A DNA stretch of 64,000 nucleotides, taken from assembly GCA_001972305.1 (NCBI GenBank), contig BDDD01000048.1, forward strand, positions 313,437 through 377,436. The letters are read 5' to 3'. Positions within the stretch are counted from its first letter, which is position 1, and each line of letters begins with the position of its first letter. This stretch comes from Cephalotus follicularis. Its lineage: Eukaryota; Streptophyta; Magnoliopsida; Oxalidales; Cephalotaceae. A model generated the notes under the pieces. The model was not told where the DNA came from and searched no databases. It worked only from the letters and a program-made list of their open reading frames with translations. Shown one piece after another: positions 1-64,000 of the stretch. The position numbers were made by a program, and so were the translations under genes.

Positions 1-660
1 ATATATTGACAAGAAAGATATCAAAAAGGCCTCATGTAGAATATCATGTAACTATTGCAATAGAAATGGTCGCACTACACATAATTGCTATCACAAGAAA
101 AATGACATGTATAAAAGAAATAAGTTTAAACAAAACATGTTTTATAAAAATCAAATGTTTAAAATAAGAACAATATGGGTTCCAAAAGGAACTTTTATCA
201 CTAACCCCCCTGGACCCAAAGCAACTTGGGTACCAAAATCTTCAACCTAAATTCATTTGTTTTGTAGATGTGCATAAAGACATCATCAAAAAGGAACCGT
301 TGGTATCTTGATAACGGATGCTCCAAACAGATGACGGGGAACAAAAGTCTGTTTATTACTTGGTAACCTAAAGACGGAGGAAACGTAACATTTTGAGATA
401 ATGCAAAAGGACAAATCATCGGAACCGGTTCAATAGGTAACAAATATATTTCTATTACTAATGTATGGCATGTTAAAGGACTCAAACACAATCTCTTGAG
501 CATAAGTCAATTGTGTGACAAGAATTGTAGAGTTATTTTCGAAAATCTATCATGTAGAGTCATTAACAATAATAATAATACCGCTAAGTTTATAGGACAA
601 AGAGAAGGCAATGTTTAAGTAATAGACATAGATGATCTTCAAAACCAAAATGTTAAATGC
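1..660 (+). pseudogene. copia gag C-terminus and protease, degraded
   Basis: Residues around 35-80 encode a nucleocapsid zinc knuckle of the C-X2-C-X4-H-X4-C type, but the histidine position is Arg (CNYCNRNGR). This frame stops at 248-250. The protease follows in another frame, with the WYLD motif from 301. The catalytic triplet reads D-N-G where the family has D-S/T-G, and a stop lies at about 364. The text then runs into the GAG-pre-integrase domain. A frameshift therefore separates gag from protease, and the altered knuckle and active site argue against function. Confidence 0.8.
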
Positions 661-1500
661 CTAGTTTCTTTAAACGAAGATAGTTGGATGTGGCATAGAA
701 GACTTGGACATGTTAGTATGAGAACAATTTCAAAGATTTTTAAACATGACTTAGTTAAAGGTCTTCCAAAATTAAATTTTCAAAAAGATAAGATTTGTGA
801 CGCTTGTCAACAAGGAAAACAAACTAGAACAAGTTTGAAATCTATTAACATTGTTTCAACTACTAGGCCACTTGAACTACTTCATATGGATCTTTTTGGA
901 CCTATAAACATAAGAAGCTTAGGTGGTAAGTCTTATGCATATGTTATTGTTGATGACTACACTAGGTACACATGGGTTTTCTTTCTAGCACATAAAAATG
1001 AAGTCTTTACCTTGTTTACAAATTTTTGTAAACAAGTTCAAAAATAAAAAGGATTTTCTATTTTGAAAATAAGAAGTGATCATGGTAAAGAGCTCGAAAA
1101 TCAATATTTTAATAATTTTTGCATCGAAAATGGTTTTAAACATGAATTTTCAACTCCTAGAACTCCTCAACAAAATGGTATTGTTGAAAGGAGAAATAGG
1201 ACTTTAGAAGAAATGACACGAACTATGCTTTTTGAAAATAATCTTCCAAAATATTTTTGGGCCGAATCCACAAACACTGCATGTTATATTTTAAATAGAT
1301 CATCAATTAGGCCAATTCTAAAAAAGACTCCATAAGTGTTATGGAGAGAGAGAAAGCCTAACATAAGTCACTTCCGTACCTTCGGATGCAAGTGCTTCAT
1401 TCACAACAATGGAAAGGATCAACTTGGTAAGTTCGGCTCAAAAGCGGATGAAGGTATATTTCTTGGATACTCTCTTACTAGTAGAGCTTATAGATGATTT
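661..1500 (+). pseudogene. copia integrase (GAG-pre-integrase plus rve core), broken
   Basis: The segment starts with the GAG-pre-integrase zinc-binding pattern (WHRRLGH, then CDACQQGK). The DDE integrase core follows. First Asp lies in HMDLFGP near 885-905, second Asp in IRSDHGKE near 1066-1090, and the Glu in NGIVERRNRT near 1175-1200. A stop at 1045-1047 splits the core and another stop lies at 1333-1335. The text afterwards still resembles the copia integrase tail (FGCKCFIHNN...). Integrase normally inserts the cDNA into the host chromosome; here all three catalytic residues are present but the frame is interrupted. Confidence 0.86.
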
Positions 1501-1512
1501 AATAAACGTACT

Positions 1513-2819
1513 TTGCTAGTCGAAGAGTCTATGCATATTGTCTTTGATGAGGCACTTGATGTAAGTACATGTATGCAAGATAGCATAGAATTTCATGAAT
1601 CTTCTAAGAACATAGATGTAGAATCTAAGAATAGCTGCCAACAAGATCTTGTAGATAAGACCTATAAAGTAGTTAAAGATCACCCGCATGAATCCATAAT
1701 TGGTAATATTCAACATGGTGTTATCCCTAGGTCTAATGCTAATACTTGTAATTATGTTGCTTTTCTTTCTCATTTTGAGCCTAAGAACTTTATAGAAGCT
1801 GAAAGGATGAAAACTGGATAATAGCTATGCAAGAAGAGTTGAACCAGTTTGAACGTAACAAAGTTTGGTTTCTAGTACCTAGACCTAAAGATCATTCGGT
1901 AATAGGGACTAAATGGGTGTTTAGAAATAAAATGGATAATCAAGGAGTAATAGTTAGGAATAAAGCTCGACTAGTAGCTCAAGGTTATTCACAAGAAGAA
2001 GGTATAGATTATGATGAAACGTATGCACATGTTGCTAGGTTAGAATCAATTCGTTTGTTAATTGCATTTACTTGTTTTAAAGATTTTAAATTATATCAAA
2101 TAAATGTAAAAAGAGCCTTTTTGAATGGTTTTATAAAAGAAGAAGTATATGTGGAACAACCTCAAGGTTTTGAGGATCCATTCTTTCCAAACCATGTCTT
2201 TAAACTAAAAAAGGCTTTGTATGGTCTTAAACAAGCTCCTCGAGCTTGGTATGAGAGGTTAACAAAATTTTTAATTGAAAATGATTTTAAACGTGGAAAT
2301 GTTGATATAACACTTTTTACAAAGACAAAAGAGAATGATTTGCTAGTAGTACAAATTTATGTTGATGATATTATTTTCGGATCAACTAATGAATCTTTGT
2401 GCAAGGAGTTTTCTAACATTATGAAGCCAGAGTTTGAAATGAGCATGATGGGAGAGGTCAACTTCTTCCTTGGACTTCAAGTTAGGCAAACGAAAGAGGG
2501 AATATTCATCAACCAAGCTAAATACGTAAAGGAAATACTTAAGAAGTTTGGAATGGAGAACTCAAAGACAAGTAAGACTCGTATAAGCACTTCTACAAAG
2601 CTTGACAAGGACGAACAAGGTAAAAATTTTGATCAAAAGCTTTATAGAAGCATGATAGGTTCGCTATTATATTTAACTACTAGTAGACCTGATATTTTGT
2701 TTAGTGTTTGTTTGTGTGCACGTTTTCAATCAAACCCTAAAGAATCACACTTGTTTGCGGTTAAACGTATTCTGAAATATCTTGCTTATACACCTACTTT
2801 AGGTCTATGGTATTCATGA
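1513..2819 (+). pseudogene. copia reverse transcriptase (RVT_2)
   Basis: After a linker with stops (to about 1821), a 330-residue open stretch from 1827 covers nearly the whole copia RT. Landmarks are GTKWVFRNK, the KARLVAQGYSQ motif, YGLKQAPRAWY, and the catalytic box YVDDIIFG near 2360-2380. The position of the first catalytic Asp in copia RTs is Asn here (QINVKRAFLNG, codon near 2102), which should abolish polymerisation. The open stretch ends at a TGA at about 2817. RT would copy genomic RNA to cDNA in the virus-like particle. Confidence 0.88.
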
Positions 2820-3303
2820 GATTCTAGTTTTGATTTACATGCACACTCAGATGCTGACTTTGGTGGTTATAAGGTTGATCGCAAAAGCACTAGTTGCTCA
2901 TGCCAATACCTAGGAAGTATGCTTGTATCGTGGTTTAGTAAAAAGCAAAATTCTGTTGCTCTTTCTACCAGCGAAGCAGAATATATTGTTGTAGGTAGCT
3001 GTTGTGCACAGATTTTGTGGAAAAAACAACAGTTAGTAGATTATGATGTTTTTGTGAAACATGTACCTGTAAAATGTGATAACACTAGTGGTATTTGTCT
3101 TGCTAAAAACCTTGTTCTTCACTCAAAGACAAAACACATTGACATTAGGTATCACTTTTTGAGAGAACATGTTGAAAATGGAGATATTGATTTAGAATAT
3201 ATTTCCACCGAAAAACAAATAGCTGATATCTTTACCAAACCTTTAGATGAAAATACTTTTTCAAAGTTTAGAAGAGAACTAGGTTTATGTGAGTTTGAAT
3301 GAA
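2820..3303 (+). pseudogene. copia RNase H and end of pol
   Basis: Directly after the stop ending the RT stretch, the same kind of text continues with HAHSDADFGG, then SWFSKKQNSVALSTSEAEY (catalytic Glu), KCDNTSGICLAKN (catalytic Asp) and HSKTKHIDIRYHFLRE. These are standard copia RNase H motifs. The tail ADIFTKPLDENTF marks the normal end of copia pol, and the stop falls at 3300-3302. From 2919 to the end the frame is intact. RNase H removes the RNA strand during reverse transcription. Confidence 0.88.
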
Positions 3304-3844
3304 TGTTTATTTGTTTGAATGATTTGATTGATTGAATGTTTATTTGAAGTGAAGTTGATTTTTTTTTTCGTTTTTCTATTATTGTTCTTTTTTTTTACGA
3401 AACACGTTGACTTCTTTTCAAAACACATTGATGTAGTTTTGTAAAAACGTCGATCTCTTTATAAAACGTCGATGTTCTTTAAGTCTTTATAAAATACGTC
3501 GATCTCTCTAAATATACATCGATGCTTTTCAAAACGCAACGTTTTATTTCACATTGATGTTTTTAACTAAGTTTTTTTAAGAACACATCGATGCGTTTAA
3601 AATCACATCGACGTCTTTATCTCAGTCATCGAGTTCTACATAAAAACACATCGACTCTTTTATATTTTCATTTTATCTCTTTGGATATTTTCTCTATTTT
3701 TTTTTCTCTCTAAATTTTTTTCTAGTTATCAAAGCATCATCTACTCCATCCTTTGTCGTGATCAAGGTTTAGTGTCTTCCATCAATCTCTCTTTTTCCTT
3801 CCAATTTTTACACTTTCTGTTGTGCACTCAAACTGTTTGATAAA
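3304..3844 (+). promoter_or_regulatory. pol-ORF3 spacer carrying a TCGA-palindrome comb
   Basis: This non-coding spacer separates pol from ORF3. It is T-rich and holds about ten copies of an (A)CATCGATG/ACGTCGAT-like word between 3406 and 3655. Cores start near 3406, 3427, 3449, 3468, 3498, 3518, 3553, 3587, 3607, 3628 and 3650, mostly 19-22 bp apart. Pyrimidine-rich sequence follows just before the ORF3 ATG at 3845. The same word is the repeated motif of this element's own LTR, so the spacer may act as an internal promoter or enhancer for ORF3. That role is inference. Confidence 0.6.
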
Positions 3845-5200
3845 ATGACACATACAAAACGAGCTGGTAAAAAGAGGGTTGCTGGTCCCTCCAAGCAACC
3901 AAAACTTGCTTCTAAACGAAAACTCAATATTCAGGAACCATCTCCTGATCCCACTCTTGAATCGGATTCCGAATCCGAGGAAATCATTCCACTCCGGAAT
4001 GTTGTCTTTATTAACAAAAGAGTAATGGGTGGAAGAAATATTGACTTGTCGTTTTGCTCAAATGAGTTTTCTTTTGTCTCATGGCTTAAGAATTTGCACC
4101 TTCTTCCTTTGGTGCAAATTCAAGACATGTTCTATGTTAACCTAGTTAAAGAATTTTATATGAATTTGTGAATTGTCTCTAGTCCAAATGAGGAATTTGC
4201 TCTATCTTCTATTGTTAAAGGCCAAAGAATCTTACTATATTCTAGGATTCTTGCTTCAATTCTTCACATTCCTCACACCGGCTTGTATATTTTTGAATAC
4301 AAGAAGTGGCCGGAAGTTGAGGGATTTCATCCTAATGAAATTTTGTCAATTATGTACCCAAACGATCCAAATATTCACCCTAACATGGCTCTTCGTACAA
4401 ATAAGCTATCTGTTGATCATCGTCTCCTTCATTATCTTATTGTCCATCAGCTCCTCCCTACCGGTGGTGGGTATGCAAAACTTACTCGGATGCAAGCATT
4501 TTTAATGCGATGCATCATCTCCAAAATCGAATTTTGCTATCCCTTCCTTATGCTCCATACTATGGTCCGTGCCTTCACTCAAAAGAAATCGGTTCTTCCT
4601 TTTGGTTGCATTTTAACCAAAATCTTCCGTTACCATGAAGTTCATCTTGAGGGGGAGATTGGAACAAAATTAAAAAAGAAAGACACCTACAATAAAAGTA
4701 CGCTAAATCGGATGGGTTGGAAAAAACAAGAAGGGATTTAGACTTATTGTCCAAAAAGCGATCAAACTCAGCGAATAAATCGAGAGGAACAAGAAGAATT
4801 ACCTCCATGAGAAGCTCAAGAAACCGGTCAAGAAATTGCTCCTTCTCGTCCACGCTCTCATACTCATGGTTCCACCTCTACCTTGGAGTATGATAGTCTT
4901 GTCGAGTTTATGAGTTCTCGATTTGATGCACTGAATGTCCGGTTTGATTCTATGGAAGCATCTCTCGACGATAAGTTCAAGTCTCTCAATTCTCGACTTG
5001 ATCACTTGGCGAAGGATCACAAGACAATCCGTACAGATTTTGAGACTGTCGAAGACACAATCTACTATGATCTAAATGTCACCAAGAGAAGTCTCAAACG
5101 TCTAGAACGGAAGCTTGCTGAATAAAAATCTATTGACAAATGCGAGGAGACCTCTGGAGATGAATCCACTCATGATGATCTTCCTATTTCTGATTCTTGA
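3845..5200 (+). pseudogene. SIRE-type env-like ORF3, with internal stops
   Basis: One reading frame runs from the ATG at 3845 to about 5200, interrupted by stops at 4169-4171, about 4739, about 4808 and 5123-5125. The N-terminus is basic (TKRAGKKRVAG), followed by an acidic Ser/Glu patch (ESDSESEE). A middle domain (FVSWLKNLHLLPL, KEFYMNL, VDHRLLHYLIVHQLLP) resembles the plant retrotransposon ORF found downstream of pol in SIRE elements. The C-terminal part (4883-5125) is a likely coiled coil with heptad-like spacing (FDALNVRFDSMEASLDDKF). No signal peptide or clear membrane segment is visible, so 'env-like' is a positional name. Function is unknown. Confidence 0.72.
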
Positions 5201-5205
5201 TTGTA

Positions 5206-5555
5206 TTTTTATTTTGGTTGTGTAACTATGAACAAATGGTTGAAATGTGAACAAGTGTGTATGATGTGAATGATATTTTTGGTTGTTTGAATGTTATTGC
5301 TGTTATATAAGATATTTTGTTATGATATGTTTTTGTTCAAATCTTGACTTCTTAAGGGGGAGCATTATATGTTTATGTTATATGATATTACACGTCTTTT
5401 TGATGCTATCCAAAAAAGGGGGAGATAGCTTTATAATTTAGTAAGTTATAAGTTAGTTTTTTTTGTTTGTTTGCACTTTTCTCCTATTTTCAATACATAT
5501 ATCAATTTTTATGCCTTTATGCGCAAATTTTTGTCATCATCAAAAAGAGGGAGAT
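5206..5555 (+). other. 3' untranslated stretch with repeated polypurine tracts
   Basis: Non-coding, with three purine tracts of the same type: near 5355-5363 (AAGGGGGAGC), near 5414-5424 (AAAAGGGGGAGAT) and at 5542-5555 immediately before the LTR. The last is the likely primer for plus-strand DNA synthesis. Multiple purine tracts before the LTR are usual in this lineage. Confidence 0.75.
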
Positions 5556-5678
5556 TGTTGACGTTTTAGTCTCAATCCTAGTTTTGATGATAACATATTT
5601 GCTTCTAACAATTCTACTTTATGTGAATGATACTTAAAAAAACTCACAAAAATGCAAAAAGACAGTTTCACATGAAAG

Positions 5679-6290
5679 ACATCGATGTCATTGAAGGAAG
5701 ACATCGATGCCTTTAAAGCACCAGCAGTTACAAGTAGTTATTCTTGAAAGACATCGATCTCATTCTAAAAAGACATCAACGTCTTCAGCCTCAAAAGTTA
5801 CAGGTTGATTTTCAACAAAGACATCGATCCCGTTCAGAAAGAGACATCGACGTCTTTATCCCATAAAGTTACAGGCTATTTTCATTCAAAGGCATCGATC
5901 TTTTTCAGTGAAGAAATCGACGGTTTTCATCAAAGACATCGATCCCTTCACAAAGACATCGATGTGTTTAATGCATCAAAGTTACAGGTTGTTTTTGAAC
6001 AAAGACATCGAGTATTTCCTACAATGACATCAACTCCAAAGTAAAAGACATCGATCCCTTTTCAAAGACATCGATGTGTTTTTCATGACTTCTATTTTTC
6101 CAGAAAAGACATCAACGCAGTTTGAAGACATCGATGTGTTGATCAAATCTTCAAAGCCTGGCCACAACTCCAGAAAATACATCGACGTCATTTATAGACA
6201 TCGACGTCTTCACACAAAATTACGCCCTGAATGCTAGCAACGGCTAGTTAACTGATGAAGACATCGACTCTTATCAAACGACATCAACGT
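5679..6290. repeat. paired ACATCGATGT comb in SIRE U3
   Basis: Twenty words of the form ACATCGATG, ACATCGACG or ACATCAACG occur in ten pairs. Start positions are 5679/5701, 5751/5773, 5821/5844, 5892/5914, 5936/5956, 6005/6027, 6048/6068, 6109/6128, 6179/6198 and 6261/6281. Spacing within a pair is 19-23 bp, and pairs recur about every 70 bp (some at 43-44). The best copies form the perfect palindrome GACATCGATGTC. Variants are mostly C-to-T or G-to-A at the central CpG. Confidence 0.85.
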
Positions 6291-6388
6291 CTTTACTCCA
6301 ACTGCTACATAACAGAGTTTATAGATTGTCATCAGTTTTTCATTTCAAAATCTCCATAATTTAAGCAATGGATACATGGATTGTTTGG

Positions 6389-6398
6389 CTATATAAAG
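6389..6398 (+). promoter_or_regulatory. TATA box of the SIRE-like LTR
   Basis: CTATATAAAG followed by GGAGGG is a strong plant TATA context and lies in the expected part of the LTR. The last palindromic word of the comb ends about 100 bp upstream. Confidence 0.72.
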
Positions 6399-6741
6399 GA
6401 GGGTCCAAGGCTTCAGAAAACATCAAGAAACAAAGTAATCAAGCAACCAAGCAAGCTACATTCTACAATACCAAAGTGTTCTTAAGCTTTTCCAAAAAGC
6501 CTCATAGCTTTACTTTCTGAGTTTCTTTGTAATTCTCTCTTGTTCTTTATTGTAAGCCAAACCTACTGAGAGGGTACATTGTAAACACATTGCAAACTTG
6601 TAAAAGAGGAGAGTGAATCCTCAAAAGGTCTTGAGGTCAAGATCAAGATATTGAGGTCAATCACAAAAACTGTGAGGTGTAACGAATTGCTTCCTTAATC
6701 AATTCGAGCTAGAGGAAACTCAAGGAGCTCCCTTGGGAAAA

Positions 6742-6780
6742 GTGGACGTAGGCAAGAGTTAGCCGAACCACTCTAAAAAC
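6742..6780 (+). promoter_or_regulatory. GTGGACGTAGGC...CCGAACCAC box
   Basis: This short block near the LTR 3' end reads GTGGACGTAGGC, a spacer, CCGAACCACT and then a short A-rich run. The same block occurs on the minus strand in both LTRs of the unrelated element G (about 52222-52275 and 59810-59862). I recall similar wording in other plant LTRs. Its role is not known to me. Confidence 0.6.
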
Positions 6781-7369
6781 AGAGAATCTTTCTATCCCTA
6801 CTCTCTTTACTTTAAAATTTTCTATTTGTTAGTATTTTTGTTAATATTCAATTCACCCCCCCTCTTGTATATTGCATGAAATTTTTTTTTTTATTTCACT
6901 TGACTTGAAGCATCGACGCCAAGGAGGCAAAATGTTGACGCGCAGAACATCCGGTCTAAAGCGCTGACAGAAAGGGTTAAAGCACTGACGCTGACAGGAC
7001 CTAAGTGTCGACGCCTAGAGTTAAGCGGCGAAGCTTAAGTGACTATTTTGGACATTAACGCCTATATGGTACACATTGACGTGAATAGAGCCTTGTTGCA
7101 TTATTGAGCATATGTTTGCATTTCTTATTGTCATGGATTGAAATCTATATAATTGCTAAAGTGTTTTATCATTTTAGACAATGGGACTTATGGTTTTATC
7201 ATAACCAGTATTTTGCACGAAATATTATGTTTCAACAGATTGAATATTGTTTCGAAATGACTGCTTACATTTTGAATAAATGTATTATTTTCAAGTATTT
7301 TATAACTTATAATCTACTTGGAAAATGATTGACTGAATTGATTGATGGATTGTGAAGGGAATTCTGTAT

Positions 7370-7620
7370 TAGTTACTAAACACAAAGTGGAAGTAACTAG
7401 GAATTTCACATGTGTTGGCTGCTAAATACAGAGTGGAAGAAGCTAGGGTTTCTCGTACAATGATTACTAAACGCAGAACAGAAGTAACCGGGCTACTAAA
7501 CACATAGTGGAAGTAGCTAGGGACTCCCACATTTGGCGGTTACTAAATGCAGAGCGAAAGAAACCGAGTTACTAAACACATAGTGGAAGTGACCGGGTGC
7601 TAAGCATAGAGTGGAAGCAT
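7370..7620. repeat. ACTAAACACA-AGTGGAAG tandem array in LTR D
   Basis: About seven units share (T/G)CTAAA-CACA-AGTGGAAGTA followed by AC or GC, starting near 7372, 7422, 7465, 7493, 7540, 7568 and 7598, with spacers of variable length. The equivalent part of D2 lacks a comparable array, so it looks like a local expansion. Confidence 0.65.
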
Positions 7621-7621
7621 C

Positions 7622-7765
7622 CCTGGATGGATTGTTTGTCCTTGTGACATGATTGATGGATTGTTTGTCCTTGTGACATTATTGATGGATTGTTTGTCCG
7701 TTGTGATAGGATTGATGGATTGATTAGTCCCTTGAGACGTGATTGATGGATTGCATGGTTATAGC
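7622..7765. repeat. about 33-bp tandem array in LTR D
   Basis: Five successive units of ATTGATGGATTGTTTGTCC plus TTGTGACATG-like text lie side by side, with the later units diverged. It sits inside the putative LTR intron region, just upstream of the acceptor-like site at 7952. Confidence 0.7.
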
Positions 7766-7790
7766 CATTTGGCATAATTGCTTACATATT

Positions 7791-7821
<31 letters not shown>

Positions 7822-8439
7822 ATTATGAGATATTATGTATTGCATCATGAATGCATTCAATACATTACATTACATTCATTATCGTTGACCCCAAAGTTTA
7901 TTTATATTTTCTCTACTTAGCCAGTGGATTCGGCTAACCCTATCAAATTCAGATTGATGCAGGGGATTGACAGCGTTTGAACTTGGGGAAAACGAAGAGG
8001 AGTTTTAAGTTGTATTTCTTTTAGAAATGTTGAATTGGATATTGTGTAATGGATTATGTATTATTGAGAAACTATTAAGAATGATTATTGTATTGTTCAG
8101 TTCATGCTCCGTTTTGAGGGCGATTGACAATGATGATATTTGATTCTTGTAACATGCAGTATGGGATGCATGTTAAGTTGTTAATTCAGCTTATTATATG
8201 ATATGCTTTCGCAATGAAATGAAATGATTATATATATGGATTAGAAAGTTTGGAATCTTCCATGGAATTGTATAAGCTGGATATTTATATATGTTAATTG
8301 TCGACCTAAGGGTTATTTATGTAAACGGGGTGTGGCATTAAGCGTCGACGCTTTGTACCTGATGAAGAACAAATTTGTACAATTATGATTTTCGTCAACA
8401 CCAATCAAATTGGCATCAACATGCTAGGAATTCACTAAA

Positions 8440-9073
8440 TAAGATCAATGAGCCAACTTCGGATAGTGAATGGGATCATCTATCCCATTACACTCACAAA
8501 ATTGCCACGTCTAACCAAACATACTTTGATGTAGATTTTGATAGCAACCTCATGAAATGTTTGAAAGAATTCGAGGAATTAGATGTCACGCAAAAAGACA
8601 TTCTGTGTTGGTTGGACGAAGGGATCATTGATTGCACTTCGAATAGTCAATGGGACAATCTGTCCCATTTCGCTCACAAACTTAGAACGCCACCTCCCCC
8701 TCACATTACCGTTGAAAATAATTTGTTACCGACTAAAAACCAAAAAGGATGAAGGGTGTGGAGTATCAATGATCAATTGTTTGACTAGTTGTTTGGCTTT
8801 GATTATTCTTGTTTTCTTGATGGATTTTACTTGAGGAAATCCCGTTGGGACGATCCTCATATTTTTCAAACTGTTTTCTCACATGGTGCTTTTGAAATTT
8901 GTAAGCTAGGTACTCATGAAGAAGTTGATGGATTTTATTGGTTGAGGTCCTATTGGGATAATGCTTATATTTTTCAAACTTTTCTCTCATATGGCGTGCT
9001 TGAGTTTTCTAAGATAGGTATTGGTGACGCGCTCCAGGTCAATAGACAACGTCTAAAACCCTATGTGGATTGA
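8440..9073 (+). pseudogene. Athila-type integrase C-terminus, decayed
   Basis: The text ends with QVNRQRLKPYVD, matching the usual end of Athila/Tat integrases, where a '..YGAVE...FKVNGQRLK' phrase closes pol. Two diverged in-frame copies of one block are visible: IFQTVFSHGAFEICKLG (about 8850-8910) and IFQTFLSYGVLEFSKIG (about 8960-9020), so the tail was duplicated. Upstream (8375-8752) are two further related blocks (SDSEWDHLSHYTHK and SNSQWDNLSHFAHK). Stops around 8750 and 8790 break the frame. Assignment upstream of 8800 is tentative. Confidence 0.6.
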
Positions 9074-10479
9074 ATTACTGATGGACAGATCATTCAGTCT
9101 GTTGACTTAATTGATCCTGTCTACACTCCTTTTTAATATCCACACCAGTTGCGCCTAGCTGAAGAGGTAAAGCCTAGCGCTTAGTGGGAGGCAACCCACT
9201 GTTGTTTTTTTATGTATCTCGTTTCTTTTATGTTTTTGTTTTTCTTTGTTTTTGTAGGCAAATTTCGTGAAGATCGATAGTTTCGAGCCTTCATGATCAT
9301 ATCCGGCAAATCCTACCCCATTGTTCTTTTATTTGTTTGCATTGTTCCGTTTCTTTTTGCTCATTTATTGATATTTTCATAGTTGTGTTGCATTGCATTG
9401 AGGACAATGCAACGTTTAAGTATGGGGGGGTTTAGTACCAAAGTTCATATTAATTTTACAAATAGGAGTAAATGTAGATATGCTTGAAGATAATAGAAAA
9501 ACCCAATAGGAGAAATAATAAAAATCTTTTTTTCAAGGAAAAGAAAAGGAATATATCTCAAGGTAAGAGTTTGTGTGAGAAAAAAAATGAATGAATAAAA
9601 GTCCGATCTTGTGTTTTTTCAAGGTTTCATAATTCTTAGTAAGGAGAAGGACAATGAATGGATGTTCTTGCATATATATGTGTATCGAAAAGAAAAAGAA
9701 TAAAGCATAGTTTACCTCTTTGAATTCAGTCTTGATTTGTAGCCTATTTGATTTGAGTAATTAAACCTTAGGGGTGTTTTACACTTAGTTCCTTAAAGCC
9801 AACTGGTTTGAGATTAACTGGTCGAAAGCTCGCTACATGGGTCTTATAGAAAGCTTAAGAGATCAAGACATTGCACGAATTCAAGTTGGTAAAATCCGAA
9901 GCTACTTAGTATTTTAGGTGTCTGGTGTTTGCTCCATCCATGACAATTCAGATGGAAAAGATTGGAGGAATAAGTTCAATGAAAAGAGAAAAGAAAATAA
10001 AAAAGAGAGAACAAATATGTGTAAGTGCTAAAGTTCTTTGTCCGAATCCGAACTAGTATTTTATGTTACTATGAATGCATATCTTGATTGGTAAATTGTG
10101 TGAAATAACAGAAAATTTGATTAACCTCATTAATTGAGATGTGTTTTGATTTTAGAACTTGGAACGAGATAATAAAATTCAAGTATGGGGTGTTCTATGA
10201 ATTTTTAAGTAGAGATACATTGTGCCTATTGTCCAAGTTTTGATGAAGTGAATTTTGTGTGTGTATTCGTTGAAAAACACTCACGAAATAAAACTCATCC
10301 ACTAGGGACACCTAGGGGTTTAAAGGCTTGTTGCATTCGCTAAATGCAATCGTGATTCCTACAAAAGTGAGTTAGGTTTTTATTTGTGTTTCCTGTTTTT
10401 GTTTTTGTGTTTATTTTCGTGTTCTTAGCTTTCAATTTTTTTTTCTTCAGGACAAGCAAAGTTCAAGTATGGGGGTATT
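9074..10479 (+). other. Athila 3' untranslated region
   Basis: No coding signal. The region contains the conserved Athila GGGAGGCAACCCA block (about 9187-9200), long T-rich runs, and three AAGTATGGGG purine tracts (about 9417, 10180 and 10464). Only the last lies directly before the LTR. Repeated purine tracts before the 3' LTR are typical of Athila elements. Confidence 0.7.
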
Positions 10480-10874
10480 TGTATTCTTTTTATTGAGTTA
10501 ATTATTGTATTTTTATGCTTGGAACATATTACTTTGGTGGTGTTTGATTGACTTTCAGGTAAGAAACCAAAAGGAGCAAAATGCTGAAATACGAGTCAAA
10601 TTGGTGCAAATTGAGAGCAAGAATATCAAAGTGTGAAGAATTGGAAAATTTCTGCAGAAAAACAGAGCGTGGCATCAACGCCTAAATTTAAGCGTCGACG
10701 CCTACCTCTTAAGCGCTGACGGTTATAGGTTAAGCGTCGACGCTTTGTAACTGATGAAGAACAAATCTGCAGAATTATGATTTTTGTCAACACCAATCCA
10801 ATTGGCGTTAACGTGCTGGAAATTCACTATTTAGGTGTCAACGCCTTCAGCAAGACATCAACGCCATAAATGCA
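10480..10874 (+). repeat. Athila-type LTR C, 5' segment
   Basis: The LTR starts TGTATTC right after the purine tract. Text at 10496-10560 (TTTTTATGCTTGGAA, ACTTTGGTGGTGTTTGATTG, TTTCAGGTA) matches the start of solo LTR K (57058-57110), placing both in one family group. It carries GTCGAC-type cores at about 10674, 10694, 10715, 10736, 10786, 10807, 10837 and 10857. It continues at 27567 after element A; ATGCA (10870-10874) is repeated at 27567-27571. Confidence 0.78.
10672..10862. repeat. GCGTCGACGC comb in LTR C, left half
   Basis: Eight cores are spaced 20, 21, 21, 50, 21, 30 and 20 bp. Full copies read GCGTCGACGC; decayed ones read GCATCAACGC, GCGCTGACG, GCGTTAACG and GTGTCAACGC. The comb resumes after the element A insertion. 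Confidence 0.8.
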
Positions 10875-11248
10875 TGTCACGCCCCCGTTTTCCGAGAAGA
10901 CAACATTAAATCGGTAAGGCAATCAACACAACATAATTCAGCTTATGCGATAAAACGTATAAACAAAACCTTCAATAGCGGAAGCAATACATGAAGTAAG
11001 CTGAATTAAAATATGTATCACGCATCCCATACTATGTGATATCCAGTAAGTTTATATAAAACCCAACATCATAGTCGATCGCCCATAACGGAGCGTGATA
11101 AAACAGTACGAAACAAAATAAACCCAAGTTAAAAAAATCCAGTTTACATAGTCATTGTTCAGTAATCCAGTACATAAAATAAGAGAAACAACTTAGTCTT
11201 CTCTTTAAGTCTCCTTGCGTTCTCCATATGAAAACCCACTCCATCAAT

Positions 11249-12591
11249 CTGTTACAGTAGGGGGTTAGCCTTTGTCCTCACTCGGCTAAGTAGAAAAGTT
11301 TATGTATACAGTTTAAGGTCAAACGTAATGCGTATCATGAATGAATGCATAGTGATGCAGTATGACATGTAATTTCCACAGTAATTATGTCTCCGTATGT
11401 ACATATAAAAACATATGCATGTTCACAGTACAGGTATAACCTTATAAGGTTATATCAAACACAGGTAGTAAGTATGTCCCCAAAAGGAACCAGACAAGCA
11501 GGTCGTCATAACCGTCGCCACCTCCTGGCCCCAACGTCATGCACTCTTACCCCATCCCGTTTGCGAACGGTTTGGAGCAAGTCCTCCGTATGTTGCTTAG
11601 CACGGCGGCTAAACCAACAGCAGGTTACTAGCATAGCGGCTGAGTAATCAAGAGATTACAAACACAGTACAATACATGTCAAGCAACAAAATATGAATAC
11701 TTGATCAAAATATATTTGTTTAAAATATATTACCGATTATCAGGTTGTTATAAGTTGTAATGCTTAAAACAATGCATTTCTCCGTCTTTGGGAATACTCC
11801 CCCAGTCATTTGAAAATATAAGTTTACATTTGTCAAATATACATTTTCTTACCAAAATTGATTATAATAATCATGCAAGTTTTCCAACATGGTTAATACA
11901 TTCAGTAATCAACCAAAATCAATTTACAGTACAGTAGCAGTTCAAATGCAGGGCAAACATATGCTCAGAATGCACCTAGGGTTATGGGTATTTAACCTAG
12001 GCCTATCACCTTCTCTAAAGGTTTAATTTCTGTTATAACAGTCGGTTGTTTTTCCATAATAGTCGGCTGGATCCTTGAGTCAGTCGACTTGTTCATCACG
12101 AGTAATCAGTAGTCGACTGTCTTCCTTCGATAATCGACTGTTCTGGGCAAAAACGCATGCACAGTTGACTGTTCTTACTTGACAGTCGGCTGGATGATCG
12201 AGTAGTCGACTGTTTTACTTAAATAGTCGGTTGTTCTGGGCTGGACAGTACCAGTAATTCACCTCTAAATCCATTCAACAAGCGATTGAAACTTATCCAC
12301 ATGTATTCAGACCCCAGAATATTACCAGCAATCATATCCTGGGCTAAAACACAACTCAATTCATGCATTATTCTTCGTTTTCATTGTAACTCAAATGAAA
12401 TCCAAACATGGTATTGCATGAAAACCAACCCAAAACTCCATCCAAAATTCAGTGTGCATGTCAGGTTATTCAATAACAGTAACCACAACATTAATACAGA
12501 AATCCACAGCCAAACAACTACACCATTCATTTATAACACCATTACTCTTAACTCAAAATGCATGCATAGAATTCTCTACCGTTTCCCCTAC
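11249..12591 (-). other. putative intron in LTR A (left copy)
   Basis: On the element strand, AAAG|GTAGGGG gives a donor at 12591. GGCTAACCCCC-TACTGTAACAG|ATTGATG gives a branch-point-like CTAAC and an acceptor ending at 11249. The same pair recurs in LTRs B, D2 and F at comparable places (donor 0.7-1.2 kb in, acceptor 310-360 bp from the LTR 3' end). No transcript evidence is available. Confidence 0.4.
12040..12231. repeat. CAGTCGACTG comb 2 in LTR A (left copy)
   Basis: Cores start at 12041, 12062, 12083, 12112, 12133, 12164, 12185, 12205 and 12226. Gaps are 21, 21, 29, 21, 31, 21, 20 and 21 bp. Typical words are CAGTCGACTG, CAGTCGGCTG and CAGTTGACTG, joined by TGTT-rich linkers. Confidence 0.88.
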
Positions 12592-13068
12592 CTTTGATTT
12601 CAAGTTAGAAATCGGAAGTCCACCTCTTTGTGTCTCCTTTCCAATATCTTTGAGCCTCCCAGTAGCTCCAAGAACAGTCCAAAAGCTCCAATCCGTGCTC
12701 CAAGCATAACAATGGATAATCCTCTTAATTTCTCACTATCTTCTCTCCCAATTTCTCACTATCTTCTCTCTCAATTTCTCTGGTTCTTTCTTATCAGATT
12801 GCAGGGTGAGAGAGACGAAGGGAAGAGAGCATTTATGCAGTCCTCTCTCCCTCAACCCGATTGCATGGCACTAAGGGCCATTCTCTCCCATTTTCACATG
12901 CATGCACACACACTTGTCATTCTTTCTCTTCCCCTCTGTCCTTGCAGGTCCTGGTGTGGTGGAGCATGCTCAACACGTCTTATTGCAAGTGATGGCTTCT
13001 GAAGATGCTCTTCCCATGTTAGTTTGCATGTGATTTCCCCATTTGTCACAAAAAACAGAGCACGAACC

Positions 13069-13216
13069 AGTCGGCTGCCCTTCCCTGGCAGTTGGCTGTT
13101 CACCTGGAAGTCTGTTGCCAAGTGTCACGACAGTTGGCCAGTCGGCTGGTTCCTCACGCCAGTCGACTGCCCCACACTTCAGCCCAACAGTCGGCTGGTA
13201 TATCGCACCAGTCGTC
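13069..13216. repeat. CAGTCGACTG comb 1 in LTR A (left copy)
   Basis: Cores lie at 13070, 13091, 13133, 13141, 13162, 13190 and 13211. The intervals 13070-13091, 13141-13162 and 13190-13211 are exactly 21 bp. This comb lies 170-310 bp inside the element-strand start of the LTR. Confidence 0.85.
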
Positions 13217-13382
13217 TGTCCAAGCCAAAATTCCAACAATTATACTTAGAATCACACTTGTAAATGCTCTAAGTTAATTTAAATTCAAGATATCAACCAG
13301 GGATTTCACCTTTTATTAATTCAAGGTAAAAACTACATCGAGGGTTACAATAATACATGAAATCGAATTTGCGGGCGTTACA

Positions 13383-13397
13383 ATCCCCCCTCCTTCA
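13383..13397 (-). other. element A polypurine tract
   Basis: On the element strand this reads GAAGGAGGGGGGAT directly before the LTR start TGTAACGCC. Upstream is the chromovirus-typical phrase CGAGGACGAATTTCTT. It primes plus-strand DNA synthesis in this family. Confidence 0.85.
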
Positions 13398-13425
13398 AAG
13401 AAATTCGTCCTCGAATGTACATATA

Positions 13426-14511
13426 CTAAAACAAGTAAGGATAACTCTCCTGAATATCCTCTTCTCGTTCCCAAGTTGCCTCATCCGGACGATGAAACTT
13501 CCATTGAACCTTTACCATTAGAATGGTTCGGTTCCTCAATACTTGTGTCTTCCGATCCAGGATTCTCACGGGTGACTCCTCGCAAGAAAGGTCATCCCTC
13601 ACCGTAACCGAGTCACAATCCAAGACATGTGATGGGTCTCGGATATAACCTTGTAGCATTGATACGTGGATGACATCATGTACACTTGACAATGTAGGAG
13701 GCAAGGCAAGCTGGTAAGCTACCTCCCTAACCCTCTCCAGAATCTCAAAAGGACCAATATAGCAAGGCGCTAACTTGCCCTTCCTTCTGAATCTTCGTAC
13801 CCCTTTCCACGGAGATACCTTCAAAAACACGTGATCTCCAACATTGAAGGTCAAAGGCCTCCTCTTCACACTGTCGGCATAGCTCTTTTGCCGACTCTGT
13901 GCTGCTAGCAACTTCTCTTTGATGAACTTGACTTTCTCCGAAGTCTCCTCCACCAAATCCGACCCAAGCAATGGTCGTTCACCAACCTCGTCCCAACAGC
14001 TGGGTGACCTACAGCTCCTCCCATACAGTGCCTCGTATGGAGCCATACCAATACTCGCGTGATAGCTGTTGTTGTACAAAAACTTTATCAAAGGAATATG
14101 GTCTTCCCATGTCCCAGCAAAATCGATCACACAAGCCCGAAGCATATCCTCCAAGGTTTGGATGGTACGCTCTGACTGTCCATATGTTTGAGGGTGAAAA
14201 GCGGTACTGAGATTCAATCTCGTTCCGAATGCTATATGAAATCTCTTCCAGAAGTTGGAAGTGAAGATCGAATCCCTATCACAAACGATGCTCACCGGAA
14301 CACCGTGTAGTCTCACAATCTCCTTCACATATAATCGAGCCAACTTGCTCGCTGAATCAGTGACGTGTGTAGGCAAAAGGTGTGCTGATTTGGTGAGTCT
14401 ATCAACAATAACCCACATGGCATTATGACGATGCCTAGTCAATGGAAATCCAGAAACGCAGTCCATTGTGATGTGTTCCCATTTCCACTCTGCCACTGGT
14501 AATGACTGCAA
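13426..14511 (-). pseudogene. element A integrase core and chromodomain
   Basis: A 361-residue open stretch holds the integrase core with its three catalytic acidic residues: HITMDCVSG, VCDRDSIFT and GQSERTIQTLED. The C-terminal GPFEILERVREVAYQLALP block follows, then a chromodomain (SPVRILDRKTQVLRNRTI, VKVQWKFHRPDEATWE, ending SYPYLF). Chromodomains of this class are known to bias insertion into heterochromatin. It is in frame with the upstream stretch but cut off by a stop at 14527-14529. This part is intact; the whole pol is not. Confidence 0.9.
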
Positions 14512-14526
14512 CAGTCCTGCCGGTCT

Positions 14527-15624
14527 CTAGTGTTCAGCCTTGACCTTCTGGAAAGTCAAACACTTCGCGACATATTCTGCAATTTGGCGCTTCATGCCAG
14601 GCCACCAGTAAGTCTTCTTCATATCTTGATACATTTTGGTGCTACCAGGATGAATACTATACAAAGATTTATGAGCCCCGCGAAGCAACTCATTCTTCAA
14701 CCCTGGTTCATCTGGGAGACACACACTTCCCCGATATCTCAGAAGACCATCAGAATGTACTTGAAAAATGGATTTCGAGTCCAGGTCCTCCCGAATTAGT
14801 TGTAACTCCGGATCGTGTGGTTGTGCATCCCTGATGTGATCCAGTAACACTGGCTGGACCCGCATGTCGGCCACAAAAATCCCCGGTGACTGATTGAACG
14901 GAGACCACTCTTGGAAGTCTTCTAACATCTTCCACTGAGATATCATCGTGTTAGCAACCATAGCCTTACGGCTTAAAGCATCAGCGACTACATTCGCTTT
15001 CCCCGGGTGGTACTGGATACTGCAGTCATAATCATTAAAGAACTCTACCCACCTGCACTGTCTCATGTTTAGTGTATCCTGACAGAAAAGGTACCTCAAA
15101 CTCTTGTGGTCAGTGAAAATCTCAAACTGTGTCCCATATAGATAATGTCTCCATTTCTGAAGAGTAAAGATAATCACGGCCAATTCAAGATCATGCATCG
15201 GGTAGTTCTCCTCGTACGTCTTTAGCTTCCGCGAAGGGTAAGTGATCACTATGCCTCGTTGCATCAACACGCAACCCAATCCCTTACCCGAAGCATCACT
15301 GTAGACTGCGAAGCCCTCATTACCCTCAGGTAATGCCAAGATAGGAGTGGAAACCAACCGATCCTTTAGTTCACGGAAACTAGCTTCACAATCTTCGTCC
15401 CAGACAAACAAGGTCTTCTTCTGGGTCAGTCTAGTCAAGGGCTCGGCTATCCTTGAAAAGTTCTGGATAAACCTTCTGTAATACCCCGCCAAGCAAAGAA
15501 ATCTGCGTACGTCCATCACATTCTTTGGCTGTGGCCAATCTCGTACCACCTCTGTCTTTGACAGATCCACCGCCAAACCCTCTCCAGATACAATGTGACC
15601 AAGGAAGATCACACGGCAAGCCAA
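14527..15624 (-). pseudogene. element A RT thumb, RNase H and integrase zinc finger
   Basis: A 365-residue open stretch begins in the RT end (FLGHIVSGEGLAVD, FLCLAGYYRRFI). It continues through RNase H (FAVYSDASGKGLGCVL, FTDHKSLRYLF, ending [15 protein letters not shown]). It then enters the integrase HHCC finger (HKSLYSIHPGSTKMY, CLTFQKVKAEH), in which the first Cys of the CxxC pair is kept and the second is Phe. The end is a stop at 14527-14529. The frame differs from the RT part upstream, so a frameshift lies near 15610-15640. Confidence 0.88.
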
Positions 15625-15952
15625 AATTCACACTTACTGAATTTGGCGTACAACTGCTGCTCTCGGAGAATCTGCAAAACCAACCTCAGATGGAAAGCAT
15701 GCTCCTCCTCACTCCTTGAGTATACTAGTACGTCATCAATAAACGGGACGATGAAATGATCCAGGTACGGTCGAAACACATCATTCATCAATGACATGAA
15801 CGCAGCCGGCACATTAGTACCACCAAAAGGCATCACGAGGAACTCGTAGTGACCATACCTTGTCCGGAAAGCAGTCTTCTCAATATCTCCGTCCCTTACC
15901 CTCAACTGGTGATAGCCTGACCTCAAATCAAGTTTCGAGAATACCCTCGCTC
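15609..15952 (-). pseudogene. element A reverse transcriptase, part 2
   Basis: The RT palm continues on the far side of element [34 protein letters not shown], and the catalytic box FIDDVLVYS near 15725. It joins 22953-23106 across the insertion; CGCTC at 15948-15952 is the duplicated target. Open sequence reading past 15953 is LTR B and not RT. Confidence 0.87.
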
Positions 15953-17515
15953 TGTCACACCCCGCCTTACCATTTCCAATTAAGACACAAGCATATATGG
16001 TGATATCAGCATTTAAAATAATATTCCAGCATTCCATTTAACAATTCATAAAATAATTTGCGGAAGCATTCAACAACCTAGAATATTAAAACATAAGTCA
16101 TCCGCACGCAGCCCATACTACGTGCAGGTACAAGCCAAAATAATTATCCTTAAACAAAAGGAAAAGTACAACAGTAACGGGGTATGAACCGTTCATTACA
16201 ATACAGTACATCATCATAAAACAACAACCTTAAGATGACAAAAAGAAGCTCTCCAAGCTTCAGCAGCAATCTCCAAGTCTTCACTCAATCTGAAATTGTA
16301 GGGGTTAGCCGTTGTCCTCACTTGGCTAAGTAGAAAGATAATGCATGCTAAGGAATATATGGATGCAACATGTATGCCAGTTTATATTTGAAATATCATT
16401 TAAGTATGCCAATATATAAGCAATCATGCCATGTGGCCATAGGGGATACAATGCAAGAATACCGCTCAAGGGTACAATCAATTCATACTGTGGTTTGGGT
16501 GTCACAAATCGCTAACTTCTAGCATCAACTGCGCACCACCTATCTATCACCCTTTACTCCGAAGATGATAGATCAGGTAACATTTACTACCGACGTTAGC
16601 GGGCAGTTTAACAAGAAGATCTGCAATGCAGACAGTTTTGGGTGTGTACTCTAGCCAACTCCTGGCACATAGGACCACATCCGTTAGCCAGTGACATCTA
16701 CCATCACTCGACTAATCGGCAATAACAAGGACAATCAATTCAATCATTTCAGTTCAATAATAATATTACATATATAAATAATATGCAATATCAAGTGTTT
16801 TCTTTAGAAACATATATCAATCGAGTGATCGTACATCTCATAAGAGGAAAACGATATCAATACAGTAGTGGTTTCCAATTTGGAAACAAAACAGTAGGTA
16901 CCTCACATAGGAGGAAAAATCAGTAGTTCGTTTAGCAATAATCTTTCATTTGAAAATGATAGTTAATATCATAAATTGTGCATATAGCATATAGTTTGTT
17001 CAATCTGTGTGAATATGAAATCAATAGGGTTTGCAACAGTCACTAGTATATACAATGAATCAGTAGCATATACAGGAACAATAACAAAGACAGTAGCAAT
17101 TCAATTGGATCCAAACAGGACCTATATCAGCATTTTACCCAGGACAGTCGGTTGTTCTCAAGAACAGTCAGCTGTTTTGGTTGAGCAGTCGACTGTTTTC
17201 TCTTAACAGTCGACTGGATGCATTGAGTAGTCGACTGTCATGAAGAACAGTCGACTGCTTCTGCCCAGAAATGCAGGCAGTAGCAGGTTGTATATATTTC
17301 AATGCCCAATTTCTAACCAATTCAACACTTGCAATCATACGGAAAATAACATACATGATATGCATAAAATATCTTCCATAAACATGTCATTACCCCTACC
17401 TCAATTGCTATCCCAAGATCAATTGTAATTGATCTTTCTCTTTGAGTTTCCAAGCCTCTTTAACCAATCACTTCTTTAATTCCAGCAGAATATAATCTAT
17501 ACAGTGCATGCATGT
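15953..17515 (-). repeat. element B 3' LTR, truncated
   Basis: It matches 20344-21906 of the other LTR almost base for base, then stops at the phrase CATGCATGTAGG. What follows (17517-17541, GGGAAATGTCTCCCTCACTT) is a near copy of 17591-17616 in the adjoining integrase end. The missing kilobase plus this short duplication suggest template switching in reverse transcription, or a later repair event. It holds one comb (17147-17255) and the putative intron 16290-17399. Confidence 0.85.
17146..17255. repeat. CAGTCGACTG comb in LTR B (left copy)
   Basis: Six cores at 17147, 17167, 17188, 17209, 17230 and 17250 have gaps of 20, 21, 21, 21 and 20 bp, among the cleanest combs in the window. The matching comb in the other copy lies at about 21537-21645. 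Confidence 0.9.
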
Positions 17516-17576
17516 AGGGAAATGTCTCCCTCACTTCATCCTTAAAGAAAATTCGTCCTCGAATTTAGCCCTTACA

Positions 17577-18959
17577 TTACATTCCGAACAAGTGGGGAAA
17601 TGTCTCCCTCATTTCATCCTCACGCTCCAATGTAGCTTCCTCCGCTCCGTGAAAACGCCACAGTACCTTTACCTTAGGGATGGTCTTGTTCCTTAGTACC
17701 TTTTCCATGCGATCCATAATCCTTGTCGGTCTTTCCTCATATGTCAATCTAGGACTAATGAATCCAGGGTCGTAGCTCAAAATGTGAGATGGGTCGGGTA
17801 CGTATTTCCGTAACATGGAGACATGAAATACCTTATGCACATCCGACAAACTAGGTGGTAGTGCAATCTGGTATGCTACCTCCCCCACTCTCTCCAGTAT
17901 CTCATAAGGCCCAATATACCTTGGAGCCAACTTCCCTTTGAGGCCAAAATGGTGTATCCCTTTCGAAGGCGAGATCTTCAAGAAAACATGATCCCCCTTC
18001 TCGAACTCTAGCTTCCTTCTCTTGCTATCGGCGTAACTCTTTTGACGACTTTGTGCAGCTAGCAGTCTCTTCTTGATCATCTCCACTTTATCAGTCGTTT
18101 CTTGTACCAAGTCGGGTCCAAGCACTTGTCTCTCACCTACTTCGTCCCAGCAAATAGGTGATCTGCATTTTCTCCCATATAAGGCTTCATAGGGAGCCAT
18201 TCCAATGTTGGTGTGAAAACTGTTGTTGTAGGAGAACTCAATTAGTGCTAGATGATCCTCCCAACTCCCAGAAAAATCAATCATACCAGCCCGTAGCATA
18301 TCCTCCAGAGTCTGAATAGTACGCTCGGACTGTCCGTCAGTCTGTGGGTGGAATGCAGTGTTAAAGTTCAAGGTTGTTTCCATCGCTGTTTGGAACTTCT
18401 TCCAGAACCTTGAAGTAAATCTAGCATCTCGGTCACAAACAATATTTACCGGCACCCCATGCAATCTCACTATCTCCCAGATATACAATCGAGCAAGCTT
18501 CTCGATGGAATATGTCATGTTCATTGGAAGAAAGTGAGCAGACTTAGTAAGTCTGTCCACCAGTACCCACACTGCTTCATGCTGATTCCGTGACCTCGGT
18601 AATCCCGATACAAAGTCCATGGTCGCATGCTCCCATTTACATTCAACCACTGGTAGCGATTGTAGCTGTCCCACAGGTTTCTCATGTTCAGCCTTCACTT
18701 TGTGGCAGGTCAAACATCTTGCTACATATTCAGCAATTTCCCGTTTCATACCACTCCACCAGTAGTTCTTTTTCAGGTCGTGCCACATCTTCGAACTTCC
18801 TAGGTGAACACTGTATCTTGATTTGTGAGCTTGTTGCAGTAGCTCATTCTTGATGCCCTCGTCATTCGGAACACATATTCTCCCTCGGAACCACAATATG
18901 CCATCAGTATGAATGGAGAACTCAGAATCAGTGTCTAGGTTCTCACGGATACTCCACAA
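17577..18959 (-). pseudogene. element B integrase with chromodomain
   Basis: A 460-residue open stretch is essentially a whole gypsy integrase. It has an HHCC finger (HKSRYSVHLGSSKMW ... CLTCHKVKAEH), a catalytic core (TMDFVSGLP, VCDRDARFT, GQSERTIQTLED), the GPYEILERVGEVAYQIALP block, and a chromodomain (RIMDRMEKVLRNKTI, VKVLWRFHGAEEATLERE) ending FPHLFGM. It lacks its own start because it belongs to pol. The upstream gag/RNase H junction is in another frame, with a shift near 18940-18960. It is one of the best-preserved enzymes here and could in principle be supplied by read-through, but that is speculation. Confidence 0.9.
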
Positions 18960-20239
18960 TTCAGATCACTATACTGAGCAGTCAGAATACTTTCTAGAAG
19001 TTCCAGTTGTGCTCTCAGACTTGCCACAATAACTCCTCGGGAAACCATGAACGGATTCCATCTCTGAAATTCCTCCAATAACTTCCATTGTGAAACCATT
19101 CCTCCAGCAATCATTGCCTTGCGACTCAGCGCATCAGCCACTACATTCGCCTTTCCTTGATCCCTCATCATTGGGCAATTATTCAGCATGTGATCTTGTG
19201 AACCACACCTCAAGCACTTCCCCATCTTCTTCCAGCATTCAGTCTCATCATGGTTCTGACAACCACAAAAAGTACATCCACATGCATTCTGTTGACTGTT
19301 TCGGCTAGGAGTCCTTGATCGTGAATTACTACGTCGAGAACCTCCTTGCCCACGGTTACCAGACTTTGCTGATCTAGAAGGATTATTACACCCCTGCCCC
19401 TGTGACTGTGCGGCCCTCGGTTGATTTACACGAGTCCGTTCTACTCTCCTTTCAATGGCATCGGCTTCTAGAACCATCGCTCTTTCCGCAACCTATACCA
19501 AAGAAGTCAGTTGTAGTAGTAAAAGTTTTGATCTAATGTCAGGTTGAAGGCCTTTGAGAAACCTTCGGATCATCCGTTATTCACCCTCCACAAGATAAGG
19601 TGTATGTCTCGCCAGTTCCACAAATCTGGTCTGGTACTGAGCTACCGTCATGTCTCCTTGACGTAACTCCATTAGTTTTGTCTCCCATCGGTCACGCTCT
19701 ATCTGCGGCACATAAGCCTCAAGGAACTTGGACTGAAACCTGTCCCAAGTCCTGTCAAGTCCATGGGCTTCCCATTTCGCTTCAGTCCTTTCCCACCAGT
19801 AAGTAGCCTCGCCCCATAAGCGGTACACAGCAAAGTTAAGTTTCTGCTCATCGGTACACTCCAAAGCAGCAAATATTTTCTCCAGGTCTCGAATCCATTG
19901 CTCGGCCACAGTAGCATTCAGTTCACCATTGAAAGTCGGAGGATTCTGTCTCATGAACCGCTCCAGATCTCGGCCAAATCCACCTGCATGGAAAGCTTCA
20001 GGAGCCTGATGATAAGTCCGGTTAGCCTCGTACATTTGCCGAATCTGTTCCATGTTGGCCACGTTCGCTTGCATCTGCTGTTGAAAGAGATCAGCCATGC
20101 GGTCAAAGTGACTCCTCTCATCATACACTGGGGGAACATTCACTCCTTCATTCACTGCCGGGTCATTTCTAGGTACCGGCGGTGCGTTGACACCTTCGTC
20201 GGCTCTACGCCTTCCTCTTCTTCCTCTTCGGAGGTCCAT
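18935..20239 (-). pseudogene. element B gag fused to the RNase H tail
   Basis: Gag starts at the ATG at 20239 with a basic N-terminus (MDLRRGRRGRRR). The capsid-like retrotransposon gag domain follows (PPTFNGELNATVAEQWIRDL, AVYRLWGEATYWWE), and stops lie at about 19577 and 19490. Two CCHC-like knuckles (CTFCGCQNHDETEC and CLRCGSQDHMLNNC) lie at about 19270-19175. Right after them the text becomes [13 protein letters not shown], the end of RNase H. Protease, RT and most of RNase H are deleted, with the reading frame kept across the junction near 19160. PBS, gag and integrase survive while polymerase is lost. Confidence 0.88.
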
Positions 20240-20343
20240 TCAGGTTCCTATATGGAATGACATAATCATTAGGAAACAATGCACTTAATTTCCGAGAAAC
20301 TTATCCCAGCTAGCATATATGGAATATGCTCTGATACAATGCT

Positions 20344-22947
20344 TGTCACACCCCGCCTTACCATTTCCAATTAAGACATAAGCATATATGGTGATATCAG
20401 CATTTAAAATAATATTCCAGCATTCCATTTAACAATTCATAAAATAATTTGCGGAAGCATTCAACAAGCCGGAATATTAAAACATAAGTCATCCGCACGC
20501 AGCCCATACTACGTGCAGGTACAAGCCAAAATAATTATCCTTAAACAAAAGGAAAAGTACAACAGTAACGGGGTATGAACCGTTCATTACAATACAATAC
20601 ATCATCATAAAACAACAACCTTAAGATTACAAAAAGAAGCTCTCCGAGCTTCAGCAGCAATCTCCAAGTCTTCGCTCAATCTGAAATTGTAGGGGTTAGC
20701 CGTTGTCCTCACTTGGCTAAGTAGGAAGATATTGCATGCTAAGGAATATATGGATGCAACATGTATGACAATTTATATTTGAAATATCATTTAAGTATGC
20801 CAATATATAAGCAATCATGCCAAGTGACCATAGACGATACAATTCAAGAATACCACTCAAGGGTACAATCAATTCATACTGTGGTTTGGATGTCACAAAT
20901 CGCTAACTACTAGCAACAACTGCGCACCACCTATCTATCACCATAAACTCCGAAGATGATAGATCAGGTAACATTTACTACAGACGTTAGCGGGCAGTTA
21001 AAAAAAAAGATCTGCAATGCAGACAGTTTTGGGTGTGTACTCTAGCAAACTCCTGGCACATAGGACCACATCCGTTAGCCAGTGACATCTACCATCACTC
21101 GACTAATCGGCAATAACAAGGAAAATCAATTCAATCATTTCAGTTCAATAATAATATTACATATATAAATAATATGCAATATCAAGTGTTTTCTTTAGAA
21201 ACATATATCAATTCAGTGATCGTACATCTCATAAGAGGAAAACAATATCAATACAGTAGTGGTTTCCAATTTCGAAACAAAATAGTAGGTACCTCACATA
21301 GGAGGAAAAATCAGTAGTTCATTTAGCAATAATATTTCATTTGAAAATGATAGTTAATATCATAAATTGTGCATATAGCACATAGTTTGTTCAATCTGTG
21401 TGAATATGAAATCAATAGGGTTTGCAACAATCACTAGTATATACCAATTAACAGTAGCATATACAGGAACAATAACAAAGACAGTAGCAATTCAATTGGG
21501 TCCAAACAGGACCTATATCAGCATTTTACCCAGGATAGTCGGCTGTTCTTAAGAACAGTCGGCTGTTTTGGTTGAGCAGTTGACTGTTTTCTCTTAACAG
21601 TCGACTGGATGCATTGAGTAGTCGACTGTCATGAAGAACAGTCGACTGCTTCTGCCCAGAAATGCAGGCAGTAGCAGGTTGTATATATTTCAATGTCAAA
21701 TTTCTAACCAATTCAACACATGCAATCATACGAAAAATAACATACATGATATGCATAAAATATCTTCCATAAACATGTCATTACCCCTACCTCAATTGCT
21801 ATCCCAAGATCAATTGTAATTGACCTTTCTCTTTGAGTTTCCAAGCCTCTTTCACCCATCACTTCTTTAATTCCAGCAGAATATAATCTATACAGTGCAT
21901 GCATGTAGGTTCAGTCATTAACCAGTAGGTTTGACTAACTATCAGTTACAATTACTACTTCAACAGTAGCCTATTATCAATTCCTTAATTCTTAGACTTC
22001 CATTTTACAACTTCCTCTTGAACTCTTGGTCAATATATCTTTAAATTCCAGATTCCTTGTTTCTAACGTGTGGACAGTCTGTGTATATAGATACTTAAGA
22101 GAATCGATGTACAATTATCTTGACAACTAACAACATCTATAATCCAAGTTAGAGTTACCAACAATTTCCTTAGCTTCACATCCATTATTTTTTAATCCCT
22201 CTCATTATCATTTCTAATTGTAGCATTATGGACAGAAGATATTAAACATTCCTAGTCACATTCTTGACAGATTACAACATCAGCAGGGAGCTCGAATTTG
22301 AAACTTACCAGGAGATATCCAAAGCTTCCAAGTCTTTCCTTGAGCTCACCAAATCCTCAAATGCAAGATTTCCCAAATTTTCAGCAATTCTCCTCAACTT
22401 TAGTTTTTCTAACTCACATTCAGCTTATGGACAGCTGATATAAAGCTTTGAATTCGCCAGATTCTCCTAACTCAGCCTTCTCTCCTTCTCTCTCTCACAT
22501 GCACTTCTTTTCTTACCTTTTCTCTTCTATTTTTGCAGGTTGCAGGTCTGCAATTCTTGCAGAGGGAATGGAGCACATGCAAGGTATTCCCCTTGCATGT
22601 TATGGCAGGTGGTGACACGCATTCTTCATGCATTCCACGACTAGCACACCTGTCCTCCTTGTCTCTGCGCATGCCAGATGTCTGTTCTATACCAATCCAG
22701 TCGACTGTCTTCAACAGGCAGTCGACTGTCCCCTCACGCATCAGACAGTCGACTGTTCCCCTGTGACAGTCGGCTGTCGATGGTTGCCTTTAAGTTATCT
22801 TAAGTTTGATTTTCACCATTTGTTCCTCCATTCATCCCAAGCATTTACCAAACACAGAAATTAAAATAATTGGACATTAATTCAAGTGAGTGTACATTTT
22901 ATTAGTCAACATTACAATGTACACGAATTGAATTTGCGGTTATTACA
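20344..22947 (-). repeat. element B 5' LTR, full length
   Basis: 2,604 bp from TGTCACACC to ATTACA in plus orientation. On the element strand a first comb lies 175-250 bp in (cores 22700, 22721, 22748, 22769). A second lies about 1.3-1.4 kb in (about 21537-21645). The donor-like GAG|GTAGGGG is at 21790, the acceptor-like TTTCAG ends at 20681, and the TTAGCC...GGCTAA box is at about 20697-20722. The degenerate PBS follows immediately. Confidence 0.88.
22699..22775. repeat. CAGTCGACTG comb 1 in LTR B
   Basis: Cores lie at 22700, 22721, 22748 and 22769, spaced 21, 27 and 21 bp. This comb is absent from the truncated copy of the LTR. Confidence 0.85.
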
Positions 22948-22952
22948 CGCTC

Positions 22953-23754
22953 CTTGTAACTGATCAAACAAATCCTCGATGTGAGGTAAAGGATAGTTGT
23001 TCTTGATAGTTGCCTTGTTCAGCATTCTGTAGTCGATGCAGAGCCTCATCGACCCATCCTTTTTCTTGACAAACAGTACAGGCGCACCCCACGGAGAAAC
23101 ACTGGGTCAAATGAAACCCTTATCGATCAGATCTTGCAACTGCAATTTCAGTTCCCTCAATTCTGCAGGAACCATTCTATACGGTGCTTTAGAAATAGGA
23201 GTTGTACCTGGTATAAGATCGATAACAAACTCCATATTGCTTCTCAGTGGCAAAGATCCCAAGTCATCAGGAAATACATCTGGAAATTCACACACCACTG
23301 GGATCTCTTCCAGGCTCAGACTCTTCTCTTTCCTCCGGTCAATTACGTAAGCAAGATATCCTTCGCATCCCTTCTCGAGATACTTCGATGCGCGGATGAA
23401 GGATATAATCGGTGTAGAGAACCCCTTGTCTCCCTTAAACTGGAAAACAGTACCATCGGGCAGACGAAAATCAATCGTCTTGCTATAGCAGTCCATGTAA
23501 GCATGATGTGCTGACAGCCAATCCATTCCCAAAATAACATCGAAGTCGCAGATGGGCAATACTATCAAATCTGCATACAAGGAAATGCCTGCCACAGACA
23601 TCTCACAACTCCTATATACGGTATCTATATACATGGAAACTCCAGCAGGTGTGCTCACATCCAAGGTGTATGGCATACCGTCAGGTGTTACATCTAAGTA
23701 TGATGCAAATTGTGAAGAAATAAAAGAATGTGATGCTCCAGGGTCCATCAACAC
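22953..23754 (-). pseudogene. element A protease and start of RT
   Basis: The aspartic protease has the active-site triplet D-P-G (MDPGASHSF) where D-S/T-G is expected, so catalysis is doubtful. Later landmarks include ILGMDWLSAHHA. The RT start follows: EFPDVFPDDLGSLP, GTTPISKAPYRM, ELKLQLQDLIDKGFI, a TGA at 23104-23106, then [19 protein letters not shown] toward 22953, where element B interrupts. It is in the same frame as gag. The break at 23104-23106 fits a CpG transition. Confidence 0.88.
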
Positions 23755-23874
23755 TCTAGCAGAAAAACCATAAATATACAGTGTACCTCCAACAACCGAG
23801 GTAGACTTCGGAACCTCTGTCTGTGAAAGGGTAAAAACTCTACCTTTCGCAATGCCCTTGCCGGTGTCCCTTCG

Positions 23875-24987
23875 CTATGAAGGCCCCGCTGCGGCCCCGC
23901 TGCTACTAGCTGGTCCAGTAGGTGCTGTAGCCTGACTCTTCGGGCAATCTCTCACGGAATGGCTAGATGCCCCACACCTCAAACACAATCCATTCATCCT
24001 CCAGGAGTCTTTCTGTAAGTGGCCTTTACGACCACAGTGATAGCAAGCTCCAGTTCCGGCACTACTCCCTTGTCTAGGAGTACCCTGTGTAGCAGTCGGT
24101 CCAGATCTGTTCTTCGATGATTGTGTCGGAGAACCACTGCCTTGCCATTTCGAAGAAGCTGGTCTTGTCGGTCTCTGTTTATTTTGTTGTGTTTGAGCCC
24201 TCTCTGCTCGGTCTTCATTGGATATGCTCTCCAGCAATCTCGCCTTCTGAGTAACCTCCACAAAAGTTCCCAACTTCATAGCTCTGATCTTTGACCGAAG
24301 ATCCGGTCGCAGACCCCTCAGAAATCTCCGTATCTTCTTCACTTCATCAGCTACCAGATAAGGTGAGTGTCTGGCTAGCTCCATGAACCTTGCTTGGTAC
24401 TGGGTCACCGTCATTTCCCCCTATCACAACTCCAAGTGCTCCGTCTCCTGGCACTCCTGTTCCAACCGAGGAACATATGTCTCCAAGAATTCTGTCTGGA
24501 ATCTTCCCCAAGTACTGTCAAGCCTCTGAGATTCCCATTTCTCCTTGACCATCTCCCACCAATGAGTGGCCTCACCCCATAGGCGGTATACAGCAAACTT
24601 CAGTTTCTGTTCGTCAGTACAGTCCATTACTTCAAAGATTTTCTCCAAGTGTTGTGGCCACCTCTCAGCGATGGTAGCATCTAGCTCTCCCCGAAAGCTG
24701 GGCAGATTCTGACCCATGAATCTCTCAATGTTCCTCCCAAACTGATTACCATCCTCCTATGGGCAGTGGTCAGGAGCCCTGTGTCGTGGTTGTGCTTGCG
24801 CATAATTCCGGCGCAATTCCTCCGCATTAGCCATATTAAAGGCCATCTACTGTTGAAGGTAATATGCGATACGAACCATCAGATCTCTCTCATCCAAGGG
24901 AACATTTATCCCTTGCGGAACATTCGCTTCCTCAGGGGCATTGGCTCCAACAGCTCTAGCCCTAGCGCGCGTTCTCCTTCGGTCCAT
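23875..24987 (-). pseudogene. element A gag
   Basis: The frame begins at the ATG at 24987 (MDRRRTRARARAV) and ends at 23875, with point stops near 24851, 24762 and 24421-24426. The capsid-like domain (QNLPSFRGELDATIAERW, AVYRLWGEATHWWE, GEMTVTQYQARFMELARHS) is followed by a low-complexity Gln/Ser/Arg linker. Two zinc knuckles come next: CYHCGRKGHLQKDS, whose last Cys is Ser, and CLRCGASSHSVRDC, which is complete. Gag packages the genomic RNA in virus-like particles. Confidence 0.88.
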
Positions 24988-25085
24988 TTGTTCCGATAAG
25001 AAAGGTGACGGTTAGTCACGACTTTAGGAAAACAATTTATTGATTGCCAAGGAAAGTGTCCTAGCTAAGCATATATGGAATATGC

Positions 25086-25097
25086 TCTGATACCACG
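25086..25097 (-). other. element A primer-binding site
   Basis: On the element strand TGGTATCAGAGC lies two bases inside the 5' LTR. It is complementary to the 3' end of plant initiator tRNA-Met. Equivalent but partly decayed sites are at about 20331-20342 (B), 38544-38552 (E1), 44658-44668 (E2) and 59482-59492 (G). Confidence 0.85.
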
Positions 25098-25098
25098 T

Positions 25099-27566
25099 TG
25101 TCACGCCCCCGTTTTTCGAGAAGACAACATTAAATCGGTAAGGCAATCAACACAACATAATTCAGCTTATGCGATAAAACGTATAAACAAAACCTTCAAT
25201 AGCGGAAGTAATACATGAAGTAAGCTGAATTAAAATATGTATCACGCATCCCATACTACGTGATATCAGTACGAAACAAAATAAACCCAAGTTACAAAAA
25301 TCCAGTTTACATAGTCATTGTTCAGTAATCCAGTACATAAAATAAGAGAAACAACTTAGTATTCTCTTTAAGTCTCCTTGCGTGCTCCATATCAAAACCC
25401 ACTCCATCAATCTGTTACAGTAGGGGGTTAGCCTTTGTCCTCACTCGGCTAATAGAAAAGTTTATGTATACAGTTTAATGTCAAAGGTAATGCGTATCAT
25501 GAATGAATGCATAGTGATGCAGTATGACATGTAATTTCCACAGTAATTATGTCTCCGTATGTACATATAAAAACATATGCATGTTTACAGTACAGGTATA
25601 ACCTTATAAGGTTATATCAAACACAGGTAGTAAGTATGTCTCCAAAAGGAACCAGACAAGTAGGTCGTCATAACCGTCGCCACCTCCTGGCCCTAATGTC
25701 ATGCACTCTTACCCCATCCCCGTTTACGAACGGTTTGGAGCAAGTCCTCCGTATGTTGCTTAGCACGGCGGCTAAACCAACAGCAGGTTACTAGCACAGC
25801 GGCTGAGTAATCAAGAGATTACAAACACAGTACAATACAAGTCAAGCAACAAAATATGAATACTTGATCAAAATATATTTGTTTAAAATATATTACCGAT
25901 TATCATGTTGTTATAAGTTGTAATACTTAAAACAATGCATTTCTCCGTCTTTGGGAATACTCCCCCAGTCATTTGAAAATATAAGTTTATATTTGTCAAA
26001 TATACAGTTTCTTACCAAAAATGATTATAATAATCATGCAAGTTTTCCAAGATGGTTAATACATTCAGTAATCAACCAAAATCAATTTACAGTACAGTAG
26101 CAGTTCAAATGCAAGGCAAACATATGCTCATAATGCACCTAGGGTTATGGGTATTTAACCTAGGCCTATCACCTTCTCTAAAGGTTTAATTTCTGTTATA
26201 ACAGTCGGCTGTTTTTCCATAACAGTCGGCTGGACCCTTTAGTCAGTCGACTGTTCTTCCCCAACAGTTGACTTGTTCATCACGAGTAATCAGTAGTCGA
26301 CTGTCTTCCTTCGACAGTCGACTGTTCTGGGCAAAAACGCATGCACAGTCGACTGTTCTTACTTGACAGTCGGCTGGATGATCGAATAGTCGACTGTTTT
26401 ACTTAAACAGTCGGCTGTTCTGGGCTGGACAGTACCAGTAATTCACCTCTAAATCCATTCAACAAGCAATTGAAACTTATCCACACGTATTCAGACCCCA
26501 GAATATTACCAGCAAGCATATCCTGGTCTAAAACACAACTCAATTCATGCATTATTCTTCGTTTTCATTGTAACTCAAATGAAATCCAAACATGGTATTG
26601 CATGAAAACCAATCCAAAACTCCATCCAAAATTCAGTGTGCATGTCAGGTTATTCATTAACAGTAACCACAACATTAATACAGAAATCCACAGCCAAACA
26701 ACTACACCATTCATTTATAACACCATTACTCTTAACTCAAAATGCATGCATAGAATTCTCTACCCTTTCCCCTACCTTTGATTTCAAGTTAGAAATCGGA
26801 AGTCCACCTCTTTGTGTCTCCTTTCCAGTATCTTTGAGCCTCCCAGTAGCTCCAAGAACAGTCCAAAAGCTCCAATCCGTGCTCCAAGCCTAACAATGGA
26901 GAATCTTCTTAATTTCTCACTATCTTCTCTCTCAATTTCTCACTATCTTCTCTTTCAATTTCTCTGGTTCTTTCTTATCAGGTTGCAGGGTGAGAGAGAC
27001 GAAGGGAAGAGAGCATTTATGCAGTCCTCTCTCCCTCAACCCGTTCGCATGGCACTATGGGCCCTTCTCTCCCATTTTCACATGCATGTACACACACTTG
27101 TCATTCTTTCTCTTCCCCTCTGTCCTTGCAGGTCCTGGCGTGGTGGTGCATGCTCAACACGTCTTATTGCATGTGATGGCTTCTGAAGATGCTCTTCCCA
27201 TGTCAGTTTGCATGTGATTTCGCCATTTGTCATAAAAAATAGAGCACGAACCAGTTGGCTGCCCTTCCCTGGCAGTCAGCTGTTCACCTGGAAGTCTGTT
27301 GCCAAGTGTCACGACAGTTGGCCAGTCGGCTGGTTCCTCACGCCAGTCGACTGCCCCACACTTCAGCCCAACAGTCGGCTGGTATATCGCACCAGTCGGC
27401 TGTCCAATCCAAATTTCTCACAATTATACTTAGAATCACACTTCGAAATGCTCTAAGTTAATTTAAATTAAAGATATCAACCAGGAAATTCACCTTTTAT
27501 TAATTCAAGGCAAAAACTACATCGAGGGTTACAATAATACGTGAAATCGAATTTTCGGGAGTTACA
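25099..27566 (-). repeat. element A 5' LTR
   Basis: 2,468 bp and collinear with the left LTR. It carries combs at about 26203-26415 and 27255-27400, the putative intron 25412-26775, and the TTAGCC...GGCTAA box at about 25427-25452. It keeps one tooth that the left LTR has lost (cores 26246 and 26267, 21 bp apart) and lacks about 60 bp present at 11053-11110 of the other copy. Confidence 0.9.
26203..26415. repeat. CAGTCGACTG comb 2 in LTR A (right copy)
   Basis: The comb corresponds to 12040-12231 but has one additional tooth after the core at 26246 (next core 26267). The words are less decayed than in the left copy; for example several GTCGGT of the left copy are GTCGGC here. Confidence 0.85.
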
Positions 27567-28666
27567 ATGCATAAATCGGACTGTAGCTTACGCGTTAATG
27601 CACAAAGAGGAAGATGTCAACGTCATCCTGCTTCATAACTTAAACGTCGATGCCTCACTTAAGCGTTGATGCTTAACGTTCAAGTACACCTCATAACACA
27701 CGATTCACGTCGATGCCTAGCGCATTCAACTTATGAAAGCGTTAACACAAAACACCAAAGCGTCGATGCCCAGGACTTAAGCATCAACACTTACGACGTA
27801 TCAGGCGCCAAAATCGGAAAGTTTTTATAGTTTTAGTTAGATTGTAATAGGTTATATTTTATTCCGTTTTTGTGCATTAGGGTGAGTATAAAAAGACAAG
27901 TAAAGTCGTGAGTAAAAAAGTCTGATTTTGGAGAAAGAGCTGCTGCTTGGATGAAAAATGAATTGAAGATTATTGCAGTCTCCATCGTCATGACAGGCTG
28001 AGTTTCTTAATCCCTGAATGTAGATGAACCCATGTGTTATATATATATATATATCAAATTCTAGTTTTCTGGTTTAATAACATGTTTGTAAGACAATCTT
28101 TTCTTGTTAATGTATGTGGAACATTGATGAGAAGGAACTTTAATGATATAAAATATGTTTTGATGTTTTAGTGCTGGTAGCTCTAATTCATTCACATCAT
28201 GCAATGATTCTTAATTTTTCTATGTGATTGCACCAAAGACATGTTTAACCAATCATCCTTTCCACAGTATCAAGGTTTGATAGGATAGGGTGTACCTAGC
28301 CTAAATCATTATTTTCTGTGATATTAGTGATATTATTTTAAACAAGAATTTATACCATGAATTTGAATATATATATATACAAGCGGGGATTCTCACATCC
28401 ACGTGACTGTTTTCTCATATTAATTTCTTATTTAGATTTTGCAATAGATATTTAATTGGAATTGTTCAATTTTCTCATTAAAGTAGTTTAATTCAATCAA
28501 ATTCTCTTTTAAAGTTATTTCATTTAGTGTTCGTTTATTTCTGTTTAGTTGCAAACTAAGTTCATTTATGTCATCATAGCTCTTTGTGGGAACGATCCCT
28601 ACTTTCCATTTGCTAATTGTTAGATTAGGGTAATTTTGAATCGGTTCAACGATATGAACTCACATC
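27567..28666 (+). repeat. Athila-type LTR C, 3' segment
   Basis: Continuation of the LTR from 10874. It carries more comb teeth (cores near 27594, 27616, 27646, 27665, 27709, 27741, 27762 and 27783). A TATA box (GTATAAAAAG) lies at 27886-27895, about 100 bp after the last tooth. Near the end is GCTCTTTGTGGGAACGATCC (about 28580), an Athila/Tat-like LTR terminus. The exact end is uncertain; a CA at about 28665-28666 is my best guess. Confidence 0.65.
27886..27895 (+). promoter_or_regulatory. TATA box of Athila-type LTR C
   Basis: GTATAAAAAG in a suitable context, 103 bp downstream of the last comb core (27783). The same relation is seen in the SIRE-like LTR and in solo LTR K. Confidence 0.65.
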
Positions 28667-29829
28667 AACCTGTTCCAAAATCAGGCGGGACCCTAAAGTT
28701 AGGTTGCATTCCGGTACAATGATATATTTCACAAAACAACCCAAAGTTCTGGTACGACGATCCCAATAGTCTTTCAACCATCTAAATAGTCCCGGTGTGA
28801 TCTCCAATCACCCCATGATCCGTGGACCGAAGTTTCATGTCTATCATACGTGAGCTGGATAACCTGTACTTTATTCATTGTCTTCGGTTTATGTGCCATG
28901 TATCCATCATCATCTTGGCTCCGACTGCGGATCGGGGTTTGGATTAATGTCAACCCTAGGTAAAACCGCAATAACTATAATTCTACGAACGCACTAAGAC
29001 TATCGGGAGACATCCCAGGAAACCACTCATTTTCTATCTTCCAAGTGCCTGGCCATGACTTTTAAGTCTTCAATGGTTATAGATGTTATAGAGCCTATGA
29101 CCCTCAACACGGGTGTGATGATTCCATCTTGGGTACTCGCCCATACATCTCAATGCAGCTCCCACAAGGCCCAAAGGAAACCTTTTTGCCAGCACGTGGC
29201 TAGTGCTGGGGAAGGTGGAAATCAAAGCCAAGCTGTTATTACACAACGCATGCCAGCCGCCCAGGTCTAAAGACACAATGCATGTCACGAATGGCCTACT
29301 AGCCACCTTTGCCTATACACTACCGAGAAAATAGGAATCCTATTGACAAAGGTGTTGACTCTCCAAATAGGGTTCCTATTGTGGGTCAGCTTAGTGACAC
29401 CCCTCCAGCATGCACCCGTATCAAATTTAGGGTAAACCTAAATTGCAATGAGATGATCCATCCCCCACACACAAGAGGGCAAGCATAATATAGTAAGTCT
29501 TTGTAGTTCATCAATTGCCCTAAGAAAGTGAACCTATGACTTGAAACGTTTTGTCAGAAGGGAGTAAGGATCTCATTCTCATAACCTCTCAGGCATGAGA
29601 TTGAACCCCTCAAACAACAAGGAGCTATATGTGTATTCAGTCAACATGGTGATTATCTGATCCGGATCAACGGTTTGGGATCATACATATAGCAAAATGC
29701 CAATCTTCCTGAATATGCACTATTGAACATCAATGGAACTAAGAATGTATGATTCAAGAGTGTATCATATGTTAATAACATATGCTTGCAGCCACCTCTT
29801 GGCTTGCAGGGACACCCCTAACTAACAGT
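28667..29829. other. unassigned intergenic or TE-derived stretch
   Basis: I recognise no coding domain, LTR boundary or tandem repeat here. Composition is more even than in the surrounding LTRs. It could be the internal remainder of element C, part of element J, or the original host sequence. Confidence 0.5.
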
Positions 29830-31137
29830 TTTAGGGTAGGGTTTGTGTTCCGGACAGTAAGGAACTGAAGGATGAGTTGTTGTCACAAGCTCAGCGCTCC
29901 AGTTTCTCAGTGCATCCAGGGAGCACTAAGATCTACTAGGACATGTAGCTCAACTATTTGTGGAACAATATGAAGAGGGAGATTACGGAGTATGTTTCTT
30001 CCTGCCTAACATGTCAGCAAGTCAATGCAAAACAACACAGGCCAGTTGGATTGCTATAGCCGTTGCCAGTGGCATAATTGAAAATGGAGCATATCACGAT
30101 TGATTTTGTGTTGCGGTTGCCAATGACGAGGACTAACCGTGACGCAATATGGGTTATTGTTGATCGCTTTACCAAATCTACACATTTTCTAGCGATCAAG
30201 ATGACTTATTCTCTGGAACGGTTAGCATCTCTATATGTTGGGGAGATTGTGAGACTCCATGGAGTACAAGTTAGCGTTGTTTCCGAAGGGACCCATGGAT
30301 CACTTTTCCGATTTTGAAAGAAACTGCAGACGACTTTTGGTACTCAGCCGAGTTTTAGTACTTCTTTTCACCCCCAGACGGATGGTTAGTATGAACAGAC
30401 GATTAAGACTCTTGAGGATATGCTCCGAGCATGTGTAATGGATTGGGGTGGCAGTTGGGACGAACATCTGCCTTTAGTGGAGTTATCTTATAATAATAGT
30501 TATCATTCTAGTATTAGTACGGTGCCGTTTGACGCTCTTTATGGATGGAAATGCAGAACTCTGGTTTGTTGGTTTGAGGTAGGTGAACAGAGCTTTCTAG
30601 GGCCAAAGCTGATGCAAGCAACTACAGAGAATGCCAAGATTATCAGGGAAAGGCTTCTAACGGCTAAGAGTCAGCAGAAGTGTTATGTTAACCATCGTCA
30701 TCAGGATCTAGAATTATCAGTGGGTGATCACGTTTTCTTTAAAGTCTAACCGACTAAAGGAATTATGACGTTCGACAAGGAAGGGAAGTCAGCTCCATGG
30801 TTTATAGGACCTTTTGAGATCATCGAGAGGGTAGGCGTTGTTGCTTACAGGCGTGCCTTATCGCCAGAGTTGTCTGAGGTACACAATGTCTTTCATGTGT
30901 CGATGCTAAGGAACTATCACCCAGATCCTTCGCATGTGTTGCAGTATGAGTCGTTGGATCTGAGGATGGATATGAGCTTTAAGGAGACACATATTCATAT
31001 TCTTGACCGTCGAGTCAAGCAGCTAAGGAACAAGGAAATTTCTCTGGTTAAAGTATTATGGCAGTATCATGGATTCGAGGAAGCAAAAAGGAAGCGAGAA
31101 GAAGATGTGAGACCATTGTATCCTCATTGGTTTTGAT
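29830..31137 (+). pseudogene. element J gypsy integrase and chromodomain, decayed
   Basis: Plus-strand text contains the integrase zinc finger (SVHPGSTKIY ... CLTCQQVNAKQH), the core (ITIDFVLRLP; TLEDMLRACVMDW) and YNNSYHSSI. The second catalytic Asp region is damaged (VSVVSEGTHG). The GPFEIIERVGVVAYRRAL block and a chromodomain (HILDRRVKQLRNKEI, VKVLWQYHGFEEAKRKREED), ending YPHWF, complete it. Stops occur near 29937, 29949, 30057, 30075, 30316, 30390 and 30750. Everything upstream of integrase is missing. J is the host of E2, so it is the oldest layer of the right half. Confidence 0.85.
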
Positions 31138-31165
31138 CCTAGGGAATCTCGGGATGAGATTTCTC

Positions 31166-31179
31166 TAAGGAGGGGAGGA
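31166..31179 (+). other. element J polypurine tract
   Basis: AAGGAGGGGAGGA sits immediately before the LTR start TGTAATCCCC. The preceding GGGATGAGATTTCTCT is the decayed form of the usual chromovirus phrase upstream of this tract. Confidence 0.8.
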
Positions 31180-32249
31180 TGTAATCCCCGGATTTTTATA
31201 TATACGGAATTGTATGTATTTTGTTTGTACTTATACAGTATTGTACGGTATTATATGTATGGATGGCATGGATTGTATATGATATATACTGTTTTCCACT
31301 TTTATGACTGTTTATGGGTAGTGGGGGTTCAATCGAACCGGATCATAGCTTTTGAGATTTTTGTCTAAAGGAGCATATATCTATATATAGGTGGTTCAGC
31401 TCATTCATTCTCATTTCATTTCCCGTTCCAATTCTAGAGAGAGTGTGATTTAGAGAGAGAAAGTGGGCGAAATCGAGCAAGGAAGAAGTCGTTAGGATAA
31501 TGCAGAACCTGAAGGGAGAAACATATCCAGGATTCAAGTAGCTTATTCTCCTTTCTCAATCAATTTGAGGTAGGTTCTACATATGCTTTGATTTTCATAT
31601 TATGATGGATTTGCATGATGGTATGGTTATGGATTGATGATTATATGTTAGATGGATGAATTAAGGTACTGGGTGTGGGTAATAATGGATTGAAATGGAG
31701 ATTTGAGAGAGATTAGTGAGTTGGGACTTTTTAACCAATTTCCGCTTTCTCTCAATCTATGGGTTGTGGGAAAGGATTTCAATGGTTTAAAATTTGTTTT
31801 TGAGTTTTAATTGTTGTTCGGAGCTTATAGCTTCCTATTAATAAAATTTTAAATGGTTTAAATGAGTTTTGATCAATTTTTATAGTGTTGAGAAACCCGG
31901 TGCAACAATGTGTTCATATTGCATGACGACGTGTTCTTCAGTGCCCGGCACGTCAACGTTCAGTTTGAACGTCGGCTCGTTATGTGATCCCTTGCGTTTT
32001 TATGCTCTAATCAGCACAACACGTCTACGCAAAGCATCGACGTGCGACGAGCAACATCGACATGCACATAGCACGTTGACGTACAACATTGCAGTGCAAC
32101 GCATAATATCGACTGGAAACTTGACGTCGACGCGTAACTTTGGGGTATTGCTTGCACGTCGACGTACAACCTTGCAATTCGACGTGCTATGCATTCTCAG
32201 CGCCCAACGCGTCAACGCGCTGCGTCAGCATCCACGCACAGACAGGGAT
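31180..32249 (+). repeat. element J 3' LTR, first part
   Basis: It starts TGTAATCCCCGG and is broken at 32249 by insertion of E2 (target GGGAT, 32245-32249). It has a TATA box (TATATATAGG, about 31382-31392), a donor-like GAG|GTAGGTTC at 31570, and a comb of CACGTCGACGTAC-type words at 31952-32215. The rest of the LTR should lie beyond the right edge of the window. Confidence 0.8.
31950..32217. repeat. ACGTCGACGT comb in LTR J
   Basis: Cores occur near 31952, 31971, 32023, 32036, 32056, 32075, 32108, 32126, 32158, 32178 and 32210. Paired gaps are 18-20 bp. Words such as CACGTCGACGTAC and GACGTCGACGCG differ in their arms from the other families. The phase is looser than in B or E. Confidence 0.72.
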
Positions 32250-33063
32250 TGTAACACCCCCAAATGGTGGGAGCCCTTACAGGTCATAAAACACAACTTA
32301 ACAAAACGTAAAATAATTTAAAGCTCAACTTTATGAAAAACGGGATGGTCTGAAACATAAACTTATAGCATGACTGAAGCTAAATATAGTCTGAAAGGTT
32401 AAACATAACCCAAGTGTCATAATATGAAACCATCATATTGTTCATAAACATGCCCTAACACGACCATAATACTTCATAAACATAGTAAGATCAAACTCCT
32501 AGATGATCCTCAGACTCAGGCGAACACCTATCATTACACATTGCCCCGGGACTCCTGATAACCTGGCGCATAGAGCCAAAACGGGGCTGAGCAAACCTCA
32601 GTACCTATAGAGAATGTAAAAACAGTAAACGATACTAAAAAGTAGTAAGATTTCAAAAGTTACTTTAAAACAGAAATCTTAAGCAATAATCAGTTTAAAC
32701 TTTTTTTATAAATGCCTCGGCATTTTCATATAAACCAAATCCATAACTTTCGTAACATAAGCAAATCTTTCAAAACATAGGTTCCATACTAAGCATCATA
32801 ACATATCACATATCAGAAACACGTAGAAGAAAGGGATTCGCGACAACCACATGCCAAAAAGAAATGAAGTGTACAGCACAAAACAATCAATTCTCAGACA
32901 TATCTTATCATATCATATAACTAGGATCGATCCATACGCCCCTATCACAAATAACGGATCCATAATCCTCCACATAGGATATCATAACATAGAGAAACGT
33001 CATCGGCTAATCACACCGCCATGGAAGTGTCATGTCCCCGTGCCAGGCCTATGACATGCCTAT
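32250..33063 (-). repeat. E2 3' LTR, outer segment
   Basis: Begins TGTAACACCCCC and carries the E-type box (ACTGAGG-TTTG-CTCAGCCC on the element strand, about 32583-32606). At 32811-32825 it holds the uninterrupted ACATATCACATATCAGAAAC that shows the empty site of solo LTR D2. Broken by E1 after CCTAT (33059-33063). Confidence 0.85.
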
Positions 33064-35652
33064 TGTAACACCCCCGGATGGCAGGAGTCGTCACAGGACA
33101 CAAAACAGAACTTATCATAACATATTTGATCATATACATAACTTATCATAGCATTACTTATTTTATTAGCCAAAAACGTGGCAGTCTTATTAAAACTGAA
33201 ACATTAAAAACTTAGCAATTAATCATTTGCGGAAAAACCCAAAACATATTTCAGTTCTAAAATTTAAAACATAAAAACATAAATATCATTGTTTATGACC
33301 ACTAGACATAAAAACATAGGGATCACACTCCTAGGGATCCAAAGACATAAGATGGTCATCTATCGTTCACACATTCCCCCGCTGCTCCCGATAACCTGCC
33401 GCATGAAAACAAAAACGCGGCTGAGCAAACCTCAGTACGGATAAGGGAAATAAAACAGTAAACGATAAGTTTAAGGACAGTAAGATTCATAACAGAAATC
33501 TTAAGTAATTAAAACAAATAAATAATCGTAAATCACATTTGTACTTTCATAAAATTCATATAACTTTCGAAACATTTCAAAATGCCATTTCACAATTCAT
33601 AAGTCACACTGAGCCACATACATATCACATAACATAAATTTGGCAAGGGAGGCGCTAATTCCACATGCCCACTAGAATTGAAGTGTACGGCACTACACAG
33701 TCAATTATCACATATCACATATCTGATCACACCTCAGATCACATAACATATACTATAATCGATTCATACGCCTCTATCATACATAGCGGATCCATAAATC
33801 CACCTCATGGGATTTATTCATAACGCTCAGAGACGTCGTAGACTAATCACACCACTACGGAAGTGTCACGTCCCCGTGCCAGGCCTACGACGTGCCTATG
33901 GTATGCCCCATAGGTGGGTACAATACTCAGTATTCAATCATTGCGAAAACATTAATTTATCGAAATAAATTTTAAACCACATAAAGTATGCTTTCGCAAA
34001 ACATATCGGAAAACCGCTCACGACGGTATCATAACATACATTTCATAACCCAAATCATCAACTCATTTATGCTACGCTATAAAGAGGTGATCGTAACATA
34101 TCGTATCATTTCATATCATATTCATAAAGTCGGAATCATTTAAAAATGTCAACATAACTTTATTTTTGAAACATGTCAAAAACATTATCAATTTCATAAA
34201 CGAAGAAGCATAGCATAAAGCAAAACTGATTTTATTTGATAAGATCATAATAGTGTATCAATGAACAAAGTATCCGTACCTTATGCGTTCACAATGCACT
34301 TACGGATAGATGATTCAAACAAACTCCACTTGAAGCACAATAATCTAAAAGACACCAAAGCCATACGTATAATAGTCTAAGACACATCGGAAACATTAAA
34401 CAGACTCATTACTGTGTTTGGAAAAGACTCAGATGGATTCGGAGAACAAACGGAGCAAAACAGTTGAAAATAGTACATTTCTGGGCAAAATAGTCGACTA
34501 TTACAGAGCACCAGCCGACTGGGGAAGCTTGGCAGTCGACTAATCACAAGGGCCAGTCGACCACTCAAACCAGAATGCAGGCAGTCGACTGGTTCATAGA
34601 TCCAGTCGACTTGTTCATAAGGCAGTCGACTACACAACACAAAGCAGTCGACTGTGTTCATATGGCAGTCGACTACTCAACCATTCCAGCCGACTGTCCA
34701 CAAGAATAGCTGACTGTTCTGGACGACAGAACAGCAGCAGCATGACCATTCCAATACAGAAAATGGTTCAAACGATTATAACATTAAACCAGAGGTACAT
34801 GGACATAAATATACGACCATATATGACATTTAGATGCTAAAAGAACACAGAATTGACAGGAAAACAGTTGGATAGTGGCTTAACTTCTAAGGAAGACAAG
34901 AAAACATGCATACACATATGTCCAGATTCTGTCCATTATTTTTTGCAGACCTTAAAACTAGATTATGACATGTTTAAGGTGTATATAACATGTTGACAGT
35001 CTTAACAACACAATGGCAGAACATATTAACATAGGAATTGAAACCAAAGGACAGTAAGAGCATGAAACTCAAATTATAACATTGCAGCAAAACCATAGCA
35101 GAAAGGAACGAATTAACTGACCTGTAATGGTATAAAGAACACAGAAAAATACAGCAGAAGGGTACTACACAACACTTGTCAACCGGCTGTGAACAAACAG
35201 AGCCCAACGAAAAACCAAAAGAAGGACATGCTTAGCAAACCAAAAGAATCCAACCCAAAAGAACAACCAAAGGATTAAGATTACCTCTACAACTTGATGA
35301 TACGACTCCACAAGATCAAACAAGGTCCAACAAGGCAGAATTCGACAGTGGCTTGCAAGAAAACGATGGAGGAAAATATAAAAAGATAATGACACTCACA
35401 AAAGGAAAAAAAGAAGACGAATCTGCTCAAAAAGGGAAGAAGAGGGAACAGAATCGGCTGAATAAGGAAGAGGGAGATTGAAGACGTGTGAGAGTAATGA
35501 AGGAGGGAGTGACTTCGGGAGAAGGAGGAAAGAAATAGGAAAGGAGAGGGGAAAAGGAAAGAAAAATAAAAAGGAAAAGAAATTAATAAAATTAATAAAA
35601 TTAAAATGAATTAAACTATTTTAAAATAAAAAGGAATAAAATTTTGATTAAA
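33064..35652 (-). repeat. E1 3' LTR, truncated at the internal junction
   Basis: Collinear with the 5' LTR up to the AT-rich run AAAATTTTGATT (about 35637-35650), then it joins integrase text directly. It carries an 11-tooth comb at 34492-34715 and the CTGAGG-TTTG-CTCAG box at about 33421-33440. The last ~190 bp present in the partner (41140-41333) are missing. Confidence 0.85.
34492..34715. repeat. AGTCGACT comb in E1 (left LTR)
   Basis: Eleven cores at 34493, 34514, 34535, 34556, 34584, 34605, 34625, 34647, 34668, 34689 and 34709. Gaps are 21, 21, 21, 28, 21, 20, 22, 21, 21 and 20 bp. Words are (C)AGTCGACT(A/G), GCCGACT and GCTGACT. This is the longest regular comb in the window. Confidence 0.92.
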
Positions 35653-36637
35653 ACTTTCCTTTCAGTCCAAAACGTCGGACTCCTTTCCAAGGTGAAACTT
35701 TCAAAAACACATGTTCACCCACCTTGAACTCCAAGTCCCTCCGATGTCTGTCCGCATAACTCTTCTGTCGAGATTGAGCCGCTTTCAATCTCTCCCTTGC
35801 TATTGCCACTTTCTCCGTAGTGATCCGCACTAGCTCGGGTCCCTCGATAACTCGCTCTCCAACCTCATCCCAACATGTCGAAGCACGGCACTTCCTCCCA
35901 TAAAGAGCTTCAAACGGAGCCATACCGATGCTAGCATGCCAACTGTTATTGTAGGCAAACTCTACTAAGCTCAAATACTCATCCCAGCTCCCAGTCCACT
36001 GCAAAGCACAAGACCTCAACATATCCTCTAAGGTCTGGATAGTTCTCTCAGTCTGCCCATCTGTCTGTGGATGAAAAGCTGTACTGTAACTGAGCCTAGT
36101 ACCCCAAGCTTCCTGAAACCCTTTCAAAAACCGTGAAGTGAAACGAGGATCCCTATCCGAAACAATGGATACCGGAGTCCCATGCAGTCTCACTATCTCC
36201 TGCTGAAACACCTTAGCCAAACGATCCACCGAAAAGTCCTCTCGGATAGCTAAGAAGGGAGCCGATTTAGTCAATCGATCCACTACTACCAAGATAGTAT
36301 CGTTCCTCCTAAAAGTTCTCGGTAAACCCGTAACAAAGTCCATCGAAATGCTTTCCCATTTCCATACCGGAACTTCCAAGGGCTGTAACAAACCACTAGC
36401 ATGCTGGTGCTCAATCTTTACCTGCTCACAGATCAAACACTTCCCAACGTACTCTGCTACATCCCTTTTCATTCCATTCCACGAGAAGTTCTTCTTTAAG
36501 TCCCTACACATTTTTGTAGAACCCGGATGTATAGAAAATGGAGAACTGTGTGCCTCTGACAAAACAACATCTCTGATAGAAGAATCTGACGGAACACACA
36601 ACCGATTACCCAACCATACCACACCATGCTCATCCAT
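35648..36637 (-). pseudogene. E1 integrase, C-terminally truncated
   Basis: 329 open residues contain the integrase finger (HSSPFSIHPGSTKMC ... CLICEQVKIEH) and the core (ISMDFVTGLP, VSDRDPRFT, GQTERTIQTLED). After the segment KVSPWKGVRRFGLKGKF the text runs into AT-rich LTR sequence. The C-terminal block and chromodomain are lost with the purine tract, so the deletion removed one contiguous piece. Confidence 0.88.
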
Positions 36638-36670
36638 ACGAAACTCCGATTGCTTACCCTTTTAGACGTT

Positions 36671-37060
36671 CTAGACTAAAGCCCAAAGTTCACCATCATC
36701 ACTCTGAGCTGTCTTAATCCGAGATATAAGAGTAGGCTCTACACTCATTGCAGCAACACAACCTTCAGAACCCCGAACATACAGTTGTAAATCCATCCAC
36801 TCCATATCAGCTATCAACTGCGGCTGAGTAAGCAAAGCCGCTACACTCCCAGAACTCTTCTGACTAAGAGCATCAGCTACCACATTTGCTTTACCAGGAT
36901 GGTACTGAATGTTCAGATCATAGTCCTTCAGAAGTTCTAACCACCTTCTCTGACGCATGTTCAATTCTTTCTGCGTAAAGATGTACTTGAGACTCTTATG
37001 ATCGATAAAGACGTCACAAGTTTCTCCGTACAAGTAGTGCCTAAGCATAAAAACACTCAA
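36671..37060 (-). pseudogene. E1 RNase H remnant
   Basis: Starts [21 protein letters not shown] and runs through [16 protein letters not shown], the end of a gypsy RNase H, with a stop near 36662-36671 before integrase. It is joined at about 37050 directly to protease text, so the whole RT and the first half of RNase H are missing. Confidence 0.85.
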
Positions 37061-37604
37061 ATATCACAACAGATGTACCCGTAGGGGTCGAAAGAACCAA
37101 AGCTGGATCAAGCAACTGTGAAGACATCCCAAGATGCCGAACAAAAGACCTCGCTACAACCGAGTGGGTCGATCCAGTATCATACAAAACATAAGCCCTA
37201 CGGTTACCAACAGAAATAAAGCCCGAAACAGTACCTGGTGCATTAGTAGCCTGCTGAGTCATGATAGCAAAGACACGACCTCCCACATTGCGCTGTCCAT
37301 GATCTGCTGTTCCCCTTCCTTTCCTTCGCACGAGGGTCAGGTCAATCCTTCGCGAAATGCCCTTTCTGACCGCACACAAAACAGGCCCCGATAGCCTTGT
37401 AGCACACTCCCACTGGATGCTGTCTACCACAAACATCACACTTGGCAATCTGAACATCGGCAGCTCCCTGTGTCTGCCTCTGGTCTTTACCGGGCTATTG
37501 CTATCCCCGGTTATCATTCCTCTTCCCTCGCTTGCCATTTCTATTCTTATAATTCTGCCCAGAACCTTGCCCTTGAGAATCTCCTCCGTTTCTCTTTCTG
37601 TCAC
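37041..37604 (-). pseudogene. E1 zinc knuckles and protease, frameshifted
   Basis: Protease text GNRRAYVLYDTGSTHSVVA carries an intact D-T-G active site near 37165-37185. The two CCHC-like knuckles (CDVCGRQHPVGVC and CFVCGQKGHFAKD) lie at about 37450-37340 in another frame, with a stop after the second. So gag, knuckles and protease occupy different frames. The protease breaks off at about 37050, where RNase H begins. Confidence 0.82.
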
Positions 37605-38388
37605 TCTCCTGACGAGCTGCCTGGAAATCTAGCCTTTCCAGCTCTATGTTCTTCGCTGCATTTGCCACCTCAGAAACATCAGCAAACCTGGTGTTGATCA
37701 GTTTACCCTGGAGCTGATAATGCAACTTCAACTTAAACTTTACTGCCTGCTCCAGTGCTGTCCCCGCCGCAGACCCAGCAAAACCAGCAAGCCTAGTAAA
37801 ACGAGTCAAAAACTCTGTCACCGACTCTCCATCCTTCTGTCTGGTATTTATGAACTCCCTGGCATAAGCCTCCTTATCAGCAGTGGGAAAGTACTGTTGA
37901 TAAAAGACTTCGCAAAACTCAGACCAGGTCAAAGTCTCCGCATAGCTACCACCCTTAGCCAAATCCACTGCTTTCCACCATTTATGAGCATCGCCCTCGA
38001 GCTTGTAAACAGCTAACTTAATCTTCTGCTCGTCACTACAGCCAAGAACATCAAAGATCTTGTCCATATGAGTAATCCAGTGCTCAGCCTCCTCAGGAGT
38101 CACGGCTGAGCTGAAAGACTGCGTTCTCTGCTTCTGGAACCGCTCTAGCCAGATATAAGTAGGTGTGTCATTCCTGCCCCTAGCTTCTCTTCCCGACTGA
38201 ATATCAGCTGGAGCATCCTCCTCAACAACCGGCTCCCTACGGCCCTGATTCTGATTCTGTTCACCCAACACGCATCGTACCTCTTGAGCGACCGCCTGAC
38301 GTACCAACTACTCCATAGTAGGCTCATTTCTGACTTCCTGAGCCTCAGCAGGTGCAATCCTCCGAGCAGTGTTCCTTGTACGTGCCAT
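37501..38388 (-). pseudogene. E1 gag
   Basis: ATG at 38388 (MARTRNTARR), one stop at 38308-38310, then 268 open residues with the capsid-like domain: TPEEAEHWITHMDKIFDVLG, KIKLAVYKLEGDAHKWWK, TWSEFCEVFYQQYFP, FLTRFTRLAGFAG. A basic Arg/Lys/Asn-rich tail follows. The PBS lies about 155 bp upstream. Apart from the single stop this gag is well preserved. Confidence 0.87.
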
Positions 38389-38557
38389 CTACGAAAAGGT
38401 ACCCAAAGCATAAAACAGCACAAGGAACAAAAACCAAAGCAGAAACATATCATCAAACCATAACGGAAAAGCCTAACCCAGAGTCTACCCAATCTCACAG
38501 GTCAAACCTAGTTAGGTCTTCTAAGGAAACAAAACCTAATGCTCTGATACCAAAATC

Positions 38558-41333
38558 TGTAACACCCCCGGACGGCGGGAGTCATAACAGGACACAAAAA
38601 ATAACTTATCATAACATATCTGATCATATACATAACTCATCATAGCATTACTTATTTTATTAGCCAAAAACGTGGCGGTCTTATTAAAACTGAAACATTA
38701 AAAACTTAGCAATTAATCATTTGCGAAAAAACCCAAAACATATTTCAGTTCTAAAATTTAAAACATAAAAACATAAATATCATTGTTTATGATCACTAGA
38801 CATAACAACATAGGGATCACACTCCTAGGGATCCAAAGACATAAGATGGTCATCTCTCGTTCACACATTCCCCCGCTGCTCCCGATAACCTGCCGCACGG
38901 AAACAAAAACGCGGCTGAGCAAACCTCAGTACGGATAAGGTAAATAATACAGTAAGTGATAAGTTTAAGGACAGTAAGATTCATAACAGAAATCTTAAGT
39001 AATTAAAACAAATAAATAATCGTAAATCACATTTTCACTTTCATAAAATTCATATAACTTTCGAAACATTTACGAAACATTTCAAAATGCCATTTCACAA
39101 TTCATAAGTCATACCGAGCCACATACATATCACATAACATAAATTTGGCAAGGGAGGCGCTAATTCCACATGCCCACTAGAATTGAAGTGTACGGCACTA
39201 CACAGTCAATTCTCACATATCACATATCTGATCACACCTCATATCACATAACATATACTATAATCGATTCATACGCCTCTATCATACATAGCGGATCCAT
39301 AAATCCACCTCGTGGGATTTATTCATAACACTCAGAGACGCCATAGACTAATCACACCGCTACGGTAGTGTCACGTCCCCATGCCAGGCCTACGACGTGC
39401 CTATGGTACGCCCCATAGGTGGGTACAATACTCAGCATTCAATCATTGCGGAAACATTGATTTATCGAAATCAATTTTAAACCACATAAAGTATGCCTTC
39501 ATAAAACATATCAGAAAACCGCTCACGACGGTATCATAACATACATTTCATAACCCAAATCATCAACTCATTTATGCTACACTATAAAGAGGTGATCGTA
39601 ACATATCGTATCATTTCATATCTTATTCATAAAGTCATTTTCGAAAAATGTCAAAAACATTATCAATTTCATAAACGAAGAAGCATGGCATAAAGCAAAA
39701 CTGATTTTATTTGATAAGATCATAAGAGTGTATCAAGGAACGAAGTATCCGTACCTTATGCGTTCACAATGCACTTACGGATAGATGATTCAAACAAACT
39801 CCACTTGAAGCACAGTAATCTAAAAGACACCAAAGCCATACGTATAAGAGTCTAAGACACATCAGAAACATTAAACAGACTCATTACGGTGTTTGGAAAA
39901 GACTCGGATCAATTCGGAGAACAAACGGAGCAAAACAGTTGAAAATAGTACATTTCTGGGCAAAACAGTCGACTATTACAGAGCACCAGATAACTGGGGA
40001 AGCTTGGCAGTCGACTAATCAGAAGGGCCAGTCGACTACTCAAACCAAAATGCAGGCAGTCGACTGGTTCATAGATCCAGTCGACTACACAACCCAAGAC
40101 AGTCGACTTGTTCATAAGGCAGTCGACTACACAACACAAAGCAGTCGACTGTGTTCATATGGCAGTCGACTACTCATCCATTCCAGCCGACTGTCCACAA
40201 GAACTGCTGACTGTTCTGGATGACAGAACAGCATCAGCATGACAAATCCAATACAGAAAATGGTTCAAACGATTATAACATTAAACCAGAGGTACATGGA
40301 CATAAATATACGACCATATATGACATTTAGATGCTAAAAGAACACAGAATTGACAGGAAAACAGTTGGATAGTGGCTTAACTTCTAAGGAAGACAAGAAA
40401 ACATGCATACACATATGTCCAGATTCTGTCCATTATTTTTTGCAGACCTTAAAACTAGATTATGACATGTTTAAGGTGTATATAACATGTTGACAGTCTT
40501 AACAACACAATGGCAGAACATATTAACATAGGAATTGAAACCAAAGGACAGTAAGAGCATGAAACTCAAATTATAACATTGCAGCAAAACCATAGCAGAA
40601 AGGAACGAATTAACTGACCTGTAATGGTATAAAGAACACTGAAAAAAAAAGCAGAAGGGTGCTACACAACACTTGTCAACTGGCTGTGAACAAACAGAGG
40701 CCAACGAAAAACCAAAACAAGGACATGCTTAGCAAACCAAAAGAATCCAACCCAAACGAACAACCAAAGGATTAAGATTACCTCTACAACTTGATGATAC
40801 GACTCCACAACAGATCAAACAAGGTCCAACAAGGCAGAATTCGGCAGTGGCTTGCAAGAAAACGATGGAGGAAAATATAAAAAGACAATGACACTCACAA
40901 AAGGAAAAAAAGAAGACGAATCTTCTCAAAAAGGGAAGAAGATGGAACAGAATCGACTGAATAAGGAAGAGGGAGATTGAAGACGTGTGAGAGTAATGAG
41001 GGAGGGAGTGACTTCGGGAGAAGGAGGAAAGAAATAGGAAAGAAGAGGGAAAAAGGAAACAAAAATAAAAAGGGAAATAAATAAATAAATAAATAAAATA
41101 AAAAGGAATTAAAGTATTTTAAAATAAAAAGGAATAAAATTTTGATTGAATAAATTAAAAACCCAAACCCAACATTGCACAACATACCAAAAATTCGAAC
41201 TGGTATCAGTCAGCCCAAATCACATAGGCCCAAAACAAAGGGCAACCGGACTTTTAAAATTAACCAAATTAAAAAGCCCGAAAACACACATAAAAAGTCC
41301 GTAAAAACACATACGAACAAGCAGGGTATTACA
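38558..41333 (-). repeat. E1 5' LTR
   Basis: Complete LTR, preceded on the element strand's downstream side by a short GATTT spacer and TGGTATCAGAGC. It carries a 12-position comb (39967-40212) with one more tooth than the partner. It also has the CTGAGG-TTTG-CTCAG box at about 38912-38935 and a donor-like AGAG|GTAATC at 40781. Homopurine and AT-rich text fills the first ~400 bp on the element strand. Confidence 0.88.
39967..40212. repeat. AGTCGACT comb in E1 (right LTR)
   Basis: Cores at 39968, (39989, decayed to GATAAC), 40010, 40031, 40059, 40080, 40102, 40122, 40144, 40165, 40186 and 40206. Gaps are 20-22 bp except one of 28. The tooth at 40102 has no partner in the left LTR. Confidence 0.92.
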
Positions 41334-41338
41334 CCTAT

Positions 41339-43294
41339 GGTACGGCCCTCATATGTGGGTACAAAAAGTCAGTACTTCACCATTTTGAAACATTGATTTT
41401 ATCATAATCAATTTTAAACACATAAAAGGTTTTCCGAAACATATCCATAAATTGTTATCAAACGATATTATTTTATATAACACATACTTTCATCATCGGA
41501 TATCAACTCATTTATTTTCACAATAAAGAGACGATTGCATAACTTTTCGTAAACATATTATAGCTGAATTTATAAAGTCAGAATATTTATCTCATAAAAT
41601 ATCAAAGTGGCTTTATTTCCAAAACATATCAAAACCCGAACATAACAGAGTTCGAGTATCATAAATGTGAAACTGGATTGTTTCGAACAAAATCAGATTA
41701 AGATAGCCAAAGAACGATAGAATCCGTACATTATGCGATAACAGAATATCTTACGAATTGACTGATAATTTCTAACTGCCCCTCATAGAACAAAAATATA
41801 AAAGATACAAAATAATACATATAAGGGTCTGAAAATTCATCGTGGGCATAAATCAGAATTATATCGGTGTTGAGAACCGACCACGATTAATCAGAAGAAC
41901 AAACTGACAAAGAAATTTTAAAACAGAAATTTCATGGACTTACCAGCCGACTGTAGCAGGACTCCAGTTGACTGTTGGAAGCTTGGCAGTCGACTACCCA
42001 AAATGGCCAGCCGAATACCTAAATAAAACTGCAGCCAATCGACTGGAACAGGGGTCCAGTCGATTGTGCAAGGCATAGCAGTTGACTGATCAGACAGATA
42101 GCCGACTTCCCAATGCACAATAGCTGAGTGTTCATGGGAACAGCTGACTGTACTGGGTGACCGAACATAATAAACTAACAGTCCTATGCAAAATTCTGTC
42201 AAAAACCTAGATTTCATAATACCAGAAGACCATAACCATTTACATAAGGCATTATATGGTATTAAAACAGTGAACAAACACAGAATTATAGGGGAGTATG
42301 TAGACAGTGATTATACTTTAAAGAGAGAAGGAGTGACTCATAGTCCACAACATACATATATACTCTCATTTACTGTCAAAATACCACTATCAGTTACGAA
42401 AGCTAGATTATAACTTATGCAGACACCTAAGGACTTATCAATTAACTTATAAACAATGACAGTTCATAGAATGGCAGGAAATCATAATTGATTTCTAACA
42501 GTCTATATAGATATGCAACCGAAATCATAACAAAACAAGATAAACCATCACAGCAAAACGGAAGAAATCCAACCTGTAATGGCGACACAAAACTATAGAA
42601 GGAACACCGAATTCTTAAGGCTTACAATGACTGTTCACAGGAAAAGAGAGGGAAACGCACGGATTCACAGCTTGTCCACTGAGTATATAACAAAACAAAG
42701 CCATATACAACTGATTCATGAAACACAAACCTGGTTTTGATGAAGACACTTGCACGAAGACACAAAGAATTCCCAAGTTTGCAAGTTAGGCTATGACCAG
42801 CCAAAGAGGAACTTATGGAGTAACACAGTGAACAAAAGACATTCTTAAACATAAAGGGAGAGGGGATTTCAGCTAGGATAAGGAAAATGGAGAGACAGAA
42901 TTGGGTAGATAAGGAAAGAGGAGGATTTGGGGGAATTTGAGATGAAGAAGGGAAGATTTCGGATGCGGGAGCTAAGAGAGGGAGAGATAAACGAAAGAGA
43001 TAAGAGATAGGAGAGAGAGATTCGGGTGGGAGAGATAAAAGAGAAAGAATTTTTAATTTAAAAAGGAATTTGTTTTTATTAAATTGTAAATTAAACAAAA
43101 TTATAAAAATTGATTTATAAAATAAAATAAGAATAAAATAAACATAAACCTTACCAATACACATACACATACTAACATACCCAAAAGTCAAGGCTGGTAT
43201 CACTCAAAAACACATCGACCATAGTTAAGTAGACGGCTACAAACACACAAATTTAAAGCCCAAAAATATGCTCACAAACAAACAGGGTATTACA
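41339..43294 (-). repeat. E2 3' LTR, inner segment
   Basis: Resumes after E1 and ends GGGTATTACA at 43294. It holds a ten-tooth comb (41945-42149), a homopurine/AT-rich start (element strand) at about 42850-43140, and no coding region. Confidence 0.85.
41945..42149. repeat. AGTCGACT comb in E2 (left LTR)
   Basis: Cores at 41946, 41967, 41989, 42010, 42038, 42059, 42081, 42101, 42123 and 42143. Gaps are 21, 22, 21, 28, 21, 22, 20, 22 and 20 bp. The single 28-bp gap falls after the fourth tooth, exactly as in E1. Words are more decayed than in E1 (GTTGAC, GCCGAA, ATCGAC, GCTGAG). Confidence 0.88.
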
Positions 43295-43328
43295 TCCACT
43301 CGTCCCGAAATCAAAACATACTCTTACC

Positions 43329-44010
43329 TTATGCAAACAAGAGAGGGTATTCTTCCCGAATGTGCTCCTCCAACCCCCATGTAGCCTCACTCTCGGGATG
43401 GTTCCTCCACAAAACTTTCACAAAAGGAACGGTCTTGCTACACGTAACCCGCTCCTGCCTATCCAGAATAGCCTCAGCCTCCTCATCATAAGATAGATCC
43501 TCCCGGATACTGTCCAAAGGATAGTGGACCACGTGCAGGGGATGATACTGATAACCCCTCAATAGAGATACATGGAACACGTTATGGACGTGCTAACTTT
43601 GGAGGCAAAGCTAACCGATATGCAACTGTGCCCACCTTTCCCAGAACTTCAAAGGGTCCTATAAACCGAGGACCCAACTTTCCCTTCAACCCAAACCGTC
43701 GGACTCCTTTCCAAGGTGAAACTTTTAAGAACACATGTTCACCTACTTTGAATTCCAAGTCCTTCCCATGTCTGTCCGCATAACGTTTCTGTCAAGATTG
43801 AGCTGCCTTCAATCTCTCCCTTGCTATAGCCACTTTTTCAGTAGTGATCTGTACTAGCTCGGGTCCCTCAATAACTCGTTCTTTGACCTCATCCCAACAC
43901 GTCGAAGCTCGACACTTCCTCCAATACAAAGCCTTAAACGGAGCCATCCGTATACTAGCATGCCAACTATTATTGTAAGAAAACTCCACCAAGCTCAAAT
44001 ACTCATCCCA
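43329..44010 (-). pseudogene. E2 integrase C-terminal half and chromodomain
   Basis: Segments from SLVEFSYNNSWHASI through CWDEVKERVIEGPEL to the chromodomain (AILDRQERVTCSKTV, VKVLWRNHPESEATWGLEE), ending EYPLLFA, lie in more than one frame with a stop near 43790. It begins abruptly at 44010, fused to gag. The purine tract should follow at about 43295-43310 but is indistinct. Confidence 0.82.
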
Positions 44011-44500
44011 CCAACCTCACGGAACTCCGACCATGACAAAGCTTCAATATAATCTCCACCCTTAGCCAGCCTCAAAGTTTTCCACCACTTTTGGGCATCT
44101 CCGTCTAGCTTGTAAGCAGCCAACTTTACTTTCTGCTCATCATTGCATCCCAGTACCTTAACAATTTTCTCCATGTGCGCAATCCGATGTTCAGCTTCCA
44201 CAGGTATCAGGGCTGAACTGAAAGACTGCGGCCTCTATTTCTAGAACCGCTCAAGCCATACATAAACAGGAGCGTCGGGCCTATCCCCTGCTTCGCTACC
44301 AGCCTGAACACCTGCTGGTGCATTCTCCTTGGCAATTGGCTCCCTACTAGCTTGTCCCATATTCTTTTGGTGCATCACACGATTTACCTCTTGAGCAACT
44401 ACCTGTCGTACCACCTCTTCCATAAGAAGTCTCATTTCTGACTTCTTCCCGAGCCCCAGCTGGTGCAGTTCTCTGAGGGGTGTTCCTTGTTCGTACCATC
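43995..44500 (-). pseudogene. E2 gag fused to integrase
   Basis: Gag text (VRQVVAQEVNRVMHQKN, APVYVWLERF, EAEHRIAHMEKIVKVLG, KLAAYKLDGDAQKWWK, SWSEFREV) matches E1 gag in order. At about 44010 it passes straight into integrase (SLVEFSYNNSW). Stops lie at about 44238 and 44244. A deletion of roughly three quarters of the polyprotein is needed to explain the junction. Confidence 0.83.
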
Positions 44501-44672
44501 TACAAAAAGAAACTGAAACATGTAATGTCAAACAGAAACACAAAAACAAAAATAGAAGACATATCGGAATGACCATAACGAAATAACCCTAACCCAAGTC
44601 TACCCAATCTCACAGGTCAAACCTAGTTCGGTCTTCTAAGGAAAGAGAAACCTATTCTCTGATACAATAATC

Positions 44673-45238
44673 TGTAACAACCCCGAACGGTGGGAGCCCT
44701 TACAAGTCATAAAACATAACTTAACAAAACATAACAGAATTTAAAGCTCAACTTTATTAAAAACGTGATGGTCTAAAACATAAATTGATAGCATGACTGA
44801 AGCTAAACACAGTCTGAAAGCTTAAACATAACCCAAGTGTCATCATACAAAACCATCATATTGTTCATAAATATTCCCTAACACGACCATAAGACTTCAT
44901 AAATATAGTAGGATCAAACTCCTAGATGATCCCTAGACTCAGGTGAACACCTCTCATCACACATTGCCCCGGTACTCCTGATAACCTGCCGCAAGGAAAC
45001 AAAAACACGACTGAGCAAACCTCAGTACAGATATAGAATGTAAAAACAGCAAACAATACTTAAAAGCAGTAAGATTTCAAAAGTTTCTTTAAAACAAAAA
45101 TCTTAAGCAATAATCAGTTTAAACATTCTTTATAAATGCCTCAGCATTTTCGTATAAACCAAATCCATAACTTTCGTAACATAAGTAAATCTTTCAAAAC
45201 ATAGGTTCCATACTGAGCATCATAACATATCACATATC
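44673..45238 (-). repeat. E2 5' LTR, first segment
   Basis: Starts TGTAACAACCCC and matches 32250-32815. Interrupted after ATATC (45234-45238) by solo LTR D2. Confidence 0.85.
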
Positions 45239-48018
45239 TGTAACCCCTGGGATTTTTGTTTATTGTAATATTTCGGATTGAAATGTAAACTTATTGGGAA
45301 ATTAATGAGAATGTCAGAATTCCCAACTTTGATGATGTTTTCCAAATTTATAATGTTGAAGTTTGAAAGGAAAATGATTAAGAAATGATAAGGGTACATT
45401 TTAAGTCAAAATGGCGCAGTTTTGGGTTAAAAGCGTTGATGCCTTTATGAAAGCGTCGACGCCTACGGAATCAAAGCACACGTAAGTGGATGCACATACA
45501 CGTCGACACATGTTGATGACGTCAACGCTCTTCAAGTAAAATGCTATAATCGTCGATGCATGCAAATAAACATCGATGCTTAGCGTTGAACCTCTGACAC
45601 GTTTTTGCACTGACAGAAAATGTGGTGCAGAGGGCATTTGGGAATCATTTCTAGGTGCCTTCACATGCGTATTGTGACGTGTTATGCATGCAATATGAGG
45701 CCCTGACTTGCCAGGACTGGAAAGGATTGAAGAGGGGATGCATGTGAGTACATATAACTCCCTTGGCAGCAAAGGGGAGGATACATGGTGCTCTATGCAA
45801 CCAGGTGTGAAGAGGGGTGTAGTTGGGCAGTTATGCAGATGGAAACAAAATACTATCTGCATAAAACGCTTTGCTCCCCTTAAGCCGAACCTAGAGAAGG
45901 AAATAACACAAGGAAACAGTGTGTGTTGAGTGGGAAAACAGTGAGAAGTCGGCAAGGGAGGAGAGAACCAGAAACCTCCATTGTTGAACCACCAATGTTG
46001 AACTTGGTTGGAGCTTGGAACTTGGAGCTCATGGGATTGCAGCTATGGATGAACCTAGAGGCTATTGTGACCGGTTTTCATGGACACAAACAGGTGGACA
46101 TTCTAGTTCCTAACTTGGAACAAAAGGTAGGGGAAGTGGTGAATTTTATACATGTAATGTTGCGTTCTAAGTTAATGTAGTGCCATTAATGAAATGCATG
46201 AATTTCATGTTGATTGAGATGAATTGGGATTGTTGGATCGTTGTTATGGCTACTGTGATGTACCAAGTAACCATGCATGTGTAATCTGAATGATAAATTG
46301 AAATGGATTGGCATGTTAATTGGATTGTTTTCCCCTGGTTTTGGTGAAAATGATAAGAATGACGCTATTGGGCTGTTAAAGCGTCGACGCTCATGTTAAG
46401 CGTTGACGCCTTAATATGAAAAAGGCAGGGGACATCGACGCATAAGGAAAGCGTCGACGCCTTGTATGAAAACCTTTAGAAATGTGATATTACTTGTGGG
46501 TTACATGTAATGGTCACTTATGGTTCGTTTGAATTGTTGGTAGATTGATGAACTGGATACCTATATGGTTAACCTATTGTGGGTACTACGCCTATAAGGA
46601 ACGTTTATGGCATTGCAAATAAGTTTGGGGTTTAGATTTCCCCCTGGAATTGAGACTGGTGAAGTGATACCTCCTGGTATCATAAAAGCGTCGACGCCTT
46701 TGGTTCTGCTACGCCTCGGACTGAATACACGAGCGTTGACGCTTTGAAGTGATAAGCGTCGATGCCCTGGGGATAAGCGTCGACGCTTATCATCCTGGTG
46801 CGAATGGACTTACTTGGATTAGACCCGTTAGCTCCAGAACGACCCTAAAAATGACTCTAGGCACGTTTGAGCACATGATTGCACTGCACTTGCATTACAT
46901 TAAGTCTGGATTGGGGATTGTTAATTGAATTGGATTGTTTAATTGCTTTAAAAACGTCTTATCATTTTTAGGGAGTTGCACTCATGAATTGTTGCAAATT
47001 GCTATTTCGTATAAACTAATATGTTCAAACTGAAATGTAGTTTTGGAAATGGATTGATGCATGTTTTGAACAAACATGCCCTTTAAAAGGATCGTTACAT
47101 ATTTCAAACAATTTTGTTGTAAGTATTTTATGATGCATATTTTACTTGGAAAAAGGATTTTGTTATATATTGGCACATATATATATGGTTTCAAGTGTTT
47201 ATTATTATAAATGACTTGAATTGGATTATGATTGGGGATTATGCTGTATTAGTTGCGGTGGTGGAGATGCCATCGACGCTAGTAGGCGGGTTGGAGTCTT
47301 GGGGCCAGGAGTTGGCGAGAGGAGCCCATGTGTTGTAGTCATAGCCGAATGACTTTGGATTATGGCTTGCTTCGAGTCATCCGGAGAGTGGTGATTGGTG
47401 TGAGGAGTACAGTGTCTGGGCCAAGAGTTGGTGGCGCCTTCGTAGTTATGTAAATGGATTGTTTGATTGTAGCCATTCGGCATGTTTGCTTTATTGGCGT
47501 TATACATGTATATACACAAATATATATGTATTATTATCAGATACTATGTATTGCATTCATGATTGCATACATTACATGACATGCATTATCTTCAATTCCC
47601 GACTTGTATTTATGACTTTACTTCTTAGCCGAGTGAGGACAAAGGCTAACCCCCTACTATTACAGATTGATGCAGCGGGCACTATGGCTGCGAGCACTTG
47701 GGTTGAAGAGAAGACTGAGATGTCCTCCCTTGTTTTGGTTTCGAATAATGAACAATGTTTTATATTTGGGGATTAATGTATTTTATAATCGTATTTTATA
47801 TCACGCTCCGTTTGAGGGAAATCGACAATGATGTCGGGTATTGTTATTAAACAATTTGGTATCACGTAGTATGGGATACGTGATACGTATTAAATTCAGC
47901 TTATTTATATGATGTTTTCGCAAGTTTTTATTTATTCGTAAAATTGCATAAGCTGGATAATGTTGTGATGATTGCCATAACCGCTTTAATGTTGTCTTAT
48001 GGAAAACGGGGTGTGACA
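45239..48018 (+). mobile_element. solo LTR D2 (family D gypsy)
   Basis: 2,780 bp from TGTAACCCC to GTGTGACA with target duplication ATATC (45234-45238 and 48019-48023). The empty site is seen at 32811-32825. No internal domain, so it is a solo LTR made by LTR-LTR recombination. It contains paired GCGTCGACGC words (45435/45455, 45502/45521, 45552/45572, 46383/46402, 46434/46453 and about 46690-46790), a TATA-like GCATAAAACGC (about 45858-45868), a donor AAAG|GTAGGGG (46137) and an acceptor TTACAG (47665). Confidence 0.93.
46137..47665 (+). other. putative intron in solo LTR D2
   Basis: Donor AAAAG|GTAGGGG at 46137. A CTTAGCCGAGTGAGGACAAA-GGCTAAC box at about 47626-47650 contains a branch-point-like CTAAC, followed by CTACTATTACAG|ATTGATG ending at 47665. 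It encloses the second set of comb words. Sequence-based inference only. Confidence 0.4.
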
Positions 48019-48023
48019 ATATC

Positions 48024-49030
48024 AGAAACACATACAAGCAAGGGATTCGCGACATCCACATGCCGAAAAGAAATGAAGTGTACGACACTACACAATCAAT
48101 TCTCATACATATAATATCATATCATATCATATAACTAGAATCGATCCATACGCCCCTATCACAAATAACGTATCCATAATCCTCCACATAGGTTATCATA
48201 ACATAGAGAGACGCCATGGACTAATCACAACGCCATGGAAGTGTCATGTCCCCATGCCAAGCCTACGACATGCCTATGGTGCGCCCCATAGGTGGGTACA
48301 AAAACGCAGTACTTCACCATTTCGAAAACATTGATTTTATCATAGTCAATTTAAAACACATAAATGGTTTTCCGAAACATATCCATAAATTGTTATCAAA
48401 CGATATTATTTCATATAACACATACTTTCATAATCGAAAATCAACTCATTTATTTTCACAATAAATAGATGATCGCATAACATTTCATAAACATATCACA
48501 GCTAAATTTAAAAAGTCGGAATATTTATCTCATAAAATATCAAACTGGCTTTATTTTCAAAACATATCAAAACCCAAACATAATAGAGTTCGAGTATCAT
48601 AAATGTGAAACTGAATTGTTTCGAACAAAATCATATTAAGATAGCAAAAGAATGATAGAATCCGTAACTTATGCGATCACAGAATAATTTACGAATTGAC
48701 TGATAATTAATAATTGCCCCTCGTAGCACAAAAATCTAAAAGTTCAAATTAGGGTCTGAAAAATCATTGTGGGCATAAATCAGAATTATAACGGTGTTTT
48801 GAACCGACCTCCATTAATTAGAAGAGCAAACTGACAAACAAATTTGAAAACAGAAATTTCCTGGACTCACCAGCCGACAGAAGTAGGACTCCAGTCGACT
48901 GTTGGAAGCTTGGCAGTCGACTACCCAACATGGCCAACCGACTACCTAAACAAAACTACAGCCAGTCGGCTGGAATAGGGGTCCAGTCAACTGTGCAAGG
49001 CATAGCACTCAATTGATCAGACAGACAGCC
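48024..49030 (-). repeat. E2 5' LTR, second segment
   Basis: Continues the LTR after D2 and matches 32826-33063 plus 41339-42110. It carries the start of the AGTCGACT comb (about 48872-49030). It breaks off at CAGCC (49026-49030), where F starts. Confidence 0.83.
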
Positions 49031-51450
49031 TGTCACCCCCCATTCTAATTTACCATTAATTAAACATGGTTATCAGTTAATCCAGCATTTATTAAAATCC
49101 AATAAAAATGTAAACCTTAGCGGAAGCAATCATTCATACTAGATTATATAAAAGTATCCGCATGCAGCCCATACTACATGCATACCAAATCCTATACCAG
49201 TCATAAATTACATATCAGCAATGTAAATATAACTTAACAGAGTTTGACTTTATTACAATATTCGATAACGTTACAACTTAACAACCTCGAAATAAGAAGC
49301 CTCCAAGCATAGCTGCAATAGCACGTGCAATCCTTCAATTGAATCTGTAATTGTAGGTGTTAGCCGTTGTCCTCACTTGGCTAAGTAGGAAATATGCATG
49401 AGAATGAACATAAGAATGTAATCATGCATGGCAATTATATCATTAAACACTAAGTATATATATATTGAATACATATAAGCAATCATGCCAAATGGCTACA
49501 ATCAATCACTTTCAAGAATACCGCTCAAGGGTACAATCAATCACTACACTAGGCGGGTGTCATCTAGTGCTACCTCCTAGCTCAACCGATACACCACCTG
49601 ACTACCACCATGCACTCCGATGTGATAAACTAGGTAAACACTTATTGCCGGCACTTGGCGGGCAATACACTCACTGTCTGTAATACAGATAAGTTTGGTG
49701 AATAAGCTAGAGCCAACTCCTAGCACATCCGCTCACCTCCGTAGTCAGCGGCATACTCCGTGCCACTAGACAATTGGAAACACTTCAATCACAATCAATC
49801 ACTGAAATTACATATATATAATATGTAAAATAACACTAGTTTTCTTTGAGAAAACGGTAAACACTTTCACTTAAATTCTCTTTTGAGGAAACAATAAAAC
49901 ACTTCAATGGATGTGCCTCACGTGGAGGAAATGGTAAAAACACTTCACTAGGTTTCCCTTTTGAGGAAACAACAATACACATAGTTTTCTTTAAAAGCAG
50001 TAATAGAAAACCTTGACCATGCATATAGCATCAATAGGTAAATCACTTGAAATAATTTGATAGATATTTAATATCTATAACAATATATCACTTTCAATAA
50101 TATGCAATCACTCAATCAATACAATCATTGGTGGTTCCAGGAATCCAACCACATAAATGCAAGCAAACATATGCTCAGAATGTAAAACAGTCACTATTGG
50201 CGTCGACGTGTATCTTAGGCGTCAAAGTGCACTTATGCGTCAACGTTTATCTTAGGCATTAACGTCATCTATGCGTCACTCTTTACCCACGAGTGTTAAC
50301 ACATTAAGGAAGGACCTTAGGCGTCAACGTTCAATATTGGCGTCGACGCGTTAAGGTAGGAACCTTAAGCGTCAACGTCGTCCTTTTAGGCATCGATGTC
50401 CTGGGAAAACCAGTAGGTACTTAGGCGTCGACGTAAATCATCCTAACCGTACGAAACATCAACTATTTCCAGTTATAGCGTTAACGTCAACCACTTAGGC
50501 GTTGACGAAAACCAACCTATCCGTACAAAATACCGCCTATTCCACTAAAGGCGTTAAGGTAAATCACTTAGGCGTCGACATGAATTGAACGCAGAAGGAC
50601 AATCAGTTAACAATCATTTCAATCACGCATGGATTTAACACTTGGAATCAACATGCAAGCACTCACAATCACCATAACACAATATACATGCAATATTTTC
50701 ATAAACATGTCATAAACCCTACTACCTACCTTTGATTCCAAGTTAGGAATCCAAAGTCCACTTCTTTAAGCTTTAATCCGATCCTCAGCTTCTCCAAGCC
50801 TCAAGATCCAGTTCGATCACACCACTTCCGAGTTCCAAGATCTGGTCCTCAACTTCTTCACCTGGCACAAAAATGGTGGAACAATAACGCTCTCACTCAC
50901 TCTCTCTTTCACTGGTGTGAGGTTCGGAGAAAAGGAGAGGAGCTTTAATGGAGTCACTCCTCCCTCTCCTTCCTCATGGCAGGTGACAAGACCTCCATCA
51001 ATCACTTCTCTCCTTTATTTTCATCAGTGAAGAGCATGGGGAAGTGCAAAATCTCGCACTTTTGTCCCTCACGCGTCTTCTATCCTTCCTTTAACATATT
51101 CTACCGACACTTTAGGCGTCAACATCAACGCTAGGAGTCGACGCGTTGACTCCATGTTTGGCGTTAACAAGCTCTCACTTAGTCGCGTTAACGCCTAATT
51201 CCTTTTTGTTCACCAGCAATGGACATTAACGTCCTCGCATGGCGTCAACGCCTTAAGGAAAGAAGCCTTAAGCGCGTTTCAGTATTACTCGGCGTCGACG
51301 CTGATTCCTTTACATTAAACACTCAATCTTCCTTCAATGCCCATAACAATAAGCTAATTAAAAGGACAATTAGGAAAGAATCTCATATCAATGTATAACT
51401 TTATTCGGGAATCATACAATATACATGGAATTGAAATTGCGGTCATTACA
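49031..51450 (-). repeat. element F 3' LTR
   Basis: 2,420 bp from TGTCACCCCCC to GTCATTACA. The element strand shows a first comb 150-350 bp in (about 51110-51300), a second at about 50201-50590, a donor-like AAAG|GTAGGTAG at 50729, and an acceptor-like TTACAG ending at 49345 next to the TTAGCC...GGCTAA box (about 49359-49382). Family F is closest to B in this window. Confidence 0.87.
50200..50590. repeat. GCGTCGACGC comb in LTR F
   Basis: Cores occur near 50202, 50221, 50239, 50258, 50275, 50295, 50323, 50342, 50371 and 50392, and more to about 50580. Gaps are 17-21 or 28-29 bp. Words include GCGTCGACG, GCGTCAACG, GCATTAACG and GCATCGATG. Spacing is shorter on average than in A, B or E. Confidence 0.75.
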
Positions 51451-51909
51451 TTCCCCCTTCCTTATAGAAAACTCGTCCCCAAATTTAGCTTTACATCCCA
51501 AACAAGTAAGGGAAGGTCTCTATCATATCAGCTTCACGTTCCCATGTAGCTTCTTCAGCCCCGTGAAACTTCCACAATACCTTCACAATAGGAATAGTCT
51601 TATTCCTTAAAACTTTCTACTTCCTGTCCAGAATCTTCACTGGCCATTCTTCGTATGACAGGTCATCACTAATAAAACCAGGGTCATAGTTAAATATGCG
51701 AGAGGGATCAGGCACGTATTTCCGTAGCATGGAAACATGGAATATGTTGTGTACATTCGACAAGTTGGGCGGCAACGCTATCTGGTATGCAACTTCCCCA
51801 ACTCTGTCCAGTATCTCATACGGCCCAATATACCGTGGAGCTAGTTTCCCTTTCATGCCAAACCTGCATATACCTTTCAAAGGCGAGATTCTCAAAAACA
51901 CATGATCTC
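51451..51909 (-). pseudogene. element F integrase end and chromodomain
   Basis: After the purine tract (element strand AAGGAAGGGGGAAT, about 51451-51464), pol text reads back from FPYLFGM through a chromodomain (VKILDRK, a stop at about 51617, VLRNKTI) and the GPYEILDRVGEVAYQIALP block to DHVFLRISPLKG. There element G interrupts at 51909. It is very similar to the matching part of B. The remainder of F must lie right of the window. Confidence 0.85.
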
Positions 51910-52779
51910 TGCAACAACCCGCTCCCAAAACCCGAGCCGTTACAGAAAACTGGGATGACTTTAACCATAACCCATGGCACAAACTGGTCATATAAACTTC
52001 CTTCTCTCATCTTCTCCTTCATTTTTTTTCTTCTCTTCCCAGCACATCACAAGAGCAGAGGACTGGACATCCACCTGCACCTCGGCTACCCACTGCAGCA
52101 AGGTCTTGCCGCCACGCGTCAAGGTCTTGCCTATCCTCTTCCTCCACGGCAGAGGACCAGACCTACAACAACTTGGATAAAGCATTCATGGATTCACACA
52201 TACATGATAAAGGAAAGAGTAGAATTAGATAGTCATTTTTATAGTGGTTCGGCACAGAATTTGCCTACGTCCACTTCCTCAATCATCCATGAGGTTCCAC
52301 TAGTATGAAGTTCATTACATACAGAGTTACATAGCTTATCAAATATTGAGAATGAAAGGATAGCCACGCGGGCCATACATAGTTGAGAAGCCGCACCAGA
52401 CTTCATTCATTCAAGGGAGCTATGCCAAACCAGAAGCCACTACTCAACAAAACCCGAGGAGAGCATCCCAAGGATGTATTATAAAAAGTAGCAGGGGACT
52501 TCATCGAGCAGAGAAACCCAACTCACCGTTTCATTAAATCCTCAACACTGTCTTCCAAAAGATGCACCGTATCAGTTAGACCCGAGGAGAGCACGCGTGT
52601 TCTACATGTGATAACTTAACACTGTCTTCCAAGACACCAACACGGACCATGTCACTTAGACACAAGGAGAGCACCCTCGTGTTCTACACGTGATCACGTA
52701 ACATCCTCGTCTAAGGTTAGAGGAAACACATCCTCCACAGACCTTCTCCTCTGGACCCTTGATCACCACCTCTGCAATA

Positions 52780-53100
52780 TGCCAGACGAGGACCTCTGCA
52801 ACATGTCAGACGACGACCTCTGCAACATGTCAGACCACAACGCCAGACCACTAGTACTGCAAAGTATCGGACCACAAGCCAGACCACAACCTCTGCAAGG
52901 TATCAGACAACAAGCTAGACCACAACCTCTGCAAGTTGCAAGACAACAAGCCAGACCATAACCTCTGCAAGGTGCCAGACCACAACCTCTGCACAAGCCA
53001 AATCACAAACTCTGCAAGGTGCCAGACCACAAGCCAAACCACCACCACTGCCTGCCCAGACAACAAGCCAGACCGCAAGCACTGCCTGCCCAGGAGCTCG
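52780..53100. repeat. ACCTCTGCAAGGTGCCAGACC array in LTR G
   Basis: About ten diverged units of roughly 27-33 bp share CACAACCTCTGCAAGG and CCAGACCACAAGC. A matching array lies in the right LTR at 60350-60690. Both reading directions give spurious repeat proteins. Confidence 0.8.
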
Positions 53101-53404
53101 GCACTTCAAGGGTACGCACCCCTGCGACGTAGTTCGGCAAGTTTTGCATGTCTACCTTTAGGCATCATCCACAACAGCAAGATGTAGAATGCCACAACAA
53201 TTCCACTACCTGCCCGCAGAGAAGCCATGGACACCTACTCACTACAGAGCACCAGACCATCCACAGAACAACAGCCCTTCCAGGGATATCAAACCATCCA
53301 CAGATGTCAACCCACTCCCAGCACCAGACCAGGTAGCCCGAGGAGATTCACGCTCGAGAAGGCATCTTTAACAAAACACCAGAGAAGCCACTTCGCTCAG
53401 TCAA

Positions 53405-53695
53405 CGCCCGAGGAGACCACCATACAAGCAATGCCCGGGGAGACCACCACACCAGCAAATGACCGATGAGACCATCACACTAGCAATGCCTGAGGAGACC
53501 ATCACACTAGCAATGCCCGAGGAGACCACCACATAAGCAAATGCCCGAGGAGACCATCACACTAGCAAATGCCCGAGGAGACCATCACACTAGCAAATGC
53601 CCAAGGAGACCATCACACTAGCAATGCCCGAGGAGACCATCACACTAGCAATGCCCAAGGAGACCGCCACACAAGCAATGCCCGAGTAGAACATC
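53405..53695. repeat. 27-28-bp GCCCGAGGAGACCATCACAC array in LTR G
   Basis: About eleven units of GCCCGAGGAGACCATCACAC followed by TAGCAAT or TAGCAAAT lie in tandem. The right LTR has about ten (61008-61285). Unit order and variants differ between the two, so the arrays have changed since insertion. Confidence 0.85.
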
Positions 53696-55328
53696 CCACT
53701 AGAATTGCCCGAGCACAAGGAACGACAACGTTTAATATAAGCTAAGCCTGGGATCAACACAAAGGCCCGTGGACAAACACCAAGAATGGGACAACTACCC
53801 GAGGTCCCTCCAACACTCAACTTACACTAAGGAGATGAAATTTCACCCTGGCCCACTACCCAAGGGATCCACCAAGGCTCACCCGAAAAAAATCTTCAGG
53901 GACCAAGCTGGTCCGAGGTCAGGAGGACGGGCAAAACTAAGGAAAACTTCTTACTTTCACACTTCCATAGTCGGGACCACCTCGGAAAGCCCAAATAACA
54001 ACTCCGTTGAAGATCCATTAACATGGTCATGGGCTAAAGGACTGTACACATCCCTCATATACACATATATATACCCACTTATAGAGCACTGCATGAACAT
54101 CGACAGAAGGGCTACGCGAGCACTCCTTCCTCGACAATCACATGTTTAGCGCACCTCAATACATGAACATCGATCGAGGGGCTACGCAAGCCCACCCCCG
54201 TCGGCAATCACGAGCTCAGCACTACACTATATGAACATCGATCGAGGATCTACCTCGTCGGCAATCCTGTAGCATTAGTATCGTCCAAGGAGCCCGCGAA
54301 TCACCGCTCAACGCTACCCTTGACGAGATGACAGAGCAGAACATCGGCTCAGAGGTAAGTGTATTACCACTTAGATCATCTCGGGCCGGCAATCTCATGC
54401 CTGAAGACTCCATTATGACCATAACAAATGTATTCGTCACATAAGATCTGAGGAGCCTCATCTGCCCAGAATATAAATGCTAAAACACAAACTCACAAAA
54501 CACCTCAACACAAAATGGTTAAGTTAGTATAACCATAAACGAAACAACAGTAAAACGTCACATACCTGGGTCTCTCAACACCAGCTCCTGCAACGCTTAC
54601 CAGTTCCTTGGAACTCCGAATCCACCATACCACAGGATTCTTCATATTCCCAGAACTCGAACAGCCCACCTAGAGCTTTGGATCTACCAACGGATCCATG
54701 TTTCGCCATCTCAGTTGTCAAACACACCAGGGATACCAACTTTCTGCTCAGTGTACTGAGAAACTCCGAATCCACCATACCACACTTGGGTAAGGATATC
54801 AAAGACCAGTGAGAATCACCTTCAACCATGTTTAACTACAGAAGAAATGGAGAAGAAGAGGAACAAGTCTTGTAGAGGAGATGCTTAGTCACGCCAGCAG
54901 TAAGGATCCAACGAAGAGGAAACTTGAACCTCACAGGGAGTACTCACAACTCACCCAGATAGAGTTCACTCCGTCTTCCCTTTTCTTCCTTCTTCTTCTT
55001 CCTACCTACTTCTCACAGACTTCTTCTCTGCTTCGCACTAACTTCTTCTCTACTTCCCCCTAACTTCTGCCCAAGGCGCCAGATATATCACTCCAAACAC
55101 TCTCCCTGACACACGTCTTTTCACCTTGGAAAATGTTAGCTTCCCTTGTAAGCTTCACTTATGGGCTTAGTCAAAATAAATGACTCTTCCCAATAACGCC
55201 AATTTGGGCATTAATATTGCATAATAGAGGACTCCGAAATGGCTCAAGGAAAATAATAAAACCCAAACCAGGCCTTCACAAACAGATGACAAAGAGAATC
55301 CTCTACAAAACTGTACCTGGGTAATACA

Positions 55329-57013
55329 ATCCCCCCCACCCCCTTTAAGAATTTTGTCCCCAAAATTCGCTCGCCTGCAATGATAGAAGCCGATGAGATA
55401 TCACACTACTCGGTAAGACCTTTACAATGCCTGACGAACCCACCCAAGCAGGACTCCAGAGTTCGTAGTCTGAGGACTCCTTAAGGTCCAGAGATGCTAT
55501 CCAACATAAGTCCGAGGATAACCCATCCGAGGAAACTGCTCAGCAAGATATTCAGGTTCAGAGAAATAAGGTTGCTCAGGAAAATCACAGTATCAGGGGA
55601 CAGAAGATGCTTCAGACTACGGGAACCACTTCGGCAATAGATGAGCTTCTCTGCAGTCATAACCACAGCAATCCTCCGCAACATGCTTATACCAAAAATA
55701 AGATACAACCTGCTGGAACAACCATCAGCAATGATAAAAGAGCTGTGCCAGAAGTCCATAGACCATAGGAGATCAGCTAGAAAATTTATCAGCAACATAT
55801 ATGAACAAATACCACTCCCCGACCGGAATGACCATCAATTATAATATATGTTGTGCCAACATCACGTCAGCAAGATAACAAGATAAGCCAGAACAACGTC
55901 GGTCGTTTCTTTAGATGCTCAACCATGGTGGAGCCACAGCCGCAATACCTGCAAAACAACACATCATACCAAAACCTTGGCCCACAGGCCCATACAAGCA
56001 TTTGCCGCCGAAAATCTATTAGCTCATCTCAAACGGCCCGTACACCGGGCTGGAGGAAAAATCATGGCTATAGGGTGTGCGCCGTCCCTACTCATGTCAA
56101 CACATGGATACCATGACTCGGTCTCCAACAGAGGTTCCTTTGGCTCGCAAGCACTATCCTTCCCCCTGAGGACTCATGACCGCTCCACAAGGGTTCCCGG
56201 CTGATCAGGCACGACCCTCCCCCTAAGAGTTAAAGCAGATCACCAGCGTTGACGAATGGCCAGCACCGCAGTACCTGTAACCCCCGCATCAGCATAGTGT
56301 AGGAGAACATCGATCGAGGGGCCCGCGTATCACCGCCAGAGCTCCGCCCTTGTCGGCAATCACCTAGATCCACTGGCAACTTCCATCGGAGGTCAGCGGT
56401 TCGCAAGCACGACTCATCCCCGAGGGGCAATGCACAAACGATGAACATCGACTGAGGGGTCTGCAGGCAACACCCTTGTCGGCAATCATGATGAGGACAT
56501 CGACAGGGAGGTCAGCGCATCACCGCTCAACCCCTCCCTGGTCGGCAACCCCATGTCCGAGAACTTAGCATGGTCTGACCAACGAAGTTAGCGGATCCTC
56601 GGCTGCCCCCACTCATCATTCCATCATAGACCAATGAAATGAGCAGATCCAGGTATGGAACCCAGGCACAGTCACACCCAACAGTTTCATCATAGACAAT
56701 GGCACTGCTGAATGGAAAGGGGATCGAACGCACACTCCTACTCGGCCATGAGAGCCTCGCATATCCAGCATCCAGGATCCGTAACTGTACCATGACCATC
56801 GAGAGAAAGGGCTATTGCAGCACACCTTCATCGGAAATCATGTACAAGAGCATCGTGAACATCGAGAGAAGGGAAATTCCAGCATACCTTCACCGGCAAT
56901 CACATGCAAGGGCAGTCCACAAGATCTGTTGATCCTACGTGTCTGCACTCAACGCAACAATTCGTTATAGACCGACGAAAGGTGCAGATCTGGGTATGGA
57001 ACCCAGGGGCAGT
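55329..57013 (-). other. element G internal region, left part, no coding domain
   Basis: After the purine tract I find no gag, pol or other known domain. Repeats resembling the LTR itself occur here: GAACATCGA(T/C)(C/T)GAGGG...GTCGGCAATCA near 56305-56360, 56438-56490, 56490-56545 and 56845-56895. A phrase CATAGACCAATG(A/G) recurs at about 56625 and at 59038. The region may have formed by copying of LTR text into the interior. Confidence 0.6.
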
Positions 57014-57220
57014 TGTTTAGCATAAAAATGTGTTGTTTTTAATGCATTATTTATGATATTTTTATGCTTGGAATAGACTACTTTGGTTGTGTTTCAATGA
57101 TTTTCAGGTACAAGTGTTTAATCACCAAAGTGCAAGAATACTACCCTAAAGTGTGCAAAATTGGAGCTTGAAGTGTAAAGATTGAAGAAGAGCAAAATTC
57201 TGCAGAAAACAGACCAAAGA

Positions 57221-57560
57221 AGTCGACTCCTTTCAAAAGAAGTCGATGTCTTTTCTGGGTTTACAATAAAGTCGACGTCTTTCAAGAAGAAGTCGATGTC
57301 TTTTCTGGAAAAAATGCAACAATCTTCAAGGAGCTATGAAAAAGAAGTCGACGTCTTTCAAGAAGAAGTCGACGCCTTTCATACAGATCGATGTCTTTCA
57401 CACAACACATCGATGTCTTTTAACAAAATTGGTCTGTAGCTTTTGGAGCAAAAGAAGTCGACGCCTTTCAAGAAGAAGTCGACACCTTTCTCTCACATCT
57501 CAGCAAAGTCGCGATTTTTACACAAAGAAGTCGACTCCTTTCCTAAAGAGGTCGACGCCT
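57221..57560. repeat. paired AAGTCGACGYCTTT comb in solo LTR K
   Basis: Six pairs start at 57221/57241, 57270/57291, 57346/57367, 57386/57407, 57456/57477 and 57529/57550. Spacing within pairs is 20 or 21 bp and between pairs 40-76 bp. Words are AAGTCGAC(G/T)(T/C)CTTT and CATCGATGTCTTT. The layout is the same as in the SIRE-like LTR. Confidence 0.9.
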
Positions 57561-57647
57561 TCCTCTGCAGCAGAAATAGAAAGTTTAGATTTTTGCCATA
57601 TTTTGTAATTAGGATTGCTTTTATTCAGTTTTTGATCAACTTAGTAG

Positions 57648-57658
57648 TCTATAAATAT
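57648..57658 (+). promoter_or_regulatory. TATA box of solo LTR K
   Basis: TCTATAAATAT in plant TATA context, 96 bp downstream of the last comb core. Confidence 0.7.
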
Positions 57659-57981
57659 GCTATTTCGGCAGAAACAAGTAGTGTGTAAAAGAAGTGTAGA
57701 GGCAACCCTAATTTCTTTTCATCAATTTAGTTTTCTTTAACAATGTTTAGTAGCTAAACCTTTTCAAGGTTTTAGGGAAGAACAAGCCTAGATTGTTATT
57801 GTTTCAATTCCATCAATAAAAATCCTTGAATATTTGATTTGTTCTTCAATATTTCTGCCTTCGCACACACTTTGTCTGTCTGATTAAAATCCACAAACAT
57901 CTTGTCGGTGAAGCTGAAAGTTGGCGAATAAATGGTGCTTAATTCAACGGAGTCTACTCATACGATTTGTCGCTACGAACA

Positions 57982-58614
57982 CACTTCGTATAGACCTAGC
58001 ATGACTACTCATACGTCTTGTCTGATTAAAATCCACACTTCGTATAGACCTAGCATGACTACTCATACGTCTTGTCTGATTAAAATCCACACTTCGTATA
58101 GACCTAGCATGACTACTCATACGTCTTGTCTGATTAAAATCCACACTTCGTATAGACCTAGCATGACTACTCATACGTCTTGTCTGATTAAAATCCACAC
58201 TTCGTATAGACCTAGCATGACTACTCATACGTCTTGTCTGATTAAAATCCACACTTCGTATAGACCTAGCATGACTACTCATACGTCTTGTCTGATTAAA
58301 ATCCACACTTCGTATAGACCTAGCATGACTACTCATACGTCTTGTCTGATTAAAATCCACACTTCGTATAGACCTAGCATGACTACTCATACGTCTTGTC
58401 TGATTAAAATCCACACTTCGTATAGACCTAGCATGACTACTCATACGTCTTGTCTGATTAAAATCCACACTTCGTATAGACCTAGCATGACTACTCATAC
58501 GTCTTGTCTGATTAAAATCCACACTTCGTATAGACCTAGCATGACTACTCATACGTCTTGTCTGATTAAAATCCACACTTCGTATAGACCTAGCATGACT
58601 ACTCATACGTCTTG
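57982..58614. repeat. 54-bp tandem array, eleven identical units plus a partial
   Basis: The unit begins CACTTCGTATAGACCTAGC and repeats every 54 bp from 57982. Eleven full units appear identical and a twelfth, from 58576, is cut short at about 58614. Partial diverged copies flank it: 57953-57980 (CTACTCATACGATTTGTC) upstream and 58625-58650 (CTCCGTATAGACCTAGC) downstream. A seed for another part of the unit (GTCTGATTAAAATCCAC) is at 57877-57893. The identity implies very recent expansion or an assembly artefact. Since 54 is a multiple of three and the unit lacks stops, long frames are open on both strands. Confidence 0.95.
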
Positions 58615-59013
58615 TCATCACCGCCGCACTCCGTATAGACCTAGCTCTCGTTGTTTATCAAGGTATGATCGTTCAACTCTATGGAATTGTTCAATACAAT
58701 CTACGGTGAGTTTCTATACCCTAAAACCGTTTCTTTATTATATTTTCTCTTCACTTTTATTTATTGCATGCTTTATTTCTTAGTATTTTGAATTCAACGT
58801 TTTTTAATTATCAAGCTTTAATTTCTTGGTTTGTTTATTTCTTTTATTTTGCATAATTAGGAGTAGTTTTTGATAGTTTATCTTCAAAATTGGTATACTT
58901 CGCCTAGGTTGGATAAATTATAACTAGTTTACGTTTCCCTGCGTTCGACCCATTACTGCATGATCCGTGCACTTGCGGCTATAAATTTTAAAACATTCTT
59001 TTAACAGTGAACA

Positions 59014-59496
59014 GCAGTACCACTTAACAATCACATCATAGACCAATGGATTGTTAGATGGCCATCGGATCAAACGCAAACTCATCCTCACCCAGGGGGC
59101 GCAAACTTCCACATAGCATAGAACCTGTCACCACACATTCTCAACACAGAGGTTAGTTTTTTTAGAACAAGTGATAGAAATAAGAAAATCACATAAGGAA
59201 AAGGAGTTTTTCCACTTACTGAACCTCTACAACCACTACCACTTACCAGATTCTCAGTTTACCAGGTTCTTGACGCTCTGGATTACTTGCCAGGCCCAAG
59301 TCCAGTGACAAAACCAACTTATGTCCTCAAATATACCATCTGCCATACCAGAAATCAGAGAATCCCAAGCTCAATGTTGTCACATACTCCTCGTGCTCAG
59401 ACGAATCACCAACTTCCCATCTTTAAAGTTTTTCCCAACCTCGAAGAATTTCAGAAGCACACGGATCACTAAACCAGTCTCTCTGATACCAAAAGT
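59014..59496 (-). other. element G internal region, right part with PBS
   Basis: Continuation of the G interior after K. No coding domain recognised. It ends with TGGTATCAGAGA (element strand, about 59482-59492) close to the right LTR. Confidence 0.65.
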
Positions 59497-61898
59497 TGTA
59501 ACGACCCGGTCCTGAAACCCGAGCTATTACAGAAAATTGGGATGACTTTAACCATAACCCATGACACAAACTGGTCATATAAACTTCCTTCTCTCATCTT
59601 CTCCTTCATATTTTTTTCTTCTCTTCCCAACACATCACGAGAGCAGAGGAATTGACGTCCACCTGCACCTTGGCTACCCACTGCAGTGGACTGGCGCCAT
59701 GCGCCAAGGTCTTGCCTATCCTCTTCCTCCACGGCAGAGGACTATACCTACAACAACTTGGATAAAGTATTAGTGCATTCACACATACATGATAAAGGAA
59801 AGAGTAGAATGAGACAGTCATTTTTATAGTGGTTCGGCACCGAATTTGCCTACGTCCACTTCCTCAATTATCCATGAGGCTCCACTAGTATGAAGTTCAT
59901 TACATACATAGCTTAGAAAATACTGAGAATGAAAGTATAGCCATGCAAGCCATACATAGTAGAGAAGCCGCACCAGACTTCATTCATTCAAGGGAGCTAT
60001 GACAAACTAGAAGCCACTACTCAACAAAAACCAAAGAGAGCACCCCAAGGATGTATTATAAAAAGGAGTGGGGAACTTTATCGAGCGGAGAACCCCAACT
60101 CACCGTTTCACTAAATCCTCAAGACTGTCTTCCAAAACATGCACCGTATCACTTAGACCCAAGGATAGCACCCACGTGTTCAACATGTGATCACTTAACA
60201 TTGTCTTCCAAGACACCAACACGCACCGTGTCACTTAGACCCGAGGAGAGCACCCTCGTGTTCTACACGTGATCACTTAAAATCTTTGTCTAAGGTAAGA
60301 GGAAACACATCCTCCACAGACCTTCTCGTCTGGACCCTTGATCACCACCTCCGCAATATGCCAGACGAGGACCTCTGCAACATGTCAGACGATGACCTCT
60401 GCAACATGTCAAACCACAACACAAGACCATAAGTACGGTAAGGTGCCGGACCACAAGCCATACCACAACCTCTACAAGTTACTGGAAAACAAGCTAGACC
60501 ACAACCTCTGCAAGGTGCCAGACAACAAGCCAAACCATAACCTCTGCAAGGTGCCAGACCATAAGGTAGACCACAACCTCTGCAAGGTTCCAGACCACAA
60601 GCCAGACCACAACCTCTACATGGTGCCAGACCATAAGCCAGACCACAACCATTGTCTGCCCAGACAACAAGCCAAACCACAACCACTGCCTGCCCAGGAG
60701 CTCGACACTTCAAGGGTACGCACCCCTGCGACGTAGTTCGACAAGTTTGGCTTGTCTACCTTCAGGCATCATCCACAACAGCAAGATGTAGAATGCCACA
60801 ACAATTCCACTACCTGCCCGCAGAGAAGCCATGCACACTTGCTCACTACAGAGCACCAGACCATCCACGGAACAACAGCCCTTCCACGGATATCAAACCA
60901 TCCACAGATGCAACCCACTCCTAGCACCAGACCAGGTAGCTCGAGGAGATTCACGCCCGAGAAGGCATCTTCAACAAAACACCAGATAAGCCACTTTGCT
61001 AAGTCAACGCCCGAGGAGACCACCATACAAGCAATGCCCGGGGAGACCACCACACTAGCAAATGCCCGGGGAGACCATCACACTAGCAATGCCCGAGGAG
61101 ACCATCACACTAGCAATGCCCGATGAGCCACCACACAAGCAAATGCCCAAGGAGACCATCATATTAGCAAATGCCCGAGGAGACCATCAAACTAGCAATG
61201 CCCGAGGAGACCATCACACTAGCAATGCCCGAGGAGACGATCACACTAGCAATGCCCTAGGAGACCATCACACTAGCAATGCCCGAGCATAAGGAACAAC
61301 AACCTTTAACATAAGTTAAGCTTGGGATCAACACAAAGGCCCGGGGACAAACGCCAAGCATGGGACAACTACCCGAGGTCCCTCCAACACTCAACTTACA
61401 CTAAGGAGATGAAATCTCACCCTGACCCACTACCCAAGGGATCCACCAGGGCTCACCTGAGAAAACATCTTCAGGGACCGAGCTGGTCAGAGGTCGGGAG
61501 GACGGGCAAAACTAAGGAAAACTTCTCACTCTCACACTTCGATAGCCAGAACCACCTCGGCAAGCACAAATAACAACTCCATTGAAGATCCATCAACATG
61601 GTCATGGGCTACAGGACTGTACACATCCCTCATATACGCATATAAATACCCACTTGCAGAGCACTGCCTGAACATCGAACAGAAGGCCTACGCGAGCACT
61701 CCTTCCTCGACAATAACACATTTGCGCACCTCACTACATGAACATCGATCGATAGGCTACGCAAGCCTATCCCCGTCGGCAATCACGAGCTCATCACTAC
61801 ACCGTATGAACATCGATTGAGGAGCTACCTCATCGACAATCATGTAGCGTTAGTATCGTCCAAGGGGCCCGCGAATCACTGCTCAGCTCTACCATTGA
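59497..61898 (-). repeat. element G right LTR, broken by H
   Basis: Starts TGTAACGACCCGG and follows the left LTR through the GTGGACGTAGGC block (about 59810-59862), both tandem arrays (60350-60690 and 61008-61285) and the ATCGATCGA repeats (about 61670-61820). Element H enters after 61898; the remaining ~1 kb should follow H outside the window. Confidence 0.85.
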
Positions 61899-64000
61899 TG
61901 TAACGCCTGGAATTTTATAAATAATTATTTTAATATTGGCACAGTGTATGGCCGTATTGAGCCGATGGAGCCCGAATCGATAAAAAGCATCTCGTATTAG
62001 AACTACAAATCATAAGGCCCAAAATGACTAATAAGATCCATTTTTAAGGCGCGACAATAAGGCTCTATGTTCGCATTTTTATTGCAATTATTTTTGTACC
62101 CGTTCGGATAATTAATATCACCGTTTGAGGATTAAATGGGACCCATGCCTTAGTATTTTGGATGGTAAATACTAAAGAAGAGGAAAAAGTTAAAGGGAGG
62201 AGGACATGAGACACGGGCGCATAAGGCGCCCGTGCAAAGAACAGAACTAGGGGACTCGGGAGAGAGACGCAAGAGAGAGAGACCAATGGGAGATAAAGGG
62301 GGAGAGGGAGAGCTCAACGCTGGAGAAGTCGACGGCGCCGGACCAGGAGCTCACCGGTCAGAGCCTCTACTACCGATGGTAAGCCTCATTCCTTCTTGTC
62401 TTCTCTTTTCTTCCTTTTCTTCTCGATTTCTTCTCCCCGATGCCGTCACTGTCGGGCATTGCCGAACGTTCCACCACCGGTAATCACCGCGGGTGGGTCG
62501 AGTCTTCACCTATGAGGCCGGCTACACCTATTTCTGTGGCTGATTTGGCGCCATTCGGCCTGAAACAGCGGGATTTGAACTGACGATTCGACCTAGTGAG
62601 CTGACCCACTGTCGCCTTTGACTGCACATTTGGCACCAAGTCTCAGTGAGTTAAAGGCATGGATGTGTTGATATGATGATTATGATGCGTCTTATGGTGG
62701 TAGCCAGAGTTGTGGATGACCGACGAGTCAACTCAGTGAGTTGAACTCACTGGCCGGCCGTGACAGCGCGTTTCACAGTGAGTCATGGTGAGCCTCTGAT
62801 GGTTTTGAACATATCGTCCAATGTGGAACTTGTTTTTGGGTTTCGCCGAAGCTGAATGAGTTGGCCAGAAACTGGCCAAAGCTCCAATGGCAGCTGTGTT
62901 TGGTTTCCGTGCGTAGAGTGTCACAGAAATGTGTTGTGTATGCAGGATAAAGGAATCAATCAAGGATAAACTAGACGATCAAGGATAGAGGATTTCTGAG
63001 GTTTACGAGCTCAGTTGCTAAGAGGTAGGTTATACTATTGCTTGCATTGCATTCATGCATTCTAAATGATTATTTGGATTGATATGTGTACGAATTGTAC
63101 TTATATGGATGCATGATTGTATAAATATATATGAGTATGTGGATGGATATGTATACTGCATATGGCATATGATATAAGGGTTCGATGTTGAATTAAGAGG
63201 AGATGTATTCTTGCCTTCTCTCATTTCACAGGCCATGGGATGAATCTTAAAAAGGGCTTTGAACCATTTTGGACATAGTTCCATTGGTTTACGAACTCTT
63301 TCACAAACTACATTTTCTATCAAAACTGTCGACGCTTTATGCTTTCAAAACCAAACCCGTCGACGCTTTCATGTCTTAAACTGAGTAGTTGATGTTTTAT
63401 ATTTATGCTTTTTAAAACCGTCAACACTTTTATGAGTTAAACTTAACAGTCGATGCCTTATGCTTTAAAACAAACCGTTGATGCTTTATACTTGTGCCTT
63501 TTAAAACTGTTGATGCCCGGGGCTAAGCATCGACGCTTAGTGCCCTATTCAGTCCAAACACACCGTTTTACATGGTTTTCTATCCAAAATGGTTTTAACT
63601 TCAACCGGATTCCATAGAAAGCCTCCCTAAGGCTTTGTAACCTATGGAAATCCTTATATATCACTTTTGATTTCTAAATCGATGTTCAAGTGAAGTTTTA
63701 AGGAAAGTTCTCAATAAAAGAGTTTTACACAAATGGTTTCTAAATGGTTTTCAAAATGGTCAGGATAGTTCCATTGGGATATCGAGACGCGGATATCTTT
63801 TTTGGACTTCCTCTCCATTGTTTTATGGATTTTAGAATGGTCAGGTACTTCCATTGGAACATCTGGGTGCGGATACTCCCATTTGGACTTCCTTTCATTC
63901 ATTATAGCTTCGATAGGTACTAACCAAAAGATATATGAAAAATTGATTACAAAATGGGTTATGGACACAAAAATGGCCATTGAATATGAAACAAAATGAC
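61899..64000 (+). mobile_element. gypsy-like LTR H, incomplete at the window end
   Basis: Starts TGTAACGCCTGG inside LTR G. The form and orientation fit a 5' LTR or solo LTR. It includes an inverted GGGCGC-ATAA-GGCGCC motif at about 62216-62232, a donor-like AGAG|GTAGGTTA at 63025 and a comb of GTCGACGC words with ~30-bp spacing (63328-63535). No coding region is seen in the 2.1 kb available. Confidence 0.72.
63327..63535. repeat. GTCGACGC comb in LTR H, about 30-bp phase
   Basis: Cores at 63328, 63359, 63389, 63420, 63449, 63477, 63509 and 63529. Gaps are 31, 30, 31, 29, 28, 32 and 20 bp. Words are GTCGACGC, GTTGATG, GTCAACAC and GTCGATGC with the linker TTTATGCTTTNAAAAC. The step is about three helical turns. 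Confidence 0.85.

Follow-up and report, generated by a model that had tools for sequence, protein, structure and literature searches.

RTCGAY-centred palindromes at 20-22-bp steps form arrays in copia and Ty3/gypsy-type LTRs of Cephalotus follicularis and are candidate sites for a dimeric DNA-binding protein

Several retrotransposon lineages of Cephalotus follicularis carry, in their LTRs, arrays of short palindromes that have the core RTCGAY and recur at steps of 20-22 bp. We call the arrays combs and the single palindromes teeth. The combs are probably regulatory arrays bound by protein and, with somewhat less assurance, we favour the reading that they are homotypic cis-regulatory arrays for one dimeric protein, or a few related ones, binding DNA sequence-specifically. 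The window, that is the whole stretch of DNA analysed, comprises 64 kb of contig BDDD01000048.1 (assembly GCA_001972305.1), and the genome-wide counts were made over 1.58 Gb. The combs of the window are listed in Table 1.

Table 1. Combs and associated features in the window. The family names SIRE and Athila (C, K) are putative labels and not tree-based.
Feature	Position	Strand	Remarks
Class II comb, ACRTCGAYGT teeth, 11 teeth	3407..3660	+	between pol end and env-like/Transposase_32 ORF of SIRE-like copia element
LTR of SIRE-like copia element	5557..6880	+	ends approximate, by eye; single LTR in window; RVT_2 upstream
Class II comb, GACATCGATGTC-like, 19 teeth	5678..6291	+	TATATAA at 6390, 106 bp past last tooth
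Class III comb, AAGCGTCGACGCTT-like, LTR C, first part	10655..10870	+	C interrupted by element A
Class I comb A_a, 3' LTR of chromovirus A	12039..12233	-	LTR 11094-13384
Class I comb A_b, 3' LTR of A	13068..13218	-	
Class I comb, 3' LTR of B, six teeth	17145..17257	-	LTR 15953-17518
Class I comb, 5' LTR of B	21536..21648	-	LTR 20344-21909
Class I comb D, four teeth	22698..22776	.	in sequence interrupting RT frame of A; putative insertion
Class I comb A_a, 5' LTR of A	26202..26417	-	LTR 25259-27568; one unit more than 3' copy
Class I comb A_b, 5' LTR of A	27252..27402	-	
Class III comb, LTR C, continuation	27610..27795	+	TATAAAAA at 27887, 103 bp past last tooth
Class II/III-like comb J	31953..32215	.	
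Class I comb, 3' LTR of E, eleven teeth	34491..34716	-	LTR 33064-35652
Class I comb, 5' LTR of E, twelve teeth including 7-of-10 matches	39966..40213	-	LTR 38558-41150; one 22-bp unit more than partner LTR
Class I comb, LTR copy F1	41944..42150	-	
Class III comb H, first cluster	45436..45576	.	
Class III comb H, second cluster	46384..46785	.	three and four teeth, separated by a 237-bp break
Class I comb, LTR copy F2, decayed	48871..49015	-	
Class III comb, LTR G, 10 teeth	50199..50580	-	LTR flanks homologous to LTR B
More class III teeth	51115..51305	-	between G comb and stretch resembling B integrase gene (51459-51907)
Comb of LTR K, AAAGAAGTCGACGTCTTT-like, 12 teeth	57219..57560	+	TATAAATA at 57650, 98 bp past last tooth

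A preliminary description of this DNA had stated that palindromes with a TCGA core recur at 20-22 bp in the LTRs of several families. This was confirmed, and the pattern proved to be larger than claimed. In the window, 41 pairs of TCGA lie 20-22 bp apart, against a mean of 1.39 and a maximum of 7 in 200 dinucleotide shuffles. When all 256 tetramers were scanned in the window, the top-ranked ones at this distance were GTCG, CGAC, AGTC, TCGA, GACT and CAGT, all of them parts of CAGTCGACTG. When teeth were defined class by class (129 in 16 arrays, a single LTR being taken per pair and the motifs and thresholds being chosen by eye for each class), 55 of the 113 gaps measured 20-22 bp, against a mean of 11.0 and a maximum of 20 in 300 random placements, and none of the 113 was of 24-26 or 36-40 bp. 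Two runs previously singled out as the cleanest, 17147-17250 and 34493-34709, were found at 17145-17257 (six teeth; gaps of 20, 21, 21, 21 and 20 bp) and 34491-34716 (eleven teeth, one of them a 7-of-10 match; gaps of 20-22 bp and one of 28 bp), respectively. The third, 41946-42143, is present at 41944-42150, but with gaps of 21, 22, 21, 28, 21, 22, 20 and 42 bp it is less regular than these two. Of the families, E is a relative of F, the LTR flanks of B and G are shared, and C and K have a flank in common on one side.

By Pfam, elements A and B match Ty3-type models (SH3_Tf2-1, Ty3_capsid), A also a chromodomain, and E showed gag, protease and integrase domains only. A gag search returned 6 matches, the best-scoring of which is 56% identical. 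For the reverse transcriptase of the SIRE-like element, identity was at most 75% among the 120 matches listed of 7,996, and the named matches were nearly all from eudicots. No relative was confirmed when this reverse transcriptase and the B integrase were searched for in viral contigs.

The comb is not peculiar to the window, because a genome sample (20 places of 10 kb across the genome; 19,839 of the 200,000 bases are N) shows the same TCGA excess. TCGA had the top 20-22-bp excess ratio among the 16 self-complementary tetramers of the sample (45 against 6.9), and among all 256 tetramers GTCG ranked first and TCGA fourth. In the whole genome, three RTCGAY hexamers at 20-22-bp steps gave 92,646 matches, or one per 17 kb with overlapping matches counted, as against 23 at 16-18 bp and 98 at 24-26 bp, and the control word YTCGAR gave 27 at 20-22 bp. 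The reversed-word control YAGCTR also favours the 20-22-bp step (441 matches against 7 and 13), at 1/200 of the RTCGAY level. The preference for step and core is about thousandfold.

These counts amend the core and the step as previously given. The core, named as TCGA, is really RTCGAY, which accounts for 66 of 68 comb TCGAs but 80 of 194 isolated ones in the window (Fisher 3e-18), and for 75 of 85 and 182 of 534, respectively, in the genome sample (Fisher 1e-21). The 20-22-bp step holds, but gaps of 27-29 and 31-33 bp are also common; genome-wide, a 27-29-bp step directly follows a 20-22-bp step in 15,616 cases. A rule of two helical turns only was dropped on account of these frequent steps. 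The proposal that all cores lie on one face of the DNA fits the 20-22-bp runs but is partly wrong, since the frequent 27-29-bp steps (about 28 bp) are off the helical phase.

Each tooth is a dyad, in which palindromic arms that differ by family flank the RTCGAY core. In 84 of the 100 genome rows listed, the second and third arm bases outside the core paired within a tooth in 0.73 and 0.52 of cases, against shuffle maxima of 0.56 and 0.42, respectively; shuffling within a single comb gives no information on this, since the teeth of any one comb hardly vary.

The two LTRs of E, and likewise those of A, differ by exactly one tooth plus linker. When E2 was compared with F1 (gap columns set aside here and below), identity was 83/100 in teeth, 63/105 in linkers and 360/566 in the flank (p 0.0004 and 0.0001 for teeth against linkers and flank, respectively). 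The comparison of E2 with the decayed F2 gave 64/90, 57/99 and 376/555, respectively, with no excess of tooth conservation over the flank (p 0.63) and p 0.07 against the linkers; between F1 and F2, teeth were lost faster than flank (identity 66/90 against 490/554). Different teeth stand beside homologous flanks in B/G and in C/K.

It had been argued that common descent does not explain the combs, as their linkers differ. This argument is not supported: the E and F linkers can be aligned, a gap fingerprint of 21, 21, 21 and 28/29 or 49 bp is common to the CAGTCGACTG combs of A_a, E and F and of three genome loci (L076, L077 and L088), and several CAGTCGACTG combs have the lead CCCAGAA in common. 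An ancestral 21-bp minisatellite-like array might thus have grown by replication slippage and spread among LTRs by inheritance or recombination, in which case the spacing would need no function; the gain and loss of whole units between paired LTRs also agrees with such an origin. We consider it the strongest of the alternatives, but a rather improbable one. The arms vary by class, yet RTCGAY and the step stay constant, and in a blastn comparison of the window with itself (hits of at least 150 bp, E <1e-15) the SIRE LTR matched no other LTR. Slippage, moreover, leaves unexplained the dyad arms, the RTCGAY bias of comb sites over isolated sites, and the closer agreement of E and F1 in their teeth than in their linkers.

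The near-invariant core, the family-specific palindromic arms, the step preference and the E/F1 tooth conservation instead support the earlier suggestion of repeated sites for one protein or protein family, in the form of putative dyad-binding sites. The RTCGAY core of each tooth would be read by both subunits of a dimer, and the arms would choose the family member. Steps of two helical turns would place neighbouring dimers on the same side of the DNA and allow them to cooperate, and runs are joined via spacers near 28 or 32 bp. The arrays gain and lose whole units of tooth and linker, and turnover of the arms can leave LTRs with homologous flanks carrying different teeth. Protein binding, cooperativity and promoter activation are what we infer from these features of the sequence.

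Our best guess for the binder, put forward tentatively, is a host bZIP able to read TCGA-centred sites, an ability reported for FD and for the F-group zinc-deficiency bZIPs. The octamer consensus of the F group is TGTCGACA, the arms of which differ from those of the combs; it was found in none of 85 comb teeth of the genome sample and none of 68 of the window, and F-group bZIPs as such are therefore a poor fit. FD is reported to recognise motifs containing ACGT or TCGA, GTCGAC included (PMC13360168), and the F-group site is given as an imperfect palindrome of 10 bp, which was searched for with TCGA at its centre (PMC5656896). These sites resemble the teeth in being palindromic or imperfectly palindromic with a TCGA or GTCGAC centre; unlike the teeth, they are described as one or few in host promoters and not as combs.

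The teeth might also be RYCGAC elements for cold and drought factors of the AP2/ERF (CBF/DREB) type, so that the elements would be stress-responsive. Of the 47 class I teeth, 37 have RYCGAC on one strand, as do 10 of the 12 teeth of K, and the substitutions favour GCCGAC and are one-sided, T4C being confined to A, B and D (12) and A7G to E and F (6), in a count that left out two 7-of-10 matches (22675 and 42179) as out of register. Such one-sidedness is more in keeping with a protein that reads GYCGAC directionally than with a symmetric dimer. Lists of DRE/CRT motifs include RYCGAC under the name CBFHV (PMC7570135), and the Sirevirus motifs are reported to have chiefly returned stress-factor sites (Bousios et al. 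2010, PMC2829016). We nevertheless regard CBF/DREB factors as unlikely readers: RYCGAC occurs in just 5 of 19 teeth of the SIRE LTR and 5 of 11 pre-env teeth, 10 of the 19 SIRE LTR teeth are ATCGAT, without CGAC, and the dyad arms would not be needed.

Slightly less likely still are element-encoded anti-silencing or transcription proteins, each reading the teeth of its own family, as in the VANDAL/VANC system. VANC proteins are element-encoded and were shown to bind short motifs in tandem repeats of VANDAL non-coding DNA that vary between related elements (PMC5735166). The teeth, too, are short repeated non-coding motifs that are alike within a family and differ between related elements with homologous flanks (B/G, C/K); unlike them, the VANC motifs YAGTATTAY and AGTTGTCC/AC are not palindromes of the comb kind (PMC5735166). 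The SIRE-like element has an extra ORF behind its second comb (4172-4741, matching PF20167). The core common to copia and gypsy-type LTRs, however, would imply one protein family, 13 frames of the window, when scanned with Pfam, gave only retrotransposon domains and PF20167 and no candidate binder, and published Sireviruses without ENV still have LTR motifs (PMC2829016). The least probable alternative, to which a connection of the step with 21-nt siRNAs as raised earlier would belong, is an RNA-level function, in which palindromes near the transcript 3' end fold or pair for small-RNA silencing or RNA dimerisation: folding z-scores of five combs were -8.1, -8.9, -4.8, -5.5 and -7.0, and small RNAs are in excess over maize Sirevirus palindromic regions (Bousios 2016, described in PMC10760457), but strong folding is not specific, because any array of alike palindromes would fold, and RNA pairing requires neither the RTCGAY core nor 20-22-bp steps with 24-26 bp nearly absent.

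The design closest to that of the putative dimer-binding combs is the palindromic RM box of Sireviruses, which is CpG-rich, numbers 8-32 copies per element, clusters in the LTR upstream of the TATA box and recurs in additional copies ahead of ENV (Bousios et al. 2010, PMC2829016). The preliminary description had not named this precedent. The combs likewise are dyad-symmetric palindromes, as judged from the consensus arms of each comb and the arm pairing in the genome rows, and CpG-enriched (observed/expected 1.15, against 0.63 in the rest of the window). At least 8 copies per LTR were counted in SIRE (19), E (11-12), K (12), A_a (9-10), G (10) and F1 (8-9), but B has six teeth and D four. The extra comb at 3407-3660, before the PF20167 ORF, is a further likeness. 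In 4 of 11 window combs, those of SIRE, K, C and B, TATAWA lies 98-106 bp past the final tooth (random mean 0.29, p 1e-4), but it is absent at that distance from the other seven; elsewhere in the genome it was present 85-117 bp away, in either orientation, in 2 of 15 distinct combs and absent from 13, so that a distance of about 100 bp between last tooth and TATA box was not kept as a general rule.

The RM motif is reported to be Sirevirus-specific among Ty1/copia, with a CGG-CCG signature in 12 of 13 motifs, the exception being Tnd-1; an RTCGAY centre is present in two of the 13, from Vitis (CGGTCGACCG) and Tnd-1 (ACAATCGATTGT) (PMC2829016). In its accessible text, this report gives no spacing rule and did not examine gypsy elements for the motif. 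The SIRE-like copia element with its env-like ORF fits the Sirevirus RM pattern. The combs of A, B and E look like it in design and are not classed as such. Unlike RM boxes, the combs have no CGG-CCG signature and have the RTCGAY core, as in the exception Tnd-1; they also occur in Ty3/gypsy-type LTRs, with a TCGA core and strict 20-22-bp steps within runs. Activators of the Tnt1 box I type resemble them as cis-acting symmetric repeats in LTRs and belong to one family each, in few copies; to our knowledge, they have no core common to different superfamilies. Tnt1 box I is named among symmetric U3 activators (PMC2829016). A literature search that covered few subscription papers returned no description, in the accessible texts, of a comb in Ty3/gypsy LTRs or of a 20-22-bp rule. 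The comb pattern was matched by one stretch in viral contigs and by 63 stretches in genome contigs with bacterial or archaeal titles, nothing plant-like by title; multiples of 63 bp suggest that the latter 63 are coding repeats.

What is new is that a comb design so far described in one retrotransposon group, the Sireviruses, also occurs in Ty3/gypsy-type LTRs, with a strict step and core. It is conceivable, as a speculative extension, that unrelated copia and gypsy-type lineages converged on or exchanged one dimer-binding grammar of RTCGAY, two-turn step and family arms, and that the arms evolve in concert per family, which would direct them to different host activators or element-encoded anti-silencers from within one protein family. 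If so, the comb would be a shared cis code, a key deciding which elements escape silencing, and when. With a preference of about a thousandfold, and present in LTRs of both the copia and the gypsy type, the grammar would amount to a very extensive collection of regulatory sites. Were the combs read by one protein family, a single factor could switch elements by the thousand, and ready-made enhancers would be dispersed across the genome. The combs make the role of the Sirevirus palindromes directly testable, with B/G and C/K, in which different teeth stand beside homologous flanks, as natural swap experiments.

The preliminary description had claimed that palindromes with a TCGA core recur at steps of 20-21 bp across retrotransposon families, and this comb, with a step of about 20-22 bp, was confirmed and enlarged. 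The window contains 262 TCGA sites, which form 41 pairs 20-22 bp apart, whereas 200 dinucleotide shuffles gave 1.39 such pairs on average and never more than 7. The excess is also found genome-wide. When all 256 tetramers were ranked by 20-22 periodicity in the window, the top six were pieces of CAGTCGACTG, which occurs there at 18 sites exactly (0.03 expected) and at 93 sites with up to two mismatches (17.8 expected from base composition). A class-by-class collection, with motifs and thresholds set by eye, gave 129 teeth (the single palindromes) in 16 arrays of the window; 55 of their 113 gaps measure 20-22 bp (random mean 11.0, maximum 20), and none measures 24-26 or 36-40 bp. In a genome sample of 20 stretches of 10 kb taken at fixed places, with one base in ten being N, TCGA ranked top by ratio among the self-complementary tetramers (45 vs 6.9).

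Genome-wide counts in the assembly (1,577,397,061 bases, 9,746 contigs) were made per strand as lower bounds, using the same word read backwards as control. Three TCGA at 18-22-bp steps were found at least 115,887 times (control 16,032), and three RTCGAY at 20-22-bp steps at least 92,646 times (control 441). The RTCGAY triple gave 23 matches at 16-18-bp steps (control 13) and 98 at 24-26-bp steps (control 7), and the YTCGAR triple at 20-22-bp steps gave 27 (control 3,370). A 20-22 step followed by one of 27-29 was found at least 15,616 and 15,465 times on the two strands (controls 57 and 51), and followed by one of 31-33 at least 17,387 and 17,325 times (controls 72 and 77). Since matches overlap within one comb, the combs are fewer than the matches counted. 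By eye, among the roughly 100 rows listed for each of these two step patterns, the step of about 28 is mostly accompanied by CAGTCGACTG arms and that of about 32 mostly by other arms. These counts and listed rows give the grammar of the comb: an RTCGAY core, a step of 20-22 bp, and spacers near 28 or 32 bp joining the runs.

Defining a comb TCGA as one with a second TCGA 20-22 bp away, we found RTCGAY at 75 of 85 comb sites and 182 of 534 non-comb sites of the genome sample; the corresponding figures for the window are 66 of 68 and 80 of 194. The arms flanking the core are of three main kinds: CAG..CTG (class I), GACA..TGTC (class II, in the SIRE-like copia element) and AAGCG..CGCTT-like (class III); the AAAGAA..GTCTTT-like arms of LTR K were entered under class II. 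Arm pairing was analyzed in 84 of the 100 rows listed from the genome-wide TCGA search with 1,000 shuffles. Counted outwards from the core, the second and third arm bases pair with their counterparts in the same tooth in fractions of 0.73 (shuffle maximum 0.56) and 0.52 (0.42), the fourth (0.51) only equals the shuffle maximum, and bases 5-7 give no pairing signal in these rows. The first base is a purine on the left in 84/84 and a pyrimidine on the right in 80/84, with no covariation. The tooth is a dyad in which the core is fixed and the arms are interchangeable. The otherwise palindromic site of the 47 class I teeth has a family-specific polarity when read along the element: A, B and D show 12 cases of T4C and none of A7G, E and F show 6 cases of A7G and none of T4C.

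The window is made up of nested LTR retrotransposons, the features of which are listed in the table. The label SIRE-like is based on layout (an extra env-like ORF preceded by a comb) and on the preliminary description; the LTR status of C, G, H, J and K comes from homology, TATA boxes or that description rather than from paired ends. The copia RT has no close named relative among the 120 matches listed (identity up to 75%), and the named proteins among these are nearly all eudicot.

Features of the window (positions 313437-377436 of its contig), in window coordinates
Feature	Position	Identity	Remarks
Copia (SIRE-like) element			single LTR within window; Pfam RVT_2, PF20167
Second comb of SIRE-like element	3407-3660		ahead of env-like ORF
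LTR pair A	11094-13384 / 25259-27568	95.6%	element: Pfam SH3_Tf2-1, chromodomain, Ty3_capsid, RVP_2
LTR pair B	15953-17518 / 20344-21909	96.5%	element: Pfam SH3_Tf2-1, Integrase_H2C2, Retrotrans_gag, Ty3_capsid
Class I comb D	22698-22776		surrounding sequence interrupts RT frame of element A
LTR pair E	33064-35652 / 38558-41150	93.9%	element: Pfam gag, RVP_2, integrase domains
LTR pair F	41334-42103 / 48273-49030	88.2%
G, aligned with one side of the comb in LTR B	49117-49853
G, aligned with the other side	50677-50722		just 46 bp
LTR-like pair	51910-54323 / 59497-61898	89.0%
36-bp and 27-28-bp tandem arrays	52780-53090, 53380-53720, 60360-60700, 60980-61310		within the LTR-like pair
54-bp tandem array	57954-58645		downstream of LTR K TATA box; 300-base copies, 13 in number and overlapping, follow each other every 54 bp; both strands have an open frame

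Different teeth stand beside homologous flanks. The alignment of LTR B with G does not extend across the comb, and between the homologous flanks lie class I teeth in B and class III teeth in G. LTRs C and K share 130 of 182 positions (71%) in a stretch that stops about 10 bp ahead of the first tooth; the teeth that follow belong to class III in C and to a separate kind in K. In both pairs the arms differ while core and step are retained.

Families E and F are related, their LTR pieces being 67-70% identical. Compared with the F copy F1, E2 (5' LTR of E) matches at 83/100 tooth, 63/105 linker and 360/566 flank positions, and E1 (3' LTR) at 81/100, 61/105 and 360/566. No tooth excess over flank was seen when either was compared with the decayed copy F2 (teeth 64/90 with both; flank 376/555 for E2, 378/555 for E1). 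Between F1 and F2 the teeth (66/90) match more poorly than the flank (490/554), a faster loss of the kind that silencing would be expected to cause in CpG-rich sites; E1 and E2 share 103/110 tooth, 113/116 linker and 557/581 flank positions. Unselected teeth therefore decay fast, yet those of E and F1 are kept better than the linkers, which lends support to selection on teeth but is not proof, because this is a single family pair and the alignment may favour tooth-on-tooth matching. Arrays differ in length by whole units: E2 exceeds E1 by one 22-bp unit, and between the two LTRs of A the difference is likewise one unit. A gap fingerprint of 21,21,21,28/29 (or 49) recurs in one comb of the A LTRs (A_a), in the E and F combs and in three combs elsewhere in the genome (L076, L077, L088), which suggests a single ancestral class I comb.

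The last tooth lies 106, 98, 103 and 99 bp upstream of TATAWA in SIRE, K, C and B, respectively; such a distance of about 100 bp in 4 of the 11 combs tested exceeds the random mean of 0.29 (p 1e-4), the C and K values being not fully independent since they have a flank in common. Of 15 distinct combs taken from the rest of the genome, only 2 have TATAWA on either side at 85-117 bp, and a fixed distance as a general rule was therefore rejected. TATAWA was not found in the 1,200 bp following the second comb of the SIRE-like element. In combs of several classes, the word CCCAGAA/TTCTGGG adjoins teeth and lies within long spacers; CCCAGAA occurs 9 times in combs (both copies of LTR pairs counted), at 1.65/kb vs 0.15/kb elsewhere in the window, about 11 times denser, and is also present in several of the listed genome-wide rows of the 20-22 then 31-33 pattern. 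It is possibly a second cis-element.

Comparable motifs are known from Sireviruses. Bousios et al. 2010 (PMC2829016) describe, in 13 Sireviruses, palindromic repeated motifs in 8-32 copies that lie within the LTR, upstream of a TATA box, further copies ahead of ENV, and CpG islands; the motifs are missing from the other Ty1/copia elements compared there, and RTCGAY lies within the motifs given for Vitis (CGGTCGACCG) and Tnd-1 (ACAATCGATTGT). The copia element of the window looks like a new member of this kind. Elements A and B have the same design but, being Ty3/gypsy-type by domain content, are not members. The combs resemble the targets of VANC in turnover, but the latter have an element-encoded binder (PMC5735166). 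In six bacterial contigs (L006, L008, L014, L019, L021, L035), AGTCGACT-type matches occur at 63-bp steps and are perhaps coding repeats.

The combs had been read in the preliminary description as sites for cooperative binding of one protein or protein family, and this is partly supported: we infer that in the LTR control region they most likely serve a dimeric DNA-binding protein as an array of sites. As a binder, CBF/DREB would fit class I and K but not SIRE, its site RYCGAC being present in 37/47, 10/12 and 5/19 teeth, respectively. Some plant bZIPs are known to accept TCGA cores: FD recognises ACGT- or TCGA-containing motifs, including GTCGAC (PMC13360168), and the site of F-group bZIPs is a 10-bp imperfect palindrome, for which a TCGA core was used in the search (PMC5656896). 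The consensus octamer of the F group is absent from the comb teeth of the genome sample and the window. What is most surprising is that a roughly thousandfold preference for one step and one core runs across unrelated elements of one genome.
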